NCBI GenBank assembly: GCA_944472155.2
Contig: OX235275.1
Coordinates: forward strand, 28,386,865-28,450,864
Reading direction: 5' to 3'
Length of the DNA stretch: 64,000 bases
DNA from: Trichobilharzia szidati
Taxonomy: Eukaryota > Platyhelminthes > Trematoda > Strigeidida > Schistosomatidae
The translations under genes and the position numbers were made by a program. The notes under the pieces are model-generated. The model did not search any database, was not told where the DNA came from, and saw only the letters and a program-made list of their open reading frames with translations. Positions 1 through 64,000 of this stretch are shown here, one piece after another. Every line of letters starts with the position of its first letter. The stretch's first letter is position 1.

Positions 1-51
1 TCAAACTTAAGAGTACTTTCTACTTGTTTCTGTTTTTGTTATCTTGCATAG

Positions 52-280
52 GTAAAAGAAGTAGTGAAGAGAATAGAGCCAAGATTGAACTCAATTTCAC
101 TGTCATGTGATATCCCCCAGTTGGATCCAAATCAACTAAATACTCCTAGTAACATTATAGTACTACTGGCAATGCCAAATAGTGAAGTGCAGCAGGCATT
201 CCAGTCAGAAGATTGGTTTGAAAGTTTAAAATCATCCCTTGAATCTGCAAGTATATTAGAAAGTGATAAATGGATAACTG
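52..280 (+). CDS. Internal coding exon, N-terminal region of the predicted giant repeat-exon gene
   Basis: An open 229-nt segment lies between a good acceptor (pyrimidine-rich tract ending TTGCATAG, AG at 50-51) and a strong donor (CTG|GTAAGTG, GT at 281-282). It reads as 76 codons plus one base, entering in phase 0 and leaving in phase 1. The in-frame triplet just before the exon is TAG, so the frame can only be entered by splicing. The peptide is mixed and soluble-looking, with acidic and hydrophobic residues, one Cys, the motif NIIVLLAMPNSE near the middle and DWFESLKSSLES towards the end. I do not recognise the fold. An SEA-like or other extracellular domain is possible but unproven. No signal peptide is visible, so the gene must start left of the window. 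The phase 1 exit matches all following micro-exons. Confidence 0.75.
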
Positions 281-1514
281 GTAAGTGAAATGAAGTCAAT
301 AGGTTTATATGACAATTTCTGTGTTATTAATACAAAGAAAAGGGATTAATTAAGGGTGAATGTATCAGTTTTTATTTCGGTACAGTATGCATCACTTGCT
401 CGTGGGTAGAATGTTGACCAATCGAGAATTTGGCGCAGTGTTTGATTCCCGATGGACCTACTCCTAAACCTCACCTAACAGACCATAAGCCCAGTGGGCG
501 GGTAACTTTGAGCGTCAGGTAAACCATCCCACTGTGTGTAGGGAAAGCATGAAGACTACCGGAACCACTGACTGAATAGGGAGTACTCTACTGCTGTGTC
601 ATTCATTTTATCAGCAAGTATAAATGACCCCAACAGAGATTGAACCCAACTAACTGTCTAGTTTTCTTTAATTTTTAACTATCTGATTTCAGTCCAAATT
701 CAAACTTGAAGCCAATAAAATCTCTACAGATTGAGTCAAGAAGATGTAAATATTTACTTCTACAGATACTTGATACCACTCTATGTTGACCATAGGAGAA
801 AAAAAGTGGAAACAGTCTTCTTAAGCATCCTCGTGTTTGCTGAAAAGTATAACTTGATTGTCAGAGGAAGCATCCTCTGACTAACTGTTTAAGATTTTAT
901 TTCTTTAACAGTATCACCATTTTTCACTGACACACCGTGATGAATTACACTGTTGTGCTTATGCACATTTACCAAGATAAAATCCACGGACTATTACAGA
1001 ATAAACAAGTTTATTTTTGACATTTGTATGGTCATTGAGATAAGGATTGGGTTCAAATACATATTGCATTGGTGGGACTATTTTTTAAGGACTAATTTTC
1101 AATAAGATACAAAAAATAACTTTAGAAGCTGATTCTAGTGGATTAATTTTCTCATCTGTTCAACTTGAATAAAACGTAGAATCTACAATGTCACTTACCA
1201 ACAACAAAGACAATAATAAGAAACTGAAAGGAAATCGTCCACTTTACTTACCTGGATAGTATCATGTGAACTACACGTTGCGTGGATAAAGATTTCAAAG
1301 CCAACCAGGACCGATAAACAGAGACAGGTGTTCATTACTGTAAAATCGGCATGGTCATTTGCACTATTGAGTATCAGAGGCAAGATTCAAATTCTTGAAA
1401 CCAGTGCCAAATCGGTGCTGGTTTAGACAATTTTCATTAATGATATGAATTTCAGTATACACAATGAGCATTATTGATGATGCACAGCTGATAATCTCTT
1501 TTTTCCTGTTTCAG
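281..1514 (+). other. Predicted intron with a SINE-like repeat
   Basis: This is a non-coding stretch between the donor at 281 and the acceptor at 1513-1514. It is AT-rich with many stops in all frames. It contains a dispersed-repeat-like block at about 385-620. Two further good-looking acceptors (AG at 691-692 and 910-911) open onto segments that stop quickly in the required phase. Confidence 0.5.
385..620 (+). repeat. Putative tRNA-derived SINE-like element, diverged copy
   Basis: A B-box-like motif, GTTTGATTCCC, lies at about 440-450 downstream of a possible A-box region. It is followed by a segment sharing a CCTCACC core, and later an AGGGAGTACTCTACTG-like stretch, with the block at 5295-5510. 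The resemblance to Pol III promoter boxes and the second diverged copy suggest a retroposon family. Ends and target duplications were not resolved. Confidence 0.3.
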
Positions 1515-1532
1515 ATATCATTTCATTTGAAA
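1515..1532 (+). CDS. Symmetric 18-nt micro-exon
   Basis: The 18-nt exon follows an excellent acceptor (TTTTTTCCTGTTTCAG, AG at 1513-1514) and precedes a strong donor (GAAA|GTAAGC at 1533). It begins with two bases and ends with one, so it is phase 1-1 and can be included or skipped without a frame change. Joined to the preceding exon it adds Asp (completed codon), Ile, Ile, Ser, Phe, Glu. Symmetric micro-exons are the hallmark of schistosome micro-exon genes (established knowledge). That this one is used is inference from site strength and phase. Chance occurrence cannot be excluded without RNA data. Confidence 0.55.
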
Positions 1533-3151
1533 GTAAGCAAAATCGTTGTATTTTCAGTCTTAAGCATAGATTAAATTACACACAGTTAGCACGGATAAAG
1601 GTGTCGAAACCAGATTCAAAACGACAGGGCACGCATTCACTATTCTTAAATCAGTTTGGAAATCTACTACACTCATTACGAAAAACACAGTTCTCATTTT
1701 CAACACCAATGTTAAGTTAGTCATTTCTAACCCTTGGGTCAGTAACACTGAGCACACGTCTTGAAAATGCATTTCCGTCAGTTTGGAAGCTTTTATCGAC
1801 AACTACCTCATTCCATATTAAATGCAGGCTGGATGGAAAAATATTAGCCACAAGAAATTCTAGGAACAAACCAACAGGAGAGAACGTTTGCTCAACATCT
1901 TTTTCCGAAAGGAAATCACTATGGGTCGGACACACGCTAAAGTCACTGTCAAGTGATGTCACATGTGAGGTCAAACACTGAAGGGATACAGAAAAGGAAT
2001 TGACGAGTCCGACGTCTGTCCGAGGTTAACAAGGAGGAGATCATGTAAGGCAGAAATGAGAGACTGTTGACGGTCATGTGCCCAGCTACACAGGACAGCA
2101 GAGAATAAGAAAGTGTGGTGATGTGTCGTTGATACGGTGTATTCCACTCAGGACGAAAGTGGACAAAAGTTATAGAAATACTACGGACACCATCTTAATT
2201 TACTGTCAAAACAGACAGTTTACTACACTTAACGAAACACCGTGAATCTCACTTCGAAGTTTGTTTGTGAGATTTAATTGTCGTCTGCCTATTAGTTATA
2301 ACTAATACGAATGATTGTTATCCCCATCACTTGACGAGTACTACGAAAATTAATGTATCTCAGTAATTTTATTTATAGACTGGCATATGCTACAAAAAAT
2401 ATTTTTTTAGAACTGGCGCAATTTTGTGATGGCTATACTGACAAATAAATGGGATAGTAGAAAGCTGTGCTTGAAGAATTATGTGGGCAGGAGACAACAC
2501 AACAGATTATGCCTTACCTGATAAAACCCTTACATCCAACTTCAATGGTCGCAAAGTTTCATTACAACTTCTACAGGGATATCATAAACCCAGCCACTAA
2601 CACACACAATAGCCTGATGTTCTCCTCTAAAATTTGCGATAAAATTTATATCATAAATCAACCAAATTTTGAAGGACTGCTGTAACTATCCGGTGACTCT
2701 TAAATAATCATTGTTACTCAAGACTCATGGTCGTGAAACAGAATTATCATTATACTTGAATAAACATGTGGATGGCTGTGTGTACAGTCAGAGAATATCC
2801 CAATCAAGTGAACAAGACTGTTAAGGTCAAAAGTGAAATTTATCCTGATGAAATGTAATAGATATTAAGAAAATCATTAACCTTAAATTGTAGTCGTGCA
2901 AACAACGGCTAAATTATTCCATATCTGTTTCTGAGAGGATTCTAATCACAGTCTGTTGTGTTACACTTTCTTCTCAAGTCTCTACTTCATCTGACCTTTT
3001 CCATGGACATATAAATTATCATTTTCTATGTGCAAAAATTTTACTGGAGATGTTACTTAAATCTGTTTATAAGTATCACACATTGTGTGACTAATTTCGG
3101 GAGATAAACATTTCTGAGAATATCACTAATTTTTTTTCTTTTTATTTTCAG
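1533..3151 (+). other. Predicted intron; diverged dispersed repeat at about 1560-2000
   Basis: No convincing coding segment is seen. The part at 1655-1720 shows patchy similarity to 4685-4745, such as AATCTACTACACTCA versus AATCTACCACACTCA, so an old dispersed repeat probably sits in both introns. The small open frame at 2467-2685 has no splice context and is not called. Confidence 0.45.
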
Positions 3152-3172
3152 AGCCGCAAAACTTCGAAAAAG
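3152..3172 (+). CDS. Symmetric 21-nt micro-exon
   Basis: A long T-rich tract ends in TTTTCAG (AG at 3150-3151). The 21-nt exon then ends at AAAAAG|GTGAGA (GT at 3173), a near-consensus donor. The phase is 1-1: two bases, six codons (Pro Gln Asn Phe Glu Lys) and one base. After the 18-nt micro-exon the junction codon is AAG (Lys). After the 229-nt exon directly it would be GAG (Glu). Both are open, so skipping of either micro-exon keeps the frame. The excellent splice sites and the phase make this the best supported of the three micro-exons, but it remains a prediction. Confidence 0.6.
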
Positions 3173-4414
3173 GTGAGACACCTGCCAATACCTCATCTTT
3201 TAAACTCCTTAGCCACTATTATTAAATTACTGACGAATAAAAATCCAAAGTTAACATTGGTCGGTTATTCGGAAACAACGAAATATCGTGTGTCCAGGTT
3301 TTAGCATTAATGCTGAGTGAATTTTATTGGTGAAGTTTCTAATTCTGTCTCATTTAGACTAAGTGACTCACCATTTTGCTACACTTTGATGTTGGGAAAC
3401 GGTTCGGAGGCAGTTGACAGGAAGCCATGAAAATAAGTTTTATGATAATTGTTACTCATTTGAGAAAAGATCATGTGCAAACGTGACTGGCAGGACTTAT
3501 TGGAGAGTAAAACTAAGGACTAGATCATTCCTTGCATTCCTACAGGAGTTCACTCTTGTGCTGGTTAATCTGAGTGGGGTAATTCTACTAGCTGGAGTGG
3601 TGGATAACACTAACGTGAATCTCTAAGGATTGCATCAGTTCTTTCTAGTATGCAGATACTCCTTGCTAACAAGTGAGAAAATTCACGAAAAACATTTGTA
3701 GACCTTTCTGCCAATAGCCTTCAATCTCAATCAAAGAACTAAGGAGAAAAATAGATCATAATACACAGATCAATCAAAAGTATAAATATTAACTTGATAA
3801 AGTTAAACATTCCGGATGTTCTAATGGAGTTTACATTCTGTGAGTAATTCATCAGCTAGGAATGAACAATTTTTCCGGGAAAACATTGTGCAGAATGACG
3901 TCTTGCTAACAGTTACACAATTTTGTCATACTCACATGCATGAGAGTATACATGACGATAAATGAACTTCATGTTCATTTATTACGTGGAAGAACAATGA
4001 AACGGACACTATTTAAAAAAGGCGTCCATATGTGTTTGCACAAATTCATATTTTCTCCACATTATAAAACGAACCTCAATGTAGATTTCCTGATGAATCA
4101 ACATCATTTGACAGTTGTTTCGATCCAGTTTGAAGCTGTTCACTGCCAACAGCCCATAAACCAATCAGCGATTCTAATCTGGTATCTAGGATGTTTATGT
4201 GTTTAGATATGATAGCTTGAAGGTCCAGGAGTTCAATAAGTCATGAGTTTTCAAAGTTTACACTGTCAAGCAGTCAGAAAATGGAAATGAAACAGCTGCC
4301 TCAAGTTCTACTTGGTTTTCAGAGAGATAAGTGCCGACAAAAGTAAAATGTTAAAAAAAAGATTTTCACGTTTTCTCATCTAATTTCTTAAAAATCTTCT
4401 GTGATTTATTTCAG
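3173..4414 (+). other. Predicted intron region around the tentative 24-nt micro-exon
   Basis: AT-rich sequence without a recognisable gene. The open frames at 3414-3626 and 3940-4206 lack splice context and recognisable composition. The only coding candidate inside is the 24-nt micro-exon at 3649-3672, listed separately. Confidence 0.4.
3649..3672 (+). CDS. Possible symmetric 24-nt micro-exon
   Basis: The acceptor CAGTTCTTTCTAG (AG at 3647-3648) and donor ACAA|GTGAGA (GT at 3673) bound 24 nt that read as two bases, seven codons (Cys Arg Tyr Ser Leu Leu Thr) and one base. The phase is therefore 1-1 and fits both neighbours. The junction codons would be GTA (Val) on the left and AGT (Ser) on the right. 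The polypyrimidine tract is shorter than those of the other two micro-exons and a chance match is quite possible. Confidence 0.4.
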
Positions 4415-4476
4415 GTGTACTTGACATCCATCTGCGAGAATCTAAGAATTTAAAGCTCACAGAACTATGCAACAAA
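4415..4476 (+). CDS. 62-nt coding exon, phase 1 to phase 0
   Basis: The exon follows a T-rich acceptor (GTGATTTATTTCAG, AG at 4413-4414) and ends before GTTAGT at 4477. It contributes two bases plus 20 codons, a basic, hydrophilic peptide beginning VLDIHLRESKNLK and ending ELCNK, with one Cys. The phase 0 exit exactly matches the phase 0 entry of the next exon at 5580, where the preceding in-frame triplet is a stop. This mutual fit is the main evidence. The donor is weaker than those of its neighbours. Confidence 0.6.
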
Positions 4477-5240
4477 GTTAGTTTTCATAGTATTTCTTTT
4501 TTTTCTTGAATTGACTAATGAAAAGTGACTTTATTCATTATGGCATACTATTGTCTCTGACATTGGTTCCTATCTTCGAAATGGAAGACTTATGTTAAAT
4601 ACGGAATAATACTTTGGCAAGCATAGCTGTGTTCTGCTCAATACACCTAATCTAAGTGATAAACAGACTATCATTGCTCTAAAATCAGTGTGAAAATCTA
4701 CCACACTCAGCGTAAAAAAGCAATGTCCGGATTTTCAACAGTAAAGTTAAGTTGATGCTTATGTATGGCTCAGAGATTTGGTAGTCTCTTTAGCATAAGT
4801 ATGTCTAACCAGGGTGGTGCAAACTGTCATCAACAACTGCCTTAGATAGTTTGATCCTCGATACTGTATGGCCGGCTGGGAAGGACAAGTAACAAAAACT
4901 TTGACAAATAATCAAGTGACAACCTGTCACCCAGCAAGTATGGTCACATTCTGATGTTACCACTGAGCGACATCTCAAATGCCAGGCCTTCAGTTTGAAC
5001 ACGAACAGAAAGCGGTGGTTTCGTTTCGTTATATAGGATACGGTCACTCAATCTAGGCCAGGGTTAGAACTCGGTCGATAGATATAAATGAGTATAATGT
5101 CGGAGATATTTATCTCATGTGAATTTTTTGGGTGTTATTCAACTATTCGAGGTGGAACCTCTAAGCTTTCATCATCACAATATATAATATCTTTACGACT
5201 ACCTTTAAGATGAGTCAGCGTGTTAGAATTCTGTATGAGT

Positions 5241-5256
5241 TATATATATATATATT
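5241..5256. repeat. (TA)n microsatellite
   Basis: Short alternating TA run in the predicted intron. Confidence 0.8.
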
Positions 5257-5294
5257 ATACCTTCTAGTTGGCTCTGAATTTTATTTCTTTGAGA

Positions 5295-5510
5295 TGCATC
5301 GATGACCCAGGAGAAGAATGTCTTACCTGCCACGCCTCAAGTGATCTAGATTCGATTGCCTGTCGGGATACTCATAAGCCTCACCCAGGAAAGCCTAGAC
5401 GTGCATTAGGTTAACGACCTAACCTAATGAAAAACAATACAAGCGCTATCAAAACTCTGGAGCTACAAATAGCCCTATTCTCTACTCAGAAGGTAGAGGG
5501 ATGAATTGAG
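5295..5510 (+). repeat. Putative SINE-like element, second diverged copy
   Basis: It contains a B-box-like GATTCGATTGCC at about 5352-5363, then CCTCACCCAGG and a distal CTATTCTCTACTCAGAAGG segment. The order parallels that in the block at 385-620. Similarity is patchy, so the call is tentative. Confidence 0.3.
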
Positions 5511-5579
5511 AAGGAATGTGCAAAATTATTCTTATTAAAAACTAATTACTGATCTAGTTTCTTTCTTTTTTTGTTTTAG

Positions 5580-5778
5580 CATAATAAAACACTATCAACA
5601 ATGTATACAGGAATTGATAAAGCAATAATTGCTTGCTTTGCGGGCATAGATAGAAATGCAGTAATAATGCGACTGTCATTAGTTGAACTAGTGAAGATTG
5701 GCTATTATAGTCAATATAATACACTGAATCTGCGTATCAATGATGCTTTGTCAGTGAAAAGTAAAAATTTATTACCAA
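5580..5778 (+). CDS. 199-nt coding exon, phase 0 to phase 1
   Basis: A T-rich acceptor (CTTTCTTTTTTTGTTTTAG, AG at 5578-5579) opens a 199-nt exon that ends at CCAA|GTAAGTGG (GT at 5779), a textbook donor. It reads as 66 codons plus one base. The triplet before the exon is an in-frame TAG. The peptide starts HNKTLSTMYTGIDK, with an Asn-Lys-Thr N-glycosylation sequon, continues with a hydrophobic IIACFAGIDRNAVIMRLSLV stretch and ends near KSKNLLPS. It is not a convincing membrane helix because charged residues interrupt it. The domain is not recognised. The phase 1 exit suits both the 63-nt candidate exon at 8475 and the repeat exons. Confidence 0.75.
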
Positions 5779-6639
5779 GTAAGTGGTTCATTTTAATGTT
5801 TCACATGCATATATATACATATACACGTGTAATATAATTCCAATGAGTCCTGACGGGAACACAAGACATCAACAGCACATTCCCATTTTTGTTCTTTCCT
5901 CTGCACTTCTCTTCATCTGTCCTCACGGCTGCTCACAAGCTCTAATCTCCACCTAACTTCATCTCCTTCATATCACTATTATTATTATTATTCTAGTCTC
6001 TCACTTCGCGCGCGATGACATCTAATGGCTTCCTCAGAGTATGTTCAATGCCCTCATTCTCATTATAATCAGTACATATCTTAATCGATACAATCTCTAT
6101 TAGCTTAAAAATCCCCGTTGAGTCATATTGAAAAGAGAAGACGTTCAACGAAGAGACTCTTTTCGACAGCAAATTCATTCACATAGCTGTACAATTGCAT
6201 TTATATACATTTATTTGTGTGTGTATACATGAGGTTTCTCAAGTTTAGACAATTTATCGGGTAATACAAGAATGATCTAATATAGAAACAAGGTTAATTA
6301 GGCAGCAAATAAAGTAAGATTGAGTTATTAAGTTAGATAACGTAATATAATTGACTAGAATGTTTCAACTTATTTCAGGATAGCAATATAGGGAATTACA
6401 GGTAGAAACTAAGTAGAGGTGGGGTAGAGAATGATGCCATTTAAATTAGGACTAAATTTGAGCAAATAAATTGGATGACGTAACATAAATGACTAGAAAT
6501 TGAACGTTGGTCAAGTCAGTAACAGTGGTAAGGCAGTGTAGAAATAAAATCGGGTGGGAGTAGAGAACCGGAAAGTAGAAAATGTAAAATATTACAATTG
6601 TAAAGACAAAATAATACTAATTAAGAGACAAAAAGAAAT
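5779..6639 (+). other. Predicted intron, no gene seen
   Basis: AT-rich intronic sequence with an (ATT)n run at 5977-5992. The minus-strand open frame 5993-6178 and plus-strand frame 6554-6772 show no family resemblance, and the latter overlaps the Penelope-like remnant antisense. Confidence 0.4.
5977..5992. repeat. (ATT)n microsatellite
   Basis: A short run of ATT triplets in the intron. Confidence 0.8.
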
Positions 6640-7030
6640 AGAATTTTCCTGTCGAGTATTAAGACAGATTTCGTCCACTGCAGGTGTAGTGATTGAACGA
6701 ACTTCTTCTGTATGCAGAGTTCAGGGCTTAGTAAGTGAATCGCCATTGCTACTGCAGCTTGAAGAAGTCTGACTCGTACACTTTTAGGAAGACTGCTTCG
6801 TATTCTGTAGACGACTTTGAAGTTTGTTTGGGGTGTAGCTTGGTGTCCGGAATCTATCAGATGTTCTAAGATATATCTGTGGGGGCATCGTTTTCTCCTT
6901 TGTAAAACTATACTGATAAGTGTTCTGTGATACGTCTGGATAGCGAACGCTGGGTACGGCCGACACACTTGGCTCCACACGAGCAGGTGAATTGGTAGAT
7001 ACACAGTGATGAGGCCAGCAGTGGTAGCTT
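6640..7030 (-). pseudogene. Penelope-like GIY-YIG endonuclease fragment
   Basis: One minus frame reads CIYQFTCSCGAKCVGRTQRS and ends in RITEHLSV then a stop. A second frame resumes with EHLIDSGHQ, then FKVVYRIRSSLP, and ends LSPELCIQKKF. Together they cover the Cys-rich GIY-YIG start, the conserved Arg and Glu-His, and the distal part typical of Penelope-like elements. The frame change at about 6900-6930 breaks the gene. The longest single open frame, 6621-7004, is the distal half. Confidence 0.7.
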
Positions 7031-7141
7031 ATCATTCACGTTCATACGAATCATAGGTTTCGTGGAGAAGTTTAATCCTAGTTCTGATATAAGTATAAAA
7101 CTTGGGCACTGTGATAGAGTATAACTCCATTATGGATAAGA

Positions 7142-7214
7142 ATTTATTTTGATAAATCACACAGTGTTATACAGTAATATTAACTGTATAACACTGTGAT
7201 TTATCAAAATAAAA
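7142..7214. repeat. Long inverted repeat (palindrome)
   Basis: The left arm contains TTTTGATAAATCAC and GTGTTATACAGT. The right arm is its reverse complement, ACTGTATAACAC then GTGATTTATCAAAA, separated by a 7-base AATATTA centre. Only a 2-base bulge breaks the pairing. A related sequence occurs at 10199-10231 and, inverted, at 11314-11342 around PLE remnant 1, which suggests that the arms are terminal-repeat sequence of Penelope-like elements in head-to-head orientation. Confidence 0.8.
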
Positions 7215-7224
7215 TTTTATCCTT

Positions 7225-7830
7225 AATCGTAGTTCAGCTACAAAGAAGGTTTTTTCAAATGAACGAGACAGTTGATTTCCTTGTGTTTCTGCAGATGAAT
7301 CTCCATTGAATCGAAGTTTCATGTAGAGGTTTTTTTCGGGACGCTCAGCGTGGGCGGCTTTTGCGGTCTAGGATTCATGGATTTTGCAATAAATCATTCT
7401 GGGTAACCATTTTCGACGTGCAATCTCTTGAGATTGTCCAGTTCATCTTCTATGCTATTCGGGGTGCATATTCTGGGAACTCTGTAGCTGAGTCAACGGA
7501 TCAGGCTTCGTTTGGTGTATAGGGGTACTCAACTGTGAAAGTTAGTAAGCTGTCCGTTCCACGTAGACTTTCTGTAGAAAGATGTTTACAGTGTTCCGTT
7601 CCATTCTCGTCTTGTTAGTTTAACGTCAAAAAAGGATATTTTGGAGCTAGACTCTTTCTGTAACGTGAACTCAATCACGGGGTGGTGGTTGTCAAAGGAA
7701 TGTAAGACGTCGGCTAGATTTTCTTCGTTGTTGACAATAATGAAAGTGTCGTCAACGTATCTCTTGTAGAATTCGAAGGTATCGATTCTTTTCTTAGGAA
7801 ACAGTTTTTCTCTGGATGCAAGGTTAAATC
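7225..7830 (-). pseudogene. Penelope-like reverse transcriptase fragment
   Basis: The minus-strand translation gives FYKRYVDDTFIIVNN, with the catalytic YVDD at 7748-7759, then HHPVIEFTLQKE and ISFFDVKLTRRE, followed after a stop by TSFYRKSTWNGQ. These are in the order expected for the palm and following part of Penelope-like reverse transcriptases (family knowledge). At least two in-frame stops and probable frame changes mark it as dead. The 5' part of the enzyme is missing above about 7830, where AT-rich sequence takes over. Confidence 0.75.
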
Positions 7831-8474
7831 TAATATAATGTTTATATTATATATGTAATATTAGGCATTATTTTCACACGCTTATAAAAACTTTATCTTT
7901 TTTATGGAATGTTGTTGTGGTTGACAGTAGAAACGACCTTATGTAGTCCACAGCTTTATATATATATACATATATATATATATATAAGTTGCTTTAGTCA
8001 AACCAATTTCATGACTATTGTGGTACCATGAGATATAAATTATCACAGAAACTTATGCATTTACTCATCTTATTTCTGATCGGTTGTAATACATTGAATA
8101 CAAGTAGGTTGGTCGTTTGTTAATTTCGATTGATTTCAATTTAATGCAATAAAAATATTTTTCAATATGTGTATTTGTAAGACTAAGACACCACGGTAGT
8201 CTGTAATTCTATATTAACTAACTTGTCACAAGTTTGTTCACGGCTTGATTTCCGTTAGGTAACCATTAAAAACGAGCAAGGAGTAGTGAAAAGCACTATT
8301 TCCTTCCCATTTTTGGGGCCCTTCAGCAGTATGCAGCGATGATTCTTCTCCTACGGAGATCAAACTCAAGATCATCGTGTAACGAGACTTAGCTGCTTGA
8401 TCATTCAACCACTTCAACCATAGTCCAATTGTTCTTGAAACCTAACTTCTTTTTTTATTTGATATATCCTGCAG
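7831..8474 (+). other. Predicted intron, AT-rich, no gene seen
   Basis: It contains a (TA)n tract at 7956-7986 and ordinary AT-rich sequence. A block at about 8280-8420 has a minus-strand GAGTTTGATCTCC that could be a decayed Pol III B box, but this is too weak to call. Confidence 0.4.
7956..7986. repeat. (TA)n microsatellite
   Basis: About 31 bases of alternating TA with one C interruption. Confidence 0.85.
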
Positions 8475-8537
8475 TGAAACAGCATCCTTCAATGTTTCCA
8501 GTTTATACACCAAATGTAGAGTTTATCACGACGTTCA
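8475..8537 (+). CDS. Possible symmetric 63-nt exon linking the N-terminal region to the array
   Basis: An acceptor with a T-rich tract (ATATCCTGCAG, AG at 8473-8474) opens 63 nt that read as two bases, 20 codons and one base. The segment ends at TTCA|GTGTAA (GT at 8538). With the preceding exon the first codon becomes ATG. The peptide begins KQHPSMFPVYTPN and ends FITTF. A TAA follows seven bases into the intron, so the frame does not run on. The phase 1-1 structure fits both the exon at 5580 and the repeat exons at 13204 onwards. The donor is only moderate, so the exon could be skipped or false. Confidence 0.45.
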
Positions 8538-10198
8538 GTGTAACTTAAAAAACTTTGAAACTCACTTTTTATCTCTGCTGTTCTTCTTTCGAATCTATCT
8601 GAAAGCTACTAGAATTTCCCACATCTTCTAAATAGGTGATTAGTTAATTTTGTCGTATATACAATCGTATGATTCTATATATAAGGCTTTAAGTAATAAT
8701 AAAGCAGGACCTAATGACTATATCAGAATACTAAAAGGTTCTTCAGCTGAATACTCTGCATACATTTAATGTATGTGTATAACCACAGTTTTGTTCAGCG
8801 AAGGAGTATTTCTTTTCAACGACTTAATTTTCGAGCTGTACAGTCGTATTTTTTTATTACGGATAAAGGTGATAAGTGGTACTAGAAATTGTTTTTAGTC
8901 AATATACATATGATAAAAGCAAAGATAATCCATATGATGTTTAGGGGGTACAGTAGAAGTGGATGAATTACAAAACTTTTAAAATTATTAAATAAGCGAA
9001 TTAAAATTCAGATTTCATAAGTAGGTTAAGTGTTGTCTAAAAGACTGTGAACACGATGATAATAACAATAAAGAAGGTGAAGATGAACTGAAGTGGTGAA
9101 ATAGAATAAAATAGAATAAAGAGGTTCAACAAAACGTTTTAAAACACATAATTTATGTATGTTTCCACGTATAGCTAGAGCTTCCACTATTGCATAAATG
9201 CAGTGAACGTAGGCTTATAGAGAAATTCGATTGGGTCTTGTAGATAACTTTCAAGGGTGAATAACTTGAGGCTGAATGACCAAACTTCAGAATGGGGTCC
9301 ACAAGTTGAAGACTTCATCATCCGATGCTCGCCTTTCATTAGCCAAACTGAGTGTACTTTCGGAGAACAACGTCCAGTGTAATCAACTCCGCACACACGT
9401 GGACATGAGTGATAGTTTGTTCTTGATGCATTGTAAAATCACATTTTGGCTGGTGAATACTGAATGTAAGTCATCTGCATGAATAGAGCGTTTAAAACAT
9501 TTAAATAAACGACTTCTAGTCACTTCAGCACTAGTGTCACCTTTGAATGGCAAATTCCGAAACAGTGTCCTCTTGGTTCTGTGATTTGGCTGGGAATGGC
9601 ATCTTGGTTGATGTTTCTTTCAACAAGTCTTCTAGGATATCCACTAATTACGGGAATTGTACGAAAGGTTTCCAGTGCTATACCAAGCAAAACAATAGAG
9701 CAGACATTTCGAATCCTGTAGCATGGGGAACAGATAAGACTTCTCTTCCTGTCTCAAGGTACTAAACTATTGAAGTCAGTGTACTACCCTGTAAAAGTTG
9801 GCTTTCAATAAACGCACATTGTCAAAATGCCATCCTCTCTTCTATCTTGTGCAACATATATAAGAAGAGAAACAAGGAATTCAAATCCTTTCAGATAGTG
9901 AAAACACAGTTCGTTGAGGACGAATAAGCATAGTAGAAGGAATTGATCATGCAGAATGACAGATAGCAATGTTTTAAAAGTTAATTTTAGGTAGATCAGG
10001 GGAAGGAGGTACGAGAGATCAAATTAAGATCATAATGGATTATATAAATAAAAATTGAATACGAATGGTATTAATAAAGGTGTACGATAAGGTCATGGTA
10101 CTGTGAAAACATACTTTTAAATGAATCAAGAATAATAACAGATAGATTAATTTGATATTAACAGTGTTAATACATTTCACTTCTATTGTGTATAAAAC
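8538..10198 (+). other. Predicted intron, no gene seen
   Basis: AT-rich sequence. The open frames at 9187-9396 (minus), 9276-9482 and 9547-9765 show no splice context and no recognisable motif. Nothing else was identified. Confidence 0.4.
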
Positions 10199-10231
10199 TT
10201 ATTTTGATAATGTCTCACAATGTTTTACAGT
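10199..10231 (+). repeat. Left inverted end related to Penelope-like terminal repeat
   Basis: It contains TTATTTTGATAATG and TCTCACAATGTT. The reverse complement of 11314-11342 reads TTATTTTGATTAAG and TCTCACAATGTT. It pairs with that segment in inverted orientation about 1.1 kb away and resembles the palindrome arms at 7142-7214. Confidence 0.55.
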
Positions 10232-10333
10232 AATATTTACTGTTGACCACATTTCGACCACAATTTATCATTGCCACTTATAATCATATCAACGTACTCA
10301 CACAAATTTTTTAACTTCGTTTGTATTATCCCA

Positions 10334-10858
10334 TTATTTTTCATTGCTTAACTTGATTGGTAGTAGTATTTTCCATATTTCCGGTATGAGTAATGAGTCA
10401 TTCCTATTGCATGTGTTGGGTGTAGACTCGATGAACCAGGATTCCGTAATCAACCTCTCTCTCCACCTACCTATGTTGCTCTCTAGACTTTTAACCCTAT
10501 CCCACCCTATTGTGTGGTTGTTTGTTAATGCGTGAAGTGCAAATGCTGAGCTTCTTTCTAAATTACTTATCTTTTCAGGGTCAACCATTCTTCCCTTAGC
10601 TAAATTCTTATGTTCCGACAATCTGACTACCCCCGACCGACTAGTTTGACCTATGTAATTGACCTCACAGTCATTGCAGGGTATTTTGTAAATTATATTA
10701 TTTTGTCGAATTGGGTCAACAGGGTCCTTTAACCTAAACAGCCTGTCCCTGAGAGAGTTTGTAGGTTTAAATATCACTCTAATTCCTGCTTTATTAAGAA
10801 TCATGTGTGGGGTCTCAGATGTCCCATGCTTATGTTGCAGAACTGTAGGACTGTATTC
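10334..10858 (-). pseudogene. GIY-YIG endonuclease domain of a Penelope-like element
   Basis: The open frame 10334-10804 (156 codons) contains NIIYKIPCNDCEVNYIGQTS, which holds the GIY-like IIY, a Cys-x2-Cys pair and YIG, followed by VRLSEHKN with the conserved Arg, Glu and His. It then has HALTNNHTIGWDRVK with further conserved His residues, and RERLITESWFI. This is the endonuclease of Penelope-like retroelements, which nicks target DNA for target-primed reverse transcription (family knowledge). The domain itself is intact, but it is cut from the reverse transcriptase by a TGA just upstream. Codons 10805-10858 continue in frame (VLQHKHGTSETPH). Confidence 0.85.
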
Positions 10859-11386
10859 TCACTTATTTATGTTATCATTATTAGTTTTACAATTTTTTCT
10901 TTTTTTTTGCTTTTGACCTTTACTGATCTTCCTAATGAATTCAATAGGATAGTGATTGAACACCAACGCTTGTTCTATCTGTTTCATTTCATCATTTAAG
11001 TCTTTTCTTGTACTACTTAGTGACACTGCTGGGTTCGTTAGCCATTTAACTAAGAGTACTTTTACAGACAACGGATGAGATGAATGCGTCGGCTTTTTAT
11101 AAACGCTAGTGTGCAGTTTACCTTTTTCTATTCGTTTTATTTTACAATCTAACATCACAGCTAATTCTCCTTGTTAATCTTCCGATTCAAATGTGAATTT
11201 TATTCCCTTTACTAGTGAGTTTATATGTGTCAAGAAGCTAGAGATATGTTCTGTTTTTAACACTGTGAAAGTGTTATCCACATATATCTCCACCATATTA
11301 AATGCATTAAGAGCAACATTGTGAGACTTAATCAAAATAAATTTTTTACCCATAATGGAATTATACTCTACCACAGTGCACAAGTT
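10859..11386 (-). pseudogene. Penelope-like reverse transcriptase C-terminal fragment
   Basis: The minus frame gives IYVDNTFTVLKTEHISSFL, where YVDN replaces the usual catalytic YVDD, and then INSLVKGIKFTFESED. A TAA follows, and the same frame continues with GKLHTSVYKKPTHSS, the typical strand after the active site. It runs on to a Lys/Asn-rich end at the TGA at 10859-10861. The Asp-to-Asn change at the active site and the two stops mean no active enzyme. Everything before the YVDD region is missing. Confidence 0.8.
11314..11342 (-). repeat. Right inverted end related to Penelope-like terminal repeat
   Basis: Inverted counterpart of 10199-10231. It overlaps the upstream end of the reverse transcriptase remnant, and the adjoining 11343-11400 segment also resembles, in inverse orientation, 7080-7140 beside the palindrome of remnant 2. 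Confidence 0.5.
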
Positions 11387-11389
11387 CTA

Positions 11390-12710
11390 CTCTTATATTA
11401 ATGCCTTTTACTTACTGACTGTTGTTAATATTACTGATGCTTTATTCCATCTCTTATTAATGTCACTTACTCATCATCTTAAATTATTTCACTATCACTA
11501 GTATTGCTACTATAATCATTGTTAGTAGAAGTAGTGATAGTAGTGGCAGCATTATTTGAAGTATTCAGTCTGTTATTCCTGACCTTTCCAATTTCTTTCT
11601 CTGATAAATAACAGTTTACTGTCTATGGTATTTTAGCTCAGCGTAATCCATTATAGCGAAAATATTCATTCAGACATCTATAGAACACAAATTAATTGAG
11701 CAGAAGATATCCCTTTCGATAATTTCCTCTTCTGGCTCCACAATTATATTAGTTTATATGCATAGAATATTCTAGAATAGTAGTCAATAACAATATTATT
11801 GTTTTAATTAATAATATCGATTTGTAAAGTAAGATCAGTGGAATCATAGTTCACTAAAGATGCTTAAATTATAATAATAGTAAAAATATATTAGAAAATA
11901 GAATATCAACTAAAATAAAGGAAATTCCCCGCTGAACATTGCGGATCATTCGAACCTAGATGGCCAAGGTTAGGACAGTGTCTGAACTAGCTTCTTTTAG
12001 ACGCATAAAATAGTCTTCTTAATGTAGATTCCAATGGCTTCAATAACATTTGGAAAACGAACTCTTAAGGAGAAGTTAAGATTTGTTGATATATGGTAGA
12101 TGACTTTGAAAGCCGCCTCATTAACATCAATACTGTTTTCTATATCCAAAAGATGAGATGGAATAGCGCTACGAGTGGATTTTGTTTATCCTTTACTTAA
12201 CCAACCACGCAGGGTGATGTTCGGAAATCCGACGACAAACACGACAGTGTAACTACCTCCTAATTTCAATCTCTCATACCCATTCATCGTTGTCTATCTG
12301 AACTTGACCTGTAAAATATTAACTATTCTGTCATATATATATATATATTTATAACAAGAATAATAAGAAGGTACAATCGTCACTTTCAAAACAGGCCTCT
12401 TCAGACTTTGCAATTTTAAATCCATTAATTTTAGCGTATGCCATCCCACTAATCGCTAATGAGACTTTTAACATATCAGAAAGTGTATTGTGAACAATTG
12501 CAAGATTGCCTAACAGTTGGTTAGTTTTGACCGTCATTTAAAATGTGCATGGCTGATAAGAACATGAAAAATGTTGGACAAATTATTCACTTGTATACAT
12601 TTATATGTATATATATATATAATATCAAAAAATTTAAGATTCAAAAGGCGAGTATTGTCAGTGGTTTAAAGGATAATATGAATGCTACAGAGAATCATAC
12701 CAACAAATGG
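11390..12710 (+). other. Sequence between the retroelement remnant and the array; no gene seen
   Basis: AT-rich intronic-type sequence with (TA)n tracts at about 12333-12350 and 12609-12622. No open frame with splice sites in the required phase was found. A minus-strand GGTTCGAATGATC around 11949-11961 could be a decayed B box but has no supporting context. Confidence 0.4.
12333..12350. repeat. (TA)n microsatellite
   Basis: Alternating TA run about 360 bp left of the array edge. A second short one lies at 12609-12622. Confidence 0.75.
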
Positions 12711-13203
12711 AATTCCCTTCCGTTCCGTTCTGTCAGCTTCCATGACATCACATGCGAATCCGTGCCATTCCATGTGACGCCATTCCATGCTTGAATTCCC
12801 TTTCATGGCTTTGCATTGCAGTGCAATGTATACCATTTCATTTCGTTGGATTGCATTTCCGTTGACATTCACCCCGCCAAACCCAAACACAGACGGTCAC
12901 GATGACAGCCAGAATTATCCATCAACAACCACTCACCCACTCAACAAAATACCACTACCACACACCACAAAACACATACAAATCACACAAACTAACCAAC
13001 TGTCACACAGATCCACCCACCAACACACACACACCCACACACACAGCAACACAATCACACAGACAAGCAAACAAACAATCGAACGCAAGTCGAATTTCAA
13101 TACATAAATCCAAAGCTCCATCGCTAACTCACTCACTCACTCACTCACTCTATCTCTCTCACTCTATCTCACTCTGTCTCTCTTCCCGTCTCTCCCTCCA
13201 CAG
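12711..13203 (+). repeat. Truncated first intron copy marking the array's left edge
   Basis: The array begins at AATTCCCTTCCGTTCCG with the second half of a long-family intron (subtype with CATTCACCCCGCC and GACGGTCACGATGAC), including the (CA)n, the (TCAC)n and the pyrimidine tract that serves as acceptor for exon 1. The first roughly 115 bp of a normal intron copy are absent. The duplication breakpoint therefore lies inside the intron, as expected if a genomic fragment with one exon was amplified. Confidence 0.85.
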
Positions 13204-13299
13204 AAACACAACCAGTCACAGATCAGTCAGAAAGCACTCAGTCGGAAGGCACTGATCAACAGTTGACTACCACGCCTCAATTCGAGTCAACAACACCAG
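13204..13299 (+). CDS. First repeat exon of the array
   Basis: This is the leftmost copy of the 96-nt exon, which receives the splice from the unique N-terminal part. If joined to the exon ending at 8537 or 5778 (both end in A), its first codon is AAA (Lys) instead of the GAA (Glu) made at internal repeat junctions. Sequence is otherwise identical to the majority exon. Confidence 0.8.
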
Positions 13300-16200
13300 G
13301 TCAGTCAATTCCCTTTGATTATGATGATCACTTTTATTTTTATTCACCGAACACCCGCCCTCTGCAATCACATCAGTCCAATCCACCAGCGGTGGAGACC
13401 CGTCCAATTCCCATCCGTTCCGTTCTGTCACCTTCCATGACATCACATGCCATTCCGTGCCATTCCATGTGACGCCATTCCATGACATGCTTTCCCTTGC
13501 AAGGCTTTACATTGCAATGCATTGGATTCCATTTCATTTCATTGCATCGCTTTCCCGAAAAAATCCAACCCGCCAGACAATCACACAGCCGGCCACGATG
13601 ACAGCCAGAATTATCCATCAACAACCACTCACCCACTCAACAAAATACCACTACCACACACCACAAAACACATACAAATCACACAAACTAACCAACTGTC
13701 ACACAGATCCACCCACCAACACACACACACACACACAGCAACACAATCACACAGACAAGCAAACAAACAATCGAACGCAAGTCGAATTTCAATACATAAA
13801 TCCAAGGCTCCATCGCTAACTCACTCACTCTATCTCTCTCACTCTATCTCACTCTGTCTCTCTTCCCGTCTCTCCCTCCACAGAAACACAACCAGTCACA
13901 GATCAGTCAGAAAGCACTCAGTCGGAAGGCACTGATCAACAGTTGACTACCACGCCTCAATTCGAGTCAACAACACCAGGTCAGTCAATTCCCTTTGATT
14001 ATGATGATCACTTTTATTTTTATTCACCGAACACCCGCCCTCTGCAATCACATCAGTCCAATCCACCAGCAGTGGAGACCCGTCCAATTCCCATCCGTTC
14101 CCTTCTGTCACCTTCCATGACATCACATGCCATTCCGTGCCATTCCATGTGACGCCATTCCATGACATGCTTTCCCTTGCAAGGCTTTACATTGCAATGC
14201 ATTGGATTCCATTTCATTTCATTGCATCGCTTTCCCGAAAACATCCAACCCGCCAGACAATCACACAGCCGGCCACGATGACAGCCAGAATTATCCATCA
14301 ACAACCACTCACCCACTCAACAAAATACCACTACCACACACCACAAAACACATACAAATCACACAAACTAACCAACTGTCACACAGATCCACCCACCAAC
14401 ACACACACACACACAGCAACACAATCACACAGACAAGCAAACAAACAATCGAACGCAAGTCGAATTTCAATACATAAATCCAAGGCTCCATCGCTAACTC
14501 ACTCACTCACTCACTCTATCTCTCTCACTCTATCTCACTCTGTCTCTCTTCCCGTCTCTCCCTCCACAGAAACACAACCAGTCACAGATCAGTCAGAAAG
14601 CACTCAGTCGGAAGGCACTGATCAACAGTTGACTACCACGCCTCAATTCGAGTCAACAACACCAGGTCAGTCAATTCCCTTTGATTATGATGATCACTTT
14701 TATTTTTATTCACCGAACACCCGCCCTCTGCAATCACATCAGTCCAATCCACCAGCAGTTGGGACCTGTCCAATTCCCTTCCGTTCCGTTCTGTCACCTT
14801 CCATGACATCACATGCCATTCCGTGCCATTCCATGTGACGCCATTCCATGACACGCTTTCCCTTGCAAGGCTTTACATTGCAATGCATTGGATTCCATTT
14901 CATTTCATTGCATCGCTTTCCCGAAAAAATCCAACCCGCCAGACAATCACACAGCCGGCCACGATGACAGCCAGAATTATCCATCAACAACCACTCACCC
15001 ACTCAACAAAATACCACTACCACACACCACAAAACACATACAAATCACACAAACTAACCAACTGTCACACAGATCCACCCACCAACACACACACACACAC
15101 AGCAACACAATCACACAGACAAGCAAACAAACAATCGAACGCAAGTCGAATTTCAATACATAAATCCAAGGCTCCATCGCTAACTCACTCACTCACTCAC
15201 TCACTCACTCTATCTCTCTCACTCTATCTCACTCTGTCTCTCTTCCCGTCTCTCCCTCCACAGAAACACAACCAGTCACAGATCAGTCAGAAAGCACTCA
15301 GTCGGAAGGCACTGATCAACAGTTGACTACCACGCCTCAATTCGAGTCAACAACACCAGGTCAGTCAATTCCCTTTGATTATGATGATCACTTTTATTTT
15401 TATTCACCGAACACCCGCCCTCTGCAATCACATCAGTCCAATCCACCAGCAGTGGAGTCCCGTCCAGTTCCCTTCCGTTCCGTTCTGTCACCTTCCATGA
15501 CATCACATGCCATTCCGTGCCATTCCATGTGACGCCATTCCATGACACGCTTTCCCTTGCAAGGCTTTACATTGCAATGCATTGGATTCCATTTCATTTC
15601 ATTGCATCGCTTTCCCGAAAAAATCCAACCCGCCAGACAATCACACAGCCGGCCACGATGACAGCCAGAATTATCCATCAACAACCACTCACCCACTCAA
15701 CAAAATACCACTACCACACACCACAAAACACATACAAATCACACAAACTAACCAACTGTCACACAGATCCACCCACCAACACACACACACACACAGCAAC
15801 ACAATCACACAGACAAGCAAACAAACAATCGAACGCAAGTCGAATTTCAATACATAAATCCAAGGCTCCATCGCTAACTCACTCACTCACTCACTCACTC
15901 TATCTCTCTCACTCTATCTCACTCTGTCTCTCTTCCCGTCTCTCCCTCCACAGAAACACAACCAGTCACAGATCAGTCAGAAAGCACTCAGTCGGAAGGC
16001 ACTGATCAACAGTTGACTACCACGCCTCAATTCGAGTCAACAACACCAGGTCAGTCAATTCCCTTTGATTATGATGATCACTTTTATTTTTATTCACCGA
16101 ACACCCGCCCTCTGCAATCACATCAGTCCAATTCACCAGCAGTGGAGACCCGTCCAATTCCCTTCCGTTCCGTTCTGTCACCTTCCATGACATCACATGC

Positions 16201-19200
16201 GAATCCGTGCCAATCCATGTGACGCCATTCCATGCCTTGCATTCCCTTTAATGGCTTTGCATTTCAGTGAAATGTATTCCATTTCATTTCGTTGGATTGC
16301 ATTCCCGTTGGCATTCACCCCGCCAAACCCAAACACAGACGGTCACGATGACAGCCAGAATTATCCATCAACAACCACTCACCCACTCAACAAAATACCA
16401 CTACCACACACCACAAAACACATACAAATCACACAAACTAACCAACTGTCACACAGATCCACCCACCAACACACACACACACACACAGCAACACAATCAC
16501 ACAGACAAGCAAACAAACAATCGAACGCAAGTCGAATTTCAATACATAAATCCAAGGCTCCATCGCTAACTCACTCACTCACTCACTCACTCACTCTATC
16601 TCTCTCACTCTATCTCACTCTGTCTCTCTTCCCGTCTCTCCCTCCACAGAAACACAACCAGTCACAGATCAGTCAGAAAGCACTCAGTCGGAAGGCACTG
16701 ATCAACAGTTGACTACCACGCCTCAATTCGAGTCAACAACACCAGGTCAGTCAATTCCCTTTGATTATGATGATCACTTTTAATTTTATTCACCGAACAC
16801 CCGCCCTCTGCAATCACATCAGTCCAATCCACCAGCAGTGGAGTCCCGTCCAGTTCCCTTCCGGTCCGTTGTGTGACCTTCCATGACATCACATGCGAAT
16901 CCGTGCCAATCCATGTGACGCCATTCCATGCCTTGCATTCCCTTTAATGGCTTTGCATTTCAGTGAAATGTATTCCATTTCATTTCGTTGGATTGCATTC
17001 CCGTTGACATTCACCCCGCCAAACCCAAACACAGACGGTCACGATGACAGCCAGAATTATCCATCAACAACCACTCACCCACTCAACAAAATACCACTAC
17101 CACACACCACAAAACACATACAAATCACACAAACTAACCAACTGTCACACAGATCCACCCACCAACACACACACACACACACAGCAACACAATCACACAG
17201 ACAAGCAAACAAACAATCGAACGCAAGTCGAATTTCAATACATAAATCCAAGGCTCCATCGCTAACTCACTCACTCACTCACTCACTCACTCTATCTCTC
17301 TCACTCTATCTCACTCTGTCTCTCTTCCCGTCTCTCCCTCCACAGAAACACAACCAGTCACAGATCAGTCAGAAAGCACTCAGTCGGAAGGCACTGATCA
17401 GCAGTTGACTACCACGCCTCAATTCGAGTCAACAACACCAGGTCAGTCAATTCCCTTTGATTATGATGATCACTTTTATTTTTATTCACCGAACACCCGC
17501 CCTCTGCAATCACATCAGTCCAATTCACAAGCAGTGGAGTCCCGTCCAGTTCCCTTCCGTTCCGTTCTGTCACCTTCCATGACATCACATGCCATTCCGT
17601 GCCATTCCATGTGACGCCATTCCATGCCATGCTTTCCCTTGCATGGCTTTACATTGCAATGCATTGGATTCCATTTCATTTCATTGCATCGCTTTCCCGA
17701 AAACATCCAACCCGCCAGACAATCACACAGCCGGCCACGATGACAGCCAGAATTATCCATCAACAACCACTCACCCACTCAACAAAATACCACTACCACA
17801 CACCACAAAACACATACAAATCACACAAACTAACCAACTGTCACACAGATCCACCCACCAACACACACACACACACACAGCAACACAATCACACAGACAA
17901 GCAAACAAACAATCGAACGCAAGTCGAATTTCAATACATAAATCAAAAGCTCCATCGCTAACTCACTCACTCACTCACTCACTCTATCTCTCTCACTCTA
18001 TCTCACTCTGTCTCTCTTCCCGTCTCTCCCTCCACAGAAACACAACCAGTCACAGATCAGTCAGAAAGCACTCAGTCGGAAGGCACTGATCAACAGTTGA
18101 CTACCACGCCTCAATTCGAGTCAACAACACCAGGTCAGTCAATTCCCTTTGATTATGATGATCACTTTTATTTTTATTCACCGAACACCCGCCCTCTGCA
18201 ATCACATCAGTCCAATTCACCAGCAGTGGAGACCCGTCCAATTCCCTTCCGTTCCGTTCTGTCAGCTTCCATGACATCACATGCGAATCCGTGCCAATCC
18301 ATGTGACGCCATTCCGTGCCTTGCATTCCCTTTAATGGCTTTGCATTTCAGTGAAATGTGTTCCATTTCATTTCGTTGGATTGCATTTCCGTTGACATTC
18401 ATCCCGCCAAACCCAAACACAGACGGTCACGATGACAGCCAGAATTATCCATCAACAACCACTCACACACTCAACAAAATACGACTACCACACACCACAA
18501 AACACCTACAAATCACACAAACTAACCAACTGTCACACACATCCACCCACCAACACACACACACACACAGCCACACAATCACACAGACAAGCAAACAAAC
18601 AATCGAACGCAAGTCGAATTTCAATACATAAATCGAAAGCTCCATCGCTAACTCACTCACTCACTCACTCACTCTATCTCTCTCACTCTATCTCACTCTG
18701 TCTCTCTTCCCGTCTCTCCCTCCACAGAAACACAACCAGTCACAGATCAGTCAGAAAGCACTCAGTCGGAAGGCACTGATCAACAGTTGACTACCACGCC
18801 TCAATTCGAGTCAACAACACCAGGTCAGTCAATTCCCTTTGATTAAGATGATCACTTTTAATTTTATTCACCGAACACCCGCCCTCTGCAATCACATCAG
18901 TCCAATCCACCAGCAGTGGAGTCCCGTCCAGTTCCCTTCCGGTCCGTTGTGTGACCTTCCATGACATCACATGCCATTCCGTGCCATTCCATGTGACGCC
19001 ATTCCATGCCATGCTTTCCCTTGCATGGCTTTGCATTGCAATGCATTGGATTCCATTTCATTCCATTGCATTGCTTCCCGTAAACATCTACCCCGCCAGA
19101 CAATCACACAGCCGGCCACGATGACAGCCAATATTTTCCATCAACAACCACTCACACACTCAACAAAATACGACTACCACACACCACAAAACACCTACAA

Positions 19201-22200
19201 ATCACACAAACTAACCAACTGTCACACACATCCACCCACCAACACACACACACACACAGCCACACAATCACACAGACAAGCAAACAAACAATCGAACGCA
19301 AGTCGAATTTCAATACATAAATCCAAGGCTCCATCGCTAACTCACTCACTCACTCACTCACTCTATCTCTCTCACTCTATCTCACTCTGTCTCTCTTCCC
19401 GTCTCTCCCTCCACAGAAACACAACCAGTCACAGATCAGTCAGAAAGCACTCAGTCGGAAGGCACTGATCAACAGTTGACTACCACGCCTCAATTCGAGT
19501 CAACAACACCAGGTCAGTCAATTCCCTTTGATTATGATGATCACTTTTATTTTTATTCACCGAACACCCGCCCTCTGCAATCACATCAGTCCAATCCACC
19601 AGCGGTGGAGACCCGTCCAATTCCCTTCCGTTCCGTTCTGTCAGCTTCCATGACATCTGATGCGAATCCGTGCCATTCCATGTGGCGCCATTCCATGCCT
19701 TGCATTTTCTTTAATGGCTTTGCATTGCAGTGAAATGTATTTCATTTCATTTCGTTGGATTGCATTCCCGTTGACATTCACCCCGCCAAACCATCACACA
19801 GACGGTCACGATGACAGCCAGAATTATCCATCAACAACCACTCACCCACTCAACAAAATACCACTCCCACACACCACGAAACACATACAAATCACACAAA
19901 CTAACCAACTGTCACACAGATCCACCCACCAACACACACACACACACACAGCAACACAATCACACAGACAAGCAAACAAACAATCGAACGCAAGTCGAAT
20001 TTCAATACATAAATCCAAAGCTCCATCGCTAACTCACTCACTCACTCACTCACTCTATCTCTCTCACTCTATCTCACTCTGTCTCTCTTCCCGTCTCTCC
20101 CTCCACAGAAACACAACCAGTCACAGATCAGTCAGAAAGCACTCAGTCGGAAGGCACTGATCAACAGTTGACTACCACGCCTCAATTCGAGTCAACAACA
20201 CCAGGTCAGTCAATTCCCTTTGATTAAGATGATCACTTTTAATTTTATTCACCGAACACCCGCCCTCTGCAATCACATCAGTCCAATCCACCAGCAGTGG
20301 AGTCCCGTCCAGTTCCCTTCCGGTCCGTTGTGTGACCTTCCATGACATCACATGCCATTCCGTGCCATTCCATGTGACGCCATTCCATGCCATGCTTTCC
20401 CTTGCATGGCTTTGCATTGCAATGCATTGGATTCCATTTCATTCCATTGCATTGCCTTCCCGTAAACATCTACCCCGCCAGACAATCACACAGCCGGCCA
20501 CGATGACAGCCAATATTATCCATCAACAACCACTCACCCACTCAACAAAATACCACTACCACACACCACGAAACACATACAAATCACACAAACTAACCAA
20601 CTGTCACACAGATCCACCCACCAACACACACACACACACACAGCAACACAATCACACAGACAAGCAAACAAACAATCGAACGCAAGTCGAATTTCAATAC
20701 ATAAATCCAAGGCTCCATCGCTAACTCACTCACTCACTCACTCACTCTATCTCTCTCACTCTATCTCACTCTGTCTCTCTTCCCGTCTCTCCCTCCACAG
20801 AAACACAACCAGTCACAGATCAGTCAGAAAGCACTCAGTCGGAAGGCACTGATCAACAGTTGACTACCACGCCTCAATTCGAGTCAACAACACCAGGTCA
20901 GTCAATTCCCTTTGATTATGATGATCACTTTTATTTTTATTCACCGAACACCCGCCCTCTGCAATCACATCAGTCCAATCCACCAGCAGTTGGGACCTGT
21001 CCAATTCCCTTCCGTTCCGTTCTGTCACCTTCCATGACATCACATGCCATTCCGTGCCATTCCATGTGACGCCATTCCATGACATGCTTTCCCTTGCAAG
21101 GCTTTACATTGCAATGCATTGGATTCCATTTCATTTCATTGCATCGCTTTCCCGAAAACATCCAACCCGCCAGACAATCACACAGCCGGCCACGATGACA
21201 GCCAGAATTATCCATCAACAACCACTCACCCACTCAACAAAATACCACTACCACACACCACAAAACACATACAAATCACACAAACTAACCAACTGTCACA
21301 CAGATCCACCCACCAACACACACACACACACACAGCAACACAATCACACAGACAAGCAAACAAACAATCGAACGCAAGTCGAATTTCAATACATAAATCC
21401 AAGGCTCCATCGCTAACTCACTCACTCACTCACTCTATCTCTCTCACTCTATCTCACTCTGTCTCTCTTCCCGTCTCTCCCTCCACAGAAACACAACCAG
21501 TCACAGATCAGTCAGAAAGCACTCAGTCGGAAGGCACTGATCAACAGTTGACTACCACGCCTCAATTCGAGTCAACAACACCAGGTCAGTCAATTCCCTT
21601 TGATTATGATGATCACTTTTATTTTTATTCACCGAACACCCGCCCTCTGCAATCACATCAGTCCAATCCACCAGCAGTTGGGACCTGTCCAATTCCCTTC
21701 CGTTCCGTTCTGTCACCTTCCATGACATCACATGCCATTCCGTGCCATTCCATGTGACGCCATTCAATGACATGCTTTCCCTTGCAAGGCTTTACATTGC
21801 AATGCATTGGATTCCATTTCATTTCATTGCATCGCTTTCCCGAAAACATCCAACCCGCCAGACAATCACACAGCCGGCCACGATGACAGCCAGAATTATC
21901 CATCAACAACCACTCACCCACTCAACAAAATACCACTACCACACACCACGAAACACATACAAATCACACAAACTAACCAACTGTCACACAGATCCACCCA
22001 CCAACACACACACACACACACAGCAACACAATCACACAGACAAGCAAACAAACAATCGAACGCAAGTCGAATTTCAATACATAAATCCAAGGCTCCATCG
22101 CTAACTCACTCACTCACTCACTCACTCTATCTCTCTCACTCTATCTCACTCTGTCTCTCTTCCCGTCTCTCCCTCCACAGAAACACAACCAGTCACAGAT

Positions 22201-25200
22201 CAGTCAGAAAGCACTCAGTCGGAAGGCACTGATCAACAGTTGACTACCACGCCTCAATTCGAGTCAACAACACCAGGTCAGTCAATTCCCTTTGATTATG
22301 ATGATCACTTTTATTTTTATTCACCGAACACCCGCCCTCTGCAATCACATCAGTCCAATCCACCAGCAGTTGGGACCTGTCCAATTCCCTTCCGTTCCGT
22401 TCTGTCACCTTCCATGACATCACATGCCATTCCGTGCCATTCCATGTGACGCCATTCAATGACATGCTTTCCCTTGCAAGGCTTTACATTGCAATGCATT
22501 GGATTCCATTTCATTTCATTGCATCGCTTCCCGAAAACATCCAACCCGCCAGACAATCACACAGCCGGCCACGATGACAGCCAGAATTATCCATCAACAA
22601 CCACTCACCCACTCAACAAAATACCACTACCACACACCACGAAACACATACAAATCACACAAACTAACCAACTGTCACACAGATCCACCCACCAACACAC
22701 ACACACACAGCAACACAATCACACAGACAAGCAAACAAACAATCGAACGCAAGTCGAATTTCAATACATAAATCCAAGGCTCCATCGCTAACTCACTCAC
22801 TCACTCACTCACTCACTCTATCTCTCTCACTCTATCTCACTCTGTCTCTCTTCCCGTCTCTCCCTCCACAGAAACACAACCAGTCACAGATCAGTCAGAA
22901 AGCACTCAGTCGGAAGGCACTGATCAACAGTTGACTACCACGCCTCAATTCGAGTCAACAACACCAGGTCAGTCAATTCCCTTTGATTATGATGATCACT
23001 TTTATTTTTATTCACCGAACACCCGCCCTCTGCAATCACATCAGTCCAATCCACCAGCAGTTGGGACCTGTCCAATTCCCTTCCGTTCCGTTCTGTCACC
23101 TTCCATGACATCACATGCCATTCCGTGCCATTCCATGTGACGCCATTCCATGACATGCTTTCCCTTGCAAGGCTTTACATTGCAATGCATTGGATTCCAT
23201 TTCATTTCATTGCATCGCTTTCCCGAAAACATCCAACCCGCCAGACAATCACACAGCCGGCCACGATGACAGCCAGAATTATCCATCAACAACCACTCAC
23301 CCACTCAACAAAATACCACTACCACACACCACAAAACACATACAAATCACACAAACTAACCAACTGTCACACAGATCCACCCACCAACACACACACACAC
23401 ACAGCAACACAATCACACAGACAAGCAAACAAACAATCGAACGCAAGTCGAATTTCAATACATAAATCCAAGGCTCCATCGCTAACTCACTCACTCACTC
23501 ACTCTATCTCTCTCACTCTATCTCACTCTGTCTCTCTTCCCGTCTCTCCCTCCACAGAAACACAACCAGTCACAGATCAGTCAGAAAGCACTCAGTCGGA
23601 AGGCACTGATCAACAGTTGACTACCACGCCTCAATTCGAGTCAACAACACCAGGTCAGTCAATTCCCTTTGATTATGATGATCACTTTTATTTTTATTCA
23701 CCGAACACCCGCCCTCTGCAATCACATCAGTCCAATCCACCAGCAGTGGAGACCCGTCCAATTCCCATCCGTTCCCTTCTGTCACCTTCCATGACATCAC
23801 ATGCCATTCCGTGCCATTCCATGTGACGCCATTCAATGACATGCTTTCCCTTACAAGGCTTTACATTGCAATGCATTGGATTCCATTTCATTTCATTGCA
23901 TCGCTTTCCCGAAAACATCCAACCCGCCAGACAATCACACAGCCGGCCACGATGACAGCCAGAATTATCCATCAACAACCACTCACCCACTCAACAAAAT
24001 ACCACTACCACACACCACAAAACACATACAAATCACACAAACTAACCAACTGTCACACAGATCCACCCACCAACACACACCCACACACACAGCAACACAA
24101 TCACACAGACAAGCAAACAAACAATCGAACGCAAGTCGAATTTCAATACATAAATCCAAGGCTCCATCGCTAACTCACTCACTCACTCACTCACTCTATC
24201 TCTCTCACTCTATCTCACTCTGTCTCTCTTCCCGTCTCTCCCTCCACAGAAACACAACCAGTCACAGATCAGTCAGAAAGCACTCAGTCGGAAGGCACTG
24301 ATCAACAGTTGACTACCACGCCTCAATTCGAGTCAACAACACCAGGTCAGTCAATTCCCTTTGATTATGATGATCACTTTTATTTTTATTCACCGAACAC
24401 CCGCCCTCTGCAATCACATCAGTCCAATCCACCAGCGGTGGAGACCCGTCCAATTCCCATCCGTTCCGTTCTGTTACCTTCCATGACATCACATGCCATT
24501 CCGTGCCATTCCATGTGACGCCATTCCATGACATGCTTTCCCTTGCAAGGCTTTACATTGCAATGCATTGGATTCCATTTCATTTCATTGCATCGCTTTC
24601 CCGAAAACATCCAACCCGCCAGACAATCACACAGCCGGCCACGATGACAGCCAGAATTATCCATCAACAACCACTCACCCACTCAACAAAATACCACTAC
24701 CACACACCACAAAACACATACAAATCACACAAACTAACCAACTGTCACACAGATCCACCCACCAACACACACACACACACACAGCAACACAATCACACAG
24801 ACAAGCAAACAAACAATCGAACGCAAGTCGAATTTCAATACATAAATCCAAGGCTCCATCGCTAACTCACTCACTCACTCACTCACTCTATCTCTCTCAC
24901 TCTATCTCACTCTGTCTCTCTTCCCGTCTCTCCCTCCACAGAAACACAACCAGTCACAGATCAGTCAGAAAGCACTCAGTCGGAAGGCACTGATCAACAG
25001 TTGACTACCACGCCTCAATTCGAGTCAACAACACCAGGTCAGTCAATTCCCTTTGATTATGATGATCACTTTTATTTTTATTCACCGAACACCCGCCCTC
25101 TGCAATCACATCAGTCCAATCCACCAGCGGTGGAGACCCGTCCAATTCCCATCCGTTCCGTTCTGTTACCTTCCATGACATCACATGCCATTCCGTGCCA

Positions 25201-28200
25201 TTCCATGTGACGCCATTCCATGACATGCTTTCCCTTGCAAGGCTTTACATTGCAATGCATTGGATTCCATTTCATTTCATTGCATCGCTTTCCCGAAAAC
25301 ATCCAACCCGCCAGACAATCACACAGCCGGCCACGATGACAGCCAGAATTATCCATCAACAACCACTCACCCACTCAACAAAATACCACTACCACACACC
25401 ACAAAACACATACAAATCACACAAACTAACCAACTGTCACACAGATCCACCCACCAACACACACACACACACACAGCAACACAATCACACAGACAAGCAA
25501 ACAAACAATCGAACGCAAGTCGAATTTCAATACATAAATCCAAGGCTCCATCGCTAACTCACTCACTCACTCACTCTATCTCTCTCACTCTATCTCACTC
25601 TGTCTCTCTTCCCGTCTCTCCCTCCACAGAAACACAACCAGTCACAGATCAGTCAGAAAGCACTCAGTCGGAAGGCACTGATCAACAGTTGACTACCACG
25701 CCTCAATTCGAGTCAACAACACCAGGTCAGTCAATTCCCTTTGATTATGATGATCACTTTTATTTTTATTCACCGAACACCCGCCCTCTGCAATCACATC
25801 AGTCCAATCCACCAGCGGTGGAGACCCGTCCAATTCCCATCCGTTCCGTTCTGTTACCTTCCATGACATCACATGCCATTCCGTGCCATTCCATGTGACG
25901 CCATTCCATGACATGCTTTCCCTTGCAAGGCTTTACATTGCAATGCATTGGATTCCATTTCATTTCATTGCATCGCTTTCCCGAAAACATCCAACCCGCC
26001 AGACAATCACACAGCCGGCCACGATGACAGCCAGAATTATCCATCAACAACCACTCACCCACTCAACAAAATACCACTACCACACACCACAAAACACATA
26101 CAAATCACACAAACTAACCAACTGTCACACAGATCCACCCACCAACACACACACACACACACAGCAACACAATCACACAGACAAGCAAACAAACAATCGA
26201 ACGCAAGTCGAATTTCAATACATAAATCCAAGGCTCCATCGCTAACTCACTCACTCACTCACTCACTCACTCTATCTCTCTCACTCTATCTCACTCTGTC
26301 TCTCTTCCCGTCTCTCCCTCCACAGAAACACAACCAGTCACAGATCAGTCAGAAAGCACTCAGTCGGAAGGCACTGATCAACAGTTGACTACCACGCCTC
26401 AATTCGAGTCAACAACACCAGGTCAGTCAATTCCCTTTGATTATGATGATCACTTTTATTTTTATTCACCGAACACCCGCCCTCTGCAATCACATCAGTC
26501 CAATCCACCAGCGGTGGAGACCCGTCCAATTCCCATCCGTTCCGTTCTGTCACCTTCCATGACATCACATGCCATTCCGTGCCATTCCATGTGACGCCAT
26601 TCCATGACATGCTTTCCCTTGCAAGGCTTTACATTGCAATGCATTGGATTCCATTTCATTTCATTGCATCGCTTTCCCGAAAACATCCAACCCGCCAGAC
26701 AATCACACAGCCGGCCACGATGACAGCCAGAATTATCCATCAACAACCACTCACCCACTCAACAAAATACCACTACCACACACCACAAAACACATACAAA
26801 TCACACAAACTAACCAACTGTCACACAGATCCACCCACCAACACACACACACACACACAGCAACACAATCACACAGACAAGCAAACAAACAATCGAACGC
26901 AAGTCGAATTTCAATACATAAATCCAAGGCTCCATCGCTAACTCACTCACTCACTCACTCACTCACTCTATCTCTCTCACTCTATCTCACTCTGTCTCTC
27001 TTCCCGTCTCTCCCTCCACAGAAACACAACCAGTCACAGATCAGTCAGAAAGCACTCAGTCGGAAGGCACTGATCAACAGTTGACTACCACGCCTCAATT
27101 CGAGTCAACAACACCAGGTCAGTCAATTCCCTTTGATTATGATGATCACTTTTATTTTTATTCACCGAACACCCGCCCTCTGCAATCACATCAGTCCAAT
27201 CCACCAGCGGTGGAGACCCGTCCAATTCCCATCCGTTCCGTTCTGTTACCTTCCATGACATCACATGCCATTCCGTGCCATTCCATGTGACGCCATTCCA
27301 TGACATGCTTTCCCTTGCAAGGCTTTACATTGCAATGCATTGGATTCCATTTCATTTCATTGCATCGCTTTCCCGAAAACATCCAACCCGCCAGACAATC
27401 ACACAGCCGGCCACGATGACAGCCAGAATTATCCATCAACAACCACTCACCCACTCAACAAAATACCACTACCACACACCACAAAACACATACAAATCAC
27501 ACAAACTAACCAACTGTCACACAGATCCACCCACCAACACACACACACACACACAGCAACACAATCACACAGACAAGCAAACAAACAATCGAACGCAAGT
27601 CGAATTTCAATACATAAATCCAAGGCTCCATCGCTAACTCACTCACTCACTCACTCACTCACTCTATCTCTCTCACTCTATCTCACTCTGTCTCTCTTCC
27701 CGTCTCTCCCTCCACAGAAACACAACCAGTCACAGATCAGTCAGAAAGCACTCAGTCGGAAGGCACTGATCAACAGTTGACTACCACGCCTCAATTCGAG
27801 TCAACAACACCAGGTCAGTCAATTCCCTTTGATTATGATGATCACTTTTATTTTTATTCACCGAACACCCGCCCTCTGCAATCACATCAGTCCAATCCAC
27901 CAGCAGTGGAGACCCGTCCAATTCCCATCCGTTCCGTTCTGTTACCTTCCATGACATCACATGCCATTCCGTGCCATTCCATGTGACGCCATTCCATGAC
28001 ATGCTTTCCCTTGCAAGGCTTTACATTGCAATGCATTGGATTCCATTTCATTTCATTGCATCGCTTTCCCGAAAACATCCAACCCGCCAGACAATCACAC
28101 AGCCGGCCACGATGACAGCCAGAATTATCCATCAACAACCACTCACCCACTCAACAAAATACCACTACCACACACCACAAAACACATACAAATCACACAA

Positions 28201-31200
28201 ACTAACCAACTGTCACACAGATCCACCCACCAACACACACACACACACACAGCAACACAATCACACAGACAAGCAAACAAACAATCGAACGCAAGTCGAA
28301 TTTCAATACATAAATCCAAGGCTCCATCGCTAACTCACTCACTCACTCACTCACTCACTCTATCTCTCTCACTCTATCTCACTCTGTCTCTCTTCCCGTC
28401 TCTCCCTCCACAGAAACACAACCAGTCACAGATCAGTCAGAAAGCACTCAGTCGGAAGGCACTGATCAACAGTTGACTACCACGCCTCAATTCGAGTCAA
28501 CAACACCAGGTCAGTCAATTCCCTTTGATTATGATGATCACTTTTATTTTTATTCACCGAACACCCGCCCTCTGCAATCACATCAGTCCAATCCACCAGC
28601 GGTGGAGACCCGTCCAATTCCCATCCGTTCCGTTCTGTTACCTTCCATGACATCACATGCCATTCCGTGCCATTCCATGTGACGCCATTCCATGACATGC
28701 TTTCCCTTGCAAGGCTTTACATTGCAATGCATTGGATTCCATTTCATTTCATTGCATCGCTTTCCCGAAAACATCCAACCCGCCAGACAATCACACAGCC
28801 GGCCACGATGACAGCCAGAATTATCCATCAACAACCACTCACCCACTCAACAAAATACCACTACCACACACCACAAAACACATACAAATCACACAAACTA
28901 ACCAACTGTCACACAGATCCACCCACCAACACACACACACACACACAGCAACACAATCACACAGACAAGCAAACAAACAATCGAACGCAAGTCGAATTTC
29001 AATACATAAATCCAAGGCTCCATCGCTAACTCACTCACTCACTCACTCACTCACTCTATCTCTCTCACTCTATCTCACTCTGTCTCTCTTCCCGTCTCTC
29101 CCTCCACAGAAACACAACCAGTCACAGATCAGTCAGAAAGCACTCAGTCGGAAGGCACTGATCAACAGTTGACTACCACGCCTCAATTCGAGTCAACAAC
29201 ACCAGGTCAGTCAATTCCCTTTGATTATGATGATCACTTTTATTTTTATTCACCGAACACCCGCCCTCTGCAATCACATCAGTCCAATCCACCAGCAGTG
29301 GAGACCCGTCCAATTCCCATCCGTTCCGTTCTGTTACCTTCCATGACATCACATGCCATTCCGTGCCATTCCATGTGACGCCATTCCATGACATGCTTTC
29401 CCTTGCAAGGCTTTACATTGCAATGCATTGGATTCCATTTCATTTCATTGCATCGCTTTCCCGAAAACATCCAACCCGCCAGACAATCACACAGCCGGCC
29501 ACGATGACAGCCAGAATTATCCATCAACAACCACTCACCCACTCAACAAAATACCACTACCACACACCACAAAACACATACAAATCACACAAACTAACCA
29601 ACTGTCACACAGATCCACCCACCAACACACACACACACACACAGCAACACAATCACACAGACAAGCAAACAAACAATCGAACGCAAGTCGAATTTCAATA
29701 CATAAATCCAAGGCTCCATCGCTAACTCACTCACTCACTCACTCACTCACTCACTCTATCTCTCTCACTCTATCTCACTCTGTCTCTCTTCCCGTCTCTC
29801 CCTCCACAGAAACACAACCAGTCACAGATCAGTCAGAAAGCACTCAGTCGGAAGGCACTGATCAACAGTTGACTACCACGCCTCAATTCGAGTCAACAAC
29901 ACCAGGTCAGTCAATTCCCTTTGATTATGATGATCACTTTTATTTTTATTCACCGAACACCCGCCCTCTGCAATCACATCAGTCCAATCCACCAGCGGTG
30001 GAGACCCGTCCAATTCCCATCCGTTCCGTTCTGTTACCTTCCATGACATCACATGCCATTCCGTGCCATTCCATGTGACGCCATTCCATGACATGCTTTC
30101 CCTTGCAAGGCTTTACATTGCAATGCATTGGATTCCATTTCATTTCATTGCATCGCTTTCCCGAAAACATCCAACCCGCCAGACAATCACACAGCCGGCC
30201 ACGATGACAGCCAGAATTATCCATCAACAACCACTCACCCACTCAACAAAATACCACTACCACACACCACAAAACACATACAAATCACACAAACTAACCA
30301 ACTGTCACACAGATCCACCCACCAACACACACACACACACAGCAACACAATCACACAGACAAGCAAACAAACAATCGAACGCAAGTCGAATTTCAATACA
30401 TAAATCCAAGGCTCCATCGCTAACTCACTCACTCACTCACTCACTCTATCTCTCTCACTCTATCTCACTCTGTCTCTCTTCCCGTCTCTCCCTCCACAGA
30501 AACACAACCAGTCACAGATCAGTCAGAAAGCACTCAGTCGGAAGGCACTGATCAACAGTTGACTACCACGCCTCAATTCGAGTCAACAACACCAGGTCAG
30601 TCAATTCCCTTTGATTATGATGATCACTTTTATTTTTATTCACCGAACACCCGCCCTCTGCAATCACATCAGTCCAATCCACCAGCGGTGGAGACCCGTC
30701 CAATTCCCATCCGTTCCGTTCTGTTACCTTCCATGACATCACATGCCATTCCGTGCCATTCCATGTGACGCCATTCCATGACATGCTTTCCCTTGCAAGG
30801 CTTTACATTGCAATGCATTGGATTCCATTTCATTTCATTGCATCGCTTTCCCGAAAACATCCAACCCGCCAGACAATCACACAGCCGGCCACGATGACAG
30901 CCAGAATTATCCATCAACAACCACTCACCCACTCAACAAAATACCACTACCACACACCACAAAACACATACAAATCACACAAACTAACCAACTGTCACAC
31001 AGATCCACCCACCAACACACACACACACACACAGCAACACAATCACACAGACAAGCAAACAAACAATCGAACGCAAGTCGAATTTCAATACATAAATCCA
31101 AGGCTCCATCGCTAACTCACTCACTCACTCACTCACTCACTCTATCTCTCTCACTCTATCTCACTCTGTCTCTCTTCCCGTCTCTCCCTCCACAGAAACA

Positions 31201-34200
31201 CAACCAGTCACAGATCAGTCAGAAAGCACTCAGTCGGAAGGCACTGATCAACAGTTGACTACCACGCCTCAATTCGAGTCAACAACACCAGGTCAGTCAA
31301 TTCCCTTTGATTATGATGATCACTTTTATTTTTATTCACCGAACACCCGCCCTCTGCAATCACATCAGTCCAATCCACCAGCGGTGGAGACCCGTCCAAT
31401 TCCCATCCGTTCCGTTCTGTCACCTTCCATGACATCACATGCCATTCCGTGCCATTCCATGTGACGCCATTCCATGACATGCTTTCCCTTGCAAGGCTTT
31501 ACATTGCAATGCATTGGATTCCATTTCATTTCATTGCATCGCTTTCCCGAAAACATCCAACCCGCCAGACAATCACACAGCCGGCCACGATGACAGCCAG
31601 AATTATCCATCAACAACCACTCACCCACTCAACAAAATACCACTACCACACACCACAAAACACATACAAATCACACAAACTAACCAACTGTCACACAGAT
31701 CCACCCACCAACACACACACACACACACAGCAACACAATCACACAGACAAGCAAACAAACAATCGAACGCAAGTCGAATTTCAATACATAAATCCAAGGC
31801 TCCATCGCTAACTCACTCACTCACTCACTCACTCACTCACTCTATCTCTCTCACTCTATCTCACTCTGTCTCTCTTCCCGTCTCTCCCTCCACAGAAACA
31901 CAACCAGTCACAGATCAGTCAGAAAGCACTCAGTCGGAAGGCACTGATCAACAGTTGACTACCACGCCTCAATTCGAGTCAACAACACCAGGTCAGTCAA
32001 TTCCCTTTGATTATGATGATCACTTTTATTTTTATTCACCGAACACCCGCCCTCTGCAATCACATCAGTCCAATCCACCAGCGGTGGAGACCCGTCCAAT
32101 TCCCATCCGTTCCGTTCTGTCACCTTCCATGACATCACATGCCATTCCGTGCCATTCCATGTGACGCCATTCCATGACATGCTTTCCCTTGCAAGGCTTT
32201 ACATTGCAATGCATTGGATTCCATTTCATTTCATTGCATCGCTTTCCCGAAAACATCCAACCCGCCAGACAATCACACAGCCGGCCACGATGACAGCCAG
32301 AATTATCCATCAACAACCACTCACCCACTCAACAAAATACCACTACCACACACCACAAAACACATACAAATCACACAAACTAACCAACTGTCACACAGAT
32401 CCACCCACCAACACACACACACACACAGCAACACAATCACACAGACAAGCAAACAAACAATCGAACGCAAGTCGAATTTCAATACATAAATCCAAGGCTC
32501 CATCGCTAACTCACTCACTCACTCACTCTATCTCTCTCACTCTATCTCACTCTGTCTCTCTTCCCGTCTCTCCCTCCACAGAAACACAACCAGTCACAGA
32601 TCAGTCAGAAAGCACTCAGTCGGAAGGCACTGATCAACAGTTGACTACCACGCCTCAATTCGAGTCAACAACACCAGGTCAGTCAATTCCCTTTGATTAT
32701 GATGATCACTTTTATTTTTATTCACCGAACACCCGCCCTCTGCAATCACATCAGTCCAATCCACCAGCGGTGGAGACCCGTCCAATTCCCATCCGTTCCG
32801 TTCTGTCACCTTCCATGACATCACATGCCATTCCGTGCCATTCCATGTGACGCCATTCCATGACATGCTTTCCCTTGCAAGGCTTTACATTGCAATGCAT
32901 TGGATTCCATTTCATTTCATTGCATCGCTTTCCCGAAAACATCCAACCCGCCAGACAATCACACAGCCGGCCACGATGACAGCCAGAATTATCCATCAAC
33001 AACCACTCACCCACTCAACAAAATACCACTACCACACACCACAAAACACATACAAATCACACAAACTAACCAACTGTCACACAGATCCACCCACCAACAC
33101 ACACACACACACACAGCAACACAATCACACAGACAAGCAAACAAACAATCGAACGCAAGTCGAATTTCAATACATAAATCCAAGGCTCCATCGCTAACTC
33201 ACTCACTCACTCACTCACTCACTCACTCTATCTCTCTCACTCTATCTCACTCTGTCTCTCTTCCCGTCTCTCCCTCCACAGAAACACAACCAGTCACAGA
33301 TCAGTCAGAAAGCACTCAGTCGGAAGGCACTGATCAACAGTTGACTACCACGCCTCAATTCGAGTCAACAACACCAGGTCAGTCAATTCCCTTTGATTAT
33401 GATGATCACTTTTATTTTTATTCACCGAACACCCGCCCTCTGCAATCACATCAGTCCAATCCACCAGCGGTGGAGACCCGTCCAATTCCCATCCGTTCCG
33501 TTCTGTTACCTTCCATGACATCACATGCCATTCCGTGCCATTCCATGTGACGCCATTCCATGACATGCTTTCCCTTGCAAGGCTTTACATTGCAATGCAT
33601 TGGATTCCATTTCATTTCATTGCATCGCTTTCCCGAAAACATCCAACCCGCCAGACAATCACACAGCCGGCCACGATGACAGCCAGAATTATCCATCAAC
33701 AACCACTCACCCACTCAACAAAATACCACTACCACACACCACAAAACACATACAAATCACACAAACTAACCAACTGTCACACAGATCCACCCACCAACAC
33801 ACACACACACACACAGCAACACAATCACACAGACAAGCAAACAAACAATCGAACGCAAGTCGAATTTCAATACATAAATCCAAGGCTCCATCGCTAACTC
33901 ACTCACTCACTCACTCACTCACTCACTCTATCTCTCTCACTCTATCTCACTCTGTCTCTCTTCCCGTCTCTCCCTCCACAGAAACACAACCAGTCACAGA
34001 TCAGTCAGAAAGCACTCAGTCGGAAGGCACTGATCAACAGTTGACTACCACGCCTCAATTCGAGTCAACAACACCAGGTCAGTCAATTCCCTTTGATTAT
34101 GATGATCACTTTTATTTTTATTCACCGAACACCCGCCCTCTGCAATCACATCAGTCCAATCCACCAGCGGTGGAGACCCGTCCAATTCCCATCCGTTCCG

Positions 34201-37200
34201 TTCTGTTACCTTCCATGACATCACATGCCATTCCGTGCCATTCCATGTGACGCCATTCCATGACATGCTTTCCCTTGCAAGGCTTTACATTGCAATGCAT
34301 TGGATTCCATTTCATTTCATTGCATCGCTTTCCCGAAAACATCCAACCCGCCAGACAATCACACAGCCGGCCACGATGACAGCCAGAATTATCCATCAAC
34401 AACCACTCACCCACTCAACAAAATACCACTACCACACACCACAAAACACATACAAATCACACAAACTAACCAACTGTCACACAGATCCACCCACCAACAC
34501 ACACACACACACACAGCAACACAATCACACAGACAAGCAAACAAACAATCGAACGCAAGTCGAATTTCAATACATAAATCCAAGGCTCCATCGCTAACTC
34601 ACTCACTCACTCACTCTATCTCTCTCACTCTATCTCACTCTGTCTCTCTTCCCGTCTCTCCCTCCACAGAAACACAACCAGTCACAGATCAGTCAGAAAG
34701 CACTCAGTCGGAAGGCACTGATCAACAGTTGACTACCACGCCTCAATTCGAGTCAACAACACCAGGTCAGTCAATTCCCTTTGATTATGATGATCACTTT
34801 TATTTTTATTCACCGAACACCCGCCCTCTGCAATCACATCAGTCCAATCCACCAGCGGTGGAGACCCGTCCAATTCCCATCCGTTCCGTTCTGTTACCTT
34901 CCATGACATCACATGCCATTCCGTGCCATTCCATGTGACGCCATTCCATGACATGCTTTCCCTTGCAAGGCTTTACATTGCAATGCATTGGATTCCATTT
35001 CATTTCATTGCATCGCTTTCCCGAAAACATCCAACCCGCCAGACAATCACACAGCCGGCCACGATGACAGCCAGAATTATCCATCAACAACCACTCACCC
35101 ACTCAACAAAATACCACTACCACACACCACAAAACACATACAAATCACACAAACTAACCAACTGTCACACAGATCCACCCACCAACACACACACACACAC
35201 ACAGCAACACAATCACACAGACAAGCAAACAAACAATCGAACGCAAGTCGAATTTCAATACATAAATCCAAGGCTCCATCGCTAACTCACTCACTCACTC
35301 ACTCACTCACTCTATCTCTCTCACTCTATCTCACTCTGTCTCTCTTCCCGTCTCTCCCTCCACAGAAACACAACCAGTCACAGATCAGTCAGAAAGCACT
35401 CAGTCGGAAGGCACTGATCAACAGTTGACTACCACGCCTCAATTCGAGTCAACAACACCAGGTCAGTCAATTCCCTTTGATTATGATGATCACTTTTATT
35501 TTTATTCACCGAACACCCGCCCTCTGCAATCACATCAGTCCAATCCACCAGCGGTGGAGACCCGTCCAATTCCCATCCGTTCCGTTCTGTCACCTTCCAT
35601 GACATCACATGCCATTCCGTGCCATTCCATGTGACGCCATTCCATGACATGCTTTCCCTTGCAAGGCTTTACATTGCAATGCATTGGATTCCATTTCATT
35701 TCATTGCATCGCTTTCCCGAAAACATCCAACCCGCCAGACAATCACACAGCCGGCCACGATGACAGCCAGAATTATCCATCAACAACCACTCACCCACTC
35801 AACAAAATACCACTACCACACACCACAAAACACATACAAATCACACAAACTAACCAACTGTCACACAGATCCACCCACCAACACACACACACACACACAG
35901 CAACACAATCACACAGACAAGCAAACAAACAATCGAACGCAAGTCGAATTTCAATACATAAATCCAAGGCTCCATCGCTAACTCACTCACTCACTCACTC
36001 ACTCACTCTATCTCTCTCACTCTATCTCACTCTGTCTCTCTTCCCGTCTCTCCCTCCACAGAAACACAACCAGTCACAGATCAGTCAGAAAGCACTCAGT
36101 CGGAAGGCACTGATCAACAGTTGACTACCACGCCTCAATTCGAGTCAACAACACCAGGTCAGTCAATTCCCTTTGATTATGATGATCACTTTTATTTTTA
36201 TTCACCGAACACCCGCCCTCTGCAATCACATCAGTCCAATCCACCAGCGGTGGAGACCCGTCCAATTCCCATCCGTTCCGTTCTGTCACCTTCCATGACA
36301 TCACATGCCATTCCGTGCCATTCCATGTGACGCCATTCCATGACATGCTTTCCCTTGCAAGGCTTTACATTGCAATGCATTGGATTCCATTTCATTTCAT
36401 TGCATCGCTTTCCCGAAAACATCCAACCCGCCAGACAATCACACAGCCGGCCACGATGACAGCCAGAATTATCCATCAACAACCACTCACCCACTCAACA
36501 AAATACCACTACCACACACCACAAAACACATACAAATCACACAAACTAACCAACTGTCACACAGATCCACCCACCAACACACACACACACACACAGCAAC
36601 ACAATCACACAGACAAGCAAACAAACAATCGAACGCAAGTCGAATTTCAATACATAAATCCAAGGCTCCATCGCTAACTCACTCACTCACTCACTCACTC
36701 ACTCTATCTCTCTCACTCTATCTCACTCTGTCTCTCTTCCCGTCTCTCCCTCCACAGAAACACAACCAGTCACAGATCAGTCAGAAAGCACTCAGTCGGA
36801 AGGCACTGATCAACAGTTGACTACCACGCCTCAATTCGAGTCAACAACACCAGGTCAGTCAATTCCCTTTGATTATGATGATCACTTTTATTTTTATTCA
36901 CCGAACACCCGCCCTCTGCAATCACATCAGTCCAATCCACCAGCGGTGGAGACCCGTCCAATTCCCATCCGTTCCGTTCTGTCACCTTCCATGACATCAC
37001 ATGCCATTCCGTGCCATTCCATGTGACGCCATTCCATGACATGCTTTCCCTTGCAAGGCTTTACATTGCAATGCATTGGATTCCATTTCATTTCATTGCA
37101 TCGCTTTCCCGAAAACATCCAACCCGCCAGACAATCACACAGCCGGCCACGATGACAGCCAGAATTATCCATCAACAACCACTCACCCACTCAACAAAAT

Positions 37201-40200
37201 ACCACTACCACACACCACAAAACACATACAAATCACACAAACTAACCAACTGTCACACAGATCCACCCACCAACACACACACACACACACAGCAACACAA
37301 TCACACAGACAAGCAAACAAACAATCGAACGCAAGTCGAATTTCAATACATAAATCCAAGGCTCCATCGCTAACTCACTCACTCACTCACTCTTCTCTCT
37401 CACTCTATCTCTCTCACTCTATCTCACTCTGTCTCTCTTCCCGTCTCTCCCTCCACAGAAACACAACCAGTCACAGATCAGTCAGAAAGCACTCAGTCGG
37501 AAGGCACTGATCAACAGTTGACTACCACGCCTCAATTCGAGTCAACAACACCAGGTCAGTCAATTCCCTTTGATTATGATGATCACTTTTATTTTTATTC
37601 ACCGAACACCCGCCCTCTGCAATCACATCAGTCCAATCCACCAGCGGTGGAGACCCGTCCAATTCCCTTCCGTTCCGTTCTGTCACCTTCCATGACATCA
37701 CATGCCATTCCGTGCCATTCCATGTGACGCCATTCCATGACATGCTTTCCCTTGCATGGCTTTGCATTGCAATGCATTGGATTCCATTTCATTTCATTGC
37801 ATCGCTTCCCGAAAACATCCAACCCGCCAGACAATCACACAGCCGGCCACGATGACAGCCAGAATTATCCATCAACAACCACTCACCCACTCAACAAAAT
37901 ACCACTACCACACACCACAAAACACATACAAATCACACAAACTAACCAACTGTCACACAGATCCACCCACCAACACACACACACACACACAGCAACACAA
38001 TCACACAGACAAGCAAACAAACAATCGAACGCAAGTCGAATTTCAATACATAAATCCAAGGCTCCATCGCTAACTCACTCACTCACTCACTCTATCTCTC
38101 TCACTCTATCTCACTCTGTCTCTCTTCCCGTCTCTCCCTCCACAGAAACACAACCAGTCACAGATCAGTCAGAAAGCACTCAGTCGGAAGGCACTGATCA
38201 ACAGTTGACTACCACGCCTCAATTCGAGTCAACAACACCAGGTCAGTCAATTCCCTTTGATTATGATGATCACTTTTATTTTTATTCACCGAACACCCGC
38301 CCTCTGCAATCACATCAGTCCAATCCACCAGCGGTGGAGACCCGTCCAATTCCCATCCGTTCCGTTCTGTTACCTTCCATGACATCACATGCCATTCCGT
38401 GCCATTCCATGTGACGCCATTCCATGACATGCTTTCCCTTGCAAGGCTTTACATTGCAATGCATTGGATTCCATTTCATTTCATTGCATCGCTTTCCCGA
38501 AAACATCCAACCCGCCAGACAATCACACAGCCGGCCACGATGACAGCCAGAATTATCCATCAACAACCACTCACCCACTCAACAAAATACCACTACCACA
38601 CACCACAAAACACATACAAATCACACAAACTAACCAACTGTCACACAGATCCACCCACCAACACACACACACACACACAGCAACACAATCACACAGACAA
38701 GCAAACAAACAATCGAACGCAAGTCGAATTTCAATACATAAATCCAAGGCTCCATCGCTAACTCACTCACTCACTCACTCACTCACTCTATCTCTCTCAC
38801 TCTATCTCACTCTGTCTCTCTTCCCGTCTCTCCCTCCACAGAAACACAACCAGTCACAGATCAGTCAGAAAGCACTCAGTCGGAAGGCACTGATCAACAG
38901 TTGACTACCACGCCTCAATTCGAGTCAACAACACCAGGTCAGTCAATTCCCTTTGATTATGATGATCACTTTTATTTTTATTCACCGAACACCCGCCCTC
39001 TGCAATCACATCAGTCCAATCCACCAGCGGTGGAGACCCGTCCAATTCCCATCCGTTCCGTTCTGTTACCTTCCATGACATCACATGCCATTCCGTGCCA
39101 TTCCATGTGACGCCATTCCATGACATGCTTTCCCTTGCAAGGCTTTACATTGCAATGCATTGGATTCCATTTCATTTCATTGCATCGCTTTCCCGAAAAC
39201 ATCCAACCCGCCAGACAATCACACAGCCGGCCACGATGACAGCCAGAATTATCCATCAACAACCACTCACCCACTCAACAAAATACCACTACCACACACC
39301 ACAAAACACATACAAATCACACAAACTAACCAACTGTCACACAGATCCACCCACCAACACACACACACACACACAGCAACACAATCACACAGACAAGCAA
39401 ACAAACAATCGAACGCAAGTCGAATTTCAATACATAAATCCAAGGCTCCATCGCTAACTCACTCACTCACTCACTCACTCACTCTATCTCTCTCACTCTA
39501 TCTCACTCTGTCTCTCTTCCCGTCTCTCCCTCCACAGAAACACAACCAGTCACAGATCAGTCAGAAAGCACTCAGTCGGAAGGCACTGATCAACAGTTGA
39601 CTACCACGCCTCAATTCGAGTCAACAACACCAGGTCAGTCAATTCCCTTTGATTATGATGATCACTTTTATTTTTATTCACCGAACACCCGCCCTCTGCA
39701 ATCACATCAGTCCAATCCACCAGCAGTGGAGTCCCGTCCAATTCCCATCCGTTCCGTTCTGTCACCTTCCATGACATCACATGCCATTCCGTGCCATTCC
39801 ATGTGACGCCATTCCATGACATGCTTTCCCTTGCAAGGCTTTACATTGCAATGCATTGGATTCCATTTCATTTCATTGCATCGCTTTCCCGAAAACATCC
39901 AACCCGCCAGACAATCACACAGCCGGCCACGATGACAGCCAGAATTATCCATCAACAACCACTCACCCACTCAACAAAATACCACTACCACACACCACAA
40001 AACACATACAAATCACACAAACTAACCAACTGTCACACAGATCCACCCACCAACACACACACACACACACAGCAACACAATCACACAGACAAGCAAACAA
40101 ACAATCGAACGCAAGTCGAATTTCAATACATAAATCCAAGGCTCCATCGCTAACTCACTCACTCACTCACTCACTCTATCTCTCTCACTCTATCTCACTC

Positions 40201-43200
40201 TGTCTCTCTTCCCGTCTCTCCCTCCACAGAAACACAACCAGTCACAGATCAGTCAGAAAGCACTCAGTCGGAAGGCACTGATCAACAGTTGACTACCACG
40301 CCTCAATTCGAGTCAACAACACCAGGTCAGTCAATTCCCTTTGATTATGATGATCACTTTTATTTTTATTCACCGAACACCCGCCCTCTGCAATCACATC
40401 AGTCCAATCCACCAGCAGTGGAGTCCCGTCCAGTTCCCTTCCGTTCCGTTCTGTCACCTTCCATGACATCACATGCCATTCCGTGCCATTCCATGTGACG
40501 CCATTCCATGCCATGCTTTCCCTTGCATGGCTTTGCATTGCAATGCATTGGATTCCATTTCATTTCATTGCATCGCTTTCCCGAAAACATCCAACCCGCC
40601 AGACAATCACACAGCCGGCCACGATGACAGCCAGAATTATCCATCAACAACCACTCACCCACTCAACAAAATACCACTACCACACACCACAAAACACATA
40701 CAAATCACACAAACTAACCAACTGTCACACAGATCCACCCACCAACACACACACACACACACAGCAACACAATCACACAGACAAGCAAACAAACAATCGA
40801 ACGCAAGTCGAATTTCAATACATAAATCCAAGGCTCCATCGCTAACTCACTCACTCACTCACTCACTCTATCTCTCTCACTCTATCTCACTCTGTCTCTC
40901 TTCCCGTCTCTCCCTCCACAGAAACACAACCAGTCACAGATCAGTCAGAAAGCACTCAGTCGGAAGGCACTGATCAACAGTTGACTACCACGCCTCAATT
41001 CGAGTCAACAACACCAGGTCAGTCAATTCCCTTTGATTATGATGATCACTTTTATTTTTATTCACCGAACACCCGCCCTCTGCAATCACATCAGTCCAAT
41101 CCACCAGCAGTGGAGACCCGTCCAATTCCCTTCCGTTCCGTTCTGTCACCTTCCATGACATCACATGCCATTCCGTGCCATTCCATGTGACGCCATTCCA
41201 TGACATGCTTTCCCTTGCAAGGCTTTACATTGCAATGCATTGGATTCCATTTCATTTCATTGCATCGCTTTCCCGAAAACATCCAACCCGCCAGACAATC
41301 ACACAGCCGGCCACGATGACAGCCAGAATTATCCATCAACAACCACTCACCCACTCAACAAAATACCACTACCACACACCACAAAACACATACAAATCAC
41401 ACAAACTAACCAACTGTCACACAGATCCACCCACCAACACACACACACACACACAGCAACACAATCACACAGACAAGCAAACAAACAATCGAACGCAAGT
41501 CGAATTTCAATACATAAATCCAAGGCTCCATCGCTAACTCACTCACTCACTCACTCACTCTATCTCTCTCACTCTATCTCACTCTGTCTCTCTTCCCGTC
41601 TCTCCCTCCACAGAAACACAACCAGTCACAGATCAGTCAGAAAGCACTCAGTCGGAAGGCACTGATCAACAGTTGACTACCACGCCTCAATTCGAGTCAA
41701 CAACACCAGGTCAGTCAATTCCCTTTGATTATGATGATCACTTTTATTTTTATTCACCGAACACCCGCCCTCTGCAATCACATCAGTCCAATCCACCAGC
41801 GGTGGAGACCCGTCCAATTCCCATCCGTTCCGTTCTGTCACCTTCCATGACATCACATGCCATTCCGTGCCATTCCATGTGACGCCATTCCATGACATGC
41901 TTTCCCTTGCAAGGCTTTACATTGCAATGCATTGGATTCCATTTCATTTCATTGCATCGCTTTCCCGAAAACATCCAACCCGCCAGACAATCACACAGCC
42001 GGCCACGATGACAGCCAGAATTATCCATCAACAACCACTCACCCACTCAACAAAATACCACTACCACACACCACAAAACACATACAAATCACACAAACTA
42101 ACCAACTGTCACACAGATCCACCCACCAACACACACACACACACACAGCAACACAATCACACAGACAAGCAAACAAACAATCGAACGCAAGTCGAATTTC
42201 AATACATAAATCCAAGGCTCCATCGCTAACTCACTCACTCACTCACTCACTCTATCTCTCTCACTCTATCTCACTCTGTCTCTCTTCCCGTCTCTCCCTC
42301 CACAGAAACACAACCAGTCACAGATCAGTCAGAAAGCACTCAGTCGGAAGGCACTGATCAACAGTTGACTACCACGCCTCAATTCGAGTCAACAACACCA
42401 GGTCAGTCAATTCCCTTTGATTATGATGATCACTTTTATTTTTATTCACCGAACACCCGCCCTCTGCAATCACATCAGTCCAATCCACCAGCGGTGGAGA
42501 CCCGTCCAATTCCCTTCCGTTCCGTTCTGTCACCTTCCATGACATCACATGCCATTCCGTGCCATTCCATGTGACGCCATTCCATGACATGCTTTCCCTT
42601 GCAAGGCTTTACATTGCAATGCATTGGATTCCATTTCATTTCATTGCATCGCTTTCCCGAAAACATCCAACCCGCCAGACAATCACACAGCCGGCCACGA
42701 TGACAGCCAGAATTATCCATCAACAACCACTCACCCACTCAACAAAATACCACTACCACACACCACAAAACACATACAAATCACACAAACTAACCAACTG
42801 TCACACAGATCCACCCACCAACACACACACACACACACAGCAACACAATCACACAGACAAGCAAACAAACAATCGAACGCAAGTCGAATTTCAATACATA
42901 AATCCAAGGCTCCATCGCTAACTCACTCACTCACTCACTCACTCACTCTATCTCTCTCACTCTATCTCACTCTGTCTCTCTTCCCGTCTCTCCCTCCACA
43001 GAAACACAACCAGTCACAGATCAGTCAGAAAGCACTCAGTCGGAAGGCACTGATCAACAGTTGACTACCACGCCTCAATTCGAGTCAACAACACCAGGTC
43101 AGTCAATTCCCTTTGATTATGATGATCACTTTTATTTTTATTCACCGAACACCCGCCCTCTGCAATCACATCAGTCCAATCCACCAGCAGTGGAGACCCG

Positions 43201-46200
43201 TCCAATTCCCTTCCGTTCCGTTCTGTCACCTTCCATGACATCACATGCCATTCCGTGCCATTCCATGTGACGCCATTCCATGACATGCTTTCCCTTGCAT
43301 GCTTTTCATTGCAATGAAATTTACTCCATTTCATTTCATTGCATTGCCTTCCCGTAAACTTCTACCCCGCCAGACAATCACACAGCCGGCCACGATGACA
43401 GCCAATATTATCCATCAACAACCACTCACACACTCAACAAAATACGACTACCACACACCACAAAACACCTACAAATCACACAAACTAACCAACTGTCACA
43501 CAGATCCACCCACCAACACACACACACACACACAGCAACACAATCACACAGACAAGCAAACAAACAATCGAACGCAAGTCGAATTTCAATACATAAATCC
43601 AAGGCTCCATCGCTAACTCACTCACTCACTCACTCACTCACTCTATCTCTCTCACTCTATCTCACTCTGTCTCTCTTCCCGTCTCTCCCTCCACAGAAAC
43701 ACAACCAGTCACAGATCAGTCAGAAAGCACTCAGTCGGAAGGCACTGATCAACAGTTGACTACCACGCCTCAATTCGAGTCAACAACACCAGGTCAGTCA
43801 ATTCCCTTTGATTATGATGATCACTTTTATTTTTATTCACCGAACACCCGCCCTCTGCAATCACATCAGTCCAATCCACCAGCGGTGGAGACCCGTCCAA
43901 TTCCCATCCGTTCCGTTCTGTTTACCTTCCATGACATCACATGCCATTCCGTGCCATTCCATGTGACGCCATTCCATGACATGCTTTCCCTTGCAAGGCT
44001 TTACATTGCAATGCATTGGATTCCATTTCATTTCATTGCATCGCTTTCCCGAAAACATCCAACCCGCCAGACAATCACACAGCCGGCCACGATGACAGCC
44101 AGAATTATCCATCAACAACCACTCACCCACTCAACAAAATACCACTACCACACACCACAAAACACATACAAATCACACAAACTAACCAACTGTCACACAG
44201 ATCCACCCACCAACACACACACACACACACAGCAACACAATCACACAGACAAGCAAACAAACAATCGAACGCAAGTCGAATTTCAATACATAAATCCAAG
44301 GCTCCATCGCTAACTCACTCACTCACTCACTCACTCTATCTCTCTCACTCTATCTCACTCTGTCTCTCTTCCCGTCTCTCCCTCCACAGAAACACAACCA
44401 GTCACAGATCAGTCAGAAAGCACTCAGTCCGAAGGCACTGATCAACAGTTGACTACCACGCCTCAATTCGAGTCAACAACACCAGGTCAGTCAATTCCCT
44501 TTGATTATGATGATCACTTTTATTTTTATTCACCGAACACCCGCCCTCTGCAATCACATCAGTCCAATCCACCAGCGGTGGAGACCCGTCCAATTCCCAT
44601 CCGTTCCGTTCTGTCACCTTCCATGACATCACATGCCATTCCGTGCCATTCCATGTGACGCCATTCCATGACATGCTTTCCCTTGCAAGGCTTTACATTG
44701 CAATGCATTGGATTCCATTTCATTTCATTGCATCGCTTTCCCGAAAACATCCAACCCGCCAGACAATCACACAGCCGGCCACGATGACAGCCAGAATTAT
44801 CCATCAACAACCACTCACCCACTCAACAAAATACCACTACCACACACCACGAAACACATACAAATCACACAAACTAACCAACTGTCACACAGATCCACCC
44901 ACCAACACACACACACACACACAGCAACACAATCACACAGACAAGCAAACAAACAATCGAACGCAAGTCGAATTTCAATACATAAATCCAAGGCTCCATC
45001 GCTAACTCACTCACTCACTCACTCTATCTCTCTCACTCTATCTCACTCTGTCTCTCTTCCCGTCTCTCCCTCCACAGAAACACAACCAGTCACAGATCAG
45101 TCAGAAAGCACTCAGTCGGAAGGCACTGATCAACAGTTGACTACCACGCCTCAATTCGAGTCAACAACACCAGGTCAGTCAATTCCCTTTGATTATGATG
45201 ATCACTTTTATTTTTATTCACCGAACACCCGCCCTCTGCAATCACATCAGTCCAATCCACCAGCGGTGGAGAACCGTCCAATTCCCTTCCGTTCCGTTCT
45301 GTCACCTTCCATGACATCACATGCCATTCCGTGCCATTCCATGTGACGCCATTCCATGACATGCTTTCCCTTGCAAGGCTTTACATTGCAATGCATTGGA
45401 TTCCATTTCATTTCATTGCATCGCTTTCCCGAAAACATCCAACCCGCCAGACAATCACACAGCCGGCCACGATGACAGCCAGAATTATCCATCAACAACC
45501 ACTCACCCACTCAACAAAATACCACTACCACACACCACAAAACACATACAAATCACACAAACTAACCAACTGTCACACAGATCCACCCACCAACACACAC
45601 ACACACACACAGCAACACAATCACACAGACAAGCAAACAAACAATCGAACGCAAGTCGAATTTCAATACATAAATCCAAGGCTCCATCGCTAACTCACTC
45701 ACTCACTCACTCTATCTCTCTCACTCTATCTCACTCTGTCTCTCTTCCCGTCTCTCCCTCCACAGAAACACAACCAGTCACAGATCAGTCAGAAAGCACT
45801 CAGTCGGAAGGCACTGATCAACAGTTGACTACCACGCCTCAATTCGAGTCAACAACACCAGGTCAGTCAATTCCCTTTGATTATGATGATCACTTTTATT
45901 TTTATTCACCGAACACCCGCCCTCTGCAATCACATCAGTCCAATCCACCAGCAGTGGAGTCCCGTCCAGTTCCCTTCCGTTCCGTTCTGTCACCTTCCAT
46001 GACATCACATGCCATTCCGTGCCATTCCATGTGACGCCATTCCATGACATGCTTTCCCTTGCAAGGCTTTACATTGCAATGCATTGGATTCCATTTCATT
46101 TCATTGCATCGCTTTCCCGAAAACATCCAACCCGCCAGACAATCACACAGCCGGCCACGATGACAGCCAGAATTATCCATCAACAACCACTCACCCACTC

Positions 46201-49200
46201 AACAAAATACCACTACCACACACCACAAAACACATACAAATCACACAAACTAACCAACTGTCACACAGATCCACCCACCAACACACACACACACACACAG
46301 CAACACAATCACACAGACAAGCAAACAAACAATCGAACGCAAGTCGAATTTCAATACATAAATCCAAGGCTCCATCGCTAACTCACTCACTCACTCACTC
46401 ACTCTATCTCTCTCACTCTATCTCACTCTGTCTCTCTTCCCGTCTCTCCCTCCACAGAAACACAACCAGTCACAGATCAGTCAGAAAGCACTCAGTCGGA
46501 AGGCACTGATCAACAGTTGACTACCACGCCTCAATTCGAGTCAACAACACCAGGTCAGTCAATTCCCTTTGATTATGATGATCACTTTTATTTTTATTCA
46601 CCGAACACCCGCCCTCTGCAATCACATCAGTCCAATCCACCAGCAGTGGAGTCCCGTCCAATTCCCTTCCGTTCCGTTCTGTCACCTTCCATGACATCAC
46701 ATGCCATTCCGTGCCATTCCATGTGACGCCATTCCATGACATGCTTTCCCTTGCAAGGCTTTACATTGCAATGCATTGGATTCCATTTCATTTCATTGCA
46801 TCGCTTTCCCGAAAACATCCAACCCGCCAGACAATCACACAGCCGGCCACGATGACAGCCAGAATTATCCATCAACAACCACTCACCCACTCAACAAAAT
46901 ACCACTACCACACACCACAAAACACATACAAATCACACAAACTAACCAACTGTCACACAGATCCACCCACCAACACACACACACACACACAGCAACACAA
47001 TCACACAGACAAGCAAACAAACAATCGAACGCAAGTCGAATTTCAATACATAAATCCAAGGCTCCATCGCTAACTCACTCACTCACTCACTCACTCTATC
47101 TCTCTCACTCTATCTCACTCTGTCTCTCTTCCCGTCTCTCCCTCCACAGAAACACAACCAGTCACAGATCAGTCAGAAAGCACTCAGTCGGAAGGCACTG
47201 ATCAACAGTTGACTACCACGCCTCAATTCGAGTCAACAACACCAGGTCAGTCAATTCCCTTTGATTATGATGATCACTTTTTTTTTTATTCACCGAACAC
47301 CCGCCCTCTGCAATCACATCAGTCCAATCCACCAGCGGTGGAGAACCGTCCAATTCCCTTCCGTTCCGTTCTGTCACCTTCCATGACATCACATGCCATT
47401 CCGTGCCATTCCATGTGACGCCATTCCATGACATGATTTCACTTGCATATTTTTCTTTGCAATGAAATTTACTCCATTTCATTTCATTGCATTGCTTTCC
47501 CGTAATCTACCAACCCGCCAGACAATCACACAGCCGGCCACGATGACAGCCAGAATTATCCATCAACAACCACTCACCCACTCAACAAAATACCACTACC
47601 ACACACCACAAAACACATACAAATCACACAAACTAACCAACTGTCACACAGATCCACCCACCAACACACACACACACACACAGCAACACAATCACACAGA
47701 CAAGCAAACAAACAATCGAACGCAAGTCGAATTTCAATACATAAATCCAAGGCTCCATCGCTAACTCACTCACTCACTCTATCTCTCTCACTCTATCTCA
47801 CTCTGTCTCTCTTCCCGTCTCTCCCTCCACAGAAACACAACCAGTCACAGATCAGTCAGAAAGCACTCAGTCGGAAGGCACTGATCAACAGTTGACTACC
47901 ACGCCTCAATTCGAGTCAACAACACCAGGTCAGTCAATTCCCTTTGATTATGATGATCACTTTTATTTTTATTCACCGAACACCCGCCCTCTGCAATCAC
48001 ATCAGTCCAATCCACCAGCGGTGGAGACCCGTCCAATTCCCATCCGTTCCGTTCTGTCACCTTCCATGACATCACATGCCATTCCGTGCCATTCCATGTG
48101 ACGCCATTCCATGACATGCTTTCCCTTGCAAGGCTTTACATTGCAATGCATTGGATTCCATTTCATTTCATTGCATCGCTTTCCCGAAAACATCCAACCC
48201 GCCAGACAATCACACAGCCGGCCACGATGACAGCCAGAATTATCCATCAACAACCACTCACCCACTCAACAAAATACCACTACCACACACCACAAAACAC
48301 ATACAAATCACACAAACTAACCAACTGTCACACAGATCCACCCACCAACACACACACACACAACAGCAACACAATCACACAGACAAGCAAACAAACAATC
48401 GAACGCAAGTCGAATTTCAATACATAAATCCAAGGCTCCATCGCTAACTCACTCACTCACTCACTCACTCTATCTCTCTCACTCTATCTCACTCTGTCTC
48501 TCTTCCCGTCTCTCCCTCCACAGAAACACAACCAGTCACAGATCAGTCAGAAAGCACTCAGTCGGAAGGCACTGATCAACAGTTGACTACCACGCCTCAA
48601 TTCGAGTCAACAACACCAGGTCAGTCAATTCCCTTTGATTATGATGATCACTTTTATTTTTATTCACCGAACACCCGCCCTCTGCAATCACATCAGTCCA
48701 ATCCACCAGCGGTGGAGACCCGTCCAGTTCCCTTCCGTTCCGTTCTGTCACCTTCCATGACATCACATGCCATTCCGTGCCATTCCATGTGACGCCATTC
48801 CATGACATGCTTTCCCTTGCAAGGCTTTACATTGCAATGCATTGGATTCCATTTCATTTCATTGCATCGCTTTCCCGAAAACATCCAACCCGCCAGACAA
48901 TCACACAGCCGGCCACGATGACAGCCAGAATTATCCATCAACAACCACTCACCCACTCAACAAAATACCATTACCACACACCACAAAACACCCAAGCACC
49001 ACCCAAACCAACCTGAAGTAAACCAGTCAGACACACTCACGCACACTCAGACACACAATCACACATACAAGCTATCACACAATCAACCGAAATTCAAATC
49101 TCAATAAATAAATCCAACGCTCCATCGCTCGCTCGCTCGCTCACCCACTCAATCTCTCTTTCTCTCTCTCTCGCTATCTCTCCCTCCCTCCCTCCCTCCC

Positions 49201-52093
49201 ACCACAGAAACACAACCAGTCACAGATCAGTCAGAAAGCACTCAGTCGGAAGGCACTGATCAACAGTTGACTACCACGCCTCAATTCGAGTCAACAACAC
49301 CAGGTCAGTCAATTCCCTTTGATTATGATGATCACTTTTATTTTTATTCACCGAACACCCGCCCTCTGCAATCACATCAGTCCAATCCACCAGCAGTGGA
49401 GACCCGTCCAGTTCCCTTCCGGTCCGTTGTGTGACCTTCCATGACATCACATGCCATTCCGTGCCATTCCATGTGACGCCATTCCATGCCATGCTTTCCC
49501 TTGCATGGCTTTGCATTGCAATGCATTGGATTCCATTTCATTCCATTGCATCGCTTTCCCGAAAACATCCAACCCGCCAGACAATCACACAGCCGGCCAC
49601 GATGACAGCCAATATTATCCATCAACAACCACTCACACACTCAACAAAATACGACTACCACACACCACAAAACACCTACAAATCACACAAACTAACCAAC
49701 TGTCACACAGATCCACCCACCAACACACACACACACACACAGCAACACAATCACACAGACAAGCAAACAAACAATCGAACGCAAGTCGAATTTCAATACA
49801 TAAATCCAAGGCTCCATCGCTAACTCACTCACTCACTCACTCACTCACTCACTCTATCTCTCTCACTCTATCTCACTCTGTCTCTCTTCCCGTCTCTCCC
49901 TCCACAGAAACACAACCAGTCACAGATCAGTCAGAAAGCACTCAGTCCGAAGGCACTGATCAACAGTTGACTACCACGCCTCAATTCGAGTCAACAACAC
50001 CAGGTCAGTCAATTCCCTTTGATTATGATGATCACTTTTATTTTTATTCACCGAACACCCGCCCTCTGCAATCACATCAGTCCAATCCACCAGCGGTGGA
50101 GACCCGTCCAATTCCCATCCGTTCCGTTCTGTCACCTTCCATGACATCACATGCCATTCCGTGCCATTCCATGTGACGCCATTCCATGACATGCTTTCCC
50201 TTGCAAGGCTTTACATTGCAATGCATTGGATTCCATTTCATTTCATTGCATCGCTTTCCCGAAAACATCCAACCCGCCAGACAATCACACAGCCGGCCAC
50301 GATGACAGCCAGAATTATCCATCAACAACCACTCACCCACTCAACAAAATACCACTACCACACACCACAAAACACATACAAATCACACAAACTAACCAAC
50401 TGTCACACAGATCCACCCACCAACACACACACACACACACACAGCAACACAATCACACAGACAAGCAAACAAACAATCGAACGCAAGTCGAATTTCAATA
50501 CATAAATCCAAGGCTCCATCGCTAACTCACTCACTCACTCACTCACTCTATCTCTCTCACTCTATCTCACTCTGTCTCTCTTCCCGTCTCTCCCTCCACA
50601 GAAACACAACCAGTCACAGATCAGTCAGAAAGCACTCAGTCGGAAGGCACTGATCAACAGTTGACTACCACGCCTCAATTCGAGTCAACAACACCAGGTC
50701 AGTCAATTCCCTTTGATTATGATGATCACTTTTATTTTTATTCACCGAACACCCGCCCTCTGCAATCACATCAGTCCAATCCACCAGCGGTGGAGACCCG
50801 TCCAATTCCCTTCCGTTCCGTTCTGTCACCTTCCATGACATCACATGCCATTCCGTGCCATTCCATGTGACGCCATTCCATGACATGATTTCACTTGCAT
50901 AGCTTTTCTTTGCAATGAAATTTACTCCATTTCATTTCATTGCATTGCCTTCCCGTAAACTTCTACCCCGCCAGACAATCACACAGCCGGCCACGATGAC
51001 AGCCAATATTATCCATCAACAACCACTCACACACTCAACAAAATACGACTACCACACACCACAAAACACCTACAAATCACACAAACTAACCAACTGTCAC
51101 ACAGATCCACCCACCAACACACACACACACACACAGCAACACAATCACACAGACAAGCAAACAAACAATCGAACGCAAGTCGAATTTCAATACATAAATC
51201 CAAGGCTCCATCGCTAACTCACTCACTCACTCACTCACTCTATCTCTCTCACTCTATCTCACTCTGTCTCTCTTCCCGTCTCTCCCTCCACAGAAACACA
51301 ACCAGTCACAGATCAGTCAGAAAGCACTCAGTCGGAAGGCACTGATCAACAGTTGACTACCACGCCTCAATTCGAGTCAACAACACCAGGTCAGTCAATT
51401 CCCTTTGATTATGATGATCACTTTTATTTTTATTCACCGAACACCCGCCCTCTGCAATCACATCAGTCCAATCCACCAGCAGTGGAGAACCGTCCAATTC
51501 CCTTCCGTTCCGTTCTGTTTACCTTCCATGACATCACATGCCATTCCGTGCCATTCCATGTGACGCCATTCCATGACATGCTTTCCCTTGCAAGGCTTTA
51601 CATTGCAATGCATTGGTTCCCATTTTATTTCATTGCATCGCCTTCTCGAAAACATCCAACCCGCCAGACAATCACACAGCCGGCCACGATGACAGCCAGA
51701 ATTATCCATCAACAACCACTCACCCACTCAACAAAATACCACTACCACACACCACAAAACACATACAAATCACACAAACTAACCAACTGTCACACAGATC
51801 CACCCACCAACACACACAACACACACACACAGCAACACAATCACACAGACAAGCAAACAAACAATCGAACGCAAGTCGAATTTCAATACATAAATCCAAG
51901 GCTCCATCGCTAACACACTCACTCACTCACTCACGCACTCACTCTATCTCTCTCACTCTATCTCACTCTGTCTCTCTTCCCGTCTCTCCCTCCACAGAAA
52001 CACAACCAGTCACAGATCAGTCAGAAAGCACTCAGTCGGAAGGCACTGATCAACAGTTGACTACCACGCCTCAATTCGAGTCAACAACACCAG
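13204..52093 (+). CDS. Repeat exons 1-57 (96 nt each), mucin-like 32-residue repeats, long-intron block
   Basis: Exons start at 13204, 13884, 14570, 15264, 15954, 16650, 17346, 18038, 18728, 19417, 20109, 20801, 21489, 22181, 22872, 23558, 24250, 24942, 25630, 26326, 27022, 27718, 28414, 29110, 29810, 30500, 31196, 31896, 32582, 33282, 33982, 34670, 35366, 36062, 36758, 37459, 38146, 38842, 39538, 40230, 40922, 41614, 42306, 43002, 43697, 44390, 45078, 45766, 46458, 47150, 47833, 48524, 49208, 49908, 50602, 51294 and 51998, each 96 nt long. All follow CTCCCTCCACAG or a close variant and precede GTCAGT. Only the third frame is open (2 nt + 31 codons + 1 nt); the other two stop inside. The junction codon between copies is GAA. 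Each unit gives 9 Thr, 4 Ser, 6 Gln, 6 acidic residues and 3 Pro, ends TTTPQFESTTP, and has no Lys, Arg or Cys. This composition suits a densely O-glycosylated, extended, acidic secreted or surface mucin-like region (inference). Confidence 0.85.
17346..17441 (+). CDS. Repeat exon 7 with a private synonymous change
   Basis: Codon 18 is CAG instead of CAA (Gln kept). It is the only copy in which I saw this change, so it is a marker for a recent, unspread mutation within the array. Confidence 0.8.
44390..44485 (+). CDS. Repeat exon 46 carrying the short-block TCC marker
   Basis: Codon 13 is TCC, the state typical of the short-intron block, although the flanking introns are of the long family. 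The change is silent (Ser). Together with exon 54 it suggests exchange of exon sequence between the blocks, although a parallel mutation is possible. Confidence 0.8.
48620..49207 (+). repeat. Hybrid intron: long-family 5' half, short-family 3' half
   Basis: The intron after exon 52 is a normal long-family copy up to the shared word CCACACACCACAAAACAC at 48974-48991, then continues as the short family (CCAAGCACCACCC, GAAGTAAACC, AATAAATAAATCCAACGC, GCTCGCTCGCTC). It lies about 2.8 kb inside the long block. The junction falls exactly in sequence common to both families, as expected for homologous recombination. Confidence 0.9.
49908..50003 (+). CDS. Repeat exon 54 carrying the short-block TCC marker
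   Basis: Codon 13 is TCC (silent). The exon is one unit downstream of the hybrid intron, so it may belong to the same exchange tract between the long and short blocks. Confidence 0.8.
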
Positions 52094-55000
52094 GTCAGTC
52101 AATTCATTATGCTTATTATTCTTATTCTTATTATGATTAAGCTTATTCTTATAATTATTCAGCCAACACACGCCCTCTCCAATCACATCAATTCCATCAA
52201 CCAGCAGTGTCCTTCTCTCTCACCTAACTTTACTCGGCTTCACTTGATTCGCTTGACTGCCATTGCAATCGCTTGGCTTCCGTCAACATCCAGCCAGCCA
52301 TTCAGCCAACCAGAAGTCTAGCATCACGCATCAACCACCAGCCACTCAACTCCGCCTACCACACACCACAAAACACCCAAGCACCACCCAAACCAACCTG
52401 AAGTAAACCAGTCAGACACACTCACGCACACTCAGACACACAATCACACAGACAAGCAATCACACAATCAACCGAAATTCAAATCTCAATAAATAAATCC
52501 AACGCTCCATCGCTCGCTCGCTCGCTCACCCACTCAATCTCTCTTTCTCTCTCTCTCGCTATCTCTCCCTCCCTCCGTCCCTCCCTCCACAGAAACACAA
52601 CCAGTCACAGATCAGTCAGAAAGCACTCAGTCCGAAGGCACTGATCAACAGTTGACTACCACGCCTCAATTCGAGTCAACAACACCAGGTCAGTCAATTC
52701 ATTATGCTTATTATTCTTATTCTTATTATGATTAAGCTTATTCTTATAATTATTCAGCCAACACACGCCCTCTCCAATCACATCAATTCCATCAACCAGC
52801 AGTGTCCTTCTCTCTCACCTAACTTTACTCGGCTTCACTTGATTCGCTTGACTGCCATTGCAATCGCTTGGCTTCCGTCAACATCCAGCCAGCCATTCAG
52901 CCAACCAGAAGTCTAGCATCACGCATCAACCACCAGCCACTCAACTCCGCCTACCACACACCACAAAACACCCAAGCACCACCCAAACCAACCTGAAGTA
53001 AACCAGTCAGACACACTCACGCACACTCAGACACACAATCACACAGACAAGCAATCACACAATCAACCGAAATTCAAATCTCAATAAATAAATCCAACGC
53101 TCCATCGCTCGCTCGCTCGCTCACCCACTCAATCTCTCTCTCTCTCTCGCTATCTCTCCCTCCCTCCGTCCCCCCCTCCTCAGAAACACAACCAGTCACA
53201 GATCAGTCAGAAAGCACTCAGTCGGAAGGCACTGATCAACAGTTGACTACCACGCCTCAATTCGAGTCAACAACACCAGGTCAGTCAATTCATTATGCTT
53301 ATTATTCTTATTCTTATTATGATTAAGCTTATTCTTATAATTATTCGGCCAACACACGCCCTCTCCAATCACATCAATTCCATCAACCAGCAGTGTCCTT
53401 CTCTCTCACCTAACTTTACTCGGCTTCACTTGATTCGCTTGACTGCCATTGCAATCGCTTGGCTTCCGTCAACATCCAGCCAGCCATTCAGCCAACCAGA
53501 AGTCTAGCATCACGCATCAACCACCAGCCACTCAACTCCGCCTACCACACACCACAAAACACCCAAGCACCACCCAAACCAACCTGAAGTAAACCAGTCA
53601 GACACACTCACGCACACTCAGACACACAATCACACAGACAAGCAATCACACAATCAACCGAAATTCAAATCTCAATAAATAAATCCAACGCTCCATCGCT
53701 CGCTCGCTCGCTCACCCACTCAATCTCTCTCTCTCTCTCTCCCGCTATCTCTCCCTCCCTCCGTCCCTCCCTCCACAGAAACACAACCAGTCACAGATCA
53801 GTCAGAAAGCACTCAGTCCGAAGGCACTGATCAACAGTTGACTACCACGCCTCAATTCGAGTCAACAACACCAGGTCAGTCAATTCATTATGCTTATTAT
53901 TCTTATTCTTATTATGATTAAGCTTATTCTTATAATTATTCAGCCAACACACGCCCTCTCCAATCACATCAATTCCATCAACCAGCAGTGTCCTTCTCTC
54001 TCACCTAACTTTACTCGGCTTCACTTGATTCGCTTGACTGCCATTGCAATCGCTTGGCTTCCGTCAACATCCAGCCAGCCATTCAGCCAACCAGAAGTCT
54101 AGCATCACGCATCAACCACCAGCCACTCAACTCCGCCTACCACACACCACAAAACACCCAAGCACCACCCAAACCAACCTGAAGTAAACCAGTCAGACAC
54201 ACTCACGCACACTCAGACACACAATCACACAGACAAGCAATCACACAATCAACCGAAATTCAAATCTCAATAAATAAATCCAACGCTCCATCGCTCGCTC
54301 GCTCGCTCACCCACTCAATCTCTCTCTCTCTCTCCCGCTATCTCTCCCTCCCTCCGTCCCTCCCTCCACAGAAACACAACCAGTCACAGATCAGTCAGAA
54401 AGCACTCAGTCCGAAGGCACTGATCAACAGTTGACTACCACGCCTCAATTCGAGTCAACAACACCAGGTCAGTCAATTCATTATGCTTATTATTCTTATT
54501 CTTATTATGATTAAGCTTATTCTTATAATTATTCAGCCAACACACGCCCTCTCCAATCACATCAATTCCATCAACCAGCAGTGTCCTTCTCTCTCACCTA
54601 ACTTTACTCGGCTTCACTTGATTCGCTTGACTGCCATTGCAATCGCTTGGCTTCCGTCAACATCCAGCCAGCCATTCAGCCAACCAGAAGTCTAGCATCA
54701 CGCATCAACCACCAGCCACTCAACTCCGCCTACCACACACCACAAAACACCCAAGCACCACCCAAACCAACCTGAAGTAAACCAGTCAGACACACTCACG
54801 CACACTCAGACACACAATCACACAGACAAGCAATCACACAATCAACCGAAATTCAAATCTCAATAAATAAATCCAACGCTCCATCGCTCGCTCGCTCGCT
54901 CACCCACTCAATCTCTCTCTCTCTCTCTCCCGCTATCTCTCCCTCCCTCCGTCCCTCCCTCCACAGAAACACAACCAGTCACAGATCAGTCAGAAAGCAC

Positions 55001-58000
55001 TCAGTCCGAAGGCACTGATCAACAGTTGACTACCACGCCTCAATTCGAGTCAACAACACCAGGTCAGTCAATTCATTATGCTTATTATTCTTATCTGATT
55101 ATGATTAAGCTTATTCTTATAATTATTCAGCCAACACACGCCCTCTCCAATCACATCAATTCCATCAACCAGCAGTGTCCTTCTCTCTCACCTAACTTTA
55201 CTCGGCTTCACTTGATTCGCTTGACTGCCATTGCAATCGCTTGGCTTCCGTCAACATCCAGCCAGCCATTCAGCCAACCAGAAGTCTAGCATCATGCACC
55301 AACCACCAGCCACTCATCTCAGCCCACCACACACCACAAAACACCCAAGCACCACCCAAACCAACCTGAAGTAAACCAGTCAGACACACTCACGCACACT
55401 CAGACACACAATCACACAGACAAGCAATCACACAATCAACCGAAATTCAAATCTCAATAAATAAATCCAACGCTCCATCGCTCGCTCGCTCGCTCACCCA
55501 CTCAATCTCTCTCTCTCTCTCCCGCTATCTCTCCCTCCCTCCGTCCCCCCCTCCACAGAAACACAACCAGTCACAGATCAGTCAGAAAGCACTCAGCCGG
55601 AAGGCACTGATCAACAGTTGACTACCACGCCTCAATTCGAGTCAACAACACCAGGTCAGTCAATTCATTATGCTTATTATTCTTATTCTTATTATGATTA
55701 AGCTTATTCTTATAATTATTCAGCCAACACACGCCCTCTCCAATCACATCAATTCCATCAACCAGCAGTGTCCTTCTCTCTCACCTAACTTTACTCGGCT
55801 TCACTTGATTCGCTTGACTGCCATTGCAATCGCTTGGCTTCCGTCAACATCCAGCCAGCCATTCAGCCAACCAGAAGTCTAGCATCACGCATCAACCACC
55901 AGCCACTCAACTCCGCCTACCACACACCACAAAACACCCAAGCACCACCCAAACCAACCTGAAGTAAACCAGTCAGACACACTCACGCACACTCAGACAC
56001 ACAATCACACAGACAAGCAATCACACAATCAACCGAAATTCAAATCTCAATAAATAAATCCAACGCTCCATCGCTCGCTCGCTCGCTCACCCACTCAATC
56101 TCTCTCTCTCTCTCGCTATCTCTCCCTCCCTCCCTCCGTCCCTCCCTCCACAGAAACACAACCAGTCACAGATCAGTCAGAAAGCACTCAGTCCGAAGGC
56201 ACTGATCAACAGTTGACTACCACGCCTCAATTCGAGTCAACAACACCAGGTCAGTCAATTCATTATGCTTATTATTCTTATTCTTATTATGATTAAGCTT
56301 ATTCTTATAATTATTCAGCCAACACACGCCCTCTCCAATCACATCAATTCCATCAACCAGCAGTGTCCTTCTCTCTCACCTAACTTTACTCGGCTTCACT
56401 TGATTCGCTTGACTGCCATTGCGATCGCTTGGCTTCCGTCAACATCCAGCCAGCCATTCAGCCAACCAGAAGTCTAGCATCACGCATCAACCACCAGCCA
56501 CTCAACTCCGCCTACCACACACCACAAAACACCCAAGCACCACCCAAACTAACCTGAAGTAAACCAGTCAGACACACTCACGCACACTCAGACACACAAT
56601 CACACAGACAAGCAATCACACAATCAACCGAAATTCAAATCTCAATAAATAAATCCAACGCTCCATCGCTCGCTCGCTCGCTCACCCACTCAATCTCTCT
56701 CTCTCTCCCGCTATCTCTCCCTCCCTCCGTCCCTCCCTCCACAGAAACACAACCAGTCACAGATCAGTCAGAAAGCACTCAGTCCGAAGGCACTGATCAA
56801 CAGTTGACTACCACGCCTCAATTCGAGTCAACAACACCAGGTCAGTCAATTCATTATGCTTATTATTCTTATTCTTATTATGATTAAGCTTATTCTTATA
56901 ATTATTCAGCCAACACACGCCCTCTCCAATCACATCAATTCCATCAACCAGCAGTGTCCTTCTCTCTCACCTAACTTTACTCGGCTTCACTTGATTCGCT
57001 TGACTGCCATTGCAATCGCTTGGCTTCCGTCAACATCCAGCCAGCCATTCAGCCAACCAGAAGAACAGCATCATGCACCAACCACCAGCCACTCATCTCA
57101 GCCTACCACACACCACAAAACACCCAAGCACCACCCAAACTAACCTGAAGTAAACCAGTCAGACACACTCACGCACACTCAGACACACAATCACACAGAC
57201 AAGCAATCACACAATCAACCGAAATTCAAATCTCAATAAATAAATCCAACGCTCCATCGCTCGCTCGCTCGCTCACCCACTCAATCTCTCTCTCTCTCTC
57301 CCGCTATCTCTCCCTCCCTCCGTCCCTCCCTCCACAGAAACACAACCAGTCACAGATCAGTCAGAAAGCACTCAGTCCGAAGGCACTGATCAACAGTTGA
57401 CTACCACGCCTCAATTCGAGTCAACAACACCAGGTCAGTCAATTCATTATGCTTATTATTCTTATTCTTATTATGATTAAGCTTATTCTTATAATTATTG
57501 AGCCAACACACGCCCTCTCCAATCACATCAATTCCATCAACCAGCAGTGTCCTTCTCTCTCACCTAACTTTACTCGGCTTCACTTGATTCGCTTGACTGC
57601 CATTGCAATCGCTTGGCTTCCGTCAACATCCAGCCAGCCATTCAGCCAACCAGAAGTCTAGCATCACGCATCAACCACCAGCCACTCAACTCCGCCTACC
57701 ACACACCACAAAACACCCAAGCACCACCCAAACCAACCTGAAGTAAACCAGTCAGACACACTCACGCACACTCAGACACACAATCACACAGACAAGCAAT
57801 CACACAATCAACCGAAATTCAAATCTCAATAAATAAATCCAACGCTCCATCGCTCGCTCGCTCGCTCACCCACTCAATCTCTCTTTCTCTCTCTCTCTCG
57901 CTATCTCTCCCTCCCTCCCTCCGTCCCTCCCTCCACAGAAACACAACCAGTCACAGATCAGTCAGAAAGCACTCAGTCCGAAGGCACTGATCAACAGTTG

Positions 58001-61000
58001 ACTACCACGCCTCAATTCGAGTCAACAACACCAGGTCAGTCAATTCATTATGCTTATTATTCTTATTCTTATTATGATTAAGCTTATTCTTATAATTATT
58101 CAGCCAACACACGCCCTCTCCAATCACATCAATTCCATCAACCAGCAGTGTCCTTCTCTCTCACCTAACTTTACTCGGCTTCACTTGATTCGCTTGACTG
58201 CCATTGCAATCGCTTGGCTTCCGTCAACATCCAGCCAGCCATTCAGCCAACCAGAAGTCTAGCATCACGCATCAACCACCAGCCACTCAACTCCGCCTAC
58301 CACACACCACAAAACACCCAAGCACCACCCAAACCCACCTGAAGTAAACCAGTCAGACACACTCACGCACACTCAGACACACAATCACACAGACAAGCAA
58401 TCACACAATCAACCGAAATTCAAATCTCAATAAATAAATCCAACGCTCCATCGCTCGCTCGCTCGCTCACCCACTCAATCTCTCTTTCTCTCTCTCTCCC
58501 GCTATCTCTCCCTCCCTCCGTCCCTCCCTCCACAGAAACACAACCAGTCACAGATCAGTCAGAAAGCACTCAGTCCGAAGGCACTGATCAACAGTTGACT
58601 ACCACGCCTCAATTCGAGTCAACAACACCAGGTCAGTCAATTCATTATGCTTATTATTCTTATTCTTATTATGATTAAGCTTATTCTTATAATTATTCAG
58701 CCAACACACGCCCTCTCCAATCACATCAATTCCATCAACCAGCAGTGTCCTTCTCTCTCACCTAACTTTACTCGGCTTCACTTGATTCGCTTGACTGCCA
58801 TTGCAATCGCTTGGCTTCCGTCAACATCCAGCCAGCCATTCAGCCAACCAGAAGTCTAGCATCATGCACCAACCACCAGCCACTCATCTCAGCCTACCAC
58901 ACACCACAAAACACCCAAGCACCACCCAAACCAACCTGAAGTAAACCAGTCAGACACACTCACGCACACTCAGACACACAATCACACAGACAAGCAATCA
59001 CACAATCAACCGAAATTCAAATCTCAATAAATAAATCCAACGCTCCATCGCTCGCTCGCTCGCTCACCCACTCAATCTCTCTTTCTCTCTCTCCCGCTAT
59101 CTCTCCCTCCCTCCGTCCCTCCCTCCACAGAAACACAACCAGTCACAGATCAGTCAGAAAGCACTCAGTCCGAAGGCACTGATCAACAGTTGACTACCAC
59201 GCCTCAATTCGAGTCAACAACACCAGGTCAGTCAATTCATTATGCTTATTATTCTTATTCTTATTATGATTAAGCTTATTCTTATAATTATTCAGCCAAC
59301 ACACGCCCTCTCCAATCACATCAATTCCATCAACCAGCAGTGTCCTTCTCTCTCACCTAACTTTACTCGGCTTCACTTGATTCGCTTGACTGCCATTGCA
59401 ATCGCTTGGCTTCCGTCAACATCCAGCCAGCCATTCAGCCAACCAGAAGAACAGCATCACGCATCAACCACCAGCCACTCAACTCCGCCTACCACACACC
59501 ACAAAACACCCAAGCACCACCCAAACCAACCTGAAGTAAACCAGTCAGACACACTCACGCACACTCAGACACACAATCACACAGACAAGCAATCACACAA
59601 TCAACCGAAATTCAAATCTCAATAAATAAATCCAACGCTCCATCGCTCGCTCGCTCGCTCACCCACTCAATCTCTCTTTCTCTCTCTCCCGCTATCTCTC
59701 CCTCCCTCCGTCCCCCCCTCCACAGAAACACAACCAGTCACAGATCAGTCAGAAAGCACTCAGTCGGAAGGCACTGATCAACAGTTGACTACCACGCCTC
59801 AATTCGAGTCAACAACACCAGGTCAGTCAATTCATTATGCTTATTATTCTTATTCTTATTATGATTAAGCTTATTCTTATAATTATTCAGCCAACACACG
59901 CCCTCTCCAATCACATCAATTCCATCAACCAGCAGTGTCCTTCTCTCTCACCTAACTTTACTCGGCTTCACTTGATTCGCTTGACTGCCATTGCAATCGC
60001 TTGGCTTCCGTCAACATCCAGCCAGCCATTCAGCCAACCAGAAGTCTAGCATCACGCATCAACCACCAGCCACTCAACTCCGCCTACCACACACCACAAA
60101 ACACCCAAGCACCACCCAAACTAACCTGAAGTAAACCAGTCAGACACACTCACGCACACTCAGACACACAATCACACAGACAAGCAATCACACAATCAAC
60201 CGAAATTCAAATCTCAATAAATAAATCCAACGCTCCATCGCTCGCTCGCTCGCTCACCCACTCAATCTCTCTTCTCTCTCTCTCTCGCTATCTCCTCCCT
60301 CCCTCCGTCCCTCCCTCCACAGAAACACAACCAGTCACAGATCAGTCAGAAAGCACTCAGTCCGAAGGCACTGATCAACAGTTGACTACCACGCCTCAAT
60401 TCGAGTCAACAACACCAGGTCAGTCAATTCATTATGCTTATTATTCTTATTCTTATTATGATTAAGCTTATTCTTATAATTATTCAGCCAACACACGCCC
60501 TCTCCAATCACATCAATTCCATCAACCAGCAGTGTCCTTCTCTCTCACCTAACTTTACTCGGCTTCACTTGATTCGCTTGACTGCCATTGCAATCGCTTG
60601 GCTTCCGTCAACATCCAGCCAGCCATTCAGCCAACCAGAAGTCTAGCATCACGCATCAACCACCAGCCACTCAACTCCGCCTACCACACACCACAAAACA
60701 CCCAAGCACCACCCAAACCAACCTGAAGTAAACCAGTCAGACACACTCACGCACACTCAGACACACAATCACACAGACAAGCAATCACACAATCAACCGA
60801 AATTCAAATCTCAATAAATAAATCCAACGCTCCATCGCTCGCTCGCTCGCTCACCCACTCAATCTCTCTTTCTCTCTCTCTCGCTATCTCTCCCTCCCTC
60901 CGTCCCTCCCTCCACAGAAACACAACCAGTCACAGATCAGTCAGAAAGCACTCAGTCCGAAGGCACTGATCAACAGTTGACTACCACGCCTCAATTCGAG

Positions 61001-63900
61001 TCAACAACACCAGGTCAGTCAATTCATTATGCTTATTATTCTTATTCTTATTATGATTAAGCTTATTCTTATAATTATTCAGCCAACACACGCCCTCTCC
61101 AATCACATCAATTCCATCAACCAGCAGTGTCCTTCTCTCTCACCTAACTTTACTCGGCTTCACTTGATTCGCTTGACTGCCATTGCAATCGCTTGGCTTC
61201 CGTCAACATCCAGCCAGCCATTCAGCCAACCAGAAGTCTAGCATCACGCATCAACCACCAGCCACTCAACTCCGCCTACCACACACCACAAAACACCCAA
61301 GCACCACCCAAACCCACCTGAAGTAAACCAGTCAGACACACTCACGCACACTCAGACACACAATCACACAGACAAGCAATCACACAATCAACCGAAATTC
61401 AAATCTCAATAAATAAATCCAACGCTCCATCGCTCGCTCGCTCGCTCACCCACTCAATCTCTCTTTCTCTCTCTCTCTCGCTATCTCTCCCTCCCTCCGT
61501 CCCTCCCTCCACAGAAACACAACCAGTCACAGATCAGTCAGAAAGCACTCAGTCCGAAGGCACTGATCAACAGTTGACTACCACGCCTCAATTCGAGTCA
61601 ACAACACCAGGTCAGTCAATTCATTATGCTTATTATTCTTATTCTTATTATGATTAAGCTTATTCTTATAATTATTCAGCCAACACACGCCCTCTCCAAT
61701 CACATCAATTCCATCAACCAGCAGTGTCCTTCTCTCTCACCTAACTTTACTCGGCTTCACTTGATTCGCTTGACTGCCATTGCAATCGCTTGGCTTCCGT
61801 CAACATCCAGCCAGCCATTCAGCCAACCAGAAGTCTAGCATCACGCATCAACCACCAGCCACTCAACTCCGCCTACCACACACCACAAAACACCCAAGCA
61901 CCACCCAAACCAACCTGAAGTAAACCAGTCAGACACACTCACGCACACTCAGACACACAATCACACAGACAAGCAATCACACAATCAACCGAAATTCAAA
62001 TCTCAATAAATAAATCCAACGCTCCATCGCTCGCTCGCTCGCTCACCCACTCAATCTCTCTTTCTCTCTCTCTCCCGCTATCTCTCCCTCCCTCCGTCCC
62101 TCCCTCCACAGAAACACAACCAGTCACAGATCAGTCAGAAAGCACTCAGTCCGAAGGCACTGATCAACAGTTGACTACCACGCCTCAATTCGAGTCAACA
62201 ACACCAGGTCAGTCAATTCATTATGCTTATTATTCTTATTCTTATTATGATTAAGCTTATTCTTATAATTATTCAGCCAACACACGCCCTCTCCAATCAC
62301 ATCAATTCCATCAACCAGCAGTGTCCTTCTCTCTCACCTAACTTTACTCGGCTTCACTTGATTCGCTTGACTGCCATTGCAATCGCTTGGCTTCCGTCAA
62401 CATCCAGCCAGCCATTCAGCCAACCAGAAGTCTAGCATCACGCATCAACCACCAGCCACTCAACTCCGCCTACCACACACCACAAAACACCCAAGCACCA
62501 CCCAAACCAACCTGAAGTAAACCAGTCAGACACACTCACGCACACTCAGACACACAATCACACAGACAAGCAATCACACAATCAACCGAAATTCAAATCT
62601 CAATAAATAAATCCAACGCTCCATCGCTCGCTCGCTCGCTCACCCACTCAATCTCTCTTTCTCTCTCTCTCTCGCTATCTCTCCCTCCCTCCGTCCCTCC
62701 CTCCACAGAAACACAACCAGTCACAGATCAGTCAGAAAGCACTCAGTCCGAAGGCACTGATCAACAGTTGACTACCACGCCTCAATTCGAGTCAACAACA
62801 CCAGGTCAGTCAATTCATTATGCTTATTATTCTTATTCTTATTATGATTAAGCTTATTCTTATAATTATTCAGCCAACACACGCCCTCTCCAATCACATC
62901 AATTCCATCAACCAGCAGTGTCCTTCTCTCTCACCTAACTTTACTCGGCTTCACTTGATTCGCTTGACTGCCATTGCAATCGCTTGGCTTCCGTCAACAT
63001 CCAGCCAGCCATTCAGCCAACCAGAAGTCTAGCATCACGCATCAACCACCAGCCACTCAACTCCGCCTACCACACACCACAAAACACCCAAGCACCACCC
63101 AAACCAACCTGAAGTAAACCAGTCAGACACACTCACGCACACTCAGACACACAATCACACAGACAAGCAATCACACAATCAACCGAAATTCAAATCTCAA
63201 TAAATAAATCCAACGCTCCATCGCTCGCTCGCTCGCTCACCCACTCAATCTCTCTTTCTCTCTCTCTCGCGCTATCTCTCCCTCCCTCCGTCCCTCCCTC
63301 CACAGAAACACAACCAGTCACAGATCAGTCAGAAAGCACTCAGTCGGAAGGCACTGATCAACAGTTGACTACCACGCCTCAATTCGAGTCAACAACACCA
63401 GGTCAGTCAATTCATTATGCTTATTATTCTTATTCTTATTATGATTAAGCTTATTCTTATAATTATTCAGCCAACACACGCCCTCTCCAATCACATCAAT
63501 TCCATCAACCAGCAGTGTCCTTCTCTCTCACCTAACTTTACTCGGCTTCACTTGATTCGCTTGACTGCCATTGCAATCGCTTGGCTTCCGTCAACATCCA
63601 GCCAGCCATTCAGCCAACCAGAAGTCTAGCATCACGCATCAACCACCAGCCACTCAACTCCGCCTACCACACACCACAAAACACCCAAGCACCACCCAAA
63701 CTAACCTGAAGTAAATCAGTCAGACACACTCACGCACACTCAGACACACAATCACACAGACAAGCAATCACACAATCAACCGAAATTCAAATCTCAATAA
63801 ATAAATCCAACGCTCCATCGCTCGCTCGCTCGCTCACCCACTCAATCTCTCTTTCTCTCTCTCTCGCTATCTCTCCCTCCCTCCGTCCCTCCCTCCACAG
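52094..63900 (+). repeat. Short-family introns (20 copies, 495-505 bp)
   Basis: These begin GTCAGTCAATTCATTATGC with a TTATTCTTATTCTTATTATG segment, and continue with CAACACACGCCCTCTCCAATC, a pyrimidine-rich middle, a CA-rich block and AATAAATAAATCCAACGC. They end in (GCTC)n and a CT-rich tract finishing CCCTCCACAG. Homology to the long family is clear in CGCCCTCTxCAATCACATCA, CCACACACCACAAAACAC and AAATCCAAxGCTCCATCGCT, but much of the rest is diverged or absent. Confidence 0.9.
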
Positions 63901-63996
63901 AAACACAACCAGTCACAGATCAGTCAGAAAGCACTCAGTCCGAAGGCACTGATCAACAGTTGACTACCACGCCTCAATTCGAGTCAACAACACCAG
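52593..63996 (+). CDS. Repeat exons 58-77 (96 nt each), short-intron block
   Basis: Exons start at 52593, 53184, 53779, 54372, 54967, 55559, 56154, 56745, 57338, 57939, 58536, 59131, 59726, 60323, 60918, 61515, 62112, 62709, 63306 and 63901, each 96 nt. They encode the same 32-residue repeat as exons 1-57, although the introns between them belong to a different, diverged family. The only exon differences seen are at codon 13. TCC is found in 16 copies, TCG in exons 59, 70 and 76 (as in most of the long block), and CCG in exon 63, the one amino-acid change. Acceptors vary slightly (exon 59 has CCTCCTCAG) but AG is always kept, and all donors are GTCAGT. The phase 1-1 structure makes any set of exons joinable. 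Confidence 0.85.
55559..55654 (+). CDS. Repeat exon 63, the only copy with an amino-acid change
   Basis: Codon 13 reads CCG, giving Pro where all other copies have Ser (TCG or TCC). It is the single non-synonymous difference I found among 77 exons. The frame and both splice sites are unaffected. Confidence 0.8.
63901..63996 (+). CDS. Last visible repeat exon (77), array continues
   Basis: A complete 96-nt copy with TCC at codon 13. Its donor GTCA fills the last four bases of the window, so the downstream intron, any further repeats and the C-terminal exons lie outside. Confidence 0.85.
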
Positions 63997-64000
63997 GTCA

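Follow-up and report, generated by a model that had tools for sequence, protein, structure and literature searches.

How is one to read a stretch of the Trichobilharzia szidati genome in which a single 96-nt segment with splice-like borders recurs through most of the sequence: as the repeat exons of one giant gene, as a store of interchangeable exons or as a satellite-like expansion of no coding consequence? The window considered here is the whole stretch of DNA that was analyzed, 64,000 nt in length, and an earlier, sequence-only reading of it had proposed a giant gene with at least 77 tandem copies of a 96-nt exon. Scanning the window with the first copy as a template, we arrived at the same number, with 77 copies within 13204-63996, a count that is a minimum because the array continues past the end of the window.

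12711..64000, plus strand: tandem array of 96-nt exons and their introns, running past the window (left edge taken from the earlier reading, the likeness of the units being visible there)
13204..13299, plus strand: first array exon, located by the template scan, with a good internal-exon score
63901..63996, plus strand: last array exon inside the window, located by the template scan
Starts of array exons 1-40, plus strand: 13204 13884 14570 15264 15954 16650 17346 18038 18728 19417 20109 20801 21489 22181 22872 23558 24250 24942 25630 26326 27022 27718 28414 29110 29810 30500 31196 31896 32582 33282 33982 34670 35366 36062 36758 37459 38146 38842 39538 40230
Starts of array exons 41-77, plus strand: 40922 41614 42306 43002 43697 44390 45078 45766 46458 47150 47833 48524 49208 49908 50602 51294 51998 52593 53184 53779 54372 54967 55559 56154 56745 57338 57939 58536 59131 59726 60323 60918 61515 62112 62709 63306 63901

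The copies are close to uniform: 57 of the 77 are identical to the reference copy, the other 20 have a single substitution each and none has an indel. Three exon sites vary (codons read by hand). Offset 40, with G/C in 18 copies, and offset 55, with A/G in one copy, are silent, while offset 38, with T/C in one copy, changes Ser to Pro, and the same residues are encoded by 76 of the 77 copies. The borders are equally constant, with CAG at all 77 acceptors, a pyrimidine fraction of 0.9 over the 20 nt preceding it and GT at all 77 donors, extended to GTCAGT in 76, the last being truncated at the window end. When the copies are joined, one of the six frames is open, in phase 1-1, and gives the product E-TQPVTDQSESTQSEGTDQQLTTTPQFESTTP, a 32-residue repeat rich in Thr, Ser, Pro, Gln and Glu, with no Cys or Asn. 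Most of what the sequence-only reading had claimed for the array is borne out by these counts, namely, a pyrimidine tract and CAG ahead of each segment and GTCAGT after it, the lack of any broken copy (no indel, at most one substitution per copy and AG/GT at all borders) and a 96-nt segment open in one frame with 1-1 phases. Its figure of at least 2,464 residues (77 × 32) is right as a minimum, and its description of the repeat as mucin-like agrees with the presence of Thr, Ser or Pro at 16 of the 32 positions. Modulo 3, the lengths of the units are distributed at random (28/24/24 of 76), and the exon is constant at 96 nt. The introns measure 495-608 nt, and read-through meets an in-frame stop in 76 of 76; because of these stops, and because the longest stop-to-stop frame to the right of position 12600 spans 276 codons, we rejected an unspliced coding repeat with a frame open through whole units.

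Ahead of the array, reading by eye combined with a splice-site scan yielded a set of exons with mutually consistent phases; the short segment listed last was placed by a pattern for the tail of P0003.

52..280, plus strand: coding exon of 229 nt, phase 0 to 1, with AG/GTAAGT borders and its translation within P0003
1515..1532, plus strand: symmetric 1-1 micro-exon of 18 nt encoding DIISFE, within P0003
3152..3172, plus strand: symmetric 1-1 micro-exon of 21 nt encoding KPQNFEK, the top-scoring exon candidate upstream of the array, within P0003
4415..4476, plus strand: exon of 62 nt, phase 1 to 0, whose donor GTTAGT has a weak score of -0.4, within P0003
5580..5778, plus strand: exon of 199 nt, phase 0 to 1, whose phase-1 end fits an array exon in frame, within P0003
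7865..7887, plus strand: probable source of the P0003 tail SIIFTRL, the sole plus-strand fit after an AG in the window

The five joined exons recur verbatim in P0003, an annotated T. szidati protein of 474 aa encoded on a 68.6-Mb contig, and the exon chain is thereby independently confirmed. P0003 has a hydrophobic stretch at its start and the C-terminal end KSKNLLPSIIFTRL. Since the only plus-strand match of this tail in the window lies at 7865-7887, the P0003 gene model appears to end ahead of the array, without the repeat. The giant gene suggested earlier gains from this arrangement, in which the array lies downstream of the exons of a protein that starts with a hydrophobic stretch. By itself, the splice-site scan of 1-12711 is weak evidence: at a high threshold it gave four candidates against two on the reverse strand (40 shuffles gave a mean of 0.4 and a maximum of 3), at a low threshold five against seven on the reverse strand, with no excess over a shuffle mean of 3.5, and it overlooks 4415-4476. 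The roughly 7.4 kb from exon 5580-5778 to the first array exon hold two retroelement-like fragments and no good exon candidate. Within 5778-13204, no exon passed a filter of more than 1.5 for each site and more than 6.5 for the two together; since this filter would miss exons like 4415-4476, weak exons may be present there. A candidate exon of 33 nt at 3546-3578 (score 7.9), absent from P0003, was dropped. Pfam returned no family for three of the upstream exons taken singly or for the 177 residues of the joined exons, and its matches to P0003 stayed below the curated cut-offs, as with GPW_gp25 (E of 0.00023, 21.4 bits against a cut-off of 27.2). The best match in a search of solved structures, a designed TPR protein (E of 0.049), was set aside, and an Rfam search over the 64-kb window gave no match reaching the gathering score.

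Comparisons with other Trichobilharzia proteins place the repeat in a wider context. P0001 (T. szidati, 571 aa), whose gene is on a contig equal in length to that of P0003 (68.6 Mb) and hence presumably in the same chromosome, is a paralogue, and its N-terminal part is common to P0001, P0002 (T. regenti) and P0003. In P0001 and P0002, this part is followed by two 32-aa repeats and then by a hydrophobic C-terminal helix (19-aa Kyte-Doolittle values of 2.61 and 2.56, respectively). A profile search with four tiled variants of the repeat, in which the best 8000 word-sharing candidates were scored, recovered P0005, P0008, P0009, P0010 and P0011. P0005 (T. regenti) contains a lone repeat and a run of three, four in all, and has a tail like that of P0001 and P0002. 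P0010 (T. regenti) has nine repeats, which vary solely at residue 1 of the first copy, whereas P0011, a T. szidati protein encoded on a third contig, has three identical ones. The C-terminal part of P0010 is common to P0008, P0009 and P0011 (56-66% identity), and the proteins of this second family have 2-9 copies of the module. Because the parts of P0008-P0011 after the repeats have no BLASTP match below an E of 3 to the N-terminal part of P0001, one and the same module is, by sequence comparison, found in two unrelated protein families and on at least three T. szidati contigs. Such a distribution, in P0001, P0002 and P0005 on the one hand and in the unrelated P0008-P0011 on the other, is that of a shuffled module, and it suggests that exons were shuffled, and their repeats multiplied, within Trichobilharzia.

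Altogether, seven database proteins hold 24 repeats, and neighboring repeats are exactly 32 residues apart in 16 of 16 pairs. In eight of eight runs, the first residue is K, Q or E (N/AA) and the residue next after the run is D (G/AY), counts that come from partly homologous, nonindependent runs, with D read by eye and the codons by hand. Phase 1-1 exons with G as their last base would leave such border residues behind; the module is seen as a phase 1-1 exon in the DNA of the window, and in the relatives only through the border residues of these eight runs. The relatives have 19-32 of the 32 residues in common with the window repeat, with more divergence between genes than within them. Differences between repeats of one gene amount to 5 of 32 residues in P0001, 4 of 32 in P0002 and 1 in P0008 and P0009, and in P0005 to 1 in one of the four repeats; as far as these sequences go, strict uniformity of the repeats is no rule of the family. 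The repeat is already part of modeled spliced coding sequence in the relatives, whose gene models are predictions. All 11 proteins found are from Trichobilharzia, in searches that detect only relatives with short exact words in common. The sequence-only reading had pointed to trematode proteomes as the place to look for its 32-residue repeat, and seven Trichobilharzia proteins contain it, joined at the very borders that the proposed symmetric coding exon predicts. In a single search restricted to repeat proteins of greater length (546-1736 aa), P0001 alone was returned at an E of up to 1e-3. Pfam searches with P0001, P0002, P0003, P0005 and P0008-P0011 gave only matches below the cut-offs, such as DUF7188 in P0005 (E of 6.3e-6, 26.5 against a cut-off of 27), and these were not used. 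The UniRef name of P0010 is "DUF148 domain-containing," and Pfam gave no DUF148 for this protein.

On the basis of these observations, we consider it probable that the locus codes for a membrane-anchored, secreted-type T. szidati protein with a giant Thr/Ser/Pro-rich stalk, of which each phase 1-1 exon provides one repeat. The upstream exons in the window would encode the end of the N-terminal ectodomain represented by P0003; exon 5580-5778, with its phase-1 end, would connect in frame with array exon 1 of at least 77; and every array exon would add one 32-residue repeat to the stalk. If P0001 and T. regenti P0002 are a guide, a closing exon that encodes a transmembrane helix would be situated beyond 64000. 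The length of the stalk would be set by copy number, from two repeats in P0001 to at least 77 (2,464 residues) at the window locus. Owing to the symmetry of every copy, any number of them can be deleted, duplicated or skipped with no shift of frame, and unequal exchange might change the length of the array, and skipping that of the mRNA, with the frame kept either way. For the window locus, we infer transcription through the array, the joining of most copies, O-glycosylation and the membrane anchor. Observations that run against such a stalk are the gap of about 7.4 kb, the weak splice-site scan, the nonuniform repeats of P0001 and P0002 and the early end of P0003. That the P0003 model stops early and that a single long repeat protein was found would be expected of gene predictors faced with repeats, and also of a silent array. 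With a gene model at the locus that lacks the array, annotation of this bird schistosome may have missed a large protein of surface type.

The most serious competitor, which is also compatible with a stalk, is that the array generates isoforms, with one or a few interchangeable exons entering each mRNA, so that products of varied length arise instead of one giant product. We regard this as a reasonable contender, though one that we would not bet on. It draws on the frame neutrality of the array copies, on the mere 2-9 repeats in the modeled relatives and on the precedent of SmPoMuc of Schistosoma mansoni, in which tandem copies of exon 2 go together with variable transcripts (PMC2576457). However, with identical residues from 76 of the 77 copies, the choice among them would alter little except length. 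Folding of a single array intron gave an unremarkable structure (z of 0.18), which also speaks against such choice, and the idea that folded intron RNA serves in splicing was dropped on this result. Given the hydrophobic C-terminal helix of the relatives, a membrane-anchored stalk seems at least as good an explanation as the generation of isoforms.

A further question is what keeps the exons uniform. The units fall into two classes, with lengths of 680-704 bp in units 1-56 and of 591-601 bp in units 57-76, and one intron is mosaic, the downstream flank of exon 52 being of the long class and the upstream flank of exon 53 of the short class.

13204..51997, plus strand: long-class part, exons 1-56 with the introns that follow them, from unit lengths of 680-704 and the class consensus (mosaic between exons 52 and 53)
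52094..63900, plus strand: short-class part, the introns after exons 57-76 with exons 58-76, from unit lengths of 591-601
48620..49207, plus strand: mosaic intron with a long-class 5' end and a short-class 3' end, from the flanks of exons 52 and 53

Between the class consensus sequences, 134 of 478 aligned intron bases differ (28%), with an additional 139 gap columns, whereas the exons differ at 1 of 96 positions, silently. Conservation therefore acts on the exon and not on the entire unit. Even the most similar of the 96-column intron windows (n = 522, gaps counted as differences) has 15 differences between the classes, and the diversity (pi) over 76 units is 0.0042 in the exon versus 0.105 in the intron. 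Inside the classes, the contrast between exon and intron is weaker than it is between them, for in units 1-51 the variable columns number 2 of 96 in the exon and 85 of 592 in the intron, and in units 58-76 they number 2 of 96 and 23 of 497, respectively. At synonymous sites, there is one change in about 22 between the classes, versus 28% in the introns (binomial P of 0.007, Fisher P of 0.013), in a test that hinges on one variable site. Such sparing of synonymous sites may reflect, in addition to protein constraint, either exchange at the scale of the exon or splicing signals inside it.

It is accordingly possible, although on the unlikely side, that the exons were homogenized by being copied apart from their introns, through short-tract or RNA-templated conversion, and not by selection on the protein, a process that would be compatible with a stalk. 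In addition to the depletion of silent changes, exons 46 and 54 have the short-class base amid long-class flanks and exon 76 has the long-class base amid short-class flanks, the nearest class-specific bases limiting the putative exchanged tract to about 120 nt. Nevertheless, these are few sites with a single common variant, which may have arisen by recurrent mutation. Exons 59, 63 and 70 resemble exon 76 but have a linked flank variant in common, and they may owe their base to descent; splicing signals in the exon would likewise spare silent sites. The combination of uniform exons with diverged introns provides a clean natural test of protein constraint versus exon-scale gene conversion.

Growth of a silent, satellite-like array is an improbable account of the locus. 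It would begin with an unexpressed or truncated copy of a gene ending in a few repeat exons, enlarged by unequal exchange, and would accord with a P0003 gene model that ends upstream of the array and with the satellite-high identity of the introns in units 1-51 (means of 0.978 for neighbors, 0.967 for introns 30 units apart and 0.953 for those 40 apart). Exon-specific conservation is the reason to disfavor it: neutral growth fails to explain constant exons across intron classes that are 28% and numerous indels apart, the absence of exon indels against many in the introns or the intact splice borders of all 77 copies. Equally improbable in our estimation, as a broader conjecture, is that the 96-nt exon is a mobile, self-multiplying Trichobilharzia coding module that entered at least two unrelated families of secreted proteins, has grown in number within both and owes its near uniformity within arrays to exon-only copying, possibly from spliced RNA, as the introns drift; the window locus would then be the largest array of this module so far. 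Inflation of the copy number by faulty assembly is very improbable, for although such arrays are hard to assemble and one intron sequence occurs seven times, the 76 introns comprise 65 distinct sequences, and the order of two classes with a mosaic intron is unlike a simple assembly loop.

To our knowledge, the array would rank among the largest made of a single repeat exon. Neither the array nor the 32-aa module is described in the titles and abstract openings listed by searches of an open-licence collection. In its architecture, the locus is a variant of the schistosome repeat-exon genes, such as SmPoMuc and Sm10.3. This is the precedent that the sequence-only reading had in mind, and SmPoMuc, a tandem short-exon mucin array in S. 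mansoni, supplies it (PMC2576457). In that source, the SmPoMuc exon 2 has 27 bp, in units of 1022-1037 bp with up to about 20 copies, and the intronic part is more than 94% identical. SmPoMuc and the window locus both are schistosome mucin or mucin-like genes in which a short exon recurs in tandem together with the introns around it, in near-identical units that evolve in concert, and both arrays adjoin microsatellites (PMC2576457). They differ, in a comparison made by description, in the 96-nt exon, the 591- to 704-bp units and the at least 77 copies of the window locus, and likewise in the introns, more than 94% identical in SmPoMuc (PMC2576457) versus two classes 28% and indels apart here. 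SmPoMuc further has a hammerhead ribozyme in the intron that separates exons 9 and 10 (PMC2576457); no Rfam match reached the gathering score in our window, which stops short of the gene's 3' part. Sm10.3/MEG-4 has 81-base exons repeated in tandem (Davis et al. 1988, via PMC10526429 and PMC4015677) and, compared by description, resembles the window locus as a schistosome gene with tandem repeat exons, of 81 bases versus 96 nt. More generally, the coding sequences of schistosome MEGs consist of 3- to 81-bp exons (PMC10526429). The gene in the window, which codes for a protein of secreted type, is MEG-like in its two symmetric micro-exons of 18 and 21 nt, but its exon sizes go beyond the MEG range, with 229, 18, 21, 62 and 199 nt upstream (three of five at most 81 nt, counting exons inside the window) and 96 nt in the array. 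As in mucins, there are tandem Ser/Thr/Pro-rich repeats, 77 in number, with these residues at half of the positions.

Outside the schistosomes, kringle IV-2 of the human LPA gene, which encodes folded kringle domains, is likewise a protein-coding tandem repeat array, unlike that of the window in having 5.6-kb units and 1-40 units per allele. The variation in unit number between alleles of this coding array is described in PMC11462820. In modular spider silk genes, exon-intron units evolve in concert and the introns are more homogenized than the exons (as described in PMC2576457), a pattern that the window locus reverses, its exons being more uniform than its introns.

In the T. regenti protein P0005, the 32-residue Thr/Ser/Pro-rich repeat module encoded by each array exon alternates with a duplicated domain of approximately 100 residues, a layout that looks as if repeat exons and domain exons had been shuffled jointly. 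A diverged version of the 32-residue repeat is present in nine copies in P0010, a T. regenti protein of the second family, and these are identical apart from copy 1, which differs from the other eight at its first residue.

The array itself displays a marked strand asymmetry throughout (window 14001-64000), with a GC skew per 2 kb of -0.47 to -0.55, versus -0.07 to 0.17 in 1-12000. The stretch that separates the array from the last upstream exon holds two retroelement-like fragments, both on the minus strand and both recovered by Pfam below the cut-off:

6621-7846, minus strand: pieces similar to a GIY-YIG endonuclease (E 0.095) and to a reverse transcriptase (E 0.049)
10334-11386, minus strand: second retroelement-like fragment, a GIY-YIG-like stretch (E 0.057)

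The pairing of endonuclease-like and reverse transcriptase-like pieces in the first of these is one seen in Penelope-like retroelements.
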